Notes under the pieces: model-generated
What the model was told of the DNA's origin: nothing
Databases searched by the model: none
The model's input: the letters and a program-made list of their open reading frames with translations, nothing else
Assembly: GCF_023278045.1 (NCBI RefSeq)
Contig: NZ_CP056783.1
Span: 1,521,501-1,585,500, forward strand
Source of the DNA: Flavobacterium sp. K5-23
GTDB lineage: Bacteria; Bacteroidota; Bacteroidia; Flavobacteriales; Flavobacteriaceae
Direction of reading: 5' to 3'
Length of the DNA: 64,000 bases
Shown here: positions 1-64,000 of the stretch, one piece after another
How the letters are laid out: each line of letters begins with the position of its first letter
Position numbering within the stretch: position 1 is the first letter of the stretch
Program-made: the position numbers and the translations under genes

Positions 1-1
1 A

Positions 2-73
2 AAATATAAATTGAACTATACATCAGATGATGATGTAAAAAGAATATTGAATTATTATTATTATTCCCTTTAA
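2..73 (+). CDS. possible C-terminal end of an unidentified protein (partial)
   Basis: An open frame enters from the left edge and ends at a TAA at 71-73, encoding about 23 residues that are Lys/Asp-rich and then Tyr-rich (ending LNYYYYSL). It could be the tail of a gene upstream of carA. It does not look like the usual L17 ribosomal protein tail that often precedes carA in relatives. Too short to identify, and it may be chance open frame. Confidence 0.3.
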   Translation, partial: KYKLNYTSDDDVKRILNYYYYSL

Positions 74-318
74 AAAATCAATGAAGGTGCTTTTTTCTTT
101 TTAATTGAGTTCTCTTAGATTTCGTCAGAAGAGCTGCTAGCATAATTTTGACGTTAATGAGAATTTAGTATTTAGAATTTTTTGAATAAAGATGATTTAG
201 ATTTGAATGACTATTTATTATTGTAACAAAATGAAATAAAAACAATAATGAATATAGAATAAAGGCTTTTAGGACTGAAGTAATGTTGGCTTATATTTTA
301 TAAAACACCATCATAAAA
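74..318. other. AT-rich intergenic stretch upstream of carA
   Basis: No convincing gene, RNA or strong hairpin is seen here. It is AT-rich with several short homopolymer runs. The carA promoter lies just beyond its right end. Confidence 0.5.
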
Positions 319-350
319 TTTGCTTCCATTGGATTAATGAATTAAATTTG
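319..350 (+). promoter_or_regulatory. Bacteroidota-type promoter of carA
   Basis: TTTG at 319-322, a 20-bp spacer, then TAAATTTG at 343-350 match the Bacteroidota housekeeping promoter (TTG/TTTG, 19-20 bp, TAnnTTTG). The predicted start of transcription leaves a leader of roughly 12-15 nt before the carA ATG. Confidence 0.6.
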
Positions 351-368
351 CACAATATTTAACTACAG

Positions 369-1469
369 ATGAAATATACAACAAGACAAAGCGCCATTCT
401 TTTATTAAGTGATGGTACGATTTTTCACGGAAAATCAATTGGAATTAGCGGAACTACTTTTGGTGAAGTTTGTTTTAATACGGGGATGACTGGATATCAA
501 GAGATATTTACGGACCCTTCCTATTTTGGACAAATTATGGTAGCGACTAATCCTCATATTGGAAATTATGGGGTAAATGAAAAAGAAGTTGAATCAGATG
601 AAATTAAGATATCTGGTTTAGTTTGTAAAAATTTCAGTTTCAATTATTCGCGTGCAGATGCTTCAGGAAGTTTAGAAGACTATTTTATCAAGCAAAACCT
701 AATATGTATATCTGATGTCGATACACGTGCATTAGTAAGTTATATACGTGATAACGGTGCTATGAATTCAGTTATTTGTACAGATGGTACTTCTATTGAA
801 GAATTAAAAATTGCTTTACAAAAGGTCCCTGATATGAAAGGATTGGAGTTAGCTTCAAAAGTTTCTACAAAAGAACCTTATTTCTACGGAGATGAGAATG
901 CTACTTATAAAATATCAGCTTTGGATTTAGGGATCAAAACTAATATCCTGCGTAATTTTGCTAAAAGAGATTGTTATATTAAAGTTTTCCCTTTTGATGC
1001 TTCTTATAACGATATGGCATCATTCAATCCTAATGGTTATTTCTTGTCAAATGGACCTGGTGACCCAGAGCCTCTTTCAAGTGCTATACAAGTTGCAAAA
1101 GAAATTATTGCAAATGACAAGCCATTATTTGGTATCTGTTTAGGACATCAAGTTATTGGATTGGCTAATGGGATTTCCACTTATAAAATGTTTAATGGAC
1201 ATAGAGGGATCAATCATCCGGTTAAAAACCTGATTTCAGGTAAGGGGGAAATAACTTCTCAGAACCATGGTTTTGCAGTAAATAAAGAAGAATTAGAAAA
1301 CAATCCTGATTTAGAAATCACACACCTTCATTTAAATGATGGGACCGTTGCCGGAATGCGTATGAAGGACAAAAATTGTTTCTCTGTACAGTATCATCCG
1401 GAGGCTAGTCCAGGACCACATGACTCTTCTTATTTATTTGATCAATTTATTGAAAACATAAAAGGTTAA
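369..1469 (+). CDS. carA: carbamoyl-phosphate synthase small subunit
   Basis: Glutaminase subunit of carbamoyl-phosphate synthase: it hydrolyses glutamine and channels ammonia to CarB for arginine and pyrimidine synthesis in the cytoplasm. The N-terminal CPSase_sm_chain domain covers about residues 10-140 (FHGKSIGISG, NTGMTGYQE). A class I GATase domain follows, with the oxyanion motif SNGPGDPEP, nucleophile Cys257 in FGICLGHQ and the His343/Glu345 pair in QYHPEAS. At 366 aa it has the usual family length. The ATG is supported by a promoter directly upstream. No carB is adjacent, so the two subunits are unlinked here. A strong terminator follows, so it is probably monocistronic. Confidence 0.96.
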   Translation: MKYTTRQSAILLLSDGTIFHGKSIGISGTTFGEVCFNTGMTGYQEIFTDPSYFGQIMVATNPHIGNYGVNEKEVESDEIKISGLVCKNFSFNYSRADASGSLEDYFIKQNLICISDVDTRALVSYIRDNGAMNSVICTDGTSIEELKIALQKVPDMKGLELASKVSTKEPYFYGDENATYKISALDLGIKTNILRNFAKRDCYIKVFPFDASYNDMASFNPNGYFLSNGPGDPEPLSSAIQVAKEIIANDKPLFGICLGHQVIGLANGISTYKMFNGHRGINHPVKNLISGKGEITSQNHGFAVNKEELENNPDLEITHLHLNDGTVAGMRMKDKNCFSVQYHPEASPGPHDSSYLFDQFIENIKG

Positions 1470-1504
1470 GATTTTACATATGTAAAACATAGTACTCTAA
1501 TTTT

Positions 1505-1540
1505 AAAAAAGGCTTGCATTTTAATGTGCAAGCCTTTTTT
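1505..1540 (+). terminator. intrinsic terminator after carA
   Basis: A 14-bp perfect stem (1505-1518 with 1527-1540, core GGCTTGCA/TGCAAGCC) with an 8-nt loop, an A-run before it and a T-run after it. The A/T flanks mean it could also work on the reverse strand. Confidence 0.85.
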
Positions 1541-1657
1541 TATGTTTTGTAGTGTTTCTTTTCTGATATAATTGAATCCTTTTGTTCTAAATATATAATT
1601 ATAACGTTTTCGTTAATAAGATTCATTATTTTCATTATATCATTCCAAAAGATAGAA

Positions 1658-1665
1658 TATATTTG
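1658..1665 (+). promoter_or_regulatory. -7 promoter element of eno
   Basis: TATATTTG fits TAnnTTTG and lies 26 nt before the eno ATG. No good TTG/TTTG is seen at the -33 spacing, so only the -7 element is claimed. Confidence 0.45.
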
Positions 1666-1673
1666 TATTTTAA

Positions 1674-2984
<1,311 letters not shown>

Positions 2985-3003
2985 TTTTACTGTAAATATA
3001 TTT

Positions 3004-3036
3004 AAAAGCCATTCATATAACTTGTGAATGGCTTTT
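3004..3036 (+). terminator. intrinsic terminator after eno
   Basis: A 12-bp perfect stem (3004-3015 with 3025-3036, core AAGCCATTCA/TGAATGGCTT) and a 9-nt loop, ending in a T-run, 20 nt after the eno stop. Confidence 0.85.
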
Positions 3037-3096
3037 TGTTTATAAATTTTAACAATTTCATTTTGGAATTCTCTTTTTAATTCATGTTAAATTTCT

Positions 3097-3104
3097 TAGA
3101 TTTG
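3097..3104 (+). promoter_or_regulatory. -7 promoter element of gltA
   Basis: TAGATTTG fits TAnnTTTG and lies 40 nt before the gltA ATG. A T-run at 3074-3078 sits near the -33 position but lacks the G. Confidence 0.45.
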
Positions 3105-3144
3105 GTAAATTATTATTTAATAAGATTTATTTCCAAATTATATT

Positions 3145-4428
3145 ATGTCAAAAACAGCAACAATAGAAATTGATGGTAAGAGATACGAGTTTCCTGTAAT
3201 AGTAGGAAGCGAAAATGAAGTGGCTATCGATATTAACAAATTAAGAGATTTATCGGGTGTAATTACCCTAGATCCAGGTTACAAAAACTCAGGTTCATGT
3301 ACAAGTGATATCACTTTTTTAGATGGTGAACTTGGAATCTTGCGTTATAGAGGATATTCAATAGAAGATTTAGCTGACAAAGCTGACTTTTTAGAAGTTT
3401 CTTATCTTTTAATCTTTGGGGAATTGCCTACTAAAGTTCAGTTAGAGCAATTTGAAAATGATATTAGAAAACATACATTAGTTAACGAAGAGATGAAAAA
3501 CATCATAGATGGTTTTCCTAGAACAGCACATCCTATGGGTGTTTTGGCTGCTTTGACTAGTGCTTTAACTGCATTTAACCCTAAATCAGTAAATGTTGAC
3601 AATGATAAAGAGATGTACCACGCTGTTTGTAAAACGATGGGTAAGTTTCTAGTAATTGCAACTTGGACTTATAGAAAAAATATGGGTTATCCTTTGAATT
3701 ATTATGATAATACAAAAGGGTATGTTGAGAATTTTATGCGTTTAATGTTTGAATTACCTACTGAGCCTTTTATGGCTAATCCAGTGATAACAGATGCATT
3801 AGATAAATTATTCATTCTTCATGCTGATCACGAGCAAAATTGTTCTACTTCAACGGTAAGAATGGTGGGTTCTTCTCACGCAGGTTTATTTGCTTCAATT
3901 TCTGCAGGTGTTTCTGCTCTTTGGGGTCCATTACACGGTGGTGCTAATCAAGCAGTACTTGAGATGTTAGAAGAAATTCATCAAAATGGTGGGGATGCTG
4001 ACAAATATATGGCAAAAGCCAAAGATAAAAATGATCCTTTCCGTTTAATGGGATTTGGTCACAGAGTCTATAAAAACTTCGATCCAAGAGCAAAAATAAT
4101 CAAAAAAGCTGCAGATGAAGTGTTAGCAACTCTAGGGGTTAATGATCCTATTTTAGCTATTGCTAAAAAACTGGAAGAGGCTGCTTTAGTAGATGAGTAT
4201 TTTGTATCTAGAAAATTATATCCAAATGTAGATTTCTATTCTGGAATTATTTATCGTGCTTTAGGTATTCCTACTGATATGTTTACCGTATTGTTTGCGA
4301 TAGGACGTTTACCAGGTTGGATTGCACAATGGAAAGAAATGCGTGAAAACAAAGAGCCTATTGGAAGACCTAGACAAGTTTATACAGGACCAACCTTAAG
4401 GGACTTCGAGTCAATTGATAAAAGATAA
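3145..4428 (+). CDS. gltA: citrate synthase (type II)
   Basis: Condenses acetyl-CoA with oxaloacetate to citrate, the entry step of the TCA cycle. The 427-aa protein has the N-terminal beta-rich extension of hexameric type II bacterial citrate synthases (ATIEIDGKRYEFPVIVG) and the catalytic triad His245 (GSSHAGLFASISAGVSALWG), His306 (MGFGHRVYKNFDPRA) and Asp363 (PNVDFYSG). The ATG fits the family N-terminus. It is a single-gene unit between the eno terminator and its own terminator. Confidence 0.96.
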   Translation: MSKTATIEIDGKRYEFPVIVGSENEVAIDINKLRDLSGVITLDPGYKNSGSCTSDITFLDGELGILRYRGYSIEDLADKADFLEVSYLLIFGELPTKVQLEQFENDIRKHTLVNEEMKNIIDGFPRTAHPMGVLAALTSALTAFNPKSVNVDNDKEMYHAVCKTMGKFLVIATWTYRKNMGYPLNYYDNTKGYVENFMRLMFELPTEPFMANPVITDALDKLFILHADHEQNCSTSTVRMVGSSHAGLFASISAGVSALWGPLHGGANQAVLEMLEEIHQNGGDADKYMAKAKDKNDPFRLMGFGHRVYKNFDPRAKIIKKAADEVLATLGVNDPILAIAKKLEEAALVDEYFVSRKLYPNVDFYSGIIYRALGIPTDMFTVLFAIGRLPGWIAQWKEMRENKEPIGRPRQVYTGPTLRDFESIDKR

Positions 4429-4438
4429 AAATATTTTT

Positions 4439-4469
4439 AAAAGCTTCACTTAAACGTGAAGCTTTTTTT
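4439..4469 (+). terminator. intrinsic terminator after gltA
   Basis: An 11-bp perfect stem (4439-4449 with 4456-4466, core AAGCTTCAC/GTGAAGCTT), a 6-nt loop and a 7-T tail, starting 10 nt after the gltA stop. Confidence 0.87.
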
Positions 4470-4591
4470 ATCTTTGATAAAAAAGGAAATTAAACACACT
4501 AAAATGAAATCCTTTTTTATTAGATTGAAAACCATAGAATTTTATTAATATTGAAATGAATTAGGATAACATTCATTTGCTCCTTATTAAA

Positions 4592-4599
4592 TATCTTTG
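4592..4599 (+). promoter_or_regulatory. possible -7 promoter element of ctlX
   Basis: TATCTTTG fits TAnnTTTG. It would give a leader of about 105 nt before the ctlX ATG that contains the hairpin at 4648-4694. No well-spaced -33 element is seen. Confidence 0.4.
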
Positions 4600-4647
4600 T
4601 GGTTTAATAAATACTCTAAATATAGATTGTGAAATAATAAACTTTGC

Positions 4648-4694
4648 TTCAGGTTTAAAGTTTTGGTTGTTAAAACTGAATCTTTAAACCTGAA
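4648..4694 (+). promoter_or_regulatory. long hairpin in the ctlX 5' leader
   Basis: A 13-bp perfect inverted repeat (TTCAGGTTTAAAG at 4648-4660, CTTTAAACCTGAA at 4682-4694) encloses a second AGTTTT/AAAACT pairing. It ends 18 nt before the start codon and lacks a T-tail, so it is more likely a leader structure, operator or REP-like element than a terminator. Confidence 0.5.
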
Positions 4695-4712
4695 ATTTTA
4701 AACTTAAAAGAT

Positions 4713-5648
4713 ATGAAACAAACAACAAATTCCATACTAATGATTCGCCCGGTTGCGTTTCGTATGAATGAACAGACAGCTGTAAATAATTATTACCAAA
4801 AAGTGCTGGATGAACTTTTGCCAGCGACTGTTAATCTAAAGGCTCAGCAGGAATTTGATGCTTTTGTAGAAAAGCTAAAATCCGTAGGGGTAGATGTGAC
4901 AGTATTTGATGATACATTAAATCCAGATACTCCAGACAGTATTTTTCCTAATAATTGGATTTCATTTCATGAAAATGGTGATGTAGCTTTGTATCCTATG
5001 TTTGCGGATAATCGACGTAGAGAACGTAGAGAAGAGATTCTTGATGTTTTGGAGGAAAAAGGGTTTCAAATTGAAAACATTGTTGATTATACCTCTGCAG
5101 AGGAGGATGGTTTTTTCTTAGAAGGAACAGGTAGTTTACTGCTTGATAGGGCTAATGGAATTGCTTATTGCGCTTTGTCACCTAGAGCTGATGAAGAACT
5201 TTTTATCGAATTCTGCGAAGATTTTGATTACGCGCCTGTTTTGTTTGAATCGTTTCAGACAGTAAATGGAGAACGCAAACTGATTTATCACACTAATGTA
5301 ATGATGTGCTTAGGAGAAACTTTTGCGGTTATTTGTGCTGATAGTATAGATGATAAAAAAGAGCGCAAAATGGTTTTAGATAGCCTTAAAAAAGACAAAA
5401 AAGAAGTTGTTTTGATTACTGAAGATCAAGTCAATAATTTTGCTGGAAATATGCTAGAAGTTCGTGGAGCTAATGATAAAAGATATTTGGTTATGAGTTC
5501 TGCAGCTCACAAATGTTTAACAGATAAGCAAATTTTGCAATTGGAGAAACATGCTGAAATTTTGAGCTCAAGTTTAGATACCATTGAGGCTTGTGGTGGC
5601 GGAAGCGCTAGATGTATGATGGCAGAAATCTTCTTGCCTAAAGTATAA
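4713..5648 (+). CDS. ctlX: amidinotransferase/deiminase-fold hydrolase, CtlX-type (citrulline utilization)
   Basis: Member of the guanidino-group-modifying (arginine deiminase/DDAH/amidinotransferase) superfamily. The best-fitting named subfamily is the citrulline utilization hydrolase CtlX, with dimethylarginine hydrolase as an older label. Visible fold landmarks are the substrate-binding FPNNWISFH near residue 90, FLEGTGSLL near 143, the catalytic-His region IYHTNVMMCLGE near 192, and GGGSARCM near the C-terminus with the presumed nucleophile Cys300. At 311 aa it has the expected length. It stands alone between a hairpin leader and a bidirectional terminator. Family assignment is firm; the exact substrate is inferred. 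Confidence 0.82.
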   Translation: MKQTTNSILMIRPVAFRMNEQTAVNNYYQKVLDELLPATVNLKAQQEFDAFVEKLKSVGVDVTVFDDTLNPDTPDSIFPNNWISFHENGDVALYPMFADNRRRERREEILDVLEEKGFQIENIVDYTSAEEDGFFLEGTGSLLLDRANGIAYCALSPRADEELFIEFCEDFDYAPVLFESFQTVNGERKLIYHTNVMMCLGETFAVICADSIDDKKERKMVLDSLKKDKKEVVLITEDQVNNFAGNMLEVRGANDKRYLVMSSAAHKCLTDKQILQLEKHAEILSSSLDTIEACGGGSARCMMAEIFLPKV

Positions 5649-5688
5649 AGTTAACCGCGTTATCTTAAAATTATTTTTAAGGTAAATA

Positions 5689-5742
5689 CAATAACAAAAA
5701 AGAGAAGCTATCCTAATGGGTAGCTTCTCTTTTTTGTTATTG
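5689..5742. terminator. bidirectional terminator shared by ctlX and marC
   Basis: A near-perfect inverted repeat of over 20 bp per arm (core AGAGAAGCTA/TAGCTTCTCT) with A-rich left and T-rich right flanks lies between convergent genes. The reverse-strand marC stop codon (5737-5739) lies inside its right arm, so one hairpin ends both transcripts. Confidence 0.87.
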
Positions 5743-6366
5743 TAAATTGTTTTTGACTATTGTAATAAACGAACTGATTATATATTGTACTCCAATGGCG
5801 ATTACGATGAATCCTACAATTCTCGAGATGGCCACAATTCCAGATGCGCCAAGTATTTTTGCTAAATAATGGGCGCTCCTTAATACTATAAAAATAGAAA
5901 CAGCAACTGCAAGTATAGCTAAAACGGATATGACGATTTCCGAAATTTCGTGATGTTCGTGATAAAAGGCAATAAGTAAAGACATTGATCCTGGTCCTGC
6001 AAGCATTGGGATGGCTAAAGGTGTCAGTGCTATGTCATTTCGTTTTTGAGCATCGCTTTCTACTTTTTTATTAACTCCTCTTTTCTTGTTGAAATTCCCC
6101 GTTAGCAATGAAAATCCAGAAGTGGCAATAACAATTCCTCCGGCGATACGTAAAGCTTCAATACTGATTCCAAAAAAAGATAAAACATATTCACCTAAAA
6201 AGAAGGAGATAATCAAAATCACAAATACATTGATGGCAGTCCACAATGAGATGCGGGATCGTTCTTTTTTATCATCATCTTGGGTAAGTCCCACGAAAAT
6301 AGGTACAGTGCCAATTGGATTTAATACTGAAAAAAGTGCGGCAAATAAATAAATAAAAAGTTCCAT
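5737..6366 (-). CDS. MarC family integral membrane protein
   Basis: A 209-aa inner-membrane protein with about six predicted hydrophobic helices, starting MELFIYLFAALFSVLNPIGTVPIFVGLT, the MarC-family signature (NPxGxxPxF). Other family landmarks are LRIAGGIVIATSGFSLL and LAGPGSMSLLI. The family was once tied to multiple antibiotic resistance, but its substrate is not established; some members are called NAAT-type transporters. It converges on ctlX and shares its terminator. No upstream -7 element was recognised with confidence. Confidence 0.88.
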   Translation of the reverse strand: MELFIYLFAALFSVLNPIGTVPIFVGLTQDDDKKERSRISLWTAINVFVILIISFFLGEYVLSFFGISIEALRIAGGIVIATSGFSLLTGNFNKKRGVNKKVESDAQKRNDIALTPLAIPMLAGPGSMSLLIAFYHEHHEISEIVISVLAILAVAVSIFIVLRSAHYLAKILGASGIVAISRIVGFIVIAIGVQYIISSFITIVKNNLQ

Positions 6367-6513
6367 GTTTTTTTGCGAAATTAGTTGGTTTAGATATGGA
6401 GAAGGTATTGTTTTAGATTAAGAAAAGGTTAAATTAAAAATGGCGAATGTTTTTTTTAACCTTAGAAAACGAAAGATATTAATTTTAATTGAAAACGGAC
6501 TATAGTATTTTAG

Positions 6514-6521
6514 TACTTTTG
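6514..6521 (+). promoter_or_regulatory. -7 promoter element of the CoA-binding protein gene
   Basis: TACTTTTG fits TAnnTTTG, 21 nt before the ATG. A TTG at 6489-6491 sits 22 bp upstream, slightly longer than the usual spacer. Confidence 0.45.
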
Positions 6522-6542
6522 CATAAAAATAATTATTAAAAC

Positions 6543-6908
6543 ATGAAAAATAAAAAAACTTTGGTTCTTGGCGCATCCAGTAAACCGGACAGATATTCAT
6601 ACAAAGCAATTACTATGCTTGTTGAAAAAGGACATTCTGTTTTAGCCATTGGTCAAAACGCGGGGGAAGTGGCAGAAGTTAAAATTAGAACTAAAGCAAT
6701 TCCTTTGTCAAACATTGATACGATAACTTTATATTTAAATCCAGCGCGTCAACGTGATTATTACAATTATATAGTAGAGACAAAACCCAAGCGTGTGTTA
6801 TTTAATCCAGGAACTGAAAATCCAGAATTATACCAACTGTTGGAATTAAATAATATAAAGTCTGAAGTTGCCTGTACATTGGTTTTGTTGGCTACAAACA
6901 AGTATTAG
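6543..6908 (+). CDS. CoA-binding domain protein (YccU-like)
   Basis: A small 121-aa single-domain protein of the CoA_binding_2 family, a Rossmann-like fold related to the CoA-binding part of succinyl-CoA synthetase. The N-terminal loop KKTLVLGASSKPDRYSYKA is the nucleotide-binding segment; VLFNPGTENPEL is the conserved second motif. The cellular role of these stand-alone proteins is not known. It diverges from marC and is followed by weak hairpins before recR. Confidence 0.85.
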   Translation: MKNKKTLVLGASSKPDRYSYKAITMLVEKGHSVLAIGQNAGEVAEVKIRTKAIPLSNIDTITLYLNPARQRDYYNYIVETKPKRVLFNPGTENPELYQLLELNNIKSEVACTLVLLATNKY

Positions 6909-6927
6909 GTTAATTTCTATATTTTTT

Positions 6928-6953
6928 ATTCAGGAGCTATTCCTGAATTTTAG
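6928..6953 (+). terminator. weak terminator-like hairpin after the CoA-binding gene
   Basis: ATTCAGGA (6928-6935) pairs with TCCTGAAT (6941-6948), followed by a short T-run. Two further hairpins follow at 6959-6977 (CCACGC/GCGTGG) and an imperfect one at 6989-7019. Confidence 0.45.
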
Positions 6954-7113
6954 TTAAACCACGCTGAAATTGCGTGGAATATCTTTCTGAAAAGCACCTT
7001 TACTTAAAAGGGTGTTTTCAATCTAACAAAGTTTTTTCATAATGTATTTTTTATAAATTGTCTGATTGCAAATTGATAAGTTAAAAAACAGTTTAATCAA
7101 TTAAACAATTTGT

Positions 7114-7121
7114 TACATTTG
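7114..7121 (+). promoter_or_regulatory. -7 element directly abutting recR
   Basis: TACATTTG fits TAnnTTTG but ends only 5 nt before the recR ATG, so transcription from it would start at or next to the start codon. No proper -33 element is seen. Confidence 0.4.
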
Positions 7122-7126
7122 TAGTT

Positions 7127-7747
7127 ATGGAATTTTCTTCGAAATTAATTGAAAAAGCAGTAGGCGAAATGTCGCAATTGCCTGGTATAGGTAAGCGAAC
7201 TGCGTTGAGACTTGTATTGCATCTCTTGAAACAGCCAAAAGAGCAAACCGGTTTTTTGACTCAGGCATTAATGAATATGCGGGAAGATATTAAATATTGT
7301 GTCAATTGTCATAATATTTCGGATAGTGCCACTTGTGAAATATGTGCTAATAAAAATAGGAATCATCAATTAGTTTGTGTCGTTGAAGATATTAGAGATG
7401 TTATGGCTATTGAAAACACAGCTCAATTTAGAGGGGTTTATCATGTGCTAGGTGGTAAAATATCACCTATAGACGGTATTGGTCCCAGCCAATTGAATAT
7501 TAATTCACTAGTGGAGAAAGTTAAATTAGGATCAGTATCCGAGGTGATTTTTGCATTAAGCTCCACAATGGAAGGAGATACCACTAATTTCTATATTTAC
7601 AAACAAATTGCGGAAGTAGATATTATGATTTCAACCATTGCTCGTGGAATTGCGGTAGGTGATGAATTAGAATATGCTGACGAAGTTACTTTGGGAAGGA
7701 GTATTTTACAAAGAGTTCCTTTTGAAAAAACATTTAGAAGTAATTAA
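7127..7747 (+). CDS. recR: recombination mediator RecR
   Basis: Acts with RecO in the RecFOR pathway, loading RecA at single-strand gaps. The 206-aa protein has the helix-hairpin-helix [20 protein letters not shown], a four-cysteine zinc motif ([20 protein letters not shown], residues about 57-76), a TOPRIM domain from about residue 83 ([27 protein letters not shown]) and a C-terminal segment ending in FEKTFRSN. The ATG gives the standard flavobacterial N-terminus. It marks the last core gene before the polysaccharide locus. Confidence 0.96.
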
Positions 7748-7792
7748 TTCGTTTTATAAAAAACTAAACTTTTTATATAGTAAATGAAAAGC

Positions 7793-7800
7793 TATATTTG
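7793..7800 (+). promoter_or_regulatory. -7 promoter element of the OPX/Wzc operon
   Basis: TATATTTG fits TAnnTTTG, 17 nt before the ATG of the export lipoprotein gene; no -33 TTG at the right distance. Confidence 0.45.
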
Positions 7801-7817
7801 TTACTTAAAATATTTAA

Positions 7818-8609
7818 ATGAAAAGGAATAGACTCTATTTGTTGTTGTGTATTAACGTATTGTTTACTTCTTGTATTTCAACTCAAGACTTAATTTATTT
7901 ACAGAAAAAAAACGGTCCTGAAATTGAAAATTCTATATCCTTAGTGGCTTCAAAGCCTTACAGATTGCAAACAAACGATGTTTTAAGTATTTCAATTAAG
8001 GCAATTGACCCAAAATTAGTTGCTATTTTTAGCACAACAAATGGTGCGGAGTCTAGTGGTAAGTCTGAGTCAGGATTGTATTTTGATGGTTTTACTGTTG
8101 ATGACCATGGGAATATCAGGATGCCGGTTCTAGGCGAAATTAATGTGATAGGGTATACTCTCGACGAAATTAGAATCAGAATCGAAAAGCAGCTACTTTC
8201 AGAATATTTTAAAAAAGAGGCTAATATTTTTGTGACTGTTAAACTAGCCGGATTTAGATATACCATTAATGGCGAAGTAGGGAGTACGGGTACTAAGACG
8301 TTATTTCAAGAACATGTGAATATAATGGAAGCAATTGCTAATTCAGGGGATATAACTATAACAGGTAACAGGAAATCAGTCTCTATTATTAGGCAGTCAC
8401 CAACTGGGAGCGAAATTCACGATATTGACCTTACTGATATAAACGTGATGAAATCCCCATATTTTTATTTGCAACCAAACGATTATATTTATGTAAAACC
8501 GCTTAAGCAAAAAACTTGGGGGACCGGGAAAACAGGGATAGAATCTTTGGGAACGATAATCACTTTGCTATCTTTGGCAACCACTACTTTTCTACTATTA
8601 AAAAATTAA
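7818..8609 (+). CDS. small OPX-family polysaccharide export lipoprotein (Wza-like)
   Basis: Outer-membrane polysaccharide export (OPX) protein. A signal peptide ends in a lipobox (VLFTSC, lipidated Cys near residue 19). A Poly_export domain follows (YRLQTNDVLSISI; TVDDHGNIRMPVLGEINVIGYTLDEI) and then one SLBB-like domain (RYTINGEVGSTGTKTLFQEHVNIMEAIANSGD). A hydrophobic C-terminal helix (residues about 240-260) resembles the outer-membrane anchor of Wza-type proteins. At 263 aa it is a minimal OPX. It lies 15 nt before the Wzc-like kinase gene, the classic Wza–Wzc pairing. A second, much larger OPX protein is encoded at 18938-21364. Confidence 0.88.
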   Translation: MKRNRLYLLLCINVLFTSCISTQDLIYLQKKNGPEIENSISLVASKPYRLQTNDVLSISIKAIDPKLVAIFSTTNGAESSGKSESGLYFDGFTVDDHGNIRMPVLGEINVIGYTLDEIRIRIEKQLLSEYFKKEANIFVTVKLAGFRYTINGEVGSTGTKTLFQEHVNIMEAIANSGDITITGNRKSVSIIRQSPTGSEIHDIDLTDINVMKSPYFYLQPNDYIYVKPLKQKTWGTGKTGIESLGTIITLLSLATTTFLLLKN

Positions 8610-8624
8610 CACACCTTTCAAAGA

Positions 8625-11084
8625 ATGTTAGACATAAAAGATTTTTCAATTTTTGAAAACCAAGTAAGTTTCGACTTTAAGGGATTCTTAATAAAAATAG
8701 GGAGTTATTGGATGTGGTTTTTAGTGAGTTTGCTAATCACTTTTACAATTGCTTACCAGGTTAATATTCGTAAAGAAAAAATTTACGGGATGGAAACCGT
8801 TATTTCCGTAAAGGAAGAAAGCAACCCATTATTCACTTCAAATACAAGTTTGGTTTTCAATTGGGGGGGTACTTCTGATCAGGTTCAAACAATTTCAACA
8901 ACATTGCAATCAAGATCTCATAATGAATTGGTTGTTGATAAATTGCAATATTATATAAACTACTTATCACAAGGGGAATATAATCTTGTTGATGCCTATG
9001 GTGCAGTTCCTTTTTATGTAGATATCAATAAATCAAAAGGTCAGATTGCCGGTACTCTTGTAGGGATTACTTTTTTGAGTGAAACTGAATATGAGATTCG
9101 AATTCCTTTTGCTAATCCTAGTGTATCGTTAATAACTTATTCTGATAATTCTTATAGCACTACATCAGTAGTGGCAGGCGATTTTGTTAAAAAATTTAAA
9201 GTTGGGGAACCCGTTTCATTGCCTTTTTTGAATTGGAAATTGCAAATAAAAGACAACCCTGGTTTTTATAAAGGGAATGAATATTTTGTAAGTTTTAGTG
9301 ATTTTGACGGAACAGTATCTGGATATAAAGGGGTAAATGTAAGGTCTGACGATAAAGGAGGTTCTATCATTACACTTGGAATGCAAGGAACCAATAAGGC
9401 TAGGATGGTCGAATATTTGAATTCGACAGTAAAAATGCTAATTAAAAGGCAATTAGATGGCAAAAACCAATTTGCAACTAATACCATAAGCTTTATAGAC
9501 AGTACGCTTATAGATATGGAGTCTAAGTTGAAAGAGACTGGAAATGAGCTGAAAACATTTAGAAAAGATAAAAATATATTTGATATTGAGGAAGGTGGGG
9601 CTAAATTCTCGGATAAGATATTAGAGTTTGATGTGAAAAAGGACGAGATAACTCGTAAGACAGCGTATTATAATTCTTTAAAGGCTTATTTGAAAAACAG
9701 TACTGATTATTCAAAGCTTCCGGCTCCGTCAGTGGCGGGTATTGATGACCCAAATATTGTTGTAAATGTTTCTAAGTTGATTGCGCTTTCTACCCAAAGA
9801 TCGGAAATGGCTTATGCTGTAAAAAGTGATAAGATATTCAAAGATTTTGATAATCAAATGGAGGCCATTAAAAATGTACTGTTAGTGAATATTGGATCGG
9901 CAAAATCTGCTTTACAGTACGATTTGGCTATGATTAACAGTAAAATAAATGAGGCGGAAAACACGATAAAACAATTGCCTGATGATCAACAGGAGTTAAT
10001 TAAAATCAAAAGAAAATACGATTTAAGCGACAATATTTACAGTACCTTTTTACAGAAAAGAAGTGAAGCCGATATTGTAAAAGCGGCAAACCTATCTGAC
10101 ATACATTTCGTTGATCCTGCCAAAGATGTTGGTGGTGGTCTCATAGGCCCTAAGACTTCCGTGAATTATGTATTAGCTTTATTTCTGGGGATTTTGATTC
10201 CTTTGCTTTTTGTTTTCACCATTTTCTTTATAAATAATTCTATTCAAAATACGGAGGATATTAGTAAGCTAACTCAAATTCCATTAATTGGAGTGGTTGG
10301 TTTAAATAAAGAAATTACGGAATTGGCAGTTTTTGAAAAACCAAAATCAGCTTTATCAGAATCCTTTAGGGCTATTCGGTCTTCTTTGCAGTTTTTATAT
10401 AAAAAACAAAATGTAGATGGAGCGAAAACCTTAATGATCACCTCTTCTGTCAGTGGGGAAGGTAAAACGTTTTGTTCCATTAATATTGCTACTGTTTTTG
10501 CTTTAAGCGAAAAAAAGACTGTGATTATTGGTTTGGATTTGAGAAAGCCTAAGTTGTATAATGAGTTTAATTTGAAAAATGATGTTGGTATCGTTAACTA
10601 TTTGATAAAACAAAAAACGGTTGACGAAATTATTAATCCTACACAGATTCCATATCTAGATGTTATACTATCTGGACCGGTGCCGCCAAATCCTGCGGAG
10701 ATGATTATGAGTGACGGGATGGGAGAGTTGATTGAAGAATTAAAGAAAAAATACGATTATATTATTTTGGATACACCACCAGTCGGGTTAGTGTCGGATG
10801 CTCTTGAATTAGCCCAGTATTGTGACGTGACTTTGTATATCGTAAGACAAAATTTTTCTAAAAAAGAAATGATTACATTATTGAATAATAGGGTGAAACG
10901 TGGGGAGCTACACAATGCAAGTATCATTTTTAATGGTTTTGAAAACAAAGCTAAATATGGTACGGCTTATGGATATGGTTACGGTTATGGATACGGCTAT
11001 GGTTCTTATTCGAATGGGTATCATGATGAAGAAAAGCCTAAAAATATTTTTGAAAAAGTAATGGAGAAATTCCGTAAGAAATAA
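8625..11084 (+). CDS. Wzc-type chain-length determinant / BY-family tyrosine autokinase
   Basis: Inner-membrane polysaccharide co-polymerase controlling chain length and export. N-terminal TM helix near residues 28-46, a long periplasmic region with coiled-coil segments, and a second TM near 509-530. The cytoplasmic bacterial tyrosine kinase domain has Walker A SSVSGEGKT (Lys614), Walker A' GLDLRKP (636-642) and Walker B IILDTPP (713-719). The C-terminus is a tyrosine cluster of alternating Gly-Tyr, about nine tyrosines, the expected autophosphorylation tail. The reverse-strand PHP phosphatase at 52881-53621 is the likely antagonist. At 819 aa it has typical full length, with kinase fused to co-polymerase as in Proteobacteria and Bacteroidota. 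Confidence 0.93.
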   Translation: MLDIKDFSIFENQVSFDFKGFLIKIGSYWMWFLVSLLITFTIAYQVNIRKEKIYGMETVISVKEESNPLFTSNTSLVFNWGGTSDQVQTISTTLQSRSHNELVVDKLQYYINYLSQGEYNLVDAYGAVPFYVDINKSKGQIAGTLVGITFLSETEYEIRIPFANPSVSLITYSDNSYSTTSVVAGDFVKKFKVGEPVSLPFLNWKLQIKDNPGFYKGNEYFVSFSDFDGTVSGYKGVNVRSDDKGGSIITLGMQGTNKARMVEYLNSTVKMLIKRQLDGKNQFATNTISFIDSTLIDMESKLKETGNELKTFRKDKNIFDIEEGGAKFSDKILEFDVKKDEITRKTAYYNSLKAYLKNSTDYSKLPAPSVAGIDDPNIVVNVSKLIALSTQRSEMAYAVKSDKIFKDFDNQMEAIKNVLLVNIGSAKSALQYDLAMINSKINEAENTIKQLPDDQQELIKIKRKYDLSDNIYSTFLQKRSEADIVKAANLSDIHFVDPAKDVGGGLIGPKTSVNYVLALFLGILIPLLFVFTIFFINNSIQNTEDISKLTQIPLIGVVGLNKEITELAVFEKPKSALSESFRAIRSSLQFLYKKQNVDGAKTLMITSSVSGEGKTFCSINIATVFALSEKKTVIIGLDLRKPKLYNEFNLKNDVGIVNYLIKQKTVDEIINPTQIPYLDVILSGPVPPNPAEMIMSDGMGELIEELKKKYDYIILDTPPVGLVSDALELAQYCDVTLYIVRQNFSKKEMITLLNNRVKRGELHNASIIFNGFENKAKYGTAYGYGYGYGYGYGSYSNGYHDEEKPKNIFEKVMEKFRKK
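10968..11003 (+). repeat. hexanucleotide repeat encoding the kinase (Tyr-Gly)n tail
   Basis: Six consecutive Tyr-Gly codon pairs (TAT/TAC with GGA/GGT/GGC) form an imperfect 6-bp-period array. Gain or loss of units would change tyrosine number without a frameshift. Confidence 0.8.
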
Positions 11085-11114
11085 ATTTAATTTCTTTCTA
11101 ATAATAGTTTAAAA

Positions 11115-12098
11115 ATGCAAGTAAAGAAAAAGGATACTATTTTAATAACAGGAGGTGCTGGTTTTATCGGCTCTAATCTAACGGAGTATTTTTTGTCAAA
11201 AGAATATAAAGTGATTTGTTTGGATAATTTTGCGACGGGTCATCGACATAATTTAAAAGATTTTATAAATAATCCGAACTTCCGTTTAATAGAAGGGGAT
11301 ATAAGAAACGTTGAAGACTGTCAAAATGCCGTTAAAGGCGTTGATTATGTGCTGCATCAAGCTGCTTTGGGTTCGGTTCCGCGATCGATAAATGATCCGG
11401 TTACCACAAACGATGTTAACGTTTCAGGGTTTTTAAATATGCTTGTAGCTTCTCGTGACGCTAAGGTCAAGCGATTTGTTTATGCCGCAAGTTCGTCTAC
11501 TTATGGAGATTCTATTGGATTACCAAAAGTGGAAGATGTGATTGGGAAACCATTATCACCTTATGCGATAACCAAATATGTAAATGAGTTGTATGCTGAA
11601 ATTTTTAGCAGAACCTATGGTATAGAAACAATAGGCCTTCGCTATTTTAATGTTTTTGGAAGAAAACAAGATCCTAATGGTGCTTATGCAGCAGTAATTC
11701 CAAAATTTGTTATGCAATTAATGAATCAGGAAAGCCCGGTGATAAACGGAGACGGAAACTTTTCTCGTGATTTCACTTATATTGATAATGTAATTCAGAT
11801 GAACGAATTGGCGATGACAACGGCGAATCCAAAAGCAATCAATACGGTTTATAATACAGCCTATGGAGATAGAAATACTTTAAATGACTTAGTTGGGTAT
11901 TTAAAAGAATTTTTGGCTGAATTTAATCCTGAAATTGCAAATGTTGAAATAAAATATGGTCCTAACAGAGCTGGAGATATTCCACACTCGTTGGCCAGTA
12001 TTGATAAGGCAAAAGAATTGTTAGGTTATGATCCAAAATATTCGCTGCAAGAAGGGCTGAGGGAAGCGGTAAAATGGTATTGGGAGAATTTACGTTAA
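11115..12098 (+). CDS. UDP-N-acetylglucosamine 4-epimerase-like SDR (WbpP/TviC type)
   Basis: Extended short-chain dehydrogenase/reductase of the NAD-dependent nucleotide-sugar epimerase family. Rossmann motif TGGAGFIGSNLTEYF (residues about 10-24), the segment LHQAALGSVPRSINDP, the catalytic Ser in YAASSSTYGD and YAITKY for the Tyr-x3-Lys pair. These features match the WbpP/TviC group, which interconverts UDP-GlcNAc and UDP-GalNAc. The downstream WbpO/TviB-like dehydrogenase (14430-15713) is its usual partner for UDP-GalNAcA. The gene starts 30 nt after the kinase gene, so it is likely cotranscribed. Exact substrate is inferred. Confidence 0.85.
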   Translation: MQVKKKDTILITGGAGFIGSNLTEYFLSKEYKVICLDNFATGHRHNLKDFINNPNFRLIEGDIRNVEDCQNAVKGVDYVLHQAALGSVPRSINDPVTTNDVNVSGFLNMLVASRDAKVKRFVYAASSSTYGDSIGLPKVEDVIGKPLSPYAITKYVNELYAEIFSRTYGIETIGLRYFNVFGRKQDPNGAYAAVIPKFVMQLMNQESPVINGDGNFSRDFTYIDNVIQMNELAMTTANPKAINTVYNTAYGDRNTLNDLVGYLKEFLAEFNPEIANVEIKYGPNRAGDIPHSLASIDKAKELLGYDPKYSLQEGLREAVKWYWENLR

Positions 12099-12106
12099 TC
12101 GATTTT

Positions 12107-12203
12107 GGGTTATGGGTTATGGGTTATAGGTTATGAGTTGTGGGTTATTCGTTATCAGTTATGATTTGGAATTGAAAAACTGAGAACCGAAAACTGGGAA
12201 GTG
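12107..12203 (+). repeat. heptamer tandem array left of the four-helix-bundle gene
   Basis: Eight in-register 7-bp units at 12107-12162 (GGGTTAT x3, AGGTTAT, GAGTTGT, GGGTTAT, TCGTTAT, CAGTTAT) are followed by four more at 12176-12203 (AAAACTG, AGAACCG, AAAACTG, GGAAGTG). The second set read on the other strand is CAGTTTT-like, a variant of the same heptamer. Confidence 0.85.
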
Positions 12204-12244
12204 AAATCATGGAAATTAAATAATATGAAATAGCCATGATTCAA

Positions 12245-12260
12245 TCCCGAAGCTTCGGGA
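12245..12260. repeat. 16-bp perfect palindrome
   Basis: TCCCGAAGCTTCGGGA is self-complementary. A degenerate relative (starting ATCCCGATGCTGCGG) occurs near 18066, suggesting a dispersed extragenic element rather than a terminator. Confidence 0.6.
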
Positions 12261-12332
12261 CGCGATCACTAATAAAAATAGTTCCTTATGGGGCATTCCA
12301 TATGACCGATAAAAAACAATAAATATCAACAT

Positions 12333-12707
12333 ATGAAAAGCTATAAAGATTTAGAAATATATAATTTGAGTTTATCCTTATTTTATACAACACATGCTGT
12401 TTCTTTAAAATTGCCCAGGTATGAATTATATGAATTAGGGAGTCAAATAAGAAGATCATCAGATTCAGTAGTTACCAATATTGTTGAGGGATACGGAAGA
12501 AGACGTTATAAATTAGATTTCATCAAGTTTTTAACTTATTCACATGCAAGTAATCTGGAAACGATTTGTCATTTGGAGAAATTAGTAATACTCTACCCTG
12601 CCATAGCAAATGAGATGGTCCTGCTTCAAAACGAATATGATAAATTAGGCGCTAAACTGTTTTCTTTTTTGCGCTATGTAGAAAATAACTGGAATAAATT
12701 TGAGTGA
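12333..12707 (+). CDS. four-helix-bundle protein (S23 / 23S-rRNA intervening-sequence protein family)
   Basis: A 124-aa all-helical protein. It opens with [18 protein letters not shown] and contains [30 protein letters not shown] and the later helix [15 protein letters not shown], which identify the S23/IVP four-helix-bundle family. Relatives were first found inside 23S rRNA intervening sequences, and the DGR accessory protein Avd shares the fold. Its biochemical role here is unknown and no rRNA or reverse transcriptase is near. It interrupts a sugar-nucleotide operon and is bracketed by heptamer arrays on both sides, so it looks like inserted cargo. Confidence 0.88.
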
Positions 12708-12715
12708 CGAGATGT

Positions 12716-12818
12716 TAGTTATGGGTTATGGGTTTTCGGTTATGAGTTATGTGTTTTGGGTTACCGTATGGTAGTGGAAAACAGAGAACAGAGAACAGAG
12801 AACAGAGAACTGAAAAAA
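12716..12818 (+). repeat. heptamer tandem arrays right of the four-helix-bundle gene
   Basis: Seven units at 12716-12764 (TAGTTAT, GGGTTAT, GGGTTTT, CGGTTAT, GAGTTAT, GTGTTTT, GGGTTAC), then six at 12777-12818 (GAAAACA, GAGAACA x3, GAGAACT, GAAAAAA). Both have a strict 7-bp period. The array ends 15 nt before the next start codon. Confidence 0.85.
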
Positions 12819-12833
12819 TAAAATAAAAGTAAA

Positions 12834-14225
12834 ATGAAAATTACAAAAATTTGTTGCATTGGAGCAGGATATGTTGGAGGGCCAACAATGGCAGTTATTG
12901 CTCAAAAATGTCCGCATATACAGGTTACAGTTGTCGATTTGAATGAAGAAAGAATTGCGGCTTGGAATGATGAAAATGTTGAAAATATTCCTATTTATGA
13001 ACCGGGTTTAGATAAAATTGTGGCGGAAGCAAGAGGGAGAAATTTATTTTTTTCCACAAATGTAGATCAGGCGATTGATGAGGCTCAAATAATTTTCATC
13101 TCCGTTAATACCCCAACTAAAACCTATGGTAAAGGGAAAGGTATGGCTGCAGATTTGAAATATATTGAATTGTGTGCCAGACAGATTGCCAGGGTTTCAA
13201 AATCGGATAAGATCGTTGTGGAGAAATCCACATTGCCAGTTAGAACCGCGGAAGCGATTAAAAGTATATTAGATAATACGGGAAATGGGGTTCAGTTTCA
13301 AATCCTTTCCAATCCAGAGTTTCTGGCTGAAGGAACTGCGGTTACTGATTTGTTGAATCCAGATAGAATATTAATTGGAGGAGACTCATCCGAAGAGGGC
13401 CAAAAAGCTATACAAGCACTTGTTGATGTGTATTCCAATTGGGTTGCTAAAGACAAAATATTAACCACAAATGTTTGGTCGTCTGAATTGTCAAAGCTGA
13501 CAGCTAATGCGTTTTTGGCACAACGTATTTCGTCTATTAACGCAATGTCTGAACTTTGTGAGAAAACCGGTGCGGATGTGAATGAAGTGGCGAAAGCCAT
13601 TGGTATGGATAGCCGTATAGGTTCTAAATTCCTGAAGTCATCTGTTGGTTTTGGAGGTTCTTGTTTTCAAAAAGACATTTTAAATTTAGTATATATAGCT
13701 AAATCATACGGTTTAAATGAAGTGGCTGATTATTGGGAACAAGTAATCATTATGAATGATTATCAAAAAAGACGTTTTTCGAATACTATTGTAAAAACCC
13801 TTTATAACACTGTTGCCGATAAGAAAATTGCATTTTTGGGTTGGGCTTTCAAGAAAGACACTAATGACACCAGGGAGTCTGCAGCCATTTATGTGGCGGA
13901 TGATTTAATAAATGAGCAGGCAAACATTGCGGTTTACGATCCAAAAGTGTCCGGGAAAAAAGTATTGGCTGATTTGGATTATTTAGAAACAAGATCTTCT
14001 GAAAAGAATAAAAAAGGAATAGTGTCATTTGAAGATCCATATTTAGCTTGTAAGGACGCACATGCTATTGCTGTGCTTACGGAATGGGATGAGTTTAAAG
14101 GATATGATTGGAAAAGAATATATGAATCCATGCAGAAGCCTGCCTTTATATTTGATGGCAGGAATATATTAAACCGTTCTGAAATGGAATCAATCGGATT
14201 TATTTATCAAGGTATTGGTTCTTGA
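12834..14225 (+). CDS. UDP-glucose 6-dehydrogenase (long, UGDH-like form)
   Basis: NAD-dependent four-electron oxidation of UDP-glucose to UDP-glucuronate. N-terminal Rossmann motif [17 protein letters not shown], the segment [19 protein letters not shown], the [11 protein letters not shown] motif and the catalytic Cys277 in [11 protein letters not shown], then the C-terminal UDP-binding domain ([18 protein letters not shown]). At 463 aa with Cys at 277, it resembles the animal-type UGDH branch that is frequent in Bacteroidota. Its start is preceded by a heptamer array. Supplies an acidic precursor for the polysaccharide. Confidence 0.92.
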
Positions 14226-14247
14226 ATTTAGTGCGATTTAGAATGAT

Positions 14248-14277
14248 ATTGCCTTTGGTTATTACGCTGAAGGCAAT
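14248..14277 (+). terminator. hairpin between the two sugar dehydrogenase genes
   Basis: ATTGCCTT (14248-14255) pairs with AAGGCAAT (14270-14277). A second imperfect hairpin (GTTTAA…TTAAAC) follows at 14282-14307. Neither has a strong T-tail, so the terminator call is tentative. Confidence 0.35.
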
Positions 14278-14429
14278 AATTGTTTAAAAGGAGAAAGCTC
14301 TTAAACAGTAAATCGGGATGTTTTTCTATTCCGTAAAAAGTGAATAATGTATTGGTTAATCCTGTTTTAATGTTTAAATAAGTAGAATGGAAGCTTATCA
14401 AACTGAATGAGGGAAAAAAAATAATATAA

Positions 14430-15713
14430 ATGGGTTCAAATTTAAAAATTGCGGTTATTGGCTTGGGTTATGTAGGTTTGCCTTTGGCTAGGTTATTTGC
14501 AACGAAATATGCAGTAGTGGGATTTGATATTAATCATTCTAGAGTTGCATCATTAAAATCAGGGATAGATTCAACTCTTGAGATTAGTGATGTTGATTTG
14601 CGAAAAGTACTCTTGGAAAAGCCAAGTGATGCTGTTGGATTGTATTGTTCTTCCGTTTTGGAAGATATTTCGGATTGTAATTATTATGTAGTTACCGTTC
14701 CAACTCCGGTTGATAAAAATAATCGTCCCGATTTAACTCCTTTATACAAATCATCAGAAGCCGTAGGTACCGTTTTGAAAAAGGGGGATATTGTTATTTA
14801 TGAATCTACGGTTTATCCAGGTGTTACCGAAGAGGAATGTGTTCCTGTATTGGAAAGGGTTTCCGGCTTACAATTCAATGTTGATTTTTTTGTGGGATAT
14901 TCTCCCGAAAGAATCAATCCCGGAGATAAAGCGCATACTGTAGACAAAATTTTGAAGGTTACATCAGGCTCCACTCCTGAAATTGGACAAAAAGTAAACG
15001 AGTTGTATTTGTCCGTAATTACGGCAGGGACACATCTAGCACCTACAATACGAGTTGCGGAGGCTGCCAAGGTAATTGAGAATTCACAACGGGATATCAA
15101 TATTGCTTTCGTAAATGAATTGGCTAAAATATTCAACTTGATGAATATTGACACTAAGGCTGTTTTGGAAGCCGCTGGAACCAAATGGAATTTCTTGCCT
15201 TTTAAACCGGGACTGGTTGGTGGACATTGTATAGGTGTTGATCCCTACTATTTAGCCCAAAAAGCACAAGAACTGGGGTATCATCCTGAAATTATTTTAG
15301 CAGGAAGGCGATTGAATGATAGTATGGGTGAGTATGTGGCGTCACAAATAGTGAAGTTGATGATTAAGAAGGGGATTTCAGTAAACGGAGCGAGTCTTTT
15401 AATGCTTGGAATTACTTTCAAAGAAAATTGCCCAGATGTTCGAAACACTAAAATTGTAGATGTCATCGCATCTTTAACAGATTACGGAATTACAGTAACT
15501 ATATATGATCCATTAGCTAATTCAGCTGAGGTGGAACACGAATATAATTTAGAAACATCTAATGAAATATCTGGACATAAATTTGACGCGGTTGTTTTAG
15601 GTGTTGCTCATAAACAATTTTTAGATATGGATCTTTCCGTTTTGCAAAATGAAAATAGCATTTTGTATGATGTAAAAGGAGTTCTGGGTGATGCTGTTGA
15701 CGGGAGATTATAG
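14430..15713 (+). CDS. UDP-N-acetylhexosamine 6-dehydrogenase (WbpO/TviB type)
   Basis: Nucleotide-sugar dehydrogenase. Rossmann motif IAVIGLGYVGLPLARLFA at the N-terminus, the TVPTPVDKNNRPDL segment, YSPERINPGDK, and the catalytic Cys267 in GLVGGHCIGVDPYYL, the form typical of enzymes acting on UDP-GlcNAc/UDP-GalNAc rather than UDP-glucose. C-terminal domain: GITFKENCPDVRNTK. At 427 aa it matches WbpO/TviB. With the WbpP/TviC-like epimerase at 11115 it would give UDP-GalNAcA or UDP-GlcNAcA. It is the second nucleotide-sugar dehydrogenase in this operon. Confidence 0.92.
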   Translation: MGSNLKIAVIGLGYVGLPLARLFATKYAVVGFDINHSRVASLKSGIDSTLEISDVDLRKVLLEKPSDAVGLYCSSVLEDISDCNYYVVTVPTPVDKNNRPDLTPLYKSSEAVGTVLKKGDIVIYESTVYPGVTEEECVPVLERVSGLQFNVDFFVGYSPERINPGDKAHTVDKILKVTSGSTPEIGQKVNELYLSVITAGTHLAPTIRVAEAAKVIENSQRDINIAFVNELAKIFNLMNIDTKAVLEAAGTKWNFLPFKPGLVGGHCIGVDPYYLAQKAQELGYHPEIILAGRRLNDSMGEYVASQIVKLMIKKGISVNGASLLMLGITFKENCPDVRNTKIVDVIASLTDYGITVTIYDPLANSAEVEHEYNLETSNEISGHKFDAVVLGVAHKQFLDMDLSVLQNENSILYDVKGVLGDAVDGRL

Positions 15714-15740
15714 TTTTATTATATAGAAAAAAGAATAATT

Positions 15741-16166
15741 ATGAAAATAGGTATAACATTCAGTGCATTTGATTTACTGCATGCCGGACATATAAAAATG
15801 TTGGAAGATGCTAAAAGACAATGTGATTATTTAATTGTTGCCTTACAGACTGACCCTACTATTGACCGCCCGGAAAAGAATAAGCCTACGCAATCAGTTG
15901 TAGAAAGATACATTCAGCTCAAAGGATGTGTGCATGTGGATGAAATTGTTCCTTACGCAACAGAGCAAGATTTAGAGGATATTTTACGTTCTTTTAAAAT
16001 CGATGTACGTATTATAGGGGATGAGTATAAAGACAAAAATTTTACTGGTCGTGATTATTGCGAAGAAAAAGGAATAGCATTCCATTTCAACTCAAGAGAT
16101 CATCGTTTTTCCAGCAGCAGTCTTCGCAAAGAAGTTGTGGAAAAAGAATTGAAAAAAGTTATATAG
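15741..16166 (+). CDS. cytidylyltransferase-family protein (TagD/GCT-like)
   Basis: A 141-aa member of the nucleotidyltransferase superfamily with the HxGH motif in GITFSAFDLLHAGHIKML, the RYIQLKG segment, and SSSLRKE near the C-terminus in place of the classic ISSTxLR. The family includes glycerol-3-phosphate cytidylyltransferase, but members in capsule loci can activate other phosphates. The acceptor is therefore unknown; a phospho-polyol or glycerol-phosphate substituent is plausible. It follows the dehydrogenase gene by 27 nt. Confidence 0.85.
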   Translation: MKIGITFSAFDLLHAGHIKMLEDAKRQCDYLIVALQTDPTIDRPEKNKPTQSVVERYIQLKGCVHVDEIVPYATEQDLEDILRSFKIDVRIIGDEYKDKNFTGRDYCEEKGIAFHFNSRDHRFSSSSLRKEVVEKELKKVI

Positions 16167-16167
16167 C

Positions 16168-16195
16168 AGGTTATGGGTTATCAGATAACAGATAA
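16168..16195 (+). repeat. heptamer array left of a REP-like palindrome
   Basis: Four in-register heptamers (AGGTTAT, GGGTTAT, CAGATAA, CAGATAA) directly after the cytidylyltransferase stop. Confidence 0.7.
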
Positions 16196-16231
16196 CTATC
16201 GAACTAACGAAAACAGAATACATCGATTAAC

Positions 16232-16378
16232 GTCACTTCGAGTTTTTTTGCTTGAACAAATTTATTTTAAAGCAAGAATTGGTTAAGCAAAAAAGTATCG
16301 AGAAGTAACAGATACACAAGGGTTCTCGATACGATTTCAAAATAGCTGTCGCAATTTTTAAAATCTACTCGAACTGAC
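16232..16378. repeat. REP-like nested palindrome, copy 1
   Basis: The outer arms GTCACTTCGAGT (16232-16243) and ACTCGAACTGAC (16367-16378) are complementary except for one base. The inner arms GTATCGAGAA (16295-16304) and TTCTCGATAC (16323-16332) are perfect. The same arm sequences occur in a second element at 47820-48129. Confidence 0.75.
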
Positions 16379-16386
16379 GGAAAGGA

Positions 16387-16413
16387 ATAACAGATAAAGG
16401 ATAACAGATTACA
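16387..16413 (+). repeat. heptamer array abutting the manC start codon
   Basis: ATAACAG, ATAAAGG, ATAACAG and a partial unit run to the base before the ATG at 16414. On the other strand they read CTGTTAT-like. Confidence 0.65.
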
Positions 16414-17421
16414 ATGAACAAAAAACACTCGATCACACACGTAATACTCACTGGAGGAGTTGGCAGCCGTTTGTGGCCGCTTTCGCGAAAAAGTCAACCC
16501 AAACAGTATTTGGATATATTCGACGGGAAATCTTTGTTTGAAATGACGGTGGATCGCAATCGCGATTTAGCGGATAAGATAATAGTGGTTGGTAACATTG
16601 ACAATTGTCATCTGAGTAAACAAGTTTTGGATAAGACAGGTACTTCCTATATAGATATAATTGAATCAACTCCCAGGAACACGGCCGCGGCAATAGCTTT
16701 TGCCGCTTTTGCATCACAACCGGATGATATACTAATTGTAACACCTTCGGATCATATAATTGGGGAAATGAATCATTATAAAGGGGCAATTAATGAAGCG
16801 GTCGAAAAAGCTTTAAATGGTTTTATCGTTACATTCGGAATTGTTCCCACAAAGCCTGAAACGGGATATGGTTACATTGAACGCAAGGGAGATGACGTGA
16901 TTTCTTTCCGTGAAAAACCAAACCAAGTCACAGCTGCTGATTTTATTGCTAAAGGAAATTTTCTTTGGAATAGTGGGATGTTTTGTTTTAAAGCCGGTGT
17001 GTTATTGGATGAATTGAAATTGTATTCTCCTGAGGTATACGAAAAATCCAAATTGGCATGGGAAAAGAACGACAATGGAAACCTGGATTTAAGTCTTTCA
17101 CTTGAAATACCTTCCATAAGTATTGATTATGCGGTAATGGAAAGAAGTAAAAAAATCAAGGTGGTTTCATCTCAATTTTCTTGGTCTGATTTAGGGTCTT
17201 TTGAATCTGTTTATGATTATTTAGTTTCTATAGGACATCCAGTGGACAAAAACAGAAATATGACAATAGGAACAAATAACTATACCGCTTTTATCGGACT
17301 TAAGGATACAATATTTGTTTATACAGCTACCGCTAATTTAATTTTGCAAAAGGAATTTTCACAAGATGTTAAGAGTTTATATGGTAAGCTGGAAAGAGAA
17401 AATTCTGATTTATTGGATTGA
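16414..17421 (+). CDS. manC: mannose-1-phosphate guanylyltransferase, copy 1
   Basis: Makes GDP-mannose from mannose-1-phosphate and GTP. The nucleotidyltransferase signature TGGVGSRLWPLSRKSQPKQYLDIF opens the protein. ESTPRNTAAAIAFAA, VTPSDHII, FREKPN and WNSGMFCFK follow, and SIDYAVMERS and FSWSDLGSF complete the ManC pattern. At 335 aa it has only the guanylyltransferase part, without the fused C-terminal phosphomannose isomerase of bifunctional enzymes. A second ManC is at 40234-41322. The ATG is immediately preceded by a heptamer array, so there is little room for a conventional leader. Confidence 0.92.
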   Translation: MNKKHSITHVILTGGVGSRLWPLSRKSQPKQYLDIFDGKSLFEMTVDRNRDLADKIIVVGNIDNCHLSKQVLDKTGTSYIDIIESTPRNTAAAIAFAAFASQPDDILIVTPSDHIIGEMNHYKGAINEAVEKALNGFIVTFGIVPTKPETGYGYIERKGDDVISFREKPNQVTAADFIAKGNFLWNSGMFCFKAGVLLDELKLYSPEVYEKSKLAWEKNDNGNLDLSLSLEIPSISIDYAVMERSKKIKVVSSQFSWSDLGSFESVYDYLVSIGHPVDKNRNMTIGTNNYTAFIGLKDTIFVYTATANLILQKEFSQDVKSLYGKLERENSDLLD

Positions 17422-17487
17422 TACAAAATGTCATAATTATTTAATAGGAATAATTACTATTTTTTTCTTTTTTTTTAAACTAAAAGC

Positions 17488-17505
17488 ATCACTAAATTAG
17501 GTGAT
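17488..17505 (+). terminator. weak terminator-like hairpin after manC
   Basis: ATCAC pairs with GTGAT across an 8-nt loop, followed by a T-rich run to 17520. Confidence 0.4.
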
Positions 17506-17629
17506 ATTTGTTTTTATTTTAAACAACTGCTATTGTGTTAATTGCCTTAATATTAAATTGTTGCAATTTTCAAGTTCGATATTGGAAGGCTACGGAATTT
17601 CTAAGGGGTAAAGGGCCTTTTTTTTTGGT

Positions 17630-17637
17630 TATATTTG
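17630..17637 (+). promoter_or_regulatory. -7 promoter element far upstream of the UpxY-like gene
   Basis: TATATTTG fits TAnnTTTG and is followed by GCCG, a common context in flavobacterial promoters. It lies 484 bp before the next start codon. Confidence 0.4.
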
Positions 17638-17896
17638 CCGTCGAAAAGTTCTATTGATAGGTTATGAATTTTATGATTTTTTTATGGTTTTAAGTGATTG
17701 TTGTCAGGAGTAAAAGATAAACCATCAAACAGGACTATTCGATAAAAAGGGATTACAATCAATTTTTTGGTCTGTCTTATTTTCTTGGGAAGTGGAATGA
17801 ATTAAAGTTGAGAACACTAGTTTATGAAAATGAACATCTGGTAAATAATTGATTCGACTTATTTACTTAGTAAAAAACTAAAGCTTAAATGTTAAC

Positions 17897-17938
17897 GGAG
17901 TCGAATTCCCCTCTTGAAATCGAAGATTCAACGACTCC
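17897..17938 (+). promoter_or_regulatory. two-part hairpin in the putative antiterminator leader
   Basis: GGAGTCG (17897-17903) pairs with CGACTCC (17932-17938). An inner TTGAA/TTCAA pairing directly abuts the right arm, leaving a C-rich asymmetric bulge on the left. It could be a recognition structure for a NusG paralogue; no function is shown. Confidence 0.4.
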
Positions 17939-18121
17939 AAAAAGAATGTAAACCGGAGTTATAGGGGTTAGGGGTGTGTTTATTGTTTTGATAAAAATCA
18001 TTAATCAAATGGCTAAAGTTTGAAAAATAAAAAGTTTAATGATTTCGAATCGTATTTCCCTCTCAATCCCGATGCTGCGGTAGGGAGTTAGGAGTGGAAT
18101 TAATTAATAATACGGTAAAAG

Positions 18122-18592
18122 ATGAATTGGTATGTGGTGTACACCAAGCCCAAGTGGGAAAAAAAGGTGGCAGAACGGTTAAATGAAATAGGTATAGTGA
18201 CCTATTGTCCATTGATTTCGAAAACGAGTCAATGGTCTGATCGTAAAAAAATAGTGCATGTGCCGTTATTTAATTCGTATGTTTTTGTTCAACTGACGGA
18301 AAAAGAGCGTAATCTTATATTTGAAGTGCCTGGAGTTGTTCGGTATTTATTTTGGCTAGGGAAACCTGCCATTGTGAGAAGTTCAGAAATCGAGGCCATA
18401 AAAAAATGGCTTTCGGAACCGGAAGGTTATGAAGTGTCTATGGACAAATGGCAAAAAGGGGATAAAATCGTATTGGAGTCGGGACCCTTTGCAACCCAAT
18501 CCGCAATCATCCAAGAAGTGAAGCAAAATCATTATATTTTAATATTGGAATCTTTAGGCTGCGTCCTTAGAGTGGAAAAGAAAGTGTTTTAA
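18122..18592 (+). CDS. NusG-family transcription antiterminator (UpxY/RfaH-like)
   Basis: A 156-aa NusG paralogue. The N-terminal NGN domain starts NWYVVYTKPKWEKKVAERL and continues through YCPLISKTSQWSDRKK, VPLFNSYVFVQL and VPGVVRYLFWLGKPA. A KOW-like C-terminal part begins WQKGDKIVLESGPFA. In Bacteroides, UpxY proteins of this type keep RNA polymerase elongating through their own capsule operon. Its position before the large OPX, Wzz and sugar genes, with a long leader, fits that role. The target site is not identified. Confidence 0.9.
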   Translation: MNWYVVYTKPKWEKKVAERLNEIGIVTYCPLISKTSQWSDRKKIVHVPLFNSYVFVQLTEKERNLIFEVPGVVRYLFWLGKPAIVRSSEIEAIKKWLSEPEGYEVSMDKWQKGDKIVLESGPFATQSAIIQEVKQNHYILILESLGCVLRVEKKVF

Positions 18593-18937
18593 AGTGTTTT
18601 ATAACATTTTTTAAATTTAAATTTGTAAGAACTGTATTTAATAGTATGTAAGTGTTTTGCTCATAGAGTATTATATATGTTGGGAATTATTCTTTTTAAA
18701 TACGATGGTTTCTTTTTTTTATTAAGGTAAAAAAAAGAGGTATTCCACTTTAAATTTGTCTAAATTTGCAGCCGAATAAAATAGGGGGATCTCAAATATG
18801 GGACTCACCACGGCGAAGCCGTGAAAAAACAAGACTGTTTCAAAGGTTTTTTGTTTAATATTATAGAAGAGAATATTCGAAATATGTATCAGTTTAAGGG
18901 TTTTAAATCTTTGATAGTTTTCGATTTTAATATAAAA
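18593..18937 (+). promoter_or_regulatory. intergenic control region before the large OPX gene
   Basis: Two TAnnTTTG elements (TAAATTTG at 18751-18758 and 18761-18768, the second followed by GCAGCC) lie about 170 bp before the start codon. A strong 6-bp G/C-rich hairpin, CACGGC-GAA-GCCGTG, sits at 18809-18823 and precedes an A-run. The open frame continues upstream of the chosen start, but that extension has no signal peptide and would overlap the hairpin. Confidence 0.55.
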
Positions 18938-21364
18938 ATGAATATGAGAAAAATAATTATTGCCATTGTATTGTTTATGGCTCTTTTTCAATCGGCAACG
19001 GTGTTGGCCCAAGATTTATTGAAAGGAAGTGATTTAAGTACTGTAAAAGTGGATTATTTATCAGATAGTGATATTTCGAAAATAAAAACTCAATTACAAT
19101 CTAATAATATGACAATTGAACAGGCAGAGCCTATTGTTTTGGCTAAAGGAATGTCTGTGACGGAGTTTGCAAAATTAAAAAGCAGATTGCAAAATCAAAC
19201 ATCTTCTTCTACTGTTAAAGAAGGTGATTTTTCGGGAAACAGTAACGAAGAATTTAGTAGAAAACAAGATAAAATTCTAAATGTAAAAGTTAAGGATTCA
19301 TTAAATGCCAAGATTTTTGGTTCGGAACTATTTGATAATCCAACTTTGAATTTTGAGCCTAATTTGAAACTGGCTACTCCAGTTAATTATATTTTAGGTC
19401 CTGGAGATGAATTGCAAGTGAGTGTATTTGGTGTTCAGGAATTTAATGCAAGTGTTCCTGTTACTGTTGAAGGGAAAGTAATTATTCAATATGTCGGCCA
19501 GATTCCTGTTTCAGGTATGACGATTGAAGCAGCCGCACAAAAAATAAAAAATGCAATTGCCGGGGTGTATAGTACCGTAAGATCAGGTCAATCGCAAGTG
19601 GGTGTGAGTTTGAGTCGAATCAGGACCATCAGAGTGACCATTATTGGGAGTAAACAACCTGGGAATTATTCTGTTTCTTCATTGGCTACCGTTTACAATG
19701 CATTGCATTTGGCTGGTGGTCCGGGAAAAAACGGGAGTTATAGAAACATAGAATTAATCAGAAATAATAAAGTATTGACAAAAGTTGATATTTATAATTT
19801 TTTGGTAAACGGTAATCAATCCGATAATATGGGTTTAAAAGACAATGACGTGATTCGAATTCCTGCTTATGTGAATAGAGTTACTCTAGAAGGACAGGTA
19901 AAAAGACCGGGAATTTTCGAATTGAAACCGGGAGAATCTTTTTCAGATTTAATTTCTTTTGCTTCTGGGTTTAATGAGTATGCCTATACCGCTTCGGTAA
20001 ATGTGATACAAAAAACAGCTAAAGAATTTAAGGTTAAGGATATAAAAGCAATAGAATTTAATAGCTATAAACCGCAAACAGGTGATGTGTTTAATGTTTC
20101 TAAAATATTAAACAAGTTTGAAAATCGCATTAAAATCGAAGGGGCTGTTTTTAGACCAGAAACGTATTCCTTTTATGAAGGTATGCGCGTTTCCAATTTA
20201 ATTGCCAAGGCTGACGGTTTAAAGGAAGATGCTTACGGTAAAAGAGCCAGGATAACACGATTAAAGCCTGATTTGACAACGGAAGTGGTAAATGTAAACT
20301 TGGTAAGTGCTATTGCAGGAGATGTTCAATTTGATATTTTATTGCAAAAAGAAGATGTGATGACTGTTTATTCAATTTTGGATTTCGAAGAAGAATATAA
20401 AATCACTATTGACGGTGAAATTAAAAAGCCGGGTGTTTATGACTACTTTCAAAATCTGTCTTTGAATGATTTATTTATTCAAGCGGGTGGATTAACAGGG
20501 TCAGCCTCAAAAAGGGTGGAAGTGGCGCGAATGATAAAATCCGATGAAATAGACAATAGCAATACTGCTAAAGTGCAATTGTTTAACATTGAGATTACGC
20601 CCGGTAACAATGAGCAATTGAAAAATTTTGAACTGGAACCGTTTGATGTGGTTAATGTTCGTAGAATGGCAGTTTATGAAAAACCGGAGATGGTGACCGT
20701 TAGTGGAGCCGTAAATTACTCGGGGAAATATGTGTTGGCCAATAAACAAGAAAAACTATACGATGTCATCCAAAGAGCGGGCGGTCTGACTTCCATTGCC
20801 GATTTGAATGGGGTAAAAATCAAGCGACCAATTCAAGCCAAGCAAATCGAGGATTTAGAAAACGTGAATTTGAATTTGGGTAAAAATGACAGTATTCAAA
20901 ACAAAATCACAAAAAAAATAAAGGAAGAATTAAAATATGCAACCATTCCGGTGGATTGGGAAAAAATTCTTAAAAATCCAAGAAGCGCCGCTAATGTAAC
21001 CTTGTTGGTGGGGGATGAAATAGAAGTGGCTGCCTATAATGAAAGCGTAAAAGTAACCGGAAATGTGTTGTTGACATCTGAGATTCCTTACAATAAAGGC
21101 AAGGGATTCGGTTATTATCTGGATGCTGTTGGTGGCGTAGATGCCAAAGGATGGAAAAGAAGAGCCTATGTCATTTATCCAAATGGCAAAGCGGCAGTGT
21201 CGAAGTCTTTTATGTTTATCAGATCCAGTCCTAAAGTATTGCCGGGTTCGCAAATTGTGGTGCCGGAAAAGCCAGAGGTAAAAAAGATGAGTACGGGTGA
21301 ATTTGTGAGTATAGCGGGGGTATTGGCCAGTTTGGCGGGAGTTATAATAGCGATATTAAGATAG
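18938..21364 (+). CDS. large multi-SLBB polysaccharide export protein (OPX family)
   Basis: An 808-aa exported protein. The start at 18938 gives a clean signal peptide (MNMRKIIIAIVLFMALF… ending VLAQD); an upstream GTG would bury it. A linker follows, then a Poly_export domain (VNYILGPGDELQVSVFG, TVEGKVIIQYVGQIPVSG) and a series of SLBB domains (IGSKQPGNYSVSS; LEGQVKRPGIFELKPG; IEGAVFRPETYSFYEG; IDGEIKKPGVYDYFQN; VSGAVNYSGKYVL; VTGNVLLTSEIPYNKG). It ends in a hydrophobic helix (IAGVLASLAGVIIAIL). This architecture resembles large Bacteroidota OPX proteins rather than compact Wza. It sits between the antiterminator and Wzz, so it is probably the outer-membrane channel of the same pathway. Confidence 0.9.
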   Translation: MNMRKIIIAIVLFMALFQSATVLAQDLLKGSDLSTVKVDYLSDSDISKIKTQLQSNNMTIEQAEPIVLAKGMSVTEFAKLKSRLQNQTSSSTVKEGDFSGNSNEEFSRKQDKILNVKVKDSLNAKIFGSELFDNPTLNFEPNLKLATPVNYILGPGDELQVSVFGVQEFNASVPVTVEGKVIIQYVGQIPVSGMTIEAAAQKIKNAIAGVYSTVRSGQSQVGVSLSRIRTIRVTIIGSKQPGNYSVSSLATVYNALHLAGGPGKNGSYRNIELIRNNKVLTKVDIYNFLVNGNQSDNMGLKDNDVIRIPAYVNRVTLEGQVKRPGIFELKPGESFSDLISFASGFNEYAYTASVNVIQKTAKEFKVKDIKAIEFNSYKPQTGDVFNVSKILNKFENRIKIEGAVFRPETYSFYEGMRVSNLIAKADGLKEDAYGKRARITRLKPDLTTEVVNVNLVSAIAGDVQFDILLQKEDVMTVYSILDFEEEYKITIDGEIKKPGVYDYFQNLSLNDLFIQAGGLTGSASKRVEVARMIKSDEIDNSNTAKVQLFNIEITPGNNEQLKNFELEPFDVVNVRRMAVYEKPEMVTVSGAVNYSGKYVLANKQEKLYDVIQRAGGLTSIADLNGVKIKRPIQAKQIEDLENVNLNLGKNDSIQNKITKKIKEELKYATIPVDWEKILKNPRSAANVTLLVGDEIEVAAYNESVKVTGNVLLTSEIPYNKGKGFGYYLDAVGGVDAKGWKRRAYVIYPNGKAAVSKSFMFIRSSPKVLPGSQIVVPEKPEVKKMSTGEFVSIAGVLASLAGVIIAILR

Positions 21365-21371
21365 TAGTAAT

Positions 21372-21427
21372 CAGTGATCAGTATTCAGTGGTCAGTATTC
21401 AGTGATCAGTATTCAGTGATCAGTATT
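21372..21427 (+). repeat. four 14-bp (paired heptamer) tandem repeats
   Basis: CAGTGATCAGTATT occurs at 21372-21385, 21400-21413 and 21414-21427, with a one-base variant at 21386-21399. Each unit is two heptamers, CAGTGAT and CAGTATT. The rest of the gap to 21660 holds a dispersed-repeat fragment near 21466-21487 (CGACAAGTTCAGGATGAC) and no gene. Confidence 0.88.
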
Positions 21428-21660
21428 CAGTTTGCAGTGATCAGGTATTCAAGGGTCACCCTTCATTCGACAAGTTCAGGATGACTGTAAGGAGTAATAA
21501 GTGAGTGGTGAGAAGTGATTCGTGTTCAGATAGCAGATTTCATTTGTTTTACCCCTACCCTAAAGGGAGACAAATGAAAACAGACAACAAGCTTTTATCG
21601 ACACCGTTTAAAATACATATTTCAATACTAAATAAAATACAAGCGTAAAATCTTGATACA

Positions 21661-22731
21661 ATGATAGAAAATAATAACAGCGACGAAATATCGTTAAAAG
21701 AATTACTGGATAAAGCCAAGGAATGGTATGTCTATTTACTGTCGCAGTGGAAAGTCATTGTATTGGCAGGAATTATAGGAGCAGCACTAGGATTGACGTA
21801 TTCTTTTATAAAAAAACCCGTTTATACGGCTACTTTGTCTTTTGCATTGGAAGATGAAAAAGGCGGTGGAGGATTAGGTGGGGCACTTGGTTTGGCCAGT
21901 TCATTAGGTTTAGACCTAGGCGGAGGCGGAGGGAGTATCTTTACCGGATCTAATTTAACCGAGTTGTTTAAGTCTCGAAGCATGGTGGAACAAACTTTAT
22001 TGAGTCCCGTTACTTCCAATGGTAAGCTTATTTCTTTGGCCGAAATGTACATCCAAAATAACGAATGGAGAGTTAGTTGGAACGACAATCCTAAATTCAA
22101 GGACATACAATTTCTTCCAGAAACTAAACGTAAATATTTCACAAGAGTTCATGACAGTATCTTGGGGGTCATATATCAAGATTTGTCTAAAACGGGATTG
22201 GCCGTTGGTCAAAAAGACAAAAAAATAGCAATTATTAGCATTGATGTTGCTTCCACTAATGAATTGTTTTCTAAATATTTTACGGAAGCTTTAGTCAAAG
22301 AAGTATCTGATTTTTATATCGATTCCAAAAGCAAAAAAGCAAGAATGAATATGGATATACTGGAAAGACAAACCGATTCCATTCGTGCTGAGCTGAACGG
22401 AGCGATTACCGGAGTAGCGGTGGCTAATGATAATACTTTTGGATTGAATCCTGCGATGAATGTTCGTCGTGCGCCTTCTGCCAGAAGACAGGTGGATGTA
22501 CAAGCCAATACCGCTATTTTGACGGAATTAGTCAAACAATCGGAATTGGCTAAAGTGACTTTACGTAAAGAAACACCGTTAATACAAGTGATTGATCGAC
22601 CTATTTTGCCTTTGCCCAAAGAGCGTTTTGGCAAGGCTAAAGGATTGGTAATGGGAGGTTTTTTAGCAGGGTTTCTAGTAGTCTTTTGTTTGATTGTGAG
22701 ACGGATTATAAAACAGTTGACATCCTCGTAG
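21661..22731 (+). CDS. Wzz/chain-length determinant protein without kinase domain
   Basis: A 356-aa polysaccharide co-polymerase. TM1 is near residues 33-52 (WKVIVLAGIIGAALGLTYSF). A Gly-rich segment follows, then a periplasmic helical region, and a PILPLPKERFGKAKGL motif leads into TM2 near 325-345 (VMGGFLAGFLVVFCLIV). It lacks Walker motifs, so it is distinct from the Wzc-like kinase at 8625. Having both suggests two chain-length regulators: one kinase-controlled, one O-antigen-like. Confidence 0.9.
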   Translation: MIENNNSDEISLKELLDKAKEWYVYLLSQWKVIVLAGIIGAALGLTYSFIKKPVYTATLSFALEDEKGGGGLGGALGLASSLGLDLGGGGGSIFTGSNLTELFKSRSMVEQTLLSPVTSNGKLISLAEMYIQNNEWRVSWNDNPKFKDIQFLPETKRKYFTRVHDSILGVIYQDLSKTGLAVGQKDKKIAIISIDVASTNELFSKYFTEALVKEVSDFYIDSKSKKARMNMDILERQTDSIRAELNGAITGVAVANDNTFGLNPAMNVRRAPSARRQVDVQANTAILTELVKQSELAKVTLRKETPLIQVIDRPILPLPKERFGKAKGLVMGGFLAGFLVVFCLIVRRIIKQLTSS

Positions 22732-22818
22732 TTTTGCCAAATAAAAACAGACAGTTTTTTTTAATAATTACATCCAATGGGATGAAAAATAATATTATTT
22801 CACAAATATATATATAAT

Positions 22819-23829
22819 ATGAATCTTGAGAATAAAACAATTTTAATCACTGGGGGAACAGGTTCTTTAGGTAAGGCACTTACATCTCATATTTTTAGAA
22901 ATCATCCCAATATAAAGAAACTTATAATTTTGTCGAGAGACGAACAAAAGCAGTTTCAAATGGCTCAGGAATTTCCTGAAAGCCAATACCAACAAATCCG
23001 TTTTTTGTTAGGAGACGTTAGAGATGAACAAAGATTGGTAAGAGCGTTTCAAGGAGTGGATATTGTGATTCATGCAGCTGCAATGAAGCATGTGCATTTG
23101 GCTGAATACAACCCAGATGAATGTATAAAGACAAATATTGGTGGAGCTCAAAATGTTATTCATGCGGCTTTGCAAACTAGTGTTAGTAATGTTGTGGCGC
23201 TATCAACTGATAAAGCTTGTGCGCCAATCAATTTATATGGTGCTACTAAATTGACTTCCGATAAATTATTTGTAGCCGCGAATAATATTAAGGGAACTAA
23301 TCCAATTAAATTCTCGGTTGTTCGATACGGTAATGTAATGGGGTCGAATGGTTCTGTTATTCCATTCTTTATGAAAAAGAAATTGGAGGGTAAATTACCA
23401 ATTACCGATGCAACAATGACACGTTTCAATATATCGCTTCAAGGAGGTGTTGATATGGTGATGCATGCTATTGATCAAGCCTGGGGTGGTGAAATTTTCA
23501 TACCTAAAATTCCATCTTATAAAATTACCGATATAGCCGAAGCAGTAGCTCCGGAATGTACATTGGATATTATAGGAATTAGACCGGGTGAAAAAATTCA
23601 TGAAGAGATGATTACTTCTTCGGATTCTTATAATACGTACGATTTAGGTAAGTATTTCACGATTTTACCATCTATTCCTCGTTTTAATCTTGATGAATTT
23701 ATTACTTCATTTAAAGCGGTAAGAGTACCAGAAGGGTTTAATTATAATTCAGGCACCAATACCGAATGGGAAACCGTTGCTGGTTTGAGAGCGTTAATAA
23801 AAGAACATGTAGATTCGAATTTTGAATAA
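22819..23829 (+). CDS. pseB: UDP-GlcNAc 4,6-dehydratase (inverting), PseB-like
   Basis: Soluble SDR that starts pseudaminic-type synthesis by making UDP-4-keto-6-deoxy-AltNAc. Rossmann motif ILITGGTGSLGKALTSHIF, then HAAAMKHVHLAEYNPDECIKTNIGG, STDKACAPINLYGATK (Ser/Thr and Tyr-x3-Lys region), VRYGNVMGSNGSVIPFF and IGIRPGEKIHEEM. The length, 336 aa without N-terminal TM helices, separates it from the WbpM-type enzyme at 50738. First gene of the nonulosonate module; the next gene starts directly after its stop codon. Confidence 0.92.
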   Translation: MNLENKTILITGGTGSLGKALTSHIFRNHPNIKKLIILSRDEQKQFQMAQEFPESQYQQIRFLLGDVRDEQRLVRAFQGVDIVIHAAAMKHVHLAEYNPDECIKTNIGGAQNVIHAALQTSVSNVVALSTDKACAPINLYGATKLTSDKLFVAANNIKGTNPIKFSVVRYGNVMGSNGSVIPFFMKKKLEGKLPITDATMTRFNISLQGGVDMVMHAIDQAWGGEIFIPKIPSYKITDIAEAVAPECTLDIIGIRPGEKIHEEMITSSDSYNTYDLGKYFTILPSIPRFNLDEFITSFKAVRVPEGFNYNSGTNTEWETVAGLRALIKEHVDSNFE

Positions 23830-24726
23830 ATGATTAAGAATGTTTTAATTACAGGTATATCAGGAATGCTTGGAATGGCAGTATATAGTCATTTCAAGCA
23901 ATTAAAGTCATATAAAATATTCGGGATATCAAGAAATACTGATTTTAAACTTGAAGGGGCTGAGATTTTAATAGGTGATTTAACATCAAAAGAATTTTTA
24001 AATTCTATTCGAAGTTTAAAATTTAATTCAATTATTCACTGTTCGGCTGAGGTAAATGTTAACTTATGTGAAATTGATAAAGAGTTGGCATATAAGTCAA
24101 ATGTTTCTGCAACGGAGTTAATATTTTCACTTTTAGATTCAGATAAATATATTTATATTTCTACAGATTCAGTTTTTGATGGTAAAGGGGGTAATTATGC
24201 TGAAGACTCATTAGTTAATCCTTTGAGTTATTATGCTGAGACAAAATTTTTGGGTGAAGAAGCAGTTAAAAATAATACTATAAATCATTATATATTAAGA
24301 ACTAATATTTATGGTTTTAATATACCGATGAAAAAATCGCTTTTCGAATGGGGATATTCTGAACTTAGAAAGAGTAAGGATATTAATGGTTTTAGTAATA
24401 TGTATTTTAACCCATTATATGTTGGACAATTAGCAATGCTTTTGGAAAAATTAATTTCTTCTAATATTGATTTCGGAATTTATAATGTTACATCGGATGA
24501 GGGTATTTCAAAGTATGATTTTCTTTTAAAAATAGCTGAAAATTTCGATTATTCTCCGGATTTAATAAAAGCAGTTGAATTTAATCAATCTGAAATAGTA
24601 GCTCCAAGAGCTTTGAATACAACACTTAATAATTCTAAAATAAAATCTGTTTTCGAAAATTTTGATTTTTCGTTTGAAAAAGGTTTTTCAATGTTAAAAA
24701 AAGATTTTTCTGTTTTCAAAGAATAA
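23830..24726 (+). CDS. RmlD-like SDR sugar-nucleotide reductase
   Basis: A 298-aa protein of the dTDP-4-dehydrorhamnose reductase-like branch. Rossmann motif VLITGISGMLGMAVYSHF, IHCSAEVNVNLCEIDKELAY, STDSVFDGKGGNYAEDS and YYAETKFLGEEA with the Tyr-x3-Lys pair. It is not the rhamnose-pathway RmlD, which is encoded at 46947. It abuts pseB and sits inside the nonulosonate module, as SpsK does in Bacillus, so a keto-reduction on that pathway is likely. Substrate unknown. Visibly AT-rich. Confidence 0.82.
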   Translation: MIKNVLITGISGMLGMAVYSHFKQLKSYKIFGISRNTDFKLEGAEILIGDLTSKEFLNSIRSLKFNSIIHCSAEVNVNLCEIDKELAYKSNVSATELIFSLLDSDKYIYISTDSVFDGKGGNYAEDSLVNPLSYYAETKFLGEEAVKNNTINHYILRTNIYGFNIPMKKSLFEWGYSELRKSKDINGFSNMYFNPLYVGQLAMLLEKLISSNIDFGIYNVTSDEGISKYDFLLKIAENFDYSPDLIKAVEFNQSEIVAPRALNTTLNNSKIKSVFENFDFSFEKGFSMLKKDFSVFKE

Positions 24727-24818
24727 CTACAAAATAAATTCATGTTAGATGTCTATGTGGTCCAAGATGATTTAGAATTGGTGTTACATTAGAGAATAAT
24801 AATTAAAAATATTTATCT

Positions 24819-25886
24819 ATGAAAAAAATTAAATTCGGGAATAAAGTTATAGGACAAGGCGAACCATTATATTTTATAGCTGATATAGGTGCGAATCATG
24901 ATGGAGATATCAATAAGGCATATAAATTGATTGAGTTAGCTAAGGAAGCAGGTGCGGATGCTGCTAAATTTCAAAATTTTCAAGCTTCAAAAATCGTTAG
25001 TAAGCTTGGTTTTGAAAAATTAGGAAGTCAGTTATCACATCAGTCTTCTTGGAAAAAAAGTGTGTATGAAGTATATGAAGATGCAAGTATCTCGTTAGAT
25101 TGGACACCTTTATTGAAAGCTAAATGTGATGAAGTAGGGATAGATTTTTTTACAAGTGCTTATGATTTTGAGTCTGTTGATGCAGTAGATCCTTTTGTTG
25201 ATTTATACAAAATAGGTTCTGGTGATATTACTTGGATTGAAATTATTAAACATATTGCAAAAAAAAATAAGCCAGTATTAATTGCAACAGGTGCATCTGA
25301 AATGACTGATGTTGTTAGAGCGATGAATGCTATTGAAGCAATTACAGAAGATGTCGTATTAATGCAATGCAATACAAATTATACTGTCGATAAGGATAAA
25401 TTTAGATATGTTAATTTAAATGTTCTTAAAAATTTTGCTCAACGTTTTCCAGGTACGATATTAGGTTTGTCAGACCATACTTTAGGGCATGCAACGGTAT
25501 TAGGAGCTATAGCTTTGGGAGCAGTAATAATTGAAAAACATTTTACCGATAGTAATGATAATGAAGGTCCGGATCACAAGTTTGCTATGAATCCAATCAC
25601 TTGGAGAGAAATGGTTGATAATGCGAATGAAGTCTATTATGCTTTGGGGGATGGTATAAAAAGAATAGAAGAGAATGAAAAAAAATCTTTAATAGTTCAA
25701 AGAAGATCTTTAAGAGCAGTTTCAGATTTTGAAATAGGTCATATTATAACAAAAAAGGATCTAGAAGCACTTCGTCCTATACCAGAAGACGGGTTTTCAC
25801 CATACCAAATTGGGGAACTTGTTGGAAAAGAATTGGTAACCCCAATTGTAAAAGGAGAACATATTACAAAAAAACATATTCAATAA
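24819..25886 (+). CDS. NeuB/PseI-family nonulosonate synthase
   Basis: Condenses PEP with a six-carbon N-acyl sugar to form a nine-carbon ulosonic acid. NeuB TIM-barrel domain: FIADIGANHDGDINKAYKLIELAKEAGADAAKFQ, DFFTSAYDFESVD, YKIGSGDITW, LIATGASEM, GLSDHTLGHAT and IEKHFTD. A C-terminal SAF/antifreeze-like domain covers about residues 290-355 (RRSLRAVSDFEIGHII, ALRPIPEDGFSP, GKELVTPIVKGEHI). At 355 aa it matches the family. Whether the product is pseudaminic, legionaminic or another acid cannot be told from the sequence alone; PseB next door favours a pseudaminic-type route. Confidence 0.9.
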   Translation: MKKIKFGNKVIGQGEPLYFIADIGANHDGDINKAYKLIELAKEAGADAAKFQNFQASKIVSKLGFEKLGSQLSHQSSWKKSVYEVYEDASISLDWTPLLKAKCDEVGIDFFTSAYDFESVDAVDPFVDLYKIGSGDITWIEIIKHIAKKNKPVLIATGASEMTDVVRAMNAIEAITEDVVLMQCNTNYTVDKDKFRYVNLNVLKNFAQRFPGTILGLSDHTLGHATVLGAIALGAVIIEKHFTDSNDNEGPDHKFAMNPITWREMVDNANEVYYALGDGIKRIEENEKKSLIVQRRSLRAVSDFEIGHIITKKDLEALRPIPEDGFSPYQIGELVGKELVTPIVKGEHITKKHIQ

Positions 25887-25892
25887 ACAGCT

Positions 25893-26441
25893 ATGCTACA
25901 AGGAGAAATAACAGGACTTAGAGCCATGGAAAAAGAGGATTTAATTCTTTTACGTGATTGGAGAAATAATCCTGATTACAGAAAAAATTTTAGGGAACAT
26001 AAGGAATTAAACTTATTGAATCAAGAAAATTGGTTTAATAGGACTTACGGTAATCCAAATGATTTTATGTTCGTTATTGTTGACTTGGAAAATAATGAAC
26101 CAATTGGGGCTTGCGGACTTTTATATACGAATTGGATTAATAGATCAACCGATTTTTCTTTTTATATAGGTCGTGATCAATTATATATTGATGAGAAATA
26201 TGCTTATGATGCCGCTAAGACTTTAATAAAGTACGGTTTTGAAGATCTTAACTTAAACAAGATATGGATGGAATTGTATGAATACGACTATAAAAAATTA
26301 AATTTTTTTAGAGAGAAATTTAATTTTCAAGTTGACGGTAAGCTAAGGCAAAATGCTTTCAGTGAAGGTAAATATTGGGATTCTTATATTATATCTATTT
26401 TGAAATCTGATTTTTTTTTAGATAGTAGGGGTGAATTTTGA
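25893..26441 (+). CDS. GNAT N-acetyltransferase (PseH/LegH-like)
   Basis: A 182-aa acetyltransferase of the RimJ/RimL-type GNAT fold. It opens ITGLRAMEKEDLILLRDWRNNPDYR, with IGACGLLYTNWINRSTDFSFYIG as the beta4-beta5 region and YGFEDLNLNKIWMELYEYDYKKLNFF near the end. In nonulosonate clusters this protein acetylates the 4-amino group of the UDP-linked intermediate. Starts 6 nt after the NeuB-like gene. Confidence 0.85.
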   Translation: MLQGEITGLRAMEKEDLILLRDWRNNPDYRKNFREHKELNLLNQENWFNRTYGNPNDFMFVIVDLENNEPIGACGLLYTNWINRSTDFSFYIGRDQLYIDEKYAYDAAKTLIKYGFEDLNLNKIWMELYEYDYKKLNFFREKFNFQVDGKLRQNAFSEGKYWDSYIISILKSDFFLDSRGEF

Positions 26442-26464
26442 AAGTTTATAACAATATAGATAAG

Positions 26465-27337
26465 ATGATTAGTAAAGTTATATTAGGCACAGTTCAAATG
26501 GGATTGGATTATGGAGTGAACAATCATTCGGGTAAAATTTCTTTTGAAGATAGTTGTGCTATTTTATCAGAAGCATTTGAAAATGGTATAGGACTATTAG
26601 ATACAGCAGAAGCTTATGGCAATGCACATCAAGTAATAGGCGATTTTCACAGATTAAATCCAAAAGTCAAATTTAAAGTGATTACCAAAATTCCACACAG
26701 TACTGTGTATGATGAGGTAGCGCAGAAAATAAAGAAATATTGCGAAGAGCTTCATGTTGATTGTCTGGAAGTGTTGATGTTTCATTCTTTTGATTCATAC
26801 AAAAACTGCAATGAGGATTTGAGTGTTTTAGAATCATTGAAAGAGCAAGAGGTTATTAACCATATTGGTGTTTCTGTTTATACGAATGAACAAATTGAAG
26901 AATTATTGTTAGACGATAGAATCACGGTTGTTCAATTGCCTTATAATTTGTTAGACAATGAGACGGTTAGAGGTAAATTACTCAGTCAATTGAAGGACAA
27001 AGGTAAAATAGTGCATACGCGTTCTGCCTTTTTGCAAGGATTATTCTTTAAAGATACTTCTGAAAAAAACAGAATTTATCAGGAATTATCAAATGATATA
27101 GAGTCAATAAAACACATTGCAGGAGAGGAAAATACTACGATTGCTAATTTAGCTTTGAGTTATTGTTTGAGTCAGAATTCTATTGATAATGTTTTAATTG
27201 GAGTTGATTCGGTAGGACAGTTGGAAGAAAATTTAAAATCGTTGAATTACGCTATTAGTAAAGAAGCTGTGGCAAAAATAAATTCAATAAAAGTTAAAAA
27301 TACTGATTTATTAAATCCTTCATTATGGAAAAAATAA
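26465..27337 (+). CDS. aldo/keto reductase within the nonulosonate module
   Basis: A 290-aa AKR-superfamily protein. KVILGTVQMGLDYGVNN begins the barrel, LLDTAEAYGNAHQVIG carries the catalytic Asp/Tyr, and VITKIPHS and EVLMFHSFD supply the Lys and His positions. The ATG at 26465 matches family starts; an upstream TTG at 26438 is less likely. Its end overlaps the next start by 13 nt, indicating tight coupling to the cytidylyltransferase. AKRs are not part of canonical Pse or Leg synthesis, so it points to a modified sugar; the reaction is unknown. Confidence 0.83.
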   Translation: MISKVILGTVQMGLDYGVNNHSGKISFEDSCAILSEAFENGIGLLDTAEAYGNAHQVIGDFHRLNPKVKFKVITKIPHSTVYDEVAQKIKKYCEELHVDCLEVLMFHSFDSYKNCNEDLSVLESLKEQEVINHIGVSVYTNEQIEELLLDDRITVVQLPYNLLDNETVRGKLLSQLKDKGKIVHTRSAFLQGLFFKDTSEKNRIYQELSNDIESIKHIAGEENTTIANLALSYCLSQNSIDNVLIGVDSVGQLEENLKSLNYAISKEAVAKINSIKVKNTDLLNPSLWKK

Positions 27338-28065
27338 AAGTAGCGGCAATAATTCAGGCTAGAAGAGGATCAACTAGATTGCCGGATAAAGTTTTTCTTG
27401 AATTAGCAGGCAAACCATTGTTGGAGCATGTTGTTTTGAGACTGAAAGTATCAAGCTTACTAGATGAAATTATAATTGCAACCACTGTTTCTGCTAATGA
27501 TGATTTTGTTGAGTTATGGGCAAATAACAATAATATTAAATTTTTTAGAGGATCTGAAGAAAATGTGTTAGAACGTTATTACCAAGCTGCTAAGGAATAC
27601 AATGTTGATATTATAGTAAGAATAACAGCTGATGATCCTTTTAAGGATGTCAGATTAATAGATGAAGCTGTTAATTTGCTGATTGAAAACAATTTAGATT
27701 TTGTATGTAATAATAGTCCTGTTTCCTTCCCTGAGGGGCTAGATGTAGAAGTTATGACTTTTGAAGCTTTAGAGAAATCTTACAAAAATGCCGTAAGTGA
27801 TTTTGATAAAGAGCATGTAACACAATATATACACAAAAATAAAAATAATTTTAATGTTTGTAATATTCAGAATGACAAAGATCTGTCTTCATATAGATGG
27901 ACTTTGGATACCTTTGAAGATTATGAATTTGCAAAAAAAATATATTCTGAATTATACAAAGAGGGAGAGGTCTTTTTAAGGGAAGAAATGTTTAATATAT
28001 TAGAAGAAATACCTTCAATTATGGAATTGAATAACAAGGTAAAAAGAAGTGATTTATATCGTTAA
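27325..28065 (+). CDS. SpsF/PseF-like cytidylyltransferase
   Basis: A 246-aa nucleotidyltransferase, expected to activate the ulosonic acid with CTP. The N-terminal AAIIQARRGSTRLPDKVFLELAGKPLLEH is the NTP-binding motif (RxGSxRLPxK), VRITADDPFKD supplies the metal-binding acidic residues, and FPEGLDVEVM, SDFDKEHVTQYI and YRWTLDTFEDYEF are typical of the SpsF branch. CMP-nonulosonate formation is the likely role. Confidence 0.87.
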   Translation: MEKIKVAAIIQARRGSTRLPDKVFLELAGKPLLEHVVLRLKVSSLLDEIIIATTVSANDDFVELWANNNNIKFFRGSEENVLERYYQAAKEYNVDIIVRITADDPFKDVRLIDEAVNLLIENNLDFVCNNSPVSFPEGLDVEVMTFEALEKSYKNAVSDFDKEHVTQYIHKNKNNFNVCNIQNDKDLSSYRWTLDTFEDYEFAKKIYSELYKEGEVFLREEMFNILEEIPSIMELNNKVKRSDLYR

Positions 28066-28080
28066 TTTAATTATAATTTT

Positions 28081-29259
28081 ATGAAAAGAATATCTGATTT
28101 AGAAAAAAAATATGTTTTAGAGGCTTTAGAAAATGAATTTGCTACATCGAAAAATGGGTTGTTTACGAATAGAATGGAATCAAAATTCACAGAGGTATTC
28201 CAGAACGAATTTTCTATTAGCCATGTGAATGGTACTGCAACGATGCATACTGCATTGCATGCATTAGGTGTTAAAGAAGGGGATGAGGTTATTGTTCCAG
28301 CTTTAACTATGTCTAGTACTTCTTTATGTGTGTTACAAAATGGGTCGATACCCGTTTTTGCTGATGTGGATAGAAATACTTTTAATATTGACCCGAAATC
28401 CATTAGAGAGAAGATTACGGAAAAGACTAAAGCAATTATAACAGTTTCTTTGTATGGTCTTTCACCAGAATATGATGAAATTATTCAAATTTGTAAAGAG
28501 TTTAATTTGTTTTTAATAGAAGATAATGCAGAATGTTTTTTAGGTTATTATAAAGATAAATTAGTCGGTACTTTTGGGGATTTTTCTAGTTATAGTTTTC
28601 AAGCAAGCAAGCACATAAGTTGTGGAGAAGGAGGAATGTTAACCACTAATGATGTTGAATTAGCGGATGTTGCGAGAAGATTTACTTCTTTAGGTTATGC
28701 TGGTGTGAGTGCTAAACAGGCTAAAATAACAAGGAATGATATTCAAGACCCAAACTATAATAGACACGTGTCTGTAGGGTATAACTATAGAATGTCAGAG
28801 GTTCAATCAGCTGTAATTTTGGGGCAGTTGGAAAGAATAGAAGAGTTAGTAGATGTTAGGATAGAAGTGGCTAAACTTTTTGATGAAGCAATTCTGGGGA
28901 GTGGATTAGTTACAAAGCAATATACTCCGGATTATTGTGTTAATTCTTACTGGAGTTATTCTATGGTTTTGAATACGGATAACCCAAAGGTTGATTGGTA
29001 TAGATTCAGAGATTTGTTTCAAAAAAATGGAGGAGATGGTTTTTATGCAGCTTGGAAATTGACTTATATGGAACCATTATTTTTGAACGAAATACAAAAT
29101 TATTCAGGAGTATATCAAAAATATGAAAAAGGCTTATGCCCTAATTCAGAATTTTTACAGGAAAGAATGATTCAGTTGAAAACTAATTATTGGGATTTGA
29201 GTGAAGCTAAGATTCAGGCTGATATTCTTAAGAAAACTTTGAACGAATTTGAGCAATAA
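28081..29259 (+). CDS. DegT/DnrJ/EryC1 PLP aminotransferase (PseC-like)
   Basis: A 392-aa sugar aminotransferase. Residues HVNGTATMHTALHAL form the PLP-phosphate loop, GDEVIVPALTMSSTS follows, EDNAECFLG carries the PLP Asp, and FQASKHISCGEGGML holds the Schiff-base Lys177. VGYNYRMSEVQSAVILGQLERIEEL is the family's conserved C-terminal stretch. It would add the 4-amino group to the PseB product. It closes the nonulosonate module: a large inverted repeat follows. Confidence 0.88.
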   Translation: MKRISDLEKKYVLEALENEFATSKNGLFTNRMESKFTEVFQNEFSISHVNGTATMHTALHALGVKEGDEVIVPALTMSSTSLCVLQNGSIPVFADVDRNTFNIDPKSIREKITEKTKAIITVSLYGLSPEYDEIIQICKEFNLFLIEDNAECFLGYYKDKLVGTFGDFSSYSFQASKHISCGEGGMLTTNDVELADVARRFTSLGYAGVSAKQAKITRNDIQDPNYNRHVSVGYNYRMSEVQSAVILGQLERIEELVDVRIEVAKLFDEAILGSGLVTKQYTPDYCVNSYWSYSMVLNTDNPKVDWYRFRDLFQKNGGDGFYAAWKLTYMEPLFLNEIQNYSGVYQKYEKGLCPNSEFLQERMIQLKTNYWDLSEAKIQADILKKTLNEFEQ

Positions 29260-29289
29260 TTTAGTTGCCGAATTTGTGTATAGATTGAA

Positions 29290-29337
29290 AAATTTAGTAT
29301 ACCATTAAAAATGTTATTTTTAATGGTATACTAAATT
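29290..29337. terminator. long inverted repeat ending the nonulosonate module
   Basis: Two complementary arms of about 22 bp (core TTTAGTATACCATTAAAAA and its complement) with a 4-nt loop region near 29312-29315, flanked by A- and T-runs, 30 bp after the aminotransferase stop. It could terminate in both directions. Confidence 0.8.
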
Positions 29338-29432
29338 TTTATCGTTCTCTAATAAATTACATACTTATTTTTTTTGTTTAGCCAATCTTAAATTTTTTTA
29401 ATAATTTTTTTAAAGTAGTATTAATAGTGAAA

Positions 29433-30935
29433 ATGTTTACCTCAGTCTTAACAAGTAGTAATAAATTTAGAAAAGGAGGGATAGTTCCATTAATTTCTAA
29501 AATCACTTCAAACAAGGTGTTAAATTACACCATTTCTACTTATATTATTTATGTGCTGTATTTTGTGAATTCTATATTTATTGCAATGTACTTAGGGCCT
29601 TATTATTTAGGAGTATGGGGCTTTATTAATTTGGTTATACAATATCTTGCCCAACTTAATTTTGGTATAACACATTCTGTTAATTCAATAGTTTCAATTT
29701 CAAAGGAAGATAAAATTCATATTACTAAAGTGTTAGGGTCTTCGATTAGTATTCTGAGTTTGTTATCTATTACTTTGTTATTATTTTGGGTATTTAGTAT
29801 AGTATTTGATTTTGATATTGGGGAAAAGTATCATTTTTATAAATATCTTCCATTAGTTTTAGTAATTGCTATAATGGCTTATTTTAATAGCTTGATTTCT
29901 AATATTTTCAGGGCATATGGCAAATTAAATGAAATAATGTTTAATCAAATATTCTATCCTTTATTATCCCTTTTATGTATAATTATTTATATGGGTATTG
30001 ATTTGTTATGGGCCTTGGTAATAAGTAATGCAATTTCATCAATTATTATATTTGTTGTGTTAATTGTAAGATGTCCAATAAAAATAACCCCAGTTTTTGA
30101 TGTGTCAATGGCAAAAATGATTGTAAGAAAGGGATTGTATTTGTTTTTATATAATACCTCTTTTTATCTTATAATAATTACAACTAGATCTTTTGTAAGT
30201 GCATATTATCCTGTGTCAGAATTTGGTTATTTTACATTTGCATTTACTTTGGCTAATGCGGTATTACTATTATTAGAATCTTTTTCTTTTCTTATTTATC
30301 CAAAACTTTTAAATCGTTTTTCTAAATACTCAAACTCTCAAAGTTATTCTTTATTGAAAGAAGTTAGAAGTGCTTATTTAACTGTTTCTCATTTAATTAT
30401 TCATTTGGCTATTTTATTTGTTCCAGTTTTTTTATTGTTTTTCCCTAAATATGAATCTGCTCAAAAGGCATATCATTTGATAGCCTTAACTGTTGTGTTA
30501 TTTACAAATTCTTTTGGATATCAAGAACTTTTAATTTCAAGGAGTAATGAAAAGAAACTTGGCTTCTTGGCTTTTAGTTGTTTGATCTTAAATATCGTAA
30601 TATGTTGTTTAATGGTAAAAATATTTGATGTTCCCTATTATTTAATTGCTTTTGGGACCATGATTACATATATGGTTTATATTTATTTAGTAGGTAAAAA
30701 TGGGATTAAGTTGTTGGATGTAAAGCCTGATTTTATTAGTGTTATAAAAGACATATATCCATTTAGAATTATGATTCCATATTTCTCAAGTCTATTAATT
30801 TTCTTTACAGTTAAAAACAATATTTATTTAGTTGTACCGATAATAATTTTTTTAATATTAAATTTTAAAACAATATTAGCATTTAAAAAAATAATAAATT
30901 TAGTCATGACTAAACCTGAAATAATTAATATATAA
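29433..30935 (+). CDS. wzx: Wzx-type polysaccharide flippase
   Basis: About 500 aa with roughly 12-14 hydrophobic segments; MOP/polysaccharide-synthase flippase fold that moves undecaprenyl-PP-linked repeat units across the inner membrane. The N-terminal VLNYTISTYIIYVLYFVNS and FIAMYLGPYYLGVWGFINLV match the family. The ATG at 29433 is preferred; a GTG two codons upstream (29427) is also possible. Located with a Wzy-like polymerase and glycosyltransferases, it defines a Wzx/Wzy pathway. AT-rich like its neighbours. Confidence 0.88.
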   Translation: MFTSVLTSSNKFRKGGIVPLISKITSNKVLNYTISTYIIYVLYFVNSIFIAMYLGPYYLGVWGFINLVIQYLAQLNFGITHSVNSIVSISKEDKIHITKVLGSSISILSLLSITLLLFWVFSIVFDFDIGEKYHFYKYLPLVLVIAIMAYFNSLISNIFRAYGKLNEIMFNQIFYPLLSLLCIIIYMGIDLLWALVISNAISSIIIFVVLIVRCPIKITPVFDVSMAKMIVRKGLYLFLYNTSFYLIIITTRSFVSAYYPVSEFGYFTFAFTLANAVLLLLESFSFLIYPKLLNRFSKYSNSQSYSLLKEVRSAYLTVSHLIIHLAILFVPVFLLFFPKYESAQKAYHLIALTVVLFTNSFGYQELLISRSNEKKLGFLAFSCLILNIVICCLMVKIFDVPYYLIAFGTMITYMVYIYLVGKNGIKLLDVKPDFISVIKDIYPFRIMIPYFSSLLIFFTVKNNIYLVVPIIIFLILNFKTILAFKKIINLVMTKPEIINI

Positions 30936-31001
30936 TCGTAAAATCTTGTTTATATTAATTACAATGATTTTTATTAATTTTCTATATCCGATTAAAGCAA
31001 T

Positions 31002-31982
31002 ATGATAATTCAAAAAATAAAAACAACAAAGTTGTATTATATTCTATCAATAATAAAAGCTGGAATTTATTATTATTATTATTATTTAAGAAATAAAAAA
31101 GTTTCATATTTTGATTATAACCAATTATCTAAAAGCTATCCTGTTTTTTCGTTATCTAGAAATCCAGGAGTAATTGGAAATAAGTGTTATGGTAATTTAT
31201 GGGCAGTGAAAAATGGACTATCTTCTAAATTTAATAAGAATTGTATAATTGAGCATGGTTTGTATTTTGGTGAATATGTTTTATTAGATGACCTTAAGCT
31301 AAAAAAACCAGAAGTTATATATACATATGGAAATTATAGAAAAAATGTTTTGGAAAATTGTGATCACGAATTTCTGAAAGGTGTTAGAATTGAAGCCATA
31401 GGGCCATATATTAATTATGCTTCTAATTTTAGTAATAGCAAAGTTTTAGAAAAAATAAAAAAAAAATATGGTAAGATTCTTTTAGTTTTTCCTACTCATG
31501 CTTCCCCAGAGGTAGATTTAAATTACAAGGAAAACGATTTTTTTGAAAAAATAGGTGAAGTAGCAAAGGACTATGACAAAGTTTTTGTTTCATTATTTTG
31601 GTTAGATATAATTAAAGGTAAACATTTACTATATGAAAAACTTGGATACAAAGTTGTTACAGCTGGTTCAAGAAATGACCCAAGATTTTTAAACAGATTA
31701 AAAGATTTAATAGAAATTTCAACCATGACTATGTCTAATGATATAGGGACACATATAGGTTATTGTATTAGTCTTAACAAACCACACTACTATTTTTATC
31801 AAAAAATAGAAACTAAAATTGTTCAGCCTGTATTTTGTGAAGATATCGATAGTAATCGTAAAGTTTTAATTGAAAAAGAAAGAACAATGTTTTCTGAAAT
31901 ATTTTATTCTAAAAATCCAATGATTACCGATGATCAAATGAAACTGGTAGAACACTATTGGGGAAAAAATATTTATATATGA
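31002..31982 (+). CDS. unrecognised protein, possible GT-B-like transferase
   Basis: A 326-aa protein that I do not recognise with confidence. A short hydrophobic, tyrosine-rich N-terminus (AGIYYYYYYLRNK) precedes a soluble body. The second half has alternating strand/helix character (KILLVFPTHASPEVDL, DKVFVSLFWLDII, GYKVVTAGSRNDPRFLNRL). It ends with MTMSNDIGTHIGYCISLNKPHYYF, reminiscent of the Ser/Gly-rich acceptor loop of GT-B enzymes that use nucleotide or CMP sugars. Its stop overlaps the next start (ATGA). A glycosyltransferase, perhaps for the nonulosonic acid, is an inference from position. Confidence 0.6.
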   Translation: MIIQKIKTTKLYYILSIIKAGIYYYYYYLRNKKVSYFDYNQLSKSYPVFSLSRNPGVIGNKCYGNLWAVKNGLSSKFNKNCIIEHGLYFGEYVLLDDLKLKKPEVIYTYGNYRKNVLENCDHEFLKGVRIEAIGPYINYASNFSNSKVLEKIKKKYGKILLVFPTHASPEVDLNYKENDFFEKIGEVAKDYDKVFVSLFWLDIIKGKHLLYEKLGYKVVTAGSRNDPRFLNRLKDLIEISTMTMSNDIGTHIGYCISLNKPHYYFYQKIETKIVQPVFCEDIDSNRKVLIEKERTMFSEIFYSKNPMITDDQMKLVEHYWGKNIYI

Positions 31983-32824
31983 TAGTAGCTATTAACTATT
32001 CAAATGAAGTGTTTAAAAATGCTGCCAAGTTGAATTCATTTACCGCAAAATATTTCGGAAAAGTAGATAAAATCATTTCTTATAGTCCAAATGATATTGA
32101 TGAATATTTTAAAAATAAAAATTTCAAAATATTTGAAAATAAAAGAGGAGATGGGTGTTGGCTATGGAAACCTTATTTTATAAATAAGACACTTCAAGAA
32201 TTGAATGAAGGAGATTATCTTATTTATCTAGATGCAGGGATATGTTATTTGAATGATGTTAATCATTTGATTAATAAAATGAATAATGTGAATCAAGACG
32301 TCTTTTTTACACAAACTCCATTATTAGAAGTACAATATACGCATCCAAATGTATTAAAAAAAGTTAACGCTGAATCGTTTAAATTTACAAATCAAGCACA
32401 AGCAGGTTTGATGATAATTAAAAAATCTAATTTTACATTAAAATTTATACAGGAGTGGTTGGATTTGTGTCAGAATTTTGATTTGTTAACAGGTAATTTT
32501 CAAGATCATATTTTTGATGAGTTATATATTTCTCATAGAGAAGATCAATCGTTATTTAGCATATTGACAAAAAAACATGGACTAACTCCGTTTATGGATT
32601 GTACTGATTATGGCAGATTTCCGGTTCATTACTTCAACAGTGGAGTACTTTTTAGAGTTCCTAAATATGGATCAAATTACAAGGTTGAAAAAACTTTTTT
32701 TTTGCTTTTTAGAAGATCAAACCCTATTGTTTATTTTTTAAAGTTTATGGTAAAAACATTATTTGCTTATTTTGGTTTTGCCAGTTATAAAATTTTATCG
32801 AATATCGCAAATTTAAGATCATGA
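31979..32824 (+). CDS. putative GT-A glycosyltransferase
   Basis: A 281-aa protein with a GT-A-like DxD-type acidic motif in GDYLIYLDAGICYLND near residue 80 and an upstream DGCWLWKPYFI motif shared by a family of uncharacterised capsule glycosyltransferases. SHREDQSLFSIL is a further conserved stretch. A hydrophobic/basic C-terminus may hold it at the membrane. The ATG at 31979 overlaps the previous stop; the in-frame TTG upstream is unlikely. Donor sugar unknown. Confidence 0.75.
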   Translation: MIVAINYSNEVFKNAAKLNSFTAKYFGKVDKIISYSPNDIDEYFKNKNFKIFENKRGDGCWLWKPYFINKTLQELNEGDYLIYLDAGICYLNDVNHLINKMNNVNQDVFFTQTPLLEVQYTHPNVLKKVNAESFKFTNQAQAGLMIIKKSNFTLKFIQEWLDLCQNFDLLTGNFQDHIFDELYISHREDQSLFSILTKKHGLTPFMDCTDYGRFPVHYFNSGVLFRVPKYGSNYKVEKTFFLLFRRSNPIVYFLKFMVKTLFAYFGFASYKILSNIANLRS

Positions 32825-33960
32825 GTAAAACAACTATTATTTTTGATTATTCTGTTGAAGGACATCATTTAGAGTATCTTAATCACTTATATAATTTTTG
32901 CGTTAATCTTAAAGGTGAACAATTTATTTTTATTATTCCAGAAACTTTTGAATTAGTTTCTAATAAATTGAATTGGCCTTATTCTGAAAATACTAAAATT
33001 TTATTTATAGATAATTTGGATTTGACAAATTCAAATATTACAGGTATTCTCAAGTCTTTTTATCTTTGTCGTTATTTAAAAACTCAAGTAAAAAAATATA
33101 AAGCTACCGATGTTTTTTTGATTTCTATGATGGAATTCATGCCTTTTTTGCCATTATTTATAAACAAAAAAACCAAAATTTCAGGAATTATATACTTGAT
33201 ATATTTATATCGTTGGAACAAATCAAATATGCTTTCTCGCATAATTGATTCAGTAAAATATGTTTTATTTTCCAAATTAGATGTGTTTAAAAATATTTTT
33301 TTATTAAATGATAATATTGCTCCTACATATTTAAATAAAATATTTAAAACTACAAATTTTAAATATTTGCCAGACCCATTTATGCCATTGTCAATTAATG
33401 AGCTAAAGGATTTAAGAGGTGATTTGAATATTGATGCGGAAAAAATTGTTTGTTTGCATTTTGGTGCATTAACAGAGAGAAAAGGAACATTAGAAATCTT
33501 AAAAGCCATATTAGAGGTTGACCCAGAAAAAATCAGTCGATACTGCTTTATTTTTGCGGGTAAAATTAGTGCGGATATTAAAGAAGATTTTTATTCTTTA
33601 TCAAATGAAGTAAAGACAAAAACAGAAATAATTATATATGATGATTATATTGATTATAATTTTATAGGCTCATTATGTATAACAAGTGATTTTGTATTAA
33701 TACCTTATAAAAATACGGAGCAAAGTAGCGGTGTTATTTGTTATTCCGCTCAGTTTGAAGTTCCAGTGGTTGGGCCAAGAATTGGGTTGTTAGGGAAAAT
33801 TATTAAGCGAAATAAATTAGGAATATTATTAGACAATAGCTCTGTTGAAAGTATTAAAAAATTTCTCAATAACACAGAAGACAATAAATATTTGGTTAAA
33901 AGTAATTATCTTAAAAATAATACAATTTCTCAGTTTGTAAATATAATTTTTAAGGAGTAA
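32821..33960 (+). CDS. GT-B (GT4-like) glycosyltransferase
   Basis: A 379-aa protein. The N-terminal IIFDYSVEGHHLEYLNHLY is a sugar-acceptor-domain start, and the C-terminal half shows GT4 features: VCLHFGALTERKGTLEILKAI, CFIFAGKI and SDFVLIPYKNTEQSSGVICYSAQFEVPVVGP, with the E-x7-E-like acceptor loop degenerated to EQSSG. Overlaps the preceding gene by 4 nt (ATGA), so translationally coupled. Donor not predictable. Confidence 0.8.
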   Translation: MSKTTIIFDYSVEGHHLEYLNHLYNFCVNLKGEQFIFIIPETFELVSNKLNWPYSENTKILFIDNLDLTNSNITGILKSFYLCRYLKTQVKKYKATDVFLISMMEFMPFLPLFINKKTKISGIIYLIYLYRWNKSNMLSRIIDSVKYVLFSKLDVFKNIFLLNDNIAPTYLNKIFKTTNFKYLPDPFMPLSINELKDLRGDLNIDAEKIVCLHFGALTERKGTLEILKAILEVDPEKISRYCFIFAGKISADIKEDFYSLSNEVKTKTEIIIYDDYIDYNFIGSLCITSDFVLIPYKNTEQSSGVICYSAQFEVPVVGPRIGLLGKIIKRNKLGILLDNSSVESIKKFLNNTEDNKYLVKSNYLKNNTISQFVNIIFKE

Positions 33961-33967
33961 ATATTCT

Positions 33968-35050
33968 ATGAGATATGTTTTTTCTTTTGTTGATTTATGG
34001 CCTTATTTATTAATTGCTGTTGTCTTTTTTATATGCTTATTTCTAAAATCTAAGCATAATTCTGTAATTATTTATTTAACACTATTTATTTTTTGTGCCC
34101 TTAGATATGATGTAGGATGGGATTACATGTCTTATATTTCCGATTTGGAAAGTGGATATGAGGAGATATTAGATTCACGATATGAACTCTTTAGTAAGGG
34201 CATTTTTCTGATAGGGAGTTATCTTAATTTTTATCCAATAGTCTTTATTATTTTTGCGTATTTAACTTTAAAAATTGTCTATGATTCAATAAATTTATAT
34301 TCAATTAACCCTTTATTGTCATGGGTAGTATATTATTCGATGCCACTTTTCTTTTTTTCTGCTTTATCTACAATAAGACAATCTTTAGCAACCGTTATTG
34401 TTTTTTATTCGTATCGATTTGTTAAAGAAAAGAAGTATGTTTACTTTTTACTTACTATATTAATTGGAAGTCTGTTCCATGTTTCAGCGGTTATAGGTAT
34501 TTTAATTTTGCCACTGGTAATGTTTCCAATAAGTAAAACTAAAAATATTATATTATTTATTTTGTCATTTTTTATTTCAACAATAATCTATAATTATTTA
34601 ATAAATTTAAACGCAGGAATCAGTAGTTTAACTAGGTTGCAAAGTTATATTTTAAATGATGAGAACGTTAAACCTAATAAGATCATTTATTTATATTATG
34701 CAATTGGGGTATTTAATCTTCTGTTTTTTGATAAATTAATTAGTTATAATAATAGGAATAAAGATTTTATAACTCTTTTTAATTTTGGATTGATAATGCT
34801 TAATTTATTGTCATTTGAGCCTATTAGTTCATTAAGAATTAGCGCTTTTTTTATGCTTTATATTATTTATTTAATTCCTTATTATGTTAAGTTTTTTACA
34901 GCTAAAGATCATTTAATCGTGCAGTTTTCCATCACAGGAGGCTTTCTAGCCTTATCTTTTTTTTATATTTATTTATATGTTAATTCGTACAATGAATTTG
35001 TGTTAGCAAAAGTTTCGTTTTTACCATACAAATTCTGGTTTTTCGAATAA
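33968..35050 (+). CDS. wzy: EpsG-family O-unit polymerase (Wzy-type)
   Basis: A 360-aa integral membrane protein with about ten predicted helices. RYDVGWDYMSYISDLE near residue 50 and STIRQSLATVIVFYSYRF with SLFHVSAVIGIL are the EpsG/Wzy signatures (Arg in an extracytoplasmic loop, IRQ motif and His). It polymerises flipped repeat units in the periplasm. Position among glycosyltransferases and after Wzx supports this. Wzy proteins diverge fast, so family membership rests on these motifs and topology. Confidence 0.85.
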   Translation: MRYVFSFVDLWPYLLIAVVFFICLFLKSKHNSVIIYLTLFIFCALRYDVGWDYMSYISDLESGYEEILDSRYELFSKGIFLIGSYLNFYPIVFIIFAYLTLKIVYDSINLYSINPLLSWVVYYSMPLFFFSALSTIRQSLATVIVFYSYRFVKEKKYVYFLLTILIGSLFHVSAVIGILILPLVMFPISKTKNIILFILSFFISTIIYNYLINLNAGISSLTRLQSYILNDENVKPNKIIYLYYAIGVFNLLFFDKLISYNNRNKDFITLFNFGLIMLNLLSFEPISSLRISAFFMLYIIYLIPYYVKFFTAKDHLIVQFSITGGFLALSFFYIYLYVNSYNEFVLAKVSFLPYKFWFFE

Positions 35051-35075
35051 AAAAATATTTTAACTTAATTAGTTT

Positions 35076-36149
35076 ATGAAAGTCGGTATAGTATTATCAG
35101 GAAATATAGAATCACAACCTTATGTTAGTTATTATACTGATGTGTTTGACAATATAGATATTGATTATGAATATATTTGTTGGGATAGAGAGAAAGTAAA
35201 TCCTTCTGTTTATAATAATCATAATGTGATTTCTATTGATGTAAAAGGTTCAGTTAGAAATAATAATTTCAGAAAGTTATATGATTATTGGCTTTTTTCA
35301 AAGAATGTAAAAAATCATTTAGACAAAAATCATTATGATTTTCTATTGATACATACTATTGTTAATGGAGTTTTTCTTAAAAATTATTTGATAAAATATT
35401 ACAAGAACAAATATATATTTGATATAAGAGATTATTCGCCTATTTATCCTTTTGTGAAAAATACGGTAGAAAAAATAATAACTCAAAGTTTATTTACCTC
35501 AGTATCTTCTGAAGGGTTTTTAAAATGGCTCCCTAATAAAAGTAAGGTTGTAATTAGTCATAATGTATCAAAATATAGTCTAGATGTTTCTTTGTTAAAT
35601 AATAATGGGTTATTAAATAATAACGATTCGATTACAATTTTGACAATAGGGAAAATAAGGGATTTTTATTCAAATAAAAGAGTAATTAATGACTTAGGGA
35701 ACAAGCAGGGTATAAAAATGATATTTTCTGGATCTGGTATAGAGAGTGAAAAATTAGAAACATTTTCTTTAAATAATTATAATAACATATTATTTACTGG
35801 TCCCTATGAAAAAAAAGACGAGTCAACTTTTGTAAAGTCTTCAAATATGCTAAATATAGTTTTACCTAAAAATATTTTAAGTACATCATTGATAAGTAAT
35901 AGGTTTTATTTAGCATTAACTCATAGAAAACTGATGATAGTAAATGAAGAAAGTTTTCAGGCAACTTTTATAAAAAAATATAATTTAGGTATAATAGTCA
36001 AATCTGAGGATGATATTTATGTTAAAATGATGGAATATATTAAAGATTTTGATTACAATTCTTTCGATAAAGGATGTGATGATTTAATTGGAATAATTAA
36101 AAAGGACATCGTAATTTTTGAGAATACCATTAAAGAAAAATTAAGCTGA
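35076..36149 (+). CDS. putative GT-B glycosyltransferase
   Basis: A 357-aa protein with a GT-B layout: an N-terminal domain (VGIVLSGNIESQPYVSYYTDVF), IFDIRDYSPIYPFV at the linker, then ITILTIGKIRDFYSN and MIFSGSGIESEKLETF, and a degenerate acceptor loop (LISNRFYLALTHRKLMIVNEE). Low similarity to well-known GT4 members. Sugar specificity unknown. Very AT-rich. Confidence 0.72.
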   Translation: MKVGIVLSGNIESQPYVSYYTDVFDNIDIDYEYICWDREKVNPSVYNNHNVISIDVKGSVRNNNFRKLYDYWLFSKNVKNHLDKNHYDFLLIHTIVNGVFLKNYLIKYYKNKYIFDIRDYSPIYPFVKNTVEKIITQSLFTSVSSEGFLKWLPNKSKVVISHNVSKYSLDVSLLNNNGLLNNNDSITILTIGKIRDFYSNKRVINDLGNKQGIKMIFSGSGIESEKLETFSLNNYNNILFTGPYEKKDESTFVKSSNMLNIVLPKNILSTSLISNRFYLALTHRKLMIVNEESFQATFIKKYNLGIIVKSEDDIYVKMMEYIKDFDYNSFDKGCDDLIGIIKKDIVIFENTIKEKLS

Positions 36150-36194
36150 AAAGAAAGAATAATAATACCATTGTGTTATTAAATTAGTAAAAAA

Positions 36195-36938
36195 ATGAAA
36201 ATTTCTATAATAACAGTTTGTTACAATAGTGCAATTACTATTGAAAGGACTATTCTTTCTGTAAAAAGTCAGACCTATTCAAACATTGAATATATAATAG
36301 TTGATGGTAACTCAAAAGATAATACCCTTGAAATTGTAAAAAAACACGAGGAAAAAAGCATAAAGTGGATTTCAGAACCTGATAAAGGACTCTATGATGC
36401 CATGAATAAAGGTATATCTATGGCAACGGGAGATCTAATAGGGATTTTGAACTCAGATGATACTTTTAACTCTACTACTGTAATCGAGGAAATTGTAGGT
36501 TTTCATCGGCAGAATACTATTGATGCATCTGTTGGAAACATCATTCAACACAAAGACAATGGTAAAATTGTAAGATTGTATTCTTCTAAATATTGGAGTC
36601 CAGAAAAACTTAAAATTGGGTTCATGCCTCCTCATCCTTCTATTTTTTTTAAAAGAGAGTTGTTCAATAAGTATGGTGTTTATGATTTAGGGTTCAAAAT
36701 TGGAGCCGATTATGAGTTAATTACCCGATTTTTTCTTAAAAATAAAATAAGTTGGAAATATTCTGGAATTACAACCACTGCAATGCTAGTTGGAGGTTTG
36801 AGTAGTTCAGGTACTTCGTCGTATAAATTGATTACCAAAGAAATTCAAAAGGCACTTACTATGAATGGAATTGAGTTTTCTCCATTTAAGATTAAAATGC
36901 GTTTTTTTTGGAAAATAATTGGGTTTTTGAAAAAATGA
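36195..36938 (+). CDS. family 2 glycosyltransferase (WcaE/WbbD-like)
   Basis: A 247-aa GT-A enzyme. ISIITVCYNSAITIERTILSVKSQ and EYIIVDGNSKDNTLEIV are the nucleotide-binding N-terminus, EPDKGLYDAMNKGISMATGDLIGILNSDD contains the DxD-like metal site, and GADYELITRFF is the catalytic-base region. It overlaps the following SDR gene start (ATGA). Similar small GT2 enzymes add GlcNAc, Fuc or Gal in colanic acid and O-antigens. Confidence 0.88.
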   Translation: MKISIITVCYNSAITIERTILSVKSQTYSNIEYIIVDGNSKDNTLEIVKKHEEKSIKWISEPDKGLYDAMNKGISMATGDLIGILNSDDTFNSTTVIEEIVGFHRQNTIDASVGNIIQHKDNGKIVRLYSSKYWSPEKLKIGFMPPHPSIFFKRELFNKYGVYDLGFKIGADYELITRFFLKNKISWKYSGITTTAMLVGGLSSSGTSSYKLITKEIQKALTMNGIEFSPFKIKMRFFWKIIGFLKK

Positions 36939-37828
36939 AAATAGTAATAACTGGAGCTAGAGGATTTGTAGGTACAAATCTACAAAACTATTTGAAGACT
37001 TCACACGAAATAGAATCTTTGAGTGTTCGTTATATCTCGAATCAACGGTTTGATATAAATGGGGATGCTATAATTCATCTCGCGGGTAAAGCCCACGATT
37101 TAAAAAAGGTTTCGAATCCATCAGATTATTACGAAGCTAATTTTGAATTAACAAAACAATTATTTGACGCTTTCTTACTATCTGATGCCAAGGTTTTTGT
37201 TTTTATGAGTACCGTAAAAGCGGTGGCAGATGAAGTAAAAGGAATATTACGTGAAGATGCTATTCCCAATCCCAAAACACATTACGGAATAGCCAAGCAA
37301 CAGGCAGAGGAATATATTATAAGTAAAGAATTACCAAGGGACAAAAGGGTTTATATTCTAAGACCCTGTATGATTCACGGTCCAGGAAATAAAGGGAATC
37401 TCAATTTATTATACCAATTGGTCTCTAAAGGAATACCTTGGCCATTAGGGGATTTTGAGAATCAACGTTCTTTTCTGAGTATTGAGAATCTTTGTTTTAT
37501 TATTAAAGAATTATTAGGAAATGAATCGATTCCTTCGGGTGTCTATCAAGTAGCGGACGACAAGCCGTTATCTACAAACGAATTAATTCAATTATTGGGT
37601 AATAGTTTAGATAAAAAAAGTAACATTTGGTCAATTCCTGTTTCTTGGGTTAGAGGAGTAGCTAAATTGGGAGACAGTTTGCATTTGCCGCTGGATTCAG
37701 AGCGTTTGCAAAAGCTAACGGAGAATTATGTGGTAAGTAACGAGAAGATTGTAAAGGCAATTGGGAAACCATTGCCTGTATTTGCAAAGGAAGGTTTAAT
37801 GAAGACATTTATGTCGTTTAGAAAATAA
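36935..37828 (+). CDS. NAD-dependent SDR, WbpV-like UDP-4-keto-6-deoxy sugar reductase
   Basis: A 297-aa [61 protein letters not shown] and [13 protein letters not shown] give the Rossmann and Tyr-x3-Lys motifs; [15 protein letters not shown] is typical of the WbpV branch, which makes UDP-QuiNAc or UDP-FucNAc from the 4-keto intermediate produced by WbpM. A WbpM homologue (50738) and a WbpL-like initiating transferase (42124) are in the same locus. The ATG overlaps the preceding stop; an in-frame TTG at 36908 is rejected. Substrate by inference. Confidence 0.8.
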
Positions 37829-37845
37829 CAAAAATAATTAAAAAA

Positions 37846-38964
37846 ATGAAAATAGCACTTATAACAGGAATCACAGGTCAAGACGGTTCTTACTTGGCAG
37901 AATTATTGTTAGAAAAAGGATATATGGTTCATGGTATTAAAAGAAGGGCTTCGTCCTTTAATACCCAAAGAATTGATCATATTTATCAAGATCTACATGA
38001 AGAGCATGTGAATTTGAAATTACATTATGGTGATTTAACAGACTCCACTAATATTATTCGAATTATTCAAGAGGTGCAACCTGATGAAATCTATAATTTA
38101 GGAGCGATGAGTCATGTGAAAGTGTCTTTTGATTCACCTGAATATGTTGCTAATGTAGATGGATTAGGAACGCTAAGAATTTTGGAAGCCGTTCGTATTT
38201 TAGGTTTGGAGAAAAAAACACGTATTTATCAAGCTTCTACTTCAGAATTGTACGGAGGTTTAGCAGAAAATAAAAATGATAAAGGATTCTATGATGAACA
38301 TTCTCCTTTTTATCCTCGTTCTCCTTATGGTGCTGCTAAAATTTATGGTTTTTGGATTACAAAAAACTATAGAGAAGCTTATAACATGTTTGCTTGTAAC
38401 GGGATTTTATTTAATCATGAATCACCTCGTCGTGGAGAAACGTTTGTAACCCGCAAAATTACGATGGCAACAGCTGCAATAGCCCTGGGAGAACAAGATT
38501 GTTTGTATTTAGGTAATTTGAATGCACAACGGGATTGGGGTCATGCTAAGGATTATGTAGAGGCAATGTGGAGGATTTTACAACAAGACGTGCCTGAAGA
38601 TTATGTAATTGCTATGGGAGAAACGACTTATGTACGTGATTTTGTCACTATGGCGTTTGCAGAAGTAGGAATAGCTCTCGAGTTTAAAGGTGAAGGTGTG
38701 AATGAAAAAGGTTTTGTTGCTTCATGTGTTAATCCTGAGTTTCAGCTTGAAATAGGGAAACAAGTAATTGCTATTGACCCTGAATATTTCCGTCCAACTG
38801 AGGTGGATTTATTAATAGGGGATCCTACTAAGTCTAAAACACAATTAGGATGGGTGCCTAAATATACTTTAAAGAGTATGGTTGAAGAAATGATGGTGTC
38901 AGATCTTGTATATGTTCAAAAAGAAAAGATGTTAAAAGATGTTCGTTTAAGTTTTAAAAAGTAA
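37846..38964 (+). CDS. gmd: GDP-mannose 4,6-dehydratase, copy 1
   Basis: Converts GDP-D-mannose to GDP-4-keto-6-deoxymannose, precursor of GDP-L-fucose. [31 protein letters not shown] is the Rossmann start, [18 protein letters not shown] and [10 protein letters not shown] give the catalytic Thr/Glu, and [15 protein letters not shown] the Tyr-x3-Lys. At 372 aa it is full length. It carries a short insertion (about residues 145-155, [13 protein letters not shown]) not present in copy 2 at 53778, so the two are not a recent duplication. Followed closely by fcl. Confidence 0.95.
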
Positions 38965-39008
38965 TTGATTATTAGGGGGATTTTTCCTTGAAAGAAGAAG
39001 AAGAGATT

Positions 39009-39941
39009 ATGAATGTAAATGATAAAATATACATAGCAGGACATCGCGGAATGGTAGGATCAGCTATTTTACGAGCATTGAAAGACAAAGGGTACACTAA
39101 TTTTTTGTTGCGTACGTCAACTGAATTAGACTTGAGGAATCAACAAGAAGTAGCTGATTTTTTTGCAAAAGAAAAACCGGATTATGTTTTTTTGGCTGCA
39201 GCGAAGGTTGGGGGGATTATAGCCAACAATACGTATAGGGCTGATTTTATCTATGAAAATTTGATGATCCAGAATAATGTAATTCACCAAGCCTACTTAA
39301 ATGGCGTAAAGAAATTGATGTTTTTAGGGTCTTCTTGCATTTATCCAAAGTTGGCACCACAACCGCTAAAAGAAGAATATCTGCTTACAGGAATTTTAGA
39401 GCCCACTAATGAACCCTATGCCATTGCCAAAATTGCGGGCATCAAGATGTGTGATGCCTATAGGAATCAATATGGTTGTAATTTTATTTCTGTAATGCCT
39501 ACCAATTTATACGGCCCAAATGATAATTATGATTTGACTAATTCACATGTTTTGCCTGCAATGCTTCGTAAGTTTATAATGGCAAAACGCAATGGGGATG
39601 CATCAGTAACCATTTGGGGAACGGGTAGTCCAAAAAGAGAATTTTTGCATGCCGATGATTTAGCGGAAGCTTGTTTGTTCTTGATGAAAAATTACAATGA
39701 ATCCGGATTGGTTAATATTGGAATTGGGGATGATATTTCTATTTTAGACTTGGCTTATTTGGTTAAAAAAACAGTAGGATTTGAAGGAGAAATTTTAACA
39801 GACCCTACAAAACCAGACGGAACGCCCCGAAAATTAATGGATGTTTCTAAATTAAACGGTTTGGGTTGGAAAGCCAAAATCACGTTGGAGGAAGGGATTC
39901 AAAAAGTATATGAAGAAATAAAAAATCAGGACTGGAGATAA
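39009..39941 (+). CDS. fcl: GDP-L-fucose synthase, copy 1
   Basis: Epimerase/reductase completing GDP-L-fucose synthesis. IYIAGHRGMVGSAILRAL is the Rossmann motif, FLAAAKVGGIIANNTYRADFIYENLMIQ is the substrate-binding region, LGSSCIYPKLAPQPLKEEYLLTG and EPYAIAKIAG hold the catalytic Cys/Tyr/Lys. The ATG at 39009 gives the standard N-terminus; a TTG seven codons upstream is less likely. A 310-aa protein, 44 nt after gmd copy 1. Confidence 0.95.
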   Translation: MNVNDKIYIAGHRGMVGSAILRALKDKGYTNFLLRTSTELDLRNQQEVADFFAKEKPDYVFLAAAKVGGIIANNTYRADFIYENLMIQNNVIHQAYLNGVKKLMFLGSSCIYPKLAPQPLKEEYLLTGILEPTNEPYAIAKIAGIKMCDAYRNQYGCNFISVMPTNLYGPNDNYDLTNSHVLPAMLRKFIMAKRNGDASVTIWGTGSPKREFLHADDLAEACLFLMKNYNESGLVNIGIGDDISILDLAYLVKKTVGFEGEILTDPTKPDGTPRKLMDVSKLNGLGWKAKITLEEGIQKVYEEIKNQDWR

Positions 39942-40233
39942 GAAATTCCAAAAAAGGGAATAGAGTTTAAATTGTTTAGGGGTTTAATTGTTTAAAGTTG
40001 TTTGTCTCTTCAAGTATTTAAAACCAAATGAGACAAAATCGGGTGTGAATATTGGAACGGCAATACTTGATGAGATGCTTCCTTCGTCAGCATGACAAGA
40101 TTGCGGGTAAACTGGATTTGATAATTGGAGAAGATCAATTTCACGAGGTTAATATCCGTAAATTATTCATATAGTGATATCATACTTACCACCCCGTCAC
40201 AAGAAAAACCCTTCGATATTTAATATAATAAGA
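39942..40233 (+). other. intergenic region with degenerate repeats
   Basis: A run of degenerate GTTTAA-type repeats lies near 39966-40005, and a dispersed-repeat fragment (CTTCCTTCGTCAGCATGACAAG) near 40079-40100. No gene is seen. The open frame of the next gene extends into the right end, but without a plausible N-terminus. Confidence 0.45.
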
Positions 40234-41322
40234 ATGAGAGAAAATAACAGAAACAACTACGTCCTAATTATGGCCGGTGGAGTTGGCAGTCGGTTTTGGC
40301 CTAAGAGTCGCAACCACTTTCCCAAGCAGTTTATTGATTTTCTAGGAATAGGCAAATCGTTACTGCAATTAACTTATGAGCGTTTTGCCAAAATTTGTCC
40401 TGCGGAGAATATTTATATTTTAAGCAATCAGCAATATCTCGGTCTAATTCAGGAGCAATTGACGGGGATTTCTGCGGATAACATCTTATTAGAGCCGAGC
40501 CGCAATAATACGGCTCCTTGTATTGCGTATGCCTCGTATAAAATCTTAAAATCGAATCCGGAAGCCAATATTGTGGTGGCACCATCAGATCATTTGATTT
40601 TAAAGGAAACGGAATTTTTAGATAAGATTTCACAAGCTCTAGAATATACCGCAGCAAATGATGCCTTGGTTACCTTAGGTATTAGCCCAACACGACCAGA
40701 TACAGGTTATGGCTACATTAATTTTCATAAAGAGGCTATTGATGGTGTCCATAAAGTGGAATGTTTTTTGGAAAAACCTGTTTTAGAAAAAGCACAAGAG
40801 TATGTAGCTAGTGGAGATTATTTGTGGAATGCCGGAATTTTTATTTGGAGAGCCCAAAGTATTAAACAAGCCTTCGAAAAATATGTCCCTGAAATCCATG
40901 TATTGTTTGAACAAGGGAATGATGTCTATAATACCAATGCGGAAGCGGTATTTATAGCAGATAACTATCCTAAAAGCCCAAACATCTCTATAGATTATGC
41001 CATTTTAGAAAAGGCAAATAATGTGTATACCATTCCTGCGGATATCGGTTGGTCTGATCTAGGTACTTGGGCTTCCTTGCATGAAGTAGCCGAGAAAGAT
41101 GATTTTAATAACTCGGTAACCGTTTCCCAAAAGCATTTAAGCAATACCAATAATTGCTTGGTTCAAGTGCCAAAAGGGAAAGGGGTAGTTATAGATGGGC
41201 TTGAAAATTTTATTATTGTTGATGACGCCAATGTGTTACTAATTTATCCTAAAGAGAAGGAACAAGAAATCAAACAGGTATCGATACAAATGAGTAAAGA
41301 TTACGGGATTGATTTTCAGTAA
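40234..41322 (+). CDS. manC: mannose-1-phosphate guanylyltransferase, copy 2
   Basis: A 362-aa GDP-mannose pyrophosphorylase: YVLIMAGGVGSRFWPKSRNHFPKQFIDF, EPSRNNTAPCIAYASY, VAPSDHLIL, FLEKP, WNAGIFIWRA, SIDYAILEKA and IGWSDLGTW. It differs clearly from copy 1 (16414) and is the form common in flavobacteria. The ATG at 40234 gives the family N-terminus; the frame extends 20 codons upstream with no family similarity. Followed by a separate phosphomannose-isomerase-type cupin, so the two activities of bifunctional ManC are split here. Confidence 0.93.
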   Translation: MRENNRNNYVLIMAGGVGSRFWPKSRNHFPKQFIDFLGIGKSLLQLTYERFAKICPAENIYILSNQQYLGLIQEQLTGISADNILLEPSRNNTAPCIAYASYKILKSNPEANIVVAPSDHLILKETEFLDKISQALEYTAANDALVTLGISPTRPDTGYGYINFHKEAIDGVHKVECFLEKPVLEKAQEYVASGDYLWNAGIFIWRAQSIKQAFEKYVPEIHVLFEQGNDVYNTNAEAVFIADNYPKSPNISIDYAILEKANNVYTIPADIGWSDLGTWASLHEVAEKDDFNNSVTVSQKHLSNTNNCLVQVPKGKGVVIDGLENFIIVDDANVLLIYPKEKEQEIKQVSIQMSKDYGIDFQ

Positions 41323-41355
41323 GCTCAAGTAATAATTAGTAAAGAAGCAATGTAA

Positions 41356-41847
41356 ATGAAAGCTATTATATTTAATCAAATTAAAGAATCCTTACAAGAA
41401 GGAGGATTTACAATAGGTTCCTATGATGACAACCGCCCATGGGGTGGTTTTTTTGTTATTGACGAAGATCAAGCGCAACAATTTGCCAACCACTATTTTG
41501 AAGGATTGGATGTGTCGTCACTTAAAATATCAGGTAAACTTAGTCCAAAAATATTGTTAGTGGCGCCTGAGCAAAGATTATCTTGGCAATACCATCATCG
41601 TAGGGCCGAAATATGGCGATTAATTGATGGTGCCGCCGGTGTGATTCGTAGCCAAGATGATACCCCAGGACAACTTGAAGTATTAAAAAAAGGTGATTTT
41701 ATCACATTGCAGCAAGGAGAACGCCATCGTTTAGTGGGACTTGAGGATTGGGGTGTTATTGCTGAAATCTGGCAACATACTGATACGGAAAACCCATCTG
41801 ATGAGGATGATATTGTGCGGGTTCAGGATGATTTTGGGAGATGTTAA
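41356..41847 (+). CDS. type II phosphomannose isomerase-like cupin
   Basis: A 163-aa single cupin domain related to the C-terminal half of bifunctional ManC/AlgA. DNRPWGGFFVI, LLVAPEQRLSWQYHHRRAEIWRLIDGAAGVI (metal-ligand His and Glu) and KKGDFITLQQGERHRLVGLEDWGVIAEIW are the diagnostic stretches. It likely interconverts fructose-6-P and mannose-6-P, feeding the guanylyltransferase encoded 33 nt upstream. Confidence 0.85.
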   Translation: MKAIIFNQIKESLQEGGFTIGSYDDNRPWGGFFVIDEDQAQQFANHYFEGLDVSSLKISGKLSPKILLVAPEQRLSWQYHHRRAEIWRLIDGAAGVIRSQDDTPGQLEVLKKGDFITLQQGERHRLVGLEDWGVIAEIWQHTDTENPSDEDDIVRVQDDFGRC

Positions 41848-41914
41848 TTATTCCTCCCTCTAATAAAAACAATAAACAAACTTGGAAAATGTTTGTATTT
41901 GCCGTTAAATTCAT

Positions 41915-41932
41915 AACGTTTAGAAAAACGTT
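41915..41932. repeat. short hairpin in the gap before the WbpL-like gene
   Basis: AACGTTT (41915-41921) pairs with AAACGTT (41926-41932) across a 4-nt loop. The rest of 41848-42123 shows no gene and no clear TAnnTTTG element. Confidence 0.45.
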
Positions 41933-42123
41933 CAGAAAATGATGTAGTTAGTAATAAAAAAAATGTTACGCAATAGTTAACCCATTACCAGTTAGTGCTA
42001 AAAAAGGTTGTTGAAAACCTTTCAGTCATTTATTAAATAGGGTTTCTATCTCATTTTTAACTAATACCTATATAGTTACTCCATTTGAAAAGTAATTTTA
42101 ATTAATTGATTTTATAACCAAAA

Positions 42124-43080
42124 ATGCAATACGTACTAATCGTTTTTGTTCTGTTCCTGCTGGAACTGCTCTATTTCAAAATAGCCAATCGCTATAATAT
42201 CATTGATAAGCCGAATCACAGGTCGGCACATACGGAAATCACTTTAAGAGGTGGTGGTATTATCTTTTGGTTTGCCGCCCTTATTTATTTCACGCAAAAT
42301 TATTCGGAAAACCTGTTGTTTTTTGCCGGAATCACTTTAGTGAGTGTGGTGAGTTTTTGGGATGACATACTGAGTTTGCCTAATAAGATTCGGTTGTTGG
42401 CTCACTTTACGGCTATTTCATTAGTGTTCTATCATTTGGGTTTGTTTGCTGTTTTGCCAATATGGGGTGTTATTTTAGGATATGTTTTTTTTATAGGAAT
42501 CATCAATGCCTATAATTTTATGGATGGGATTAATGGAATTACGGGTGTTTATACGCTTGTTGTTTTAGGGTCATTATTATACGTTAATCAGTATATCCAA
42601 GAATTTACGACTTTCAATCTTATTGTTTATCCAATGTTAGCGGCAGTTGTTTTTCTTTTTTTTAATTTTCGAAAAAAAGCCAAATGTTTTGCCGGAGATA
42701 TTGGTAGTATTGCCATTGCTTTTTGGGTAGTGTATTTGCTTTTGGAATTGGTGTTAAAAACGAATTCGATGCTTTGGATTTTGTTTTTGGCCGTTTATGG
42801 AGTGGATGCCATTATAACAATCAGTCATCGATTGTATTTAAGACAAAATATATTTGAAGCGCATCGTTTGCATTTTTACCAAATACTAAGTAATGAGTAT
42901 AAAATACAGCATAGGGTAGTGGCGTTGGGTTACGGTATTGCACAAGTGATTGCCTCGGGATTGGTGGTTTTTCTAGTGGATAAAGTACCTGATTTGGTTA
43001 TTTTTGCTATTGTATTAGTACCTCTTATTGGTATTTACTCTTTAAAGTTTTATTTAATAAAAGGACATGGCGAAAGATAA
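42124..43080 (+). CDS. WecA/WbpL-like polyprenyl-phosphate sugar-1-phosphate transferase
   Basis: A 318-aa membrane protein with about ten TM helices of the MraY/WecA superfamily, which loads the first sugar phosphate onto undecaprenyl phosphate. IIDKPNHRSAHTEITLRGGGIIFW near the N-terminus, FWDDILSLPNKIRLLAHF, NAYNFMDGINGITGVY (Mg/substrate loop) and AKCFAGDIGSIAIAFWVVYL are diagnostic. The presence of WbpM- and WbpV-like enzymes suggests UDP-FucNAc or UDP-QuiNAc as donor. It overlaps the next gene by 14 nt. It is the only initiating transferase visible in the window. Confidence 0.88.
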   Translation: MQYVLIVFVLFLLELLYFKIANRYNIIDKPNHRSAHTEITLRGGGIIFWFAALIYFTQNYSENLLFFAGITLVSVVSFWDDILSLPNKIRLLAHFTAISLVFYHLGLFAVLPIWGVILGYVFFIGIINAYNFMDGINGITGVYTLVVLGSLLYVNQYIQEFTTFNLIVYPMLAAVVFLFFNFRKKAKCFAGDIGSIAIAFWVVYLLLELVLKTNSMLWILFLAVYGVDAIITISHRLYLRQNIFEAHRLHFYQILSNEYKIQHRVVALGYGIAQVIASGLVVFLVDKVPDLVIFAIVLVPLIGIYSLKFYLIKGHGER

Positions 43081-43552
43081 CAACTATCCTAAGTTGATAA
43101 AAGGCGGTATTCATACCGACGATAGAGGACAAATTTCTTTTGTAAATGATATGAAATTTGATGCCATTACACGGTTTTATATTATCAATAACTCAGCAGA
43201 AAATCCTTTGAGAGCTTGGCAAGGTCATAAGATTGACAATAAATATTTTTATTGCATACAGGGAACCATAAAAGTGCATTATGTTAAAGTTGATAATTGG
43301 GAATATCCTTCGAGGGATTTAAAAGTGGAGAGTGTAGTGCTCAAAGCAAATGAGAGCTCCATTTTACATATACCGGAAGGCTTTGCCAATGCCATACAAT
43401 CGTTGGAATTGGGGTCAAAACTAATTTCATTTTCGACTTTACCACTTGACCGAACTTCAGAAGACGACGTGCGATTTGATAGTAATACTTGGGAAATCGA
43501 TGAAATAGCCCTGTTTGCCAATAATACAAACAGAAAGGAAGAATTTCGTTAA
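43067..43552 (+). CDS. RmlC/WxcM-like cupin, putative sugar epimerase/isomerase
   Basis: A 161-aa cupin. GGIHTDDRGQISFVNDM, RAWQGHKIDNKYFYCIQGTIKVHYV and HIPEGFANAIQSLELGSKLISFS resemble the dTDP-4-dehydrorhamnose 3,5-epimerase and WxcM/FdtA-type ketoisomerase folds. The substrate is unknown. It is coupled to the initiating transferase upstream and lies 45 nt before a sugar aminotransferase, so it may act on a keto-sugar that is then aminated. Confidence 0.7.
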   Translation: MAKDNNYPKLIKGGIHTDDRGQISFVNDMKFDAITRFYIINNSAENPLRAWQGHKIDNKYFYCIQGTIKVHYVKVDNWEYPSRDLKVESVVLKANESSILHIPEGFANAIQSLELGSKLISFSTLPLDRTSEDDVRFDSNTWEIDEIALFANNTNRKEEFR

Positions 43553-43597
43553 ACCGGCGTATTCTACACTCCTTTAAAGAGTAAATAGTGTCTACTT

Positions 43598-44749
43598 ATG
43601 AATGATAAAAGAATTTTTCTGTCATTGGCCCATGAATCAGGTTCAGAAATGAAATATATTCAGGAAGCTTTTTCAAGTAATTGGATTACATCAGGAGGTC
43701 CTTTTGTGGATGCTTTTGAAAATGACCTGGAGAATTATTTTTCAAATGAGGTTTTTGTGGGAGCTCTTAGTTCCGGAACTGCCGCGATACATTTAGGATT
43801 GATATTATTGGGGGTACAAGCAGGTGACGAGGTGATTTGTCAGAGTATGACTTTTTCAGCTTCCGCTAATCCTATTCTTTATTTAGGGGCTACACCTGTT
43901 TTTATTGATAGTGAGCATGAAACTTGGAATTTATGCCCCGCAGCTTTAGAAACTGCCATTATTGACAGAATCGCAAAGGGTAAAAAACCAAAAGCTATAA
44001 TAGCCGTTCATTTATATGGAGTGCCTTATCAAGTGGAAGCGATAAAAGCCCTTTCAGAGAAATATGGAATTCCGGTTTTGGAAGATAGCGCAGAGGCTTT
44101 GGGAAGTAGTTACAAAGGTAAAAAGTGTGGGACTTTCGGGGATATAGGGGTTTTGTCCTTTAACGGGAACAAGATCATCACTACTTCAGGTGGGGGCGCA
44201 ATTGTTACTAAAACAAAACTGCTTAAAGATAAGGCCGTATTTTATGCCACTCAATCCAGGGACGATGCCCCACATTATCAGCATAGTGAGATTGGGTATA
44301 ATTATCGAATGAGTAATATTTGTGCTGGAATCGGCAGAGGACAAATGGAAGTTTTAGACGATCATGTTGCGTTGCGAAGAAAAATGAATGCTTTCTATGT
44401 TGATTTATTCAAAGACATTCCAAACGTTACCGTTTTTACCGTTCCTAACGATGATTATTATGCTAACTATTGGTTGAGTGCCATTGTGATAGAACCCAAT
44501 CAAGACAAAGGAATTGATAGTGAAACTTTACGTTTGGCTTTTGAGGCCGCGAATATTGAATCCCGTCCTTTGTGGAAACCGATGCATTTGCAACCTATTT
44601 TTGAGAAATATCCCTATTATGGGAAAAGAGTAGCCGAAACCTTGTTTGAAAAAGGTTTGTGCTTTCCTTCAGGGTCAAATCTTACAGACTCCGATAGAGA
44701 TAGAATTGCTACAGCGGTGCATGAGTTTTTCAAGATTGCATTAATATAA
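43598..44749 (+). CDS. DegT/DnrJ/EryC1 sugar aminotransferase (PglE/WbpE-like)
   Basis: A 383-aa PLP enzyme. NWITSGGPFVDAFENDL at the N-terminus, ALSSGTAAIHLGLILLG (PLP phosphate loop), LEDSAEALGSSYKGKKCGTFGDIGVLSFNGNKIITTSGGG with the Schiff-base Lys192, and IGYNYRMSNICAGIGRGQME. It would aminate a UDP- or dTDP-keto sugar, plausibly the WbpM product. Distinct from the nonulosonate-module aminotransferase at 28081. Confidence 0.9.
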   Translation: MNDKRIFLSLAHESGSEMKYIQEAFSSNWITSGGPFVDAFENDLENYFSNEVFVGALSSGTAAIHLGLILLGVQAGDEVICQSMTFSASANPILYLGATPVFIDSEHETWNLCPAALETAIIDRIAKGKKPKAIIAVHLYGVPYQVEAIKALSEKYGIPVLEDSAEALGSSYKGKKCGTFGDIGVLSFNGNKIITTSGGGAIVTKTKLLKDKAVFYATQSRDDAPHYQHSEIGYNYRMSNICAGIGRGQMEVLDDHVALRRKMNAFYVDLFKDIPNVTVFTVPNDDYYANYWLSAIVIEPNQDKGIDSETLRLAFEAANIESRPLWKPMHLQPIFEKYPYYGKRVAETLFEKGLCFPSGSNLTDSDRDRIATAVHEFFKIALI

Positions 44750-44786
44750 TTTTATAAATGTGGGCTAACCACGATTTTTAAGTAAG

Positions 44787-45335
44787 ATGAATATAGAATT
44801 TACAGATATAAAGGATTTAGTAATAATAACACCTACCGTTTTTGAAGACGAGCGTGGGTATTTTATGGAGTCCTATAATAAAACAAAACTAGGTGACTTG
44901 GGAATCAACATTGATTTCGTACAAGACAACCAGTCTTTTTCTAAAAAAGGAACATTGAGAGGATTGCATTATCAAAATCCACCTTTTGCACAAACGAAAC
45001 TGGTTCGTGTATTAGAGGGGGAGATTATAGATGTGGCTGTCGATTTAAGAAAAGAATCCCCTACATACGGGCAGTCATTTGCGGTGCTATTGACTTCTAA
45101 AAACAAAAAACAATTATTAGTTCCTCAAGGTTTTGCTCATGGATTTTCGGTTATAAGTGAAACTGCTGTGGTTATGTATAAATGTGATCAATTTTACGAC
45201 AAAGCCAGTGAAGGTGGAATTCGTTTTGATGATTCAAAGTTAAACATTGATTGGGGAATGGATTTAAAGGAGGCGATTGTCTCTGAAAAAGATTTGGTTT
45301 TGCCTGATTTCGCTAATTGTAACAGTCAGTTTTAA
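44787..45335 (+). CDS. rfbC: dTDP-4-dehydrorhamnose 3,5-epimerase
   Basis: A 182-aa cupin of the RmlC family. VIITPTVFEDERGYFMESYNK, FVQDNQSFSKKGTLRGLHYQ (catalytic His), GEIIDVAVDLRKESPTYGQ and VPQGFAHGFSVISETAVVMYKC. Third step of dTDP-L-rhamnose synthesis. The remaining rml genes (D, B, A) follow but are separated from it and from each other by inserted genes and repeats. Confidence 0.95.
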   Translation: MNIEFTDIKDLVIITPTVFEDERGYFMESYNKTKLGDLGINIDFVQDNQSFSKKGTLRGLHYQNPPFAQTKLVRVLEGEIIDVAVDLRKESPTYGQSFAVLLTSKNKKQLLVPQGFAHGFSVISETAVVMYKCDQFYDKASEGGIRFDDSKLNIDWGMDLKEAIVSEKDLVLPDFANCNSQF

Positions 45336-45345
45336 AGAAAGTGAT

Positions 45346-45380
45346 CAGTTATCGGTTGTGAGTTTTAGGTTATCGGTTAG
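45346..45380 (+). repeat. heptamer array left of the ATPase gene
   Basis: Five in-register heptamers: CAGTTAT, CGGTTGT, GAGTTTT, AGGTTAT, CGGTTAG, starting 11 nt after the rfbC stop. Confidence 0.8.
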
Positions 45381-45406
45381 ATTTTGTATACTTGAATATA
45401 CAAAAT
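45381..45406. repeat. 10-bp inverted repeat upstream of the ATPase gene
   Basis: ATTTTGTATA (45381-45390) and TATACAAAAT (45397-45406) are perfect complements. ATTTTGTATA recurs at 45414-45423 and with one change at 45469-45478. These could be operator sites. Confidence 0.55.
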
Positions 45407-45476
45407 AATGCTTATTTTGTATAGCTCAACACGTGATTTTTGTTAGGTGTAACGAACAATAATTTGTTATTTTGTA

Positions 45477-45506
45477 TTGCGCATCGAACAAAAAAAAGTA
45501 TTTTTG
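45477..45506 (+). promoter_or_regulatory. Bacteroidota-type promoter of the AAA/DUF4143 gene
   Basis: TTG (45477-45479), exactly 19 bp, then TATTTTTG (45499-45506): a full match to the Bacteroidota promoter pattern, 18 bp before the ATG at 45525. It shows that the cargo gene brings its own promoter. Confidence 0.6.
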
Positions 45507-45524
45507 TATTGTAAACAAAACAAT

Positions 45525-46721
45525 ATGGAAGAGTTAGTTGAAAAATTTCGTTTTAAATTAAGTCTTACTTCAACGGATTTCGTTAGGAGTTTGGGTAGTG
45601 ATATTAATTGGAACGCAAGGTTAATAGGAATTAAAGGGGCAAGAGGTGTTGGGAAAACAACAATGCTCTTGCAGCATATTAAAATGAATCTGACGGAGGT
45701 GTTAGATAAGACATTGTATGTGTCTTTGGATTCCATTTGGTTTAGCAATAACACACTGGTCGATTTAGCGGATGATTTTGTAAAAAAAGGAGGTGAGTAT
45801 CTTTTCTTGGATGAGGTACATAGATACGACAACTGGTCGCAGGAGTTGAAAAATATCTATGATGATTACCCGATGCTAAAAGTCGTGTTTACAGGGTCTT
45901 CTTTGTTGCAAATATTGAATGCCAGAGCTGATTTGAGTCGCAGGGCTATTACTTATACTATGCAAGGGCTTTCGTTTCGTGAATACCTTTGTATTGAAAC
46001 GGGACAACATTTTGATCAATTGACTTTAGCGTCTATTTTGAGTAATCACTCAAAAGAATCGACTTTGATTAATGCCAAGGTAAAACCATTGCAATATTTT
46101 GATAGGTATCTCAAGCAGGGGTACTACCCTTTTTATAAAGAAGAATTAGATTTGTACGTGCCTCGTTTGGAGGAAGTTATTAATATGATGCTTGACATTG
46201 AGTTGCCTTTGTTGCGAGGTTTGGATTTGGCTTATGTTCATAAAATAAAGCAATTGTTGCTTATTATTTCCGAATCGGTACCTTTTATCCCTAATGTGAG
46301 TAAATTGAGTACAAAAATTGGAATTGCCAGGAGTACTTTGCTTTTGTATTTTCATTATTTGGATGAAATTGGTCTTACTATCAACTTGTTTAAAGAGTCG
46401 GGTGGTATTAGTAAACTACAGAAACCGCTTAAAGTGTATTTGGAAAACTCAAATTTGATGTATGCTTTAACTTCGAGTGCTGCTAATACTGGAAATATAA
46501 GAGAAACCTTTTTCGCAAATCAGCTTGGGTATGCCCATAAAATTATGTATTCTGACAAGGGTGATTTTTTGATCAATGAGAAGTACGTTTTTGAAATAGG
46601 CGGAAAGGATAAATCGATGAAACAAATTGAAGGTGTTGAAAACGCCTTCATAGCAGCAGACGGTATTGAGTATGGTTTTCAGAACAAAATACCATTATGG
46701 TTGTTTGGATTTTTGTATTAA
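45525..46721 (+). CDS. AAA_14/DUF4143 ATP-binding protein
   Basis: A 398-aa P-loop ATPase. Walker A GARGVGKTTMLL (about residues 38-49), Walker B EYLFLDEVHRYDNW, a sensor-like VVFTGSSLLQIL and LSFREYLCIETG complete the AAA_14 domain. A winged-helix-like linker and a C-terminal DUF4143 domain follow, with a PD-(D/E)xK-like motif (GDFLINEKYVFEIGGK). The family is widespread and scattered in Bacteroidota; its function is unknown. The start at 45525 is preferred because the promoter overlaps the upstream TTG at 45477. It splits rfbC from rfbD and is bracketed by heptamer arrays. Confidence 0.88.
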   Translation: MEELVEKFRFKLSLTSTDFVRSLGSDINWNARLIGIKGARGVGKTTMLLQHIKMNLTEVLDKTLYVSLDSIWFSNNTLVDLADDFVKKGGEYLFLDEVHRYDNWSQELKNIYDDYPMLKVVFTGSSLLQILNARADLSRRAITYTMQGLSFREYLCIETGQHFDQLTLASILSNHSKESTLINAKVKPLQYFDRYLKQGYYPFYKEELDLYVPRLEEVINMMLDIELPLLRGLDLAYVHKIKQLLLIISESVPFIPNVSKLSTKIGIARSTLLLYFHYLDEIGLTINLFKESGGISKLQKPLKVYLENSNLMYALTSSAANTGNIRETFFANQLGYAHKIMYSDKGDFLINEKYVFEIGGKDKSMKQIEGVENAFIAADGIEYGFQNKIPLWLFGFLY

Positions 46722-46728
46722 TTGGGGG

Positions 46729-46784
46729 GGTGAATAGTGAGTGGTGAATAGTGAGTGGTGAATAGTGAGTGGTGAATAGTGAGT
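46729..46784 (+). repeat. four perfect 14-bp tandem repeats right of the ATPase gene
   Basis: GGTGAATAGTGAGT is repeated exactly at 46729-46742, 46743-46756, 46757-46770 and 46771-46784; each unit is two related heptamers. The rest of the gap to 46946 has low-complexity AG-rich text and no gene. Confidence 0.92.
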
Positions 46785-46946
46785 GGTGGGAAGTGTTCCG
46801 TTTTTTTGGAGAGAATAAAGAATAGAGGCAAGAGCCAATAGGCAGAAGCCAATAGTTATGGTTATGAGTCCAGATGGTTAAGGAGACGATAGTCATTGGA
46901 ATCGGATATGGGTTGGGTGTAGGGAATTGAAAAGATTAAAAATTAA

Positions 46947-47801
46947 ATGAAAAAAATATTAGTAACGGGTGCTCAAGGGCAGTTGGGATCAGAGTTGCAG
47001 GTTTTGGCGGTACATTATCCGCAGTATGAATGGGTTTTTGCTGACAGGGCGCAAGTTTCATTGGATAATTTGGAGGTCTTGTCAAGTCAATTGGATGTGA
47101 TAAGCCCAAATGTCATATTGAATTGTGGAGCCTATACCGCAGTTGACAAAGCAGAGACGGAGCAGGATTTAGCGGATACGGTCAATCATTTGGCAGTGGC
47201 TATTATTGCTCAATATGCAAATAAGAATAAGGTGAAACTAATTCATATTTCAACGGATTATGTTTTTGACGGGAGTTCGGCTGTCCCTTTAAATGAAGAG
47301 GCGCCAACAAATCCAATCAATATATACGGAGCCACTAAAAGAGCAGGAGAATTAGCTTGTTTGGTTGAAAACCCCAATGCTATTATCATAAGGACTTCAT
47401 GGGTTTATAGTGAATTTGGGAACAATTTTGTGAAAACGATGCAACGTTTGATGCAAGAACGGGACAGTATTAGTGTTGTCAATGACCAGATAGGTTCGCC
47501 TACATACGCTGCCGATTTAGCAAAGGCTATGCTTGCGATTGTAAATGCTCCAAAATGGATTCCTGGAATTTATAATTATTCCAATGAAGGGGAAATTAGC
47601 TGGTATGATTTTGCTCTGGCTATAAAAGAGATCGGTGGGTACTCTTGCGAGGTAAATGGTATTCCTTCAGCGGCGTATCCTACACCTGCAAAGCGACCTG
47701 TTTATTCTTTATTGGATAAAAATAAAATAAAAAATACATATGGCGTTAGTGTTCCAGATTATAAGGAGAGTTTGGAAAAATGTTTAAAGTTTAAAGTTTA
47801 A
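46947..47801 (+). CDS. rfbD: dTDP-4-dehydrorhamnose reductase
   Basis: A 284-aa SDR, final step of dTDP-L-rhamnose synthesis. ILVTGAQGQLGSELQVLA, NCGAYTAVDKAETEQDLADTVN, STDYVFDGSSAVPLNEEAPTNPINIYGATKRAGEL (Tyr-x3-Lys) and RTSWVYSEFGNNFVKTM. The last codons (ending KCLKFKV) are encoded by a heptamer tandem array, so the C-terminus may vary in length. Confidence 0.94.
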   Translation: MKKILVTGAQGQLGSELQVLAVHYPQYEWVFADRAQVSLDNLEVLSSQLDVISPNVILNCGAYTAVDKAETEQDLADTVNHLAVAIIAQYANKNKVKLIHISTDYVFDGSSAVPLNEEAPTNPINIYGATKRAGELACLVENPNAIIIRTSWVYSEFGNNFVKTMQRLMQERDSISVVNDQIGSPTYAADLAKAMLAIVNAPKWIPGIYNYSNEGEISWYDFALAIKEIGGYSCEVNGIPSAAYPTPAKRPVYSLLDKNKIKNTYGVSVPDYKESLEKCLKFKV

Positions 47802-47812
47802 AGTTTAAAGTT
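47781..47812 (+). repeat. heptamer array overlapping the rfbD stop codon
   Basis: TGTTTAA, then AGTTTAA three times, then AGTT. The stop codon (47799-47801) is inside the array, so unit changes would alter the C-terminus of RfbD. Confidence 0.85.
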
Positions 47813-47819
47813 GTTCAAT

Positions 47820-48129
47820 GGTTCTCGATACAATTTTATAAAAACGCTTTCGCTATTTTATAAAATCACTACCATTGACGTTTTTTGTTTGCACCGTCAG
47901 TTCGAGTGTTTTTTAAGCTTCCGAAAGCCTTTTAGTTTAAAAAGACTTTCAAGCTTTAAAAAATGTATCGAGAACCACTCGTTAAGGTTCTCGATATATT
48001 TTTGGCTTAAACATAATTGTAATCTAATTTACGATTTTCAAGCCGAAAAACACTCGAACTGACGACTCCATAAACTAAACGTCATAGCATATTGTTTTTT
48101 TGGCAAAAAAAATATACCTCGAACTGACG
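47820..48129. repeat. REP-like nested palindrome, copy 2
   Basis: Outer arms of 18 bp (GTCAGTTCGAGTGTTTTT at 47896-47913 and its exact complement at 48046-48063) enclose an inner 11-bp pair (TATCGAGAACC 47966-47976, GGTTCTCGATA 47986-47996). Extra half-copies flank it: GGTTCTCGATAC at 47820-47831 and CTCGAACTGACG at 48118-48129. Shares arm sequences with copy 1 at 16232-16378. It fills nearly the whole rfbD–rfbB gap; the open frames inside are not credible genes. Confidence 0.85.
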
Positions 48130-48151
48130 AACGTAAAAATATAATATAAAA

Positions 48152-49201
48152 ATGAAAAAAATATTAATCACCGGTGGTGCCGGTTTTATAGGGTCGCATG
48201 TAGTGCGGTTATTTGTTATAAAATATCCACAATACCAAATATTTAATTTAGATGCTCTTACATATGCAGGGAATCTAGAAAACATAGTGGATATTGAAAA
48301 GGAGCCCAATTATACTTTTATCAAAGGAGATATAGTTGATGCCGCTTTTATTGATGATTTATTTGCTGAACATCAGTTTGAAGGTGTATTGCATCTTGCT
48401 GCAGAGTCTCATGTTGATCGCTCCATAACTGATCCATTATCATTTGTGAAAACGAATGTTATAGGGACAATGAATTTGCTAAATGCAGCCAAAACCATTT
48501 GGAAAGGAAATTTTGAAGGGAAAAGATTTTATCATATTAGTACTGATGAGGTTTATGGTAGTCTAGGTGCCGAAGGTTTGTTTACTGAAACTACTGCTTA
48601 TGATCCTAATTCTCCGTATTCAGCATCTAAAGCGAGTTCTGACCATTTTGTTAGGGCTTATGGAGAAACGTATGGTTTGCCATATGTACTTACTAATTGT
48701 TCCAATAATTACGGTCCTTTTCATTTTCCTGAAAAATTAATCCCATTATTTATTAACAATATTATCCAAAACAAACCTTTGCCTGTATATGGTGATGGGA
48801 AGTACACCCGTGATTGGTTGTTTGTGGAAGACCATGCTGTTGCTATTGATTTGGTTTTTCATAAAGGTAAAAACCATGATACTTATAATATTGGTGGTTT
48901 TAACGAATGGCAAAACATTGATCTGGTAAAATTGCTTTGCAAAATAATGGATGAGAAATTAGGTCGTTCCGCTGGAACTTCGGAACAATTGATATCTTAT
49001 GTTAAAGATCGCCCGGGTCATGATTTAAGGTATGCAATTGATGCTTCAAAGATTAATCAAGAATTAGGTTGGAAGCCTTCTGTTACTTTCGAACAAGGAT
49101 TAGAGCGAACCGTAAATTGGTATTTAGAGAATCAAACTTGGCTGAATAATATTACTTCGGGTGCTTATGCAACGTATTACGAAAAACAATATTCTAATTA
49201 A
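48152..49201 (+). CDS. rfbB: dTDP-glucose 4,6-dehydratase
   Basis: A 349-aa SDR, second step of dTDP-L-rhamnose synthesis. ILITGGAGFIGSHVVRLFV, LHLAAESHVDRSITDPLSFV, HISTDEVYGSLG (catalytic Thr-Asp-Glu), YSASKASSDHFVRAY (Tyr-x3-Lys) and TNCSNNYGPFHFPEKLIPLFI. Full-length and intact. Its product could also feed other dTDP-deoxysugars. Confidence 0.96.
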   Translation: MKKILITGGAGFIGSHVVRLFVIKYPQYQIFNLDALTYAGNLENIVDIEKEPNYTFIKGDIVDAAFIDDLFAEHQFEGVLHLAAESHVDRSITDPLSFVKTNVIGTMNLLNAAKTIWKGNFEGKRFYHISTDEVYGSLGAEGLFTETTAYDPNSPYSASKASSDHFVRAYGETYGLPYVLTNCSNNYGPFHFPEKLIPLFINNIIQNKPLPVYGDGKYTRDWLFVEDHAVAIDLVFHKGKNHDTYNIGGFNEWQNIDLVKLLCKIMDEKLGRSAGTSEQLISYVKDRPGHDLRYAIDASKINQELGWKPSVTFEQGLERTVNWYLENQTWLNNITSGAYATYYEKQYSN

Positions 49202-49225
49202 CTCGAATTAATCCGAATTTAACTA

Positions 49226-49745
49226 ATGGATGTAGCCAATAAAATACTTTACAAAGAAGAAAGTTTTGCTATTATTGGGGCTTGTATGAAAGTAAGGATT
49301 ACTTATTTCTAAGATTATAATTTTCTTTTTTGCTTGATCAAAAAAGAAACAAAAAAATCAAGTCTCCACATCCTCGTCGGTCAAATTTATTTTCGAATGC
49401 TAAAAGAAAAAAACTCGTCCTGCGTCCTCAAACAGCTTTTCTTTTTACGCATTCTTCAAATATTTGACGCTCGACTGCGGATGTTAAGGACGTTTGGTTC
49501 TCGCAAAAGAAACAGCAATTTGGATTATAATTAAAAAATAGATTTAATACTCCAATTAATATTACTTTGTTTGTTATGATACCATTATTTTGGAAATAAA
49601 AGCAGTATCGCAAATGCCAGTTGCATTTTATGCACAATTGAAAAATTATTTAAAATGTACAAATATGGAAATGGGTATGTTGATTAATTTCGGCACGCCT
49701 TCATTAATTTATAAAAGAATGATTAATTTGAAAAATTCGAATTAA
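49226..49745 (+). pseudogene. GxxExxY-family gene disrupted by an inserted segment
   Basis: The left part (49226-49294) reads MDVANKILYKEESFAIIGACMKV, the standard N-terminus of GxxExxY proteins, then runs into a stop at 49310-49312. The right part (49560-49742, stop 49743-49745) reads YYFVCYDTIILEIKAVSQ…NYLKCTNMEMGMLINFG…LIYKRMIN, the standard C-terminal half. The middle, including the GxxExxY motif, is missing and replaced by about 265 bp of unrelated sequence. The gene is bracketed by the direct repeats CGAATTAATCCG (49204-49215) and CGAATTAATTCG (49738-49749). It separates rfbB from rfbA. Confidence 0.85.
49313..49532. mobile_element. inserted segment inside the GxxExxY pseudogene, flanked by 10-bp direct repeats
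   Basis: GATTATAATT at 49313-49322 and 49523-49532 flank 200 bp. Near its left end CTTGAT…ATCAAG forms a hairpin around an A-rich loop (about 49332-49361). It has no transposase, so it would be a MITE-like or repeat element; the 66-codon open frame in it is not a credible gene. The direct repeat could also be chance in AT-rich DNA. Confidence 0.5.
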
Positions 49746-49765
49746 TTCGTAAAATTAGTACTATT

Positions 49766-50632
49766 ATGAAAGGAATTATATTAGCCGGTGGATCCGGTAC
49801 AAGATTGCATCCATTAACATTAGCGATGAGTAAGCAAATGATGCCAGTGTATGATAAACCCATGATTTATTATCCATTGTCTACCTTAATGACAGCGGGT
49901 ATTAATGAAATATTAATCATATCCACACCTCATGATTTGCCCAATTTCATAAAGTTATTAGGAGATGGTTCTGCTATTGGATGTAAATTCAGCTATGCAG
50001 AACAACCTCTTCCAAATGGGTTAGCCCAGGCATTTGTTATTGGTGAAGAATTCATTGGGAATGATAGTGTGGCGCTGGTTTTGGGAGACAATATTTTCTT
50101 TGGTTCTAATATGGATGAGTTGCTGCAGTCCAATACAAATCCTGAGGGAGGAGTGGTGTTTGCTTACCACGTTTCTGATCCTGAAAGATACGGAGTTGTC
50201 GAATTTGATAAAGATTTAAATGCGCTTTCCATTGAGGAAAAACCATTGGAACCCAAATCAAATTACGCGGTTCCAGGATTGTATTTTTATGATAATTCGG
50301 TTGTGGAAATAGCCAAAAACATTAAGCCCAGTCCCAGAGGCGAGTACGAAATTACAGATGTAAATAAAGTATATCTTGAAAAAGGAGCTTTGAAAGTTGG
50401 GATTCTAAGTAGAGGTACTGCTTGGTTAGACACGGGTACTTTTAATAGTTTAATGCAAGCAGGCCAATTTGTGCAAGTTATTGAAGAGAGACAAGGATTA
50501 AAAGTAGGATGTATTGAGGAAATTGCTTGGAGACAAGGGTTTATTTCGGATGAAAACTTAAAGGATCTTGCTGAGCCGTTAAAAAAATCTGGATATGGGG
50601 AGTATCTTCTTGGCTTGCTCAAATCTAGATAG
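49766..50632 (+). CDS. rfbA: glucose-1-phosphate thymidylyltransferase
   Basis: A 288-aa nucleotidyltransferase, first step of dTDP-L-rhamnose synthesis. [36 protein letters not shown] (NTP-binding and Lys), [61 protein letters not shown] and [21 protein letters not shown]. Full length. Last gene of the scattered rml set. Confidence 0.96.
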
Positions 50633-50691
50633 TGCTAATAAAAAAAAATGATTTTTTAATTTGAAAGGGCTGAAACAGTTCTTTTATTTGT

Positions 50692-50699
50692 TATTTTTG
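50692..50699 (+). promoter_or_regulatory. -7 promoter element of the WbpM-like gene
   Basis: TATTTTTG fits TAnnTTTG and is followed by C; it lies 38 nt before the TTG start codon. No correctly spaced -33 TTG is seen. Confidence 0.4.
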
Positions 50700-50737
50700 C
50701 TACTGCGAATATAATAACGCTTATATAAATATATATA

Positions 50738-52705
50738 TTGGATAATAGTACAAAACCATCTTCGACTTCTTTTAAAGCTAATTTTTTCTCCAGAGAAAAC
50801 TTATGTTTTAATATTCATAGCTTAAGTTATTTGCCTCGGTGGATAATTGTTGTGATGGATTTGTCTGTATTAATAGTGGCTTTTTTCTTTACTTTTTTAT
50901 TGTTCAGGGGAACGGGATTAGACTATATTATAACTCCACACAGCATCATTTTCATTAATTTGTTGTTTGGCGTTAACCTATTTTTCTTTTGGTTATTTCG
51001 AACCTATTCTGGTATAATCAGGCACTCTTCCTATATTGATGCGGTTAAGCTTTTGTTTTCCCAAATGGCTGTCATGATCCTGTTTCTAATGTTGAATTTT
51101 TTATTTGAAATATTCTTTGGACACAAGGCGTTTTTAAATACCGCGCTTTTTATCAATATGGTGTTGTCTTTCTGCGGCTTGTTTTTATACCGTGTGATCG
51201 TAAAACAAACTTTCGAACATTATTTTCAGAAAAAAAATGATGTTAAATTGATTAGGGCTATAATTTACGGAACGGACGCCAATGCCATTTCGGTAGCCAA
51301 AGCCTTAAAGTTGGAAACGCCAACCCGTTTTAAAATTGTTGGGTTTGTGGATAGAAACAGCCAAAACCATTCCAAGCGAATGTTGGATTTACCGATATTG
51401 GTGCTTAAGAAAAAGTTACCCACGCTGATGCGATCTGTTGGTGCCGAAGGGGTCATTATAGCGGACAAAAGCTTGTCAAAAGAGGAGCGCTTAGTAATTG
51501 TGGACCAATGTCTTGAATTCAATTATAAGGTATATATTGTTCCTGTGATCACGGATTGGGAAAATCAAAAGGAAATTTCCCAAAAAGTAAAGACCTTACA
51601 AATTGAGGATTTACTGGAGAGAAAAGCGATTGTCTTGGACAATAAATCCATTTCGAAACAGCTAAAAGACAAAACCATATTAATTACCGGGGCTGCCGGA
51701 TCCATAGGAAGTGAAATAGTAAGACAGGTATTGGGTTTTAACCCTAAAAGGATCATTATATTAGACCAAGCCGAAACGCCGTTACATCACCTTTGTTTAG
51801 AAACGGAAAGTATCGTTACGACTTCTAAAATATGCACCGTAGTTGCGGACATCAGAAATAAAGAAGCATTGAATAGAGTGTTTAAACTGTACAAGCCCGA
51901 CGTGGTATTTCATGCGGCAGCATACAAGCACGTGCCTTTGATGGAGGAAAACCCTGCGCAAGCGATTCTTACCAATATTGAAGGGACCAAGAACTTGGCC
52001 GATTTGGCATGCGAACATAAGGTGGTAAAATTTGTCATGGTTTCTACCGATAAGGCAGTCAATCCAAGTAACGTTATGGGAGCGAGTAAAAGGATAGCTG
52101 AGAAGTATGTCCAATCGTTGCAATTAAAAAGCCGAAAGGAGAATAACCTAAAAGCCACAAAATTCATTACTACGCGTTTTGGCAATGTTTTGGGTTCTAA
52201 TGGTTCTGTGGTGCCTTTGTTCAGCAAACAAATTGAAAATGGCGGGCCGGTAACCATAACCCATCCCGATATTATCAGATATTTCATGACTATTCCAGAG
52301 GCCTGTCAATTGGTTCTGGAAGCGGGTGCCATGGGTAATGGGGGGGAAATCTATATTTTTGATATGGGTAAACCAGTGAAAATAATTGATTTGGCAAGAA
52401 AGATGATCAAATTGGCCGGCTTTACCCCGGATAAAGACATTAAGATACATATTGTAGGCTTGCGACCGGGAGAGAAACTGTATGAGGAATTGCTCAATGA
52501 CACTTCAAAAACAATACCGACCCACCACGATAAAATTATGATTGCCGAGGAAATCCAGGACGAATATGAAAACCTGCATACCGAAATTGAGGAACTGATA
52601 GGAATCGCCAATTTTTTTGATAATGACGATATAGTTACAAAAATGAAAAAAATTGTTCCTGAGTTTATAAGTATGAATTCCACTTATGAGGTATTAGATA
52701 AGTAG
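50738..52705 (+). CDS. membrane UDP-GlcNAc 4,6-dehydratase (WbpM/FlaA1_CapD type)
   Basis: A 655-aa protein. Four TM helices lie in about residues 30-150 (SYLPRWIIVVMDLSVLIVAF…), followed by a CoA-binding-like domain near 165-280 (IYGTDANAISVAKAL), then the SDR catalytic domain (KTILITGAAGSIGSEIVRQ, HAAAYKHVPLMEENPAQAILTN, STDKAVNPSNVMGASKRIAEKY, TRFGNVLGSNGSVVPLF, GLRPGEKLYEEL). Makes UDP-4-keto-6-deoxy-GlcNAc for QuiNAc, FucNAc or diamino sugars. The only usable start is a TTG: an in-frame stop lies 12 nt upstream, and the first in-frame ATG falls inside TM1. A strong terminator follows. Confidence 0.92.
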   Translation: MDNSTKPSSTSFKANFFSRENLCFNIHSLSYLPRWIIVVMDLSVLIVAFFFTFLLFRGTGLDYIITPHSIIFINLLFGVNLFFFWLFRTYSGIIRHSSYIDAVKLLFSQMAVMILFLMLNFLFEIFFGHKAFLNTALFINMVLSFCGLFLYRVIVKQTFEHYFQKKNDVKLIRAIIYGTDANAISVAKALKLETPTRFKIVGFVDRNSQNHSKRMLDLPILVLKKKLPTLMRSVGAEGVIIADKSLSKEERLVIVDQCLEFNYKVYIVPVITDWENQKEISQKVKTLQIEDLLERKAIVLDNKSISKQLKDKTILITGAAGSIGSEIVRQVLGFNPKRIIILDQAETPLHHLCLETESIVTTSKICTVVADIRNKEALNRVFKLYKPDVVFHAAAYKHVPLMEENPAQAILTNIEGTKNLADLACEHKVVKFVMVSTDKAVNPSNVMGASKRIAEKYVQSLQLKSRKENNLKATKFITTRFGNVLGSNGSVVPLFSKQIENGGPVTITHPDIIRYFMTIPEACQLVLEAGAMGNGGEIYIFDMGKPVKIIDLARKMIKLAGFTPDKDIKIHIVGLRPGEKLYEELLNDTSKTIPTHHDKIMIAEEIQDEYENLHTEIEELIGIANFFDNDDIVTKMKKIVPEFISMNSTYEVLDK

Positions 52706-52730
52706 CAATAGTTTAAATAATTTTAGTTCA

Positions 52731-52766
52731 AAAGGTTTACAAAGAATAGATTCGTTGTAAACCTTT
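52731..52766 (+). terminator. intrinsic terminator closing the first polysaccharide locus
   Basis: A 12-bp perfect stem (52731-52742 with 52755-52766, core AAGGTTTACAA/TTGTAAACCTT), a 12-nt loop and a 7-T tail, 26 nt after the WbpM-like stop. Confidence 0.87.
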
Positions 52767-52880
52767 TTTTATTTATTAGTATCGCTATTTAGCAGGCCTT
52801 TCCAGGAAGGGATAAATGAATAAAGTTCAGTGATGATCTAGTTTTTTATAACAGTAGATATTCTATAAAATAAAAATTAC

Positions 52881-53621
52881 TTATTCGATTCTGAAAAATT
52901 GATTGTTTGCAATGACTTCTTTAAGTGGTGTTAAGTCCTTAATTTTTACTTTTTGATCAAAAGATGCTATATGATTTTCATGATGTACATCTGAACCCAC
53001 ATAGTCATACATCCCCTTAGAAAGTAATTGATTGGCTATTTTAGTGATTTCAGAACCGTAATAGCCTACAACTGATAAAAGATTTAATTGGAATAGACAT
53101 CCCGCTCTTTTTAGCTTCACGTATTCGTTAAAATTATTGTGGTAAAACAAGTACCGTTCCGGATGGGCTAAAACTGGAATATATCCCGCCACTTGTAAGT
53201 CAAATAGAATCGAGTACAATTGTATGGGTGCATTGATGTAAGACATCTCTACTAAAACATAATTTCCTTTTAACGTTAATAATTTCCCAGATTGAAATAA
53301 TCGTACAAATTGGTCGTCCATTAAGTACTCGGCTGCGGCATTAAAAGGGACTTTTATATTGTTTTTTTCAAGCTCTAGAATAGTATTGTTCTTATTGTAA
53401 ACAATTTGCTCATAAGTGTTATCCCAGACATGCTGAATGATATGTGGAGTTGTGATGAACTGAGTGATTCCAATCTCTTGAAGCGCTTTTGTGAGTTTTA
53501 GAGTGTCTTCAAATGTTCTAGCACCATCATCTATACCCGGTAAAAGATGGGAGTGAATATCAATGTGGTTGTCAGGAATTAAATCTTTTAAAACCGTCTT
53601 GTTTTTAGTAAAAAAAAGCAC
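52881..53621 (-). CDS. PHP-type protein-tyrosine phosphatase (YwqE/CapC/CpsB family)
   Basis: Manganese-dependent phosphatase that dephosphorylates BY-kinases in capsule systems. The PHP motif DNHIDIHSHLLPGIDDGART holds the HxH site. TTPHIIQHVW, NAAAEYLMDD, PVLAHPERYLFY and DYVGSDVHH supply the other His/Glu/Asp ligands. A GTG start at 53621 (VLFFTKNKTVLKDLIP) gives 246 aa and the family N-terminus; the frame extends upstream only to a TTG that overlaps the likely promoter. It is on the opposite strand from both polysaccharide loci, at their boundary. Likely target: the kinase tail encoded at 10968-11003. Confidence 0.9.
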   Translation of the reverse strand: MLFFTKNKTVLKDLIPDNHIDIHSHLLPGIDDGARTFEDTLKLTKALQEIGITQFITTPHIIQHVWDNTYEQIVYNKNNTILELEKNNIKVPFNAAAEYLMDDQFVRLFQSGKLLTLKGNYVLVEMSYINAPIQLYSILFDLQVAGYIPVLAHPERYLFYHNNFNEYVKLKRAGCLFQLNLLSVVGYYGSEITKIANQLLSKGMYDYVGSDVHHENHIASFDQKVKIKDLTPLKEVIANNQFFRIE

Positions 53622-53709
53622 ATTTTTGTGTTTATAAATGAAACAGCAAAGTAACTGAATATTTTGCAATACTAATCTTAATTAATATATAATACTATCT
53701 GCAAATTGT

Positions 53710-53717
53710 TATATTTG
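53710..53717 (+). promoter_or_regulatory. -7 promoter element of the second locus
   Basis: TATATTTG fits TAnnTTTG, upstream of gmd copy 2 and divergent from the phosphatase gene. No -33 match. Confidence 0.45.
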
Positions 53718-53777
53718 TTTTAAAGCTTATAATTTTATCCTAAGGGTTTAATGGGAAACGAAAACGACAAAATCACA

Positions 53778-54866
53778 ATGAAAACAGCTTTAATTACTGG
53801 GGTTACAGGTCAAGATGGGGCATATTTAGCAGAGTTATTGCTTTCTAAAGGGTATATGGTTCATGGGATTAAGCGTAGAAGTTCTATGTTTAATACCCAA
53901 CGAATTGATCACTTATATGAAGATATCCATGTGGAAAACCAACGTTTTAAATTACACTATGGAGATCTAAGTGATGCAACTAATTTAATAAGTATTATAC
54001 AAGAAACCCAACCTGATGAAATATATAATTTGGGGGCTATGAGTCATGTAAAAGTAAGTTTTGATATACCTGAATATACCGCTAATGTTGATGGTGTAGG
54101 GACATTGAGACTTTTGGATGCTATTCGATTATTGGGTCTTACAAAAAAAACTAAAATATATCAAGCTTCGACATCAGAATTATATGGAAAAGTTCAGGAA
54201 GTGCCACAGTCAGAAACCACTCCGTTTTACCCACGGTCTCCTTACGCAGTTGCTAAAATATATGCCTATTGGATTACCGTTAATTACAGAGAAGCGTATG
54301 GTATGTTTGCTTGTAATGGAATCTTATTTAATCATGAAAGTCCACTTCGAGGAGAAACATTTGTAACCAGGAAAATCACTCGTGGTATTGCTCAAATGGC
54401 TTTAGGGATTGAAACAGCATTGTACATGGGTAATATTGATGCACAACGAGATTGGGGGCACGCCAAAGATTATGTAGAAGCGATGTGGTTGATGCTACAA
54501 CAAGAAAAAGCCGAAGATTTTGTCATTGCTACCGGAGTTACTAATACAGTTCGATCTTTTATAATATTAGCTTTTAATGAGCTTAGTGTGGAAATAGAAT
54601 TCAAAGGAGAAGGTGTTTCTGAAGTTGGAATTATAAAGGCCAGCTTGAATCCAGATTATGCTTTTATAATTGGACAAGAAGTTATAAAAATAGATCCAAC
54701 ATATTTCCGACCTACAGAAGTCGATTTGTTGATTGGTGATAATACAAAGGCCAAGACGCTTTTGGGTTGGGAACCAAAATATACATTGGGGATGATTGTT
54801 AAAGAAATGATGGAGGCTGATTTGAAATTGATCAGAAGAGAGAAATTAGCTAAAAGTTTGGATTAG
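53778..54866 (+). CDS. gmd: GDP-mannose 4,6-dehydratase, copy 2
   Basis: Canonical Gmd: [87 protein letters not shown] and [18 protein letters not shown]. The start at 53778 gives the family N-terminus (MKTALITG, 362 aa); an in-frame ATG at 53751 would add nine residues. It lacks the insertion seen in copy 1. First gene of the ABC-transporter-dependent locus. Its stop directly abuts the fcl start. Confidence 0.95.
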
Positions 54867-55790
54867 ATGGATAAGAGTTCAAAAATATATGTTGCGGGAC
54901 ACAATGGTATGGTGGGGAGCGCAATTTTTCGGAATTTAAAAAGTAAAGGATTTAACAATATTGTTACGAGAACCTCCTCCGAATTAAATTTAATTGATCA
55001 ACAAGCAGTAGCTTCATTTTTTGAAATTGAAAAACCGGAATTTGTCTTTTTGGCTGCCGCCAAAGTCGGAGGGATTTTGGCTAACAATACCCTTAGAGCT
55101 GATTTTATTTATCAAAACATCATGATACAATCGAATGTTATTCATCAGAGTTATAAAAATAAAGTAAAGAAATTATTGTTTTTAGGCTCAACATGTATTT
55201 ATCCAAAATTGGCGCCTCAGCCATTGCGAGAGGAATATTTGTTGACTGGATTGTTAGAGCCTACCAATGAACCTTATGCGATAGCCAAAATCGCAGGCAT
55301 AAAAATGTGTGATGCTTATCGTGAGCAATATGGATGTAACTTTATTTCCGTTATGCCTACAAATTTGTACGGTTTAAATGACAACTATGATTTGCAAAAT
55401 TCTCATGTGTTACCCGCTTTATTACGGAAGTTTCATGAAGCTAAAATGAATGACGAGCGTGAAGTCACGGTTTGGGGGACAGGAAGTCCTTTAAGAGAGT
55501 TTTTGCATGCGGATGATATGGCGGATGCCTGTGTTTATTTGATGGAAAAATACAACGATCAGGGGTTCGTAAATATTGGTTCAGGCCAAGAGATTTCCAT
55601 AAAAGACTTGGCTTCCTTGATTAAAAAAATAGTAGGTTACAAAGGTATTGTTGTGTTTGATAATTCTAAACCCGATGGCGCTCCAAGAAAAGTAACAGAT
55701 ACTACAAAGCTGGACCAATTGGGTTGGAAATTTTCAATTTTTTTAGAACAAGGGATTCGACAAGTATATCACGATACATTTAACAAGTAA
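54867..55790 (+). CDS. fcl: GDP-L-fucose synthase, copy 2
   Basis: A 307-aa SDR closely resembling copy 1 at 39009: IYVAGHNGMVGSAIFRNL, FLAAAKVGGILANNTLRADFIYQNIMIQ, LGSTCIYPKLAPQPLREEYLLTGLLEPTNEPYAIAKIAGIKMCDAYR. GHNGMVG and STC differ from GHRGMVG and SSC in copy 1. It starts at the base after the gmd stop, so the pair is translationally coupled. Completes GDP-L-fucose for the second locus. Confidence 0.95.
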   Translation: MDKSSKIYVAGHNGMVGSAIFRNLKSKGFNNIVTRTSSELNLIDQQAVASFFEIEKPEFVFLAAAKVGGILANNTLRADFIYQNIMIQSNVIHQSYKNKVKKLLFLGSTCIYPKLAPQPLREEYLLTGLLEPTNEPYAIAKIAGIKMCDAYREQYGCNFISVMPTNLYGLNDNYDLQNSHVLPALLRKFHEAKMNDEREVTVWGTGSPLREFLHADDMADACVYLMEKYNDQGFVNIGSGQEISIKDLASLIKKIVGYKGIVVFDNSKPDGAPRKVTDTTKLDQLGWKFSIFLEQGIRQVYHDTFNK

Positions 55791-55857
55791 AAGACGTTCA
55801 ATTCTAAGTTTTTATAATTTCAATAGACAATAAAAGGGAATACTACTGTCAAAATGT

Positions 55858-55865
55858 TATATTTG
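55858..55865 (+). promoter_or_regulatory. possible -7 element before the ABC permease gene
   Basis: TATATTTG fits TAnnTTTG, 64 nt before the ATG at 55930; no -33 match. Confidence 0.35.
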
Positions 55866-55929
55866 GTAACTATAAATAGCATTGTTAAATGTTATTTTAA
55901 AATTAATTGATCCCCATATCATCTAGTAA

Positions 55930-56799
55930 ATGAGTAGTTCAGAAAATACTAATACCACTTGGCTGTTTGAAATAACACCCAAAAACAAATTCTTCTCGCT
56001 GAACCTCAAGGAAGTTTGGCAGTATCGTGATTTGCTTATGCTTTTTGTGAAAAGAGATGTGGTGACGGTATACAAGCAAACCGTTTTAGGGCCGCTGTGG
56101 TATTTGATTCAGCCTTTGTTCACTTCGATTACCTTTACCATAATTTTTAATAATTTGGCTGGAATAAGTACGGGAACCGTACCTCCATTCTTGTTTAACT
56201 TAGCAGGAATAACCGTGTGGAATTACTTTACGGCCTGCCTCACGGGGACCTCAAACACTTTTGGTGCCAATGCGGGTATTTTTGGTAAAGTGTATTTCCC
56301 CCGAATTATAGTTCCCATATCCATAGTAATCTCCAATTTGTTGAAATTTGGGATTCAATTTTTAATATTTATCGCTTTTTATTTATTCTATTATTTTCAG
56401 GGCGCCGCCATAAGTTTAAATGGGATTAGTATTTTATTTCCATTGTTAATTGTAGTGATGGGGATTTTGGGATTGGGATTGGGGATGTTTATTTCTTCTT
56501 TGGTGACAAAATACAGAGACTTTAGCTACTTAATAGGTTTTGGAGTGCAATTACTGATGTATGTTTCAGCCGTGGTTTACCCTATGGCATTGGTTGCAGC
56601 AAAAATGCCGGACTATGCCTGGCTCGTTCAATACAATCCATTGGCTTATATTATAGAAACTACCCGTTATATGTTATTGAACGTGGGGCAAATTTCCATC
56701 TGGGGATTGGGTTATACTTTTGCGGTGACTGTATTTGTTTTTTTAGTAGGAATACTAATTTTTAATAAGACGGAGAAGAGTTTTATAGATACGGTTTAA
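55930..56799 (+). CDS. wzm: ABC-2 polysaccharide exporter permease
   Basis: A 289-aa inner-membrane protein with about six TM helices. The N-terminal amphipathic segment LKEVWQYRDLLMLFVKRDVVTVYKQTVLGPLWYLIQPL is the hallmark of Wzm/KpsM-type permeases. Forms the channel exporting lipid-linked polysaccharide, with the ATPase encoded next. The downstream gap (56800-57033) contains a long T-run and no gene. Confidence 0.92.
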   Translation: MSSSENTNTTWLFEITPKNKFFSLNLKEVWQYRDLLMLFVKRDVVTVYKQTVLGPLWYLIQPLFTSITFTIIFNNLAGISTGTVPPFLFNLAGITVWNYFTACLTGTSNTFGANAGIFGKVYFPRIIVPISIVISNLLKFGIQFLIFIAFYLFYYFQGAAISLNGISILFPLLIVVMGILGLGLGMFISSLVTKYRDFSYLIGFGVQLLMYVSAVVYPMALVAAKMPDYAWLVQYNPLAYIIETTRYMLLNVGQISIWGLGYTFAVTVFVFLVGILIFNKTEKSFIDTV

Positions 56800-57033
56800 T
56801 TTGTTGCAGTTGCCATTTTTGTCTCTTAATTAAGGAATAAATGGATTTTTAATAGGTTCAAAACAAAGTAATTGCAATAGATGTGATAAGCAAGTTTGTT
56901 TTTGATTTTTTTTTTTTTCTTTTTTTGTGAGTCAGGGTTGCGAAGCGGTGCAAGTACTTTAATTAAACTTAAAATAGTTTAAAATTATGCCATTAATGAA
57001 AAACAAAGCCTTCAGATAGTCAAAAGTAATAAA

Positions 57034-58332
57034 ATGAGTAAAGATATTATAATAAAAGCCGAAAATATTTCTAAGCAATACCGCCTAGGACAGGTAGGTA
57101 CTGGTACTATGGCTCACGATTTGAATAGATGGTGGCATCAAGTACGCGGTAAAGAAAACCCTTATTTAAAAATTGGGGATACTAATGACCGTTCTACTAA
57201 AGGGGAGAGTGACTATGTGTGGGCTTTGCAGGACATTAATTTTGAAGTGGAACGTGGTGAGATTTTAGGTATAATAGGGAAGAATGGCGCTGGTAAATCT
57301 ACCTTGCTCAAGATTTTATCACGAGTTACTGCACCCACTACAGGGAGCATAAAATTTGGGGGGCGTGTGGCTTCTTTACTTGAAGTAGGAACCGGTTTTA
57401 ATGGCGAAATGACGGGTAGGGAAAACATTTATTTGAATGGTGCCATTCTGGGAATGACAAAAAAAGAAATCACCTCAAAACTGGATGAAATCATTAATTT
57501 CTCGGGTTGTGAACGTTACATAGATACCCCTGTAAAGCGCTACAGTAGTGGTATGACGGTGCGACTCGCTTTTGCAGTTGCCGCATTTCTGGAGCCTGAA
57601 ATTTTAATTATCGATGAGGTTTTGGCTGTAGGGGATGCCGAGTTCCAGAAGAAAGCCATTGGCAAAATGCAGGATATTTCCCGTAAAGGAGGTAGAACGG
57701 TTTTGTTTGTGAGTCATAACATGGCGGCCGTGAAGAGTTTGTGTACGAGGGGGGTTGTTTTGGATAACGGGAAGGTTGCTTTTGAAGGCGAGATAGAGGA
57801 GGCTATTTCTGAATATTTGAATCTTGATAACCATGTAGCTTCTAGGAAAATATATAATAATGTTGAAGCTCCTTCAAGCGAAATTGTTAGGTTGCTAGAA
57901 TCAGAAGTTATAAATGATATTTTTGAAAATAAAACGGATTATTTTATTATTGAAAAAGTTGGCATTAGAATAAAGTTTGAGATTTTGGTTGAAACATCCG
58001 ATTTAGTTTTAGGTTTAAACCTTTATAATAACGAAGAAATTCATATATTGAGTTCCCATCAAAAAAATCAAAACATAAATTATAAAGTTGGAGCTTATCA
58101 AGCTATTGTTTGGTTTCCAAATAATTTTTTGTCTGAAGGATATCATTTTTGTGGAATAGCTGCTATGTCTTATAAAGGTGTCTTCAGAGTGCATTTTCAC
58201 GATGTCAATAAGTTTTCTTTTAATATTATTGATGAGTTTATGGAAAATACCGCTAGAGGAAGTTATTATAAAGGAAAATTTCCAGGAGTTGTAAGACCAA
58301 TTTTAGATTGGGATAATGTTGTTGTTTTATAA
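57034..58332 (+). CDS. wzt: ABC polysaccharide exporter ATPase with C-terminal substrate domain
   Basis: A 432-aa protein. The ABC domain covers about residues 1-250: Walker A GIIGKNGAGKSTLLKIL, signature RYSSGMTVRLAFAVA, Walker B EILIIDEVLAVGD and the switch His in FVSHNMAAVK. A C-terminal beta-rich Wzt domain spans about 265-432 (VGIRIKFEILVETSDLVLGLNLYN…). In O9a/O12-type systems that domain binds the terminal modification of the finished chain. The ABC half has ordinary composition; the C-terminal half turns sharply AT-rich near 57830, suggesting a mosaic gene. Confidence 0.92.
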   Translation: MSKDIIIKAENISKQYRLGQVGTGTMAHDLNRWWHQVRGKENPYLKIGDTNDRSTKGESDYVWALQDINFEVERGEILGIIGKNGAGKSTLLKILSRVTAPTTGSIKFGGRVASLLEVGTGFNGEMTGRENIYLNGAILGMTKKEITSKLDEIINFSGCERYIDTPVKRYSSGMTVRLAFAVAAFLEPEILIIDEVLAVGDAEFQKKAIGKMQDISRKGGRTVLFVSHNMAAVKSLCTRGVVLDNGKVAFEGEIEEAISEYLNLDNHVASRKIYNNVEAPSSEIVRLLESEVINDIFENKTDYFIIEKVGIRIKFEILVETSDLVLGLNLYNNEEIHILSSHQKNQNINYKVGAYQAIVWFPNNFLSEGYHFCGIAAMSYKGVFRVHFHDVNKFSFNIIDEFMENTARGSYYKGKFPGVVRPILDWDNVVVL

Positions 58333-58341
58333 GATTAAAAT

Positions 58342-59220
58342 ATGAAAAATTTAGAGTTTACAGGTGAACGTATGACTACAGGTCTTGGATCAGTTCATGG
58401 TGTTATTGAGCATTTACATAGATATGCTATTGCTCAAAAAATCACTAACAATAAAGTTGTTTTGGATATAGCTTCCGGTGAGGGTTACGGAAGTTTTTTA
58501 CTAAGCAAAAGTGCCACTAAAGTGTTTGGAGTTGATATAGATGAAGAATCAATAAATCATGCAAAAGTTAAATATGCCTCATCAAAGAACATTGAGTTTA
58601 GTGTAGGATCTACTGACGCTATTCCATTAGAAGATAGATCTGTTGATGTCGTTATTTCTTTTGAAACAATAGAACATCACGATAAGCACGATTTGATGAT
58701 GAAAGAAATTTCTAGAGTTCTTAAAAAAAATGGCGTTTTATTGATTTCTTCTCCTGAGAAAAGTATTTATAGTAGTAGGGATCCTAACAATCCTTATCAT
58801 ATTAAAGAATTGACTTTAGATGACTTTAGCGATTTGTTGAAAAGGAATTTTAAAAATGTTAATTTGTTTAATCAACGATTTGTAATAGGTTCTTTAATTC
58901 ATTTGATTGATCAAGATTGTGAATCAAAATTTAATTTGTTTGATGGGGACTATCTACAGATTAAGAATAAATTAGATGAAGATGATTTTTACAATAAGTC
59001 TTATTTTAATTTAGCGATATGTTCAAATGCAAACAACAATGATTATTTAGAAGTTGGATCGTCAATTTTTAATGGGGTAAGAGTTGTTAAGGAGGAAATA
59101 AATGTACTTAAAGAAAGTTATGAAAAACAGTATAATAATATATTATCTACTGAATCTTTTAAATTAGGTAATTCAATTATTAAAAAAATAAATTCAGTTA
59201 GAAAATTATTAAAAAGATAG
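58342..59220 (+). CDS. class I SAM-dependent methyltransferase, candidate chain terminator
   Basis: A 292-aa protein. EFTGERMTTGLGSVHGVIEHLHRYAIA precedes the SAM motif I VVLDIASGEGYGSFLLS; VFGVDIDEESINHAKVKY, VDVVISFETIEHHD and LKKNGVLLISSPEK give the remaining Methyltransferase_11 motifs. The last about 45 residues are charged and helical (KEEINVLKESYEKQYNNI), possibly coiled coil. It sits 9 nt after wzt. In Wzt systems with a C-terminal domain, a terminal methyl(phosphate) group made by a WbdD-type enzyme signals export; this gene is the natural candidate. Direct sugar O-methylation is the alternative. Confidence 0.85.
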   Translation: MKNLEFTGERMTTGLGSVHGVIEHLHRYAIAQKITNNKVVLDIASGEGYGSFLLSKSATKVFGVDIDEESINHAKVKYASSKNIEFSVGSTDAIPLEDRSVDVVISFETIEHHDKHDLMMKEISRVLKKNGVLLISSPEKSIYSSRDPNNPYHIKELTLDDFSDLLKRNFKNVNLFNQRFVIGSLIHLIDQDCESKFNLFDGDYLQIKNKLDEDDFYNKSYFNLAICSNANNNDYLEVGSSIFNGVRVVKEEINVLKESYEKQYNNILSTESFKLGNSIIKKINSVRKLLKR

Positions 59221-59465
59221 CCCCTTGCGACATCTCTTTCCCAATTTCACATCATTCCAGAAAATTACACTTGCTTTCTTAAATTAATTATTAAGTTTTT
59301 AACATTTAAAACTGACTTTGAAATTATGGGTGCAATTGTTTTTATTTAAACCTAATTCGGATATTCATATTAAGTTTTTAAAAAGAATTATATTTAAATT
59401 AGAAAAAAATTGAGAATATGGATTATCAATAATAAAATGATATTTAATTTAAATAACTCTTTTAA

Positions 59466-59473
59466 TACATTTG
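59466..59473 (+). promoter_or_regulatory. -7 element immediately upstream of a glycosyltransferase gene
   Basis: TACATTTG fits TAnnTTTG and ends 7 nt before the ATG at 59481, giving an almost leaderless message as at recR. The rest of the 59221-59465 gap shows no gene. Confidence 0.35.
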
Positions 59474-59480
59474 AAAAAAA

Positions 59481-60479
59481 ATGCAATTAGCCTTCACAAT
59501 TTGTTCTAATAATTATTTAGCTCATGCTAAAACTTTAGGAGATTCATTTTTGGAATTTCATCCAAACGTTAGATTTATAATAGGGTTAGTTGATAAATAT
59601 GATTTAGAGTTTGATTATAGTTTTTTTTCGGCTTTTGAGATCATACTCGTTGAAGAAATAGCGGTTCCAAACTTCGAGGAGTTAAATGAAAAATATAACA
59701 TTACCGAGTTAAATACAGCTGTAAAACCATCCTATTTACATCATATATTTAAGAAGTATAATGCAAAAAAAATACTTTATATTGACCCGGATATTTTAGT
59801 AACAAGTAGTTTTGACGAGGTTTTTGATGCGTTAGATTCAAAAAATATTGTTATAACACCACATATGTGCAGTCCTGTTGACGATGAGTTTGGTCCTAAT
59901 GATTATGATGTGTTAGGAGGAGGAGTTTATAACCTTGGTTTTATTGGATTAAGCGATTATGACCAGGTAAAAGGTTTTATTGATTGGTGGCATAACCGCG
60001 TTGTAAAATATGGGTATGGAAATCAAAGAAAAGGAATGTTTTTTGATCAGCTATGGATTCAGTATGTACCATGTTTTTTTGATAATTATTACATTCTAAA
60101 ACACTTGGGCTATAATATGGCTAATTGGAATCTTCATGAAAGAGAAATAAGCGCACAGGATAATGTAAATTTCATTATAAATGATGACTATACCTTACGG
60201 TTCTTTCATTTTAGTAGTTATAAATTCGAGAAGCCAGATACGATATGCAGGTATCAAACGCGATATGATTTTAATTCAAGACCGGACTTGGTACCACTTT
60301 TTAATAAGTATGCCACTAAATTAAAAGAAAATAAAGTAGATCAAATAAGTAAATTAAATGTGTTTTATTATCCTAATTTGCATCAATTGAGAGCAGTAGA
60401 AAAAAAAAAGACAACTACTCTAGAAATTATTTATCGAATGAAGAAAGCGATAAAAATTCTAATTAAGGGACGTATATAA
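59481..60479 (+). CDS. GT-A glycosyltransferase (GT8-like)
   Basis: A 332-aa protein. It starts LAFTICSNNYLAHAKTLGDSFLEFHPN, a pattern of GT8-like transferases. The DxD site is in ILYIDPDILVTSSFDE (residues about 97-112), followed by LGGGVYNLGFIGL and GMFFDQLWIQYVPCFF. The basic C-terminus may contact the membrane. Donor unknown. It is the first glycosyltransferase of the ABC-dependent locus. Confidence 0.82.
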   Translation: MQLAFTICSNNYLAHAKTLGDSFLEFHPNVRFIIGLVDKYDLEFDYSFFSAFEIILVEEIAVPNFEELNEKYNITELNTAVKPSYLHHIFKKYNAKKILYIDPDILVTSSFDEVFDALDSKNIVITPHMCSPVDDEFGPNDYDVLGGGVYNLGFIGLSDYDQVKGFIDWWHNRVVKYGYGNQRKGMFFDQLWIQYVPCFFDNYYILKHLGYNMANWNLHEREISAQDNVNFIINDDYTLRFFHFSSYKFEKPDTICRYQTRYDFNSRPDLVPLFNKYATKLKENKVDQISKLNVFYYPNLHQLRAVEKKKTTTLEIIYRMKKAIKILIKGRI

Positions 60480-60507
60480 AAATAGCGCTTATTTACAAAC
60501 CATATAA

Positions 60508-60515
60508 TATCTTTG
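60508..60515 (+). promoter_or_regulatory. possible -7 element before the gene at 60583
   Basis: TATCTTTG fits TAnnTTTG, 67 nt before the ATG; no -33 match. Confidence 0.3.
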
Positions 60516-60582
60516 AACAAAGTAAGCAATCAGTTATAAATGGAAATTTCAACACTTAGATAATTCAATATAAATTAAATAC

Positions 60583-61554
60583 ATGTCATTCAGTACCCCC
60601 ATTCTTTTTCTGATTTTTAATCGTCCTGAAAACACTAAAAGGGTTTTTGAAGAGATAAAAAAACAAAAGCCCAAGTATCTTTATGTGGCTGCAGATGGAC
60701 CACGTTCCAATATTATTGAAGATATAGAGAAATGTAAAGAAACAAGGAATCTGGTGCTTAAGGGTATAGATTGGGATTGTGAAGTAAAGACATTATTCAG
60801 AGACGAAAATTTTGGTTGCGGTAAAGCTGTCCAGAATGCTTTAGACTGGTTTTTTGATGAAGTTGAAATGGGAATTATTATTGAAGATGATATATTACCG
60901 GACTCCTCATTTTTTTGGTATGCTGAAATATTGCTTGATCGATTTAAAAATGATTATCAAATTTTTTCTATTAATGGATGCAGTTTGGCATATGAAAATC
61001 ATAAATATGATTTTGGTTTAACTCGTTATTTTAATATGTGGGGCTGGGCTAGCTGGCGACGATCTAATGACTTGGTTAATAAAACCTGGAATACTTATAA
61101 TGGTATTGACGATTTTAAAAAAGGCAGTAAATTGGTAAAATCATTAAGTTTGCCAACAATTTTACCGCAAAAAGAATGGATTAATAGATGGCAGTTTCTT
61201 TTTGATGCTACAAAAAACGGGAATATAGATACTTGGGATTATCAATGGGTATTTACTTGTTTGAAAAATCAGCAATATTGTATTCGTCCAAATTTGAATA
61301 TGATAAATAATATTGGTTTTAATAAAGACTCAACACATACAATTCAAGTACCCCATATAAAATTGAGCAATATTAAAGTCAATACTCTAAAAATAACAAA
61401 TGGTATTTTGAATGGCAAAATGAAAATAGATTCTATTTATGAAATTGTAAATGTTGCAGAATATTGGAATGGGGTTGTAATTAATTCTTCTAATTTCATT
61501 AAGAAAGTAAATGGTTATTTTAAAAAATCTTTAAATTTATTTAAAAATGCCTAA
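60583..61554 (+). CDS. GT-A nucleotide-diphospho-sugar transferase
   Basis: A 323-aa protein. TPILFLIFNRPENTKRVFEEI opens a GT2/GNT-I-like fold. VAADGPR and GIIIEDDILPDSSFFWYAEILL contain the acidic metal site (EDD), and RYFNMWGWASWRRSNDL and WDYQWVFTCLKNQ are conserved in this uncharacterised capsule/O-antigen group. The end overlaps the next start by 8 nt. Confidence 0.82.
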   Translation: MSFSTPILFLIFNRPENTKRVFEEIKKQKPKYLYVAADGPRSNIIEDIEKCKETRNLVLKGIDWDCEVKTLFRDENFGCGKAVQNALDWFFDEVEMGIIIEDDILPDSSFFWYAEILLDRFKNDYQIFSINGCSLAYENHKYDFGLTRYFNMWGWASWRRSNDLVNKTWNTYNGIDDFKKGSKLVKSLSLPTILPQKEWINRWQFLFDATKNGNIDTWDYQWVFTCLKNQQYCIRPNLNMINNIGFNKDSTHTIQVPHIKLSNIKVNTLKITNGILNGKMKIDSIYEIVNVAEYWNGVVINSSNFIKKVNGYFKKSLNLFKNA

Positions 61555-62398
61555 ATTCTCCATCATCACTATCAACTACAATAATCTAGACGGGTTAAAA
61601 CGTACTATCGAAAGTGTGGTCAATCAAACCTGGCAAGAGTTTGAGTACATTGTTATTGATGGAGGTTCTTCTGATGGTAGTTCCGCTTATATTGAAAGTC
61701 AAAGTACAAACATTGATTTTTGGGTAAGTGAATCTGATAAAGGTATTTATAACGCCATGAATAAAGGAATTAAGGTAGCCAATGGGGAATATTTGCTGTT
61801 TTTGAATAGTGGGGATCATTTTTACGACAATCGAGTTCTAGAAAAATTCCATTCCTTAATAGGGGAATTTGATTTAATATATTTTGATGAATATAGAGTA
61901 GGTGAACGACTTTCTGAAATTGTTAAATACCCGAGTAAATTAAACTTTTCGAATCTTTATTTAAGCTCATTGTCTCATCCCAATACTTTTATTAACAAAA
62001 ACTTGTTTGATAAAGTTGGTCTTTATGATGAGAGTTTGAGAATTGTATCCGATTGGAAGTTTTCTATATTGGCATTATTTAAGTACAACTGTACCTATTT
62101 GAAAGTAGATGGTGTGCTTTCTGTTTTTTATTTAGATGGTATTAGTTTTTTAGAAGATAATTCTAAAGAGAGAAATAAAGTCTTAAATGATTATTTTAAG
62201 CCGTTTGTTGATGATTATGAAGAGTTTGTCCGTAATAGAAATGAGTTAAATCATAATAAATCAATTTTGCAATCTAATAGATTTAAAATGCTATTTGAAA
62301 TTGAAAAAACAAAAGGGGGGATGAAGATTGTTTCACTTTTTTTTAGAATCTATATTATTTTTTTCTCAAAGGAAAAAATAAAAGATGTTTTGAATTAA
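61547..62398 (+). CDS. family 2 glycosyltransferase
   Basis: A 283-aa GT2 enzyme. FSIITINYNNLDGLKRTIESVVNQTWQEFEYIVIDGGSSDGS, ESDKGIYNAMNKGIKVANGEYLLFLNSGD (DxD-equivalent NSGD) and LSHPNTFINKNLF followed by IVSDWKFSI. Similar in layout to the GT2 at 36195, but the two share only motif-level similarity. The C-terminal 70 residues are charged and helical, ending in a hydrophobic segment. Confidence 0.87.
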   Translation: MPKFSIITINYNNLDGLKRTIESVVNQTWQEFEYIVIDGGSSDGSSAYIESQSTNIDFWVSESDKGIYNAMNKGIKVANGEYLLFLNSGDHFYDNRVLEKFHSLIGEFDLIYFDEYRVGERLSEIVKYPSKLNFSNLYLSSLSHPNTFINKNLFDKVGLYDESLRIVSDWKFSILALFKYNCTYLKVDGVLSVFYLDGISFLEDNSKERNKVLNDYFKPFVDDYEEFVRNRNELNHNKSILQSNRFKMLFEIEKTKGGMKIVSLFFRIYIIFFSKEKIKDVLN

Positions 62399-62506
62399 TA
62401 AGATAGTATGATGTCATACTTATTCTTAATCTAATAAAGGAATTTTCGATTATAGTTTTATTCTTTACATATATCATTTGTAAAGTAAAAAAAATAAAAA
62501 AGATTT

Positions 62507-63559
62507 ATGAAAGTGTTTATACCCCATCATAAGGTTTTAAATATTTATTTTGATGAAATAAATAAATATGCAACAATTGATTATATATATGGGAAGCTGG
62601 AAGATTATAAACCTAATTATGAGATTGTAAATATTCAGTTTCCTGAAGCTATTTTTGCTTTTAAAGTACCTACAAAAGAACAATTAATTGATTTAGAAGA
62701 ACTTTTTTTAATCTGGAAAATAAAATCAAAAATTGTTCTAACATTAAATGATATAGAGTCACACTATGATAAAGGTAATAAGTTTAGCACTTTGTTCAAA
62801 TTATTGTATAAATATGCTGATGGAGTTATTCATTTAGGCAACTACTCATTAAATAAATATCAATCTATTTTTGCAGAAAAATGTAGGCATAAGTTAATTA
62901 ATCATCCATTATATGATAGCCTTTTGAATACTAAGGAAGTCTTTGATTTTCAAGATAAGTTTAAAGTAGATTTTCAAGATAAATATGTTGTTTCTGCTAT
63001 TGGTAGTTTTAGGTCAATGGAAGAAGTTAGGCTATTATTGGCAATTTTCAATAAAATTCCTGTAAAAAATAAATTTTTAGTAGTGCCTAATATGCTGCAA
63101 TTTGTAAAACCTAAATATTTTAGACCCTATCGTTTTAGGAATATTTATAAATATATTTCTGAAAAAATAATTTGCTTCCCTTTAAAAAAGGAACAGTATT
63201 TTTTTGACAATCGATTTTTAGAATATGGATATATGACTGATTTAGTTCGGAATTCTTCACTTATTATTATTCCAAGGATTAAAAATTTAAATTCGGGGAA
63301 TTTATTTCTAGGCTTAACTTACGACAAGCCAATGGTAATACCTAAAATTGGGAATTTAACCGAAGTAGCGGAGTATTTTGATTTACCAACGCTTGATTTG
63401 AAAAAGAGAAATTACAATGAAGTTTTGTCGATCGTAACGGATGAAAAAATAAATAAAATTTTCAAAAGTAATGAATATCTAAATAAAAAAGAACAATTTC
63501 ACCCCAAGAAAATTTCAAAAGAATATGAAAGTTTTTTCAAGACCTTAGGAGGGATATAA
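62507..63559 (+). CDS. putative GT-B glycosyltransferase
   Basis: A 350-aa protein with weak GT-B character. KVFIPHHKVLNIYFDEI at the N-terminus, IVLTLNDIESHYDKG and YADGVIHLGNYSLNKYQSIF in the first half, and DLVRNSSLIIIPRIKNLNSGNLFLGLTYDKPMVIPKIGNLTEVAEYFDLP, which resembles the donor-site loop of GT4-like enzymes. No close family recognised. AT-rich, between two GT2 genes. Confidence 0.68.
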   Translation: MKVFIPHHKVLNIYFDEINKYATIDYIYGKLEDYKPNYEIVNIQFPEAIFAFKVPTKEQLIDLEELFLIWKIKSKIVLTLNDIESHYDKGNKFSTLFKLLYKYADGVIHLGNYSLNKYQSIFAEKCRHKLINHPLYDSLLNTKEVFDFQDKFKVDFQDKYVVSAIGSFRSMEEVRLLLAIFNKIPVKNKFLVVPNMLQFVKPKYFRPYRFRNIYKYISEKIICFPLKKEQYFFDNRFLEYGYMTDLVRNSSLIIIPRIKNLNSGNLFLGLTYDKPMVIPKIGNLTEVAEYFDLPTLDLKKRNYNEVLSIVTDEKINKIFKSNEYLNKKEQFHPKKISKEYESFFKTLGGI

Positions 63560-63590
63560 AGTGTATTTTTATATTTAAAAATAAATTAGA

Positions 63591-64000
63591 ATGTTAGTAT
63601 CTGTAATAATACCTTGTTACAATCAAGGAAATTTTTTAAACGAAACCTTAGAGTCTGTTTATAAACAAACATATTCAGACTGGGAATGCATTATAGTTGA
63701 TGATGGTAGTATAGATAATACTATGGAAATTGCTCAATCATGGGTGTCAAACGACAAAAGATTTAAATATTATAACAAAGAAAATGGAGGTGTAAGTAGT
63801 GCAAGAAATTATGGAATAGAATTAGCGCAGGGAGAATTTCTTCAGTTTTTAGATTCAGATGATATTTTGGACATGAAAAAAATCGAAATTTCAATAAATC
63901 TATTAAAATTGCCAAAAAATAGTGAAGTACAAATGGTGATTTCTAATTTTAAGATGATTTCATCAGATTCGAAGGAATTTTATCCGGCATTTTGTGAATT
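63591..64000 (+). CDS. family 2 glycosyltransferase (partial, cut by window end)
   Basis: An ATG at 63591 opens a frame running off the right edge (about 136 codons). LVSVIIPCYNQGNFLNETLESVY, WECIIVDDGSIDNTMEIAQ, GGVSSARNYGIELAQGEFLQFLDSDDIL is a classic GT2 N-terminal half with a DSDD metal site. The fifth transferase after wzt. The ABC-dependent locus continues beyond the window. Confidence 0.88.
   Translation, partial: MLVSVIIPCYNQGNFLNETLESVYKQTYSDWECIIVDDGSIDNTMEIAQSWVSNDKRFKYYNKENGGVSSARNYGIELAQGEFLQFLDSDDILDMKKIEISINLLKLPKNSEVQMVISNFKMISSDSKEFYPAFCE

Follow-up and report, generated by a model that had tools for sequence, protein, structure and literature searches.

The window, i.e., the whole 64-kb stretch of Flavobacterium sp. 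K5-23 DNA analysed here, carries tandem arrays of heptanucleotide units beside genes for sugar-nucleotide enzymes and an SLBB export protein (Table 1). The gene for a 23S rRNA-intervening sequence protein (IVP), one of 9 PF05635 matches in this genome, is flanked on both sides by array-holding spacers, and an AAA_14 ATPase ORF sits between 2 dTDP-rhamnose-type genes, with repeats on both flanks. An earlier sequence-only reading had listed 8 stretches with a strict 7-bp or doubled period. Five of them (at 12107, 12716, 21372, 46729, and 47781) are strong in both Tandem Repeats Finder (TRF) and our own scan, with 12107-12203 resolving into 2 runs, 12103-12167 and 12177-12203, and 12716-12818 into a GTTATGG-type (12718-12763) and a GAACAGA-type array (about 12777-12813). 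The other 3 are short or degenerate: the one at 16168-16195 is a palindrome, AGGTTAT GGGTTAT / CAGATAA CAGATAA, of two 2-copy runs (TRF score 30); at 16387-16413, TRF finds a 14/15-base repeat (16381-16409, score 51) that our scan does not; and at 45346-45380, degenerate RGTTNNN units are seen by eye but called by neither TRF at a score of 30 nor our scan at 13, so that a strict period is too strong a claim there.

Table 1. Heptamer arrays and associated genes in the 64-kb window (positions are those of the window).
Feature	Position	Strand	Remarks
TTAAACCTGAAACT run, 2x7 period	4670-4703	-	just 5' of ORF start at 4713; missed by the sequence-only reading
GGGTTAT-type array	12103-12167	+	4 bp past stop of epimerase ORF (11115-12098); G-richer strand leads away from that ORF
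Degenerate AAACTGA/GAACCGA run	12177-12203	-	AC-type arm, same spacer as GGGTTAT-type array; by eye, under scan threshold
PF05635 IVP gene (four-helix bundle)	12333-12707	+	E 3.8e-20
GTTATGG-type array	12718-12763	+	starts 10 bp past IVP stop
GAACAGA-type array	about 12777-12813	-	precedes UDP-sugar dehydrogenase start at 12834
Short palindromic pair AGGTTATGGGTTATC / AGATAACAGATAAC	16168-16200	.	directly past stop at 16166; 2 copies per arm
ATAACAG-type units	16387-16413	-	directly 5' of start at 16414
CAGTGAT/CAGTATT array, 2x7 period	21366-21438	+	1 bp past stop of SLBB export protein ORF (18821-21364)
Degenerate CAGTTAT/CGGTTGT units	45339-45380	+	past stop (45335) of dTDP-4-dehydrorhamnose 3,5-epimerase ORF; by eye
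AAA_14 ATPase ORF	45477-46721	+	PF13173, E 1.3e-30
GGTGAATAGTGAGT array, 2x7 period	46729-46795	+	7-8 bp past AAA_14 stop
AGGCAAAAGCCAAT run	46826-46855	-	between AAA_14 and RmlD-like ORFs; missed by the sequence-only reading
AGTTTAA array	47781-47812	+	overlaps stop codon (47799-47801) of RmlD-like ORF

Period 7 is strongly over-represented: a 1.18-Mb sample of the genome (score 14) contains 31 period-7 segments, against 1, 2, 5, and 5 segments of periods 5, 6, 8, and 9, and a third-order Markov copy of the sample contains none of period 7. The window, with 6 such segments, has approximately 3.6 times the density of the sample. As proposed from the sequence, the arrays occupy gene junctions, only 4 of 46 (40 from the sample and 6 from the window) lying inside ORFs of at least 100 aa, which make up 79% of the DNA. 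Among sampled congeners, array density differs about 10-fold, from 4 to 46 per Mb (1 to 11 segments per 240-kb sample).

The arrays abut gene ends, stop codons above all, a placement rule that the sequence-only reading had not noticed. Where a spacer contains at least 150 bp of non-array sequence, 24 of 40 arrays are no more than 20 bp away from a gene end, against an expectation of 6.0. Furthermore, the G-richer strand points away from the nearer gene in 112 of the 125 arrays scored (84/93 in the sample and 28/32 in further Bacteroidota loci fetched by pattern, with arrays at orthologous junctions being non-independent), compared with 876 of 1,511 (58%) array-free gene edges; in this genome alone, 29 of 34 arrays obey. 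The 84/93 count leaves out 17 arrays located at the edge of a stretch, 13 inside ORFs, 10 separated from a gene by more than 60 bp, 5 that show no skew, and 3 equidistant ones, and repeated sequences were counted once; gene ends are our own ORF calls (at least 80 aa, or at least 50 aa for plasmids), in which starts are less certain than stops. The polarity is the same whether the gene end is a stop, a start, or a tRNA 5' end and whether the spacer is co-directional or convergent (24/28 arrays in convergent ones), with 38 of 40 start-side arrays in co-directional spacers oriented toward the nearby start. Divergent spacers are array-poor, holding 3 of 106 skewed arrays although 244 of 1,980 spacers are divergent, and neither of the 2 scored arrays near divergent starts obeys the rule. 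Arrays of periods 8 (21/29) and 16 (18/21) show a similar polarity, so period 7 is not unique in this respect.

Several simple causes of the polarity were considered. Local base composition does not account for it, since array-free 45-bp edges have more G than C outward in 58% of cases, not 90%. Replication strand is unsupported as well, with no clear preference between leading (17) and lagging (23) strands when the origin and terminus are inferred from the skew of the sampled stretches. TAG stops are enriched beside arrays (22/52 versus 297/1,601), but this excess alone gives no prediction of direction, and seeding by stop codons was rejected. Two arrays call for separate mention: the one in L352, scored as an exception, sits 5' of tRNA-Arg and obeys the rule relative to that gene, and the GAACAGA-type array of the window is AC-type by its core dinucleotide, yet breaks the rule by G/C count.

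Cyanobacterial STRR are tandem 7-base units, dispersed and in several families per genome, and are not known to follow an orientation rule. The arrays described here are likewise dispersed, with several unit families per genome, and the suspected likeness extends to the layout, which is matched by 11 of 13 arrays on 7 cyanobacterial plasmid stretches, picked because the plasmids carry an IVP relative. A C-richer array of a Nostoc plasmid (L271:23269), 8 bp past the IVP stop, goes against the rule; it was omitted from this count because our own ORF call covered it.

The idea that nearly all units fit NRGTNNN holds in part. RGT is present in the majority unit on the G-richer strand of 71 of 133 distinct arrays, against 49.0 ± 4.7 expected (500 shuffles of unit letters, maximum 62); a common grammar thus exists in about half of the arrays, the claim being too strong genus-wide, and families without RGT, such as GAACAGA, AGAAAAT, and AAATCTA, are common. 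Unit columns vary unequally in 20 of 82 testable arrays (5% level). When the phase is set by GTT, the fraction of deviating units in GTT-type arrays is 0.27, 0.23, and 0.39 at positions 4, 6, and 7, and 0.03-0.05 at positions 2, 3, and 5. Four copies of GTTNTSN match 38 of 198 Bacteroidota and 44 of 81 Flavobacterium genomes; read backwards, the pattern is also frequent (31 and 24 genomes, respectively, by our own table count), and therefore marks heptamer arrays generally rather than one word. GTRNTCA x4 is cleaner (22/81 Flavobacterium genomes versus 1/81 for the backward control). GTTATCA, a rotation of TAACTGA, is absent from the 60 commonest words of Flavobacterium arrays, but one congener (G202) and other Bacteroidota (G147, G206, and G278) have perfect GTTATCA arrays.

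At the junction between the epimerase and dehydrogenase genes, arrays of several unit families are present in 10 of 68 loci and lacking in 58, and the gap is at most 40 bp in 46. In 3 loci that are 84-89% identical (L103, L111, and L115), arrays of differing length follow apparently the same 2 genes. Mosaic rRNA spacers with exchange of blocks between operons are a known phenomenon, and here, too, operon copies have different, mosaically combined blocks next to tRNA-Ala; unlike in the known cases, the blocks that differ are heptamer arrays whose polarity is conserved. Of 38 distinct spacers, which are related by descent, 34 obey it before tRNA-Ala (no tRNA-Ala was called in L290, and L294 and L306 were omitted for N). 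The mean best score of the tRNA-Ile/tRNA-Ala spacer genus-wide is 13.5 for period 7 and 3.6-4.3 for periods 5, 6, 8, and 9, with the period-7 score exceeding 10 in 29 of the 38 distinct spacers. Among the spacers listed, the words switch among AATTCAT, AACTGTT, AATCTGA, ACTGAAA, and others, and rRNA operon copies of one genome carry different units before tRNA-Ala.

Heptamer repeats have been reported in other bacteria; the Xanthomonas and Beggiatoaceae data are taken as published. Rehm 2015 (PMC4692102), which also mentions a heptanucleotide STRR case from Calothrix, describes intergenic GGGAATC / GGGGA(C/T)T repeats of Xanthomonas and Nostoc, which lie no further than 50 bp from a stop when on the coding strand, or from a start when on the non-coding strand, and are under-represented between divergent ORFs; convergent inverted pairs are many in Xanthomonas and few in Nostoc, and no leading/lagging preference is reported for Xanthomonas. 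The present arrays share the 7-nt intergenic units, the outward G-richer strand, and the scarcity between divergent ORFs. By contrast, that study examines, for each genome, a single type of G-tract word and how it folds into quadruplexes, whereas many words here are A+T-rich, differ between species and operon copies, and also occupy rRNA spacers, and in 72 of the 93 arrays scored the G-richer strand is free of GGG, so that quadruplex-capable G-tracts are missing. MacGregor 2015 (PMC4679880) searched for a single word, TAACTGA, and proposed translational regulation. Its direct repeats, found mostly in intergenic regions of Beggiatoaceae, cyanobacteria, and 5 Bacteroidetes, point toward the start codon in 147 of 170 sets in one genome, as do our start-side arrays, with one reverse set directly past a stop in a Bacteroidete. 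The sets are intermixed with other heptamers and absent from the same junction of some close relatives, and indels between 2 Cyanothece strains are mostly 7-nt steps (PMC4679880). Unlike here, no general stop/start rule is reported. Among the matches listed in full-text literature searches, which leave subscription journals mostly uncovered, no paper dealt with heptamer-array polarity in Flavobacterium.

The period-7 excess and the common outward polarity make a common process likely, as the sequence-only reading had suggested. The best explanation, which we hold tentatively at a probability of roughly 0.45, is that slippage-grown heptamer arrays repeatedly arise in spacers and are sorted by purifying selection at gene edges. 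Once formed, arrays would gain or lose mainly whole 7-base units through replication slippage or unequal recombination, slippage presumably being the growth step, and selection would then leave the least harmful placements, namely, directly past a stop if the G-richer strand is the coding one, and directly before a start or tRNA 5' end if it is the C-richer strand that is coding. We infer selection as the cause of the polarity. Array-bearing spacers would also offer ordinary homology for recombination, which probably underlies the swapping of blocks between rRNA operons and could leave copies of a spacer on both sides of an incoming gene such as the one for the IVP. In Flavobacterium xanthum (L084), 2 IVP-flanking spacers share 142 of 307 9-mers, compared with at most 15% for other spacer pairs, which suggests, in this one case, ordinary recombination between spacers. 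Not everything fits. The polarity in convergent spacers and before tRNA-Ala is not explained by selection on translation or against Rho loading within operons, and the unequal column variation and wholesale differences in unit family at one site are not predicted by plain slippage. Counter-evidence to this explanation also comes from the arrays nearest divergent starts, from the C-richer array of the Nostoc plasmid, and from the Microcystis sample of TAACTGA repeats, in which no orientation preference to starts is seen (6 forward and 8 reverse; PMC4679880).

Two alternatives appear unlikely. In the first, exposed intergenic ends at gene edges would have their 3' ends extended with G/T-rich, C-poor words by a synthesis that stutters in 7-base steps, and would then be rejoined, yielding (RGTNNNN)n rightward and (NNNNACY)n leftward, the shape of a head-to-head telomere fusion. 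A polarity shared by all 3 kinds of gene end (stop, start, and tRNA 5' end) and by both spacer types, without clear dependence on replication direction, is consistent with this, and the 2 arms of one spacer can differ in unit family (L094, L080, and L035), as expected if the 2 ends were extended separately. However, arrays lie at the gene end even in long spacers, so that breaks would be needed right there, and the arms share one family in several spacers (L111, L242, and L259), which would suit a palindromic origin better; in the arm-pairing analysis, the mean partner rank is 0.29 among swapped partners, from 9 spacers only. A general version, equally doubtful, has a DNA-level process acting across phyla that would write 7-base words outward from protein and tRNA gene ends, the G/T-rich strand leading away, with period and direction fixed and the words disposable. 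The second alternative is that the arrays serve a function in RNA or DNA, be it as irregular hairpin spacers, as elements for processing or termination, or as protein-binding heptads, and are retained while the words drift. It would account for the tRNA-Ile/tRNA-Ala spacer retaining period 7 genus-wide despite word turnover and for paired G-left, C-right arms able to form hairpins, but is hard to square with the 58 of 68 orthologous junctions lacking an array and the 10-fold range of density among congeners, and we regard it as improbable too.

Far less probable is that the arrays are sites of integration or site-specific recombination, as the sequence-only reading had considered, or products of the IVP protein or other mobile cargo. 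The repeats flanking the IVP and AAA_14 genes in the window and the copied spacers around the IVP gene in L084 lend this some appeal. Nevertheless, the epimerase-dehydrogenase junction of 8 loci (L070, L073, L074, L093, L094, L131, L134, and L144) holds arrays without an intervening gene, and a site-specific integration signal is not supported; arrays occur without cargo and cargo without arrays, unlike in a mobile element. At score 13, arrays lie within 200 bp of the IVP gene in 4 of 9 cases in this genome but in only 3 of the 30 best-scoring loci of the genus, and within 200 bp of AAA_14 in 4 of 24 loci and of none of 6 weak AAA_14 matches, which we take to be RuvB-like. The repeats flanking AAA_14 have the same direction, unlike terminal inverted repeats, and a scan of 10 of the 72 window ORFs listed found no recombinase. 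The IVP protein was rejected as the array maker on the grounds of its rare proximity to arrays in the genus and of G072, which has no IVP match, yet contains 2 arrays in 240 kb. Selection for G-quadruplexes, into which 4 G-rich heptamers can fold, is the least credible reading: the same placement and polarity are reported for the GGGAATC repeats of Xanthomonas and Nostoc, where such folding was considered (PMC4692102), but arrays without GGG (64/72) and even without any GG (25/29) obey the polarity, contradicting quadruplexes as a general cause.

Thus, although heptamer repeats are already known in other bacteria, the explanations offered there do not fit here: most units have no G-tract, and some are located in rRNA spacers, which are not translated, so that neither quadruplex folding nor a possible translation signal suffices as a general explanation. 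The GGGAATC and TAACTGA reports seem to describe instances of a single rule. What makes 7-nt repeats so frequent in bacteria can now be tested in Flavobacterium, given the approximately 10-fold range of array density and the operon copies with different words.

Arrays of tandem 7-bp units in Flavobacterium sp. K5-23 and other genomes are tied to gene ends in both position and direction. The near edge lies within 15 bp of the stop codon in about 69 of the 83 arrays scored as closest to a stop, and in spacers with at least 150 bp of other sequence 24 of 40 arrays are no more than 20 bp away from a gene end, versus 6.0 expected. The strand that leads away from the nearest gene end (stop or start) is the G-richer one in 84/93 sampled arrays and in 28/32 more, the latter taken from pattern-fetched loci of Bacteroidota (112/125 pooled; 29/34 within this genome alone), counts that include arrays at orthologous junctions, which are not fully independent; at array-free 45-bp control edges the figure is 876/1511 (58%). 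This polarity holds at stops in co-directional (50/55) and convergent (24/28) spacers and at starts in co-directional spacers (38/40), and is broken by both arrays (2/2) closest to divergent starts. Units lacking GGG (64/72) or GG (25/29) follow the rule, and period-8 (21/29) and period-16 (18/21) arrays lean the same way. Period-8 arrays styled like the heptamer arrays number 47 distinct in the stretches searched. On cyanobacterial plasmids (seven 50-kb stretches), with other and often G+C-rich words, the rule is followed by 11/13 arrays, leaving out one after-stop array of opposite sense (L271:23269).

Eight period-7 arrays had been listed in the polysaccharide locus of the window by the sequence-only reading: 5 are strong by two methods, 1 is seen by Tandem Repeats Finder alone, 1 consists of 2-copy runs forming a small palindrome, and 1 is degenerate and visible by eye only. 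An excess of period 7, whose absence would have refuted that reading, was borne out in 59 samples of 20 kb each, 1.18 Mb in all, spread along the single 3.49-Mb contig, where match runs were scored lag by lag. Period 7 gave 31 segments at score 14, versus 1, 2, 5 and 5 for periods 5, 6, 8 and 9, and 0 in a third-order Markov copy; the 64-kb window holds 6. Coding DNA is avoided (4/46 arrays inside ORFs, which make up 79% of the sequence). The proposed common unit survives in a weaker form: among 133 distinct arrays pooled from this genome and its congeners, 71 contain RGT where shuffled units predict 49.0, and the families AGAAAAT, AAATCTA and GAACAGA fall outside it.

Features of the window and of compared loci
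Stretch	Position	Feature	Word(s)
Window	10955-11004	Repeat within the coding end of ORF 8625-11084; coding, of a different kind	TTATGG-type
Window	12333-12707 (+)	IVP gene
Window	12834	UDP-sugar dehydrogenase start
Window	45346-45380	Degenerate listed array
Window	45477-46721	AAA_14 (PF13173) ATPase gene between dTDP-rhamnose-type genes at 44787 and 46947; repeats on both sides share one direction
L070		Junction array	GTGAGAA
L084 (F. xanthum)		Junction arrays	GTTATCT with AAAACCG
L094		Junction arrays	AGTTAGG with CATAACC
L134		Junction array	AATTAGTG
L020	8047	Period-8 array
L054	9748	Period-8 array
L140	9479	Period-8 array
L150	1847	Period-8 array
L271 (Nostoc plasmid)	22802-23298	Four-helix-bundle gene preceded by units whose reverse complement lies directly 3', the latter running against the rule	GGGGGCAGGGAGC-type

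At the epimerase-dehydrogenase junction, 80 loci were kept of at least 575 confirmed stretches matching the dehydrogenase, for which the best named matches, among those listed, are Flavobacterium. The epimerase gene lies upstream in 68 of these 80, and among the matches listed the gap is at most 40 bp in 46/68 and holds arrays in 10/68, the window not counted. The words differ at this one conserved junction (see table), and arrays therefore arose, or were replaced, there more than once. The gap also holds the IVP gene (PF05635, 23S rRNA-intervening sequence) in the window, L080 and L084, with 85-101 identical residues of 122-124. The two spacers flanking it in L084 are copies of each other, with 142/307 9-mers in common (other pairs, at most 15%), and ordinary recombination thus probably duplicated the spacer and the gene together. 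The IVP gene itself is rejected as the array maker: it is found in 119/121 genomes and has an array within 200 bp in 3/30 of the best-scoring genus loci fetched.

The rRNA operons of this genome gave eight full-length and one partial spacer match, five copies being aligned. The word 5' of tRNA-Ala is ACTGAAA in six copies, AATTCGT in one and ATAACTC in one. The stretch from tRNA-Ala to 23S holds block A in six copies and, in two, block B, an inverted pair (G-left, C-right) of AGANNNN heptads. The plain reading of this mosaic, with three word types before tRNA-Ala and two blocks after, is that blocks may be exchanged between operons by recombination. Mosaic spacers within single genomes are seen across rRNA operon loci L034, L041, L052, L064 and L317-L334, and genomes G044, G050 and G022 also hold more than one spacer type each; four G022 copies (L329, L332, L333 and L334) carry a tRNA-like segment ending TTCGACTCCCTTATTCTCCA, in 1-3 tandem copies after tRNA-Ala. 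Across 38 distinct spacers, related by descent though their words differ, the mean best score is 13.5 for period 7 versus 3.6-4.3 for periods 5, 6, 8 and 9. Over the 45 nt that immediately precede tRNA-Ala, C exceeds G in 34 of these spacers, G exceeds C in 2, and the two are equal in 2. Translation is ruled out as the cause of polarity there. In another Bacteroidota genome (L352), a C-richer array lies 5' of tRNA-Arg.

Arrays would grow and shrink by slippage or unequal exchange, since their lengths differ behind what look like the same genes (L103, L111 and L115) and 7-nt indels in TAACTGA repeats are reported by MacGregor (2015, PMC4679880). The polarity of the arrays is best explained by filtering at the edges of genes. 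That it comes instead from a DNA-level process at those edges is unlikely; this candidate is kept because each known selective cause fails some class, and none alone fits every array class. Translation cannot account for the tRNA and stop sides, nor Rho loading within operons for convergent genes, nor quadruplexes for GG-free words.

The placement rule itself is not new, since published reports precede ours. Rehm et al. (2015, PMC4692102) describe GGGAATC and GGGGA(C/T)T repeats with the same placement, which fold into quadruplexes in vitro and for which a regulatory role was not found, and MacGregor (2015) describes TAACTGA repeats directed toward start codons in one genome, a preference absent from a Microcystis sample. 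As far as literature searches show, what is new is the extension of the rule to many words without G-tracts, across congeners at one junction and in rRNA spacers with changing words, together with the argument that a single cause is to be sought for all arrays.
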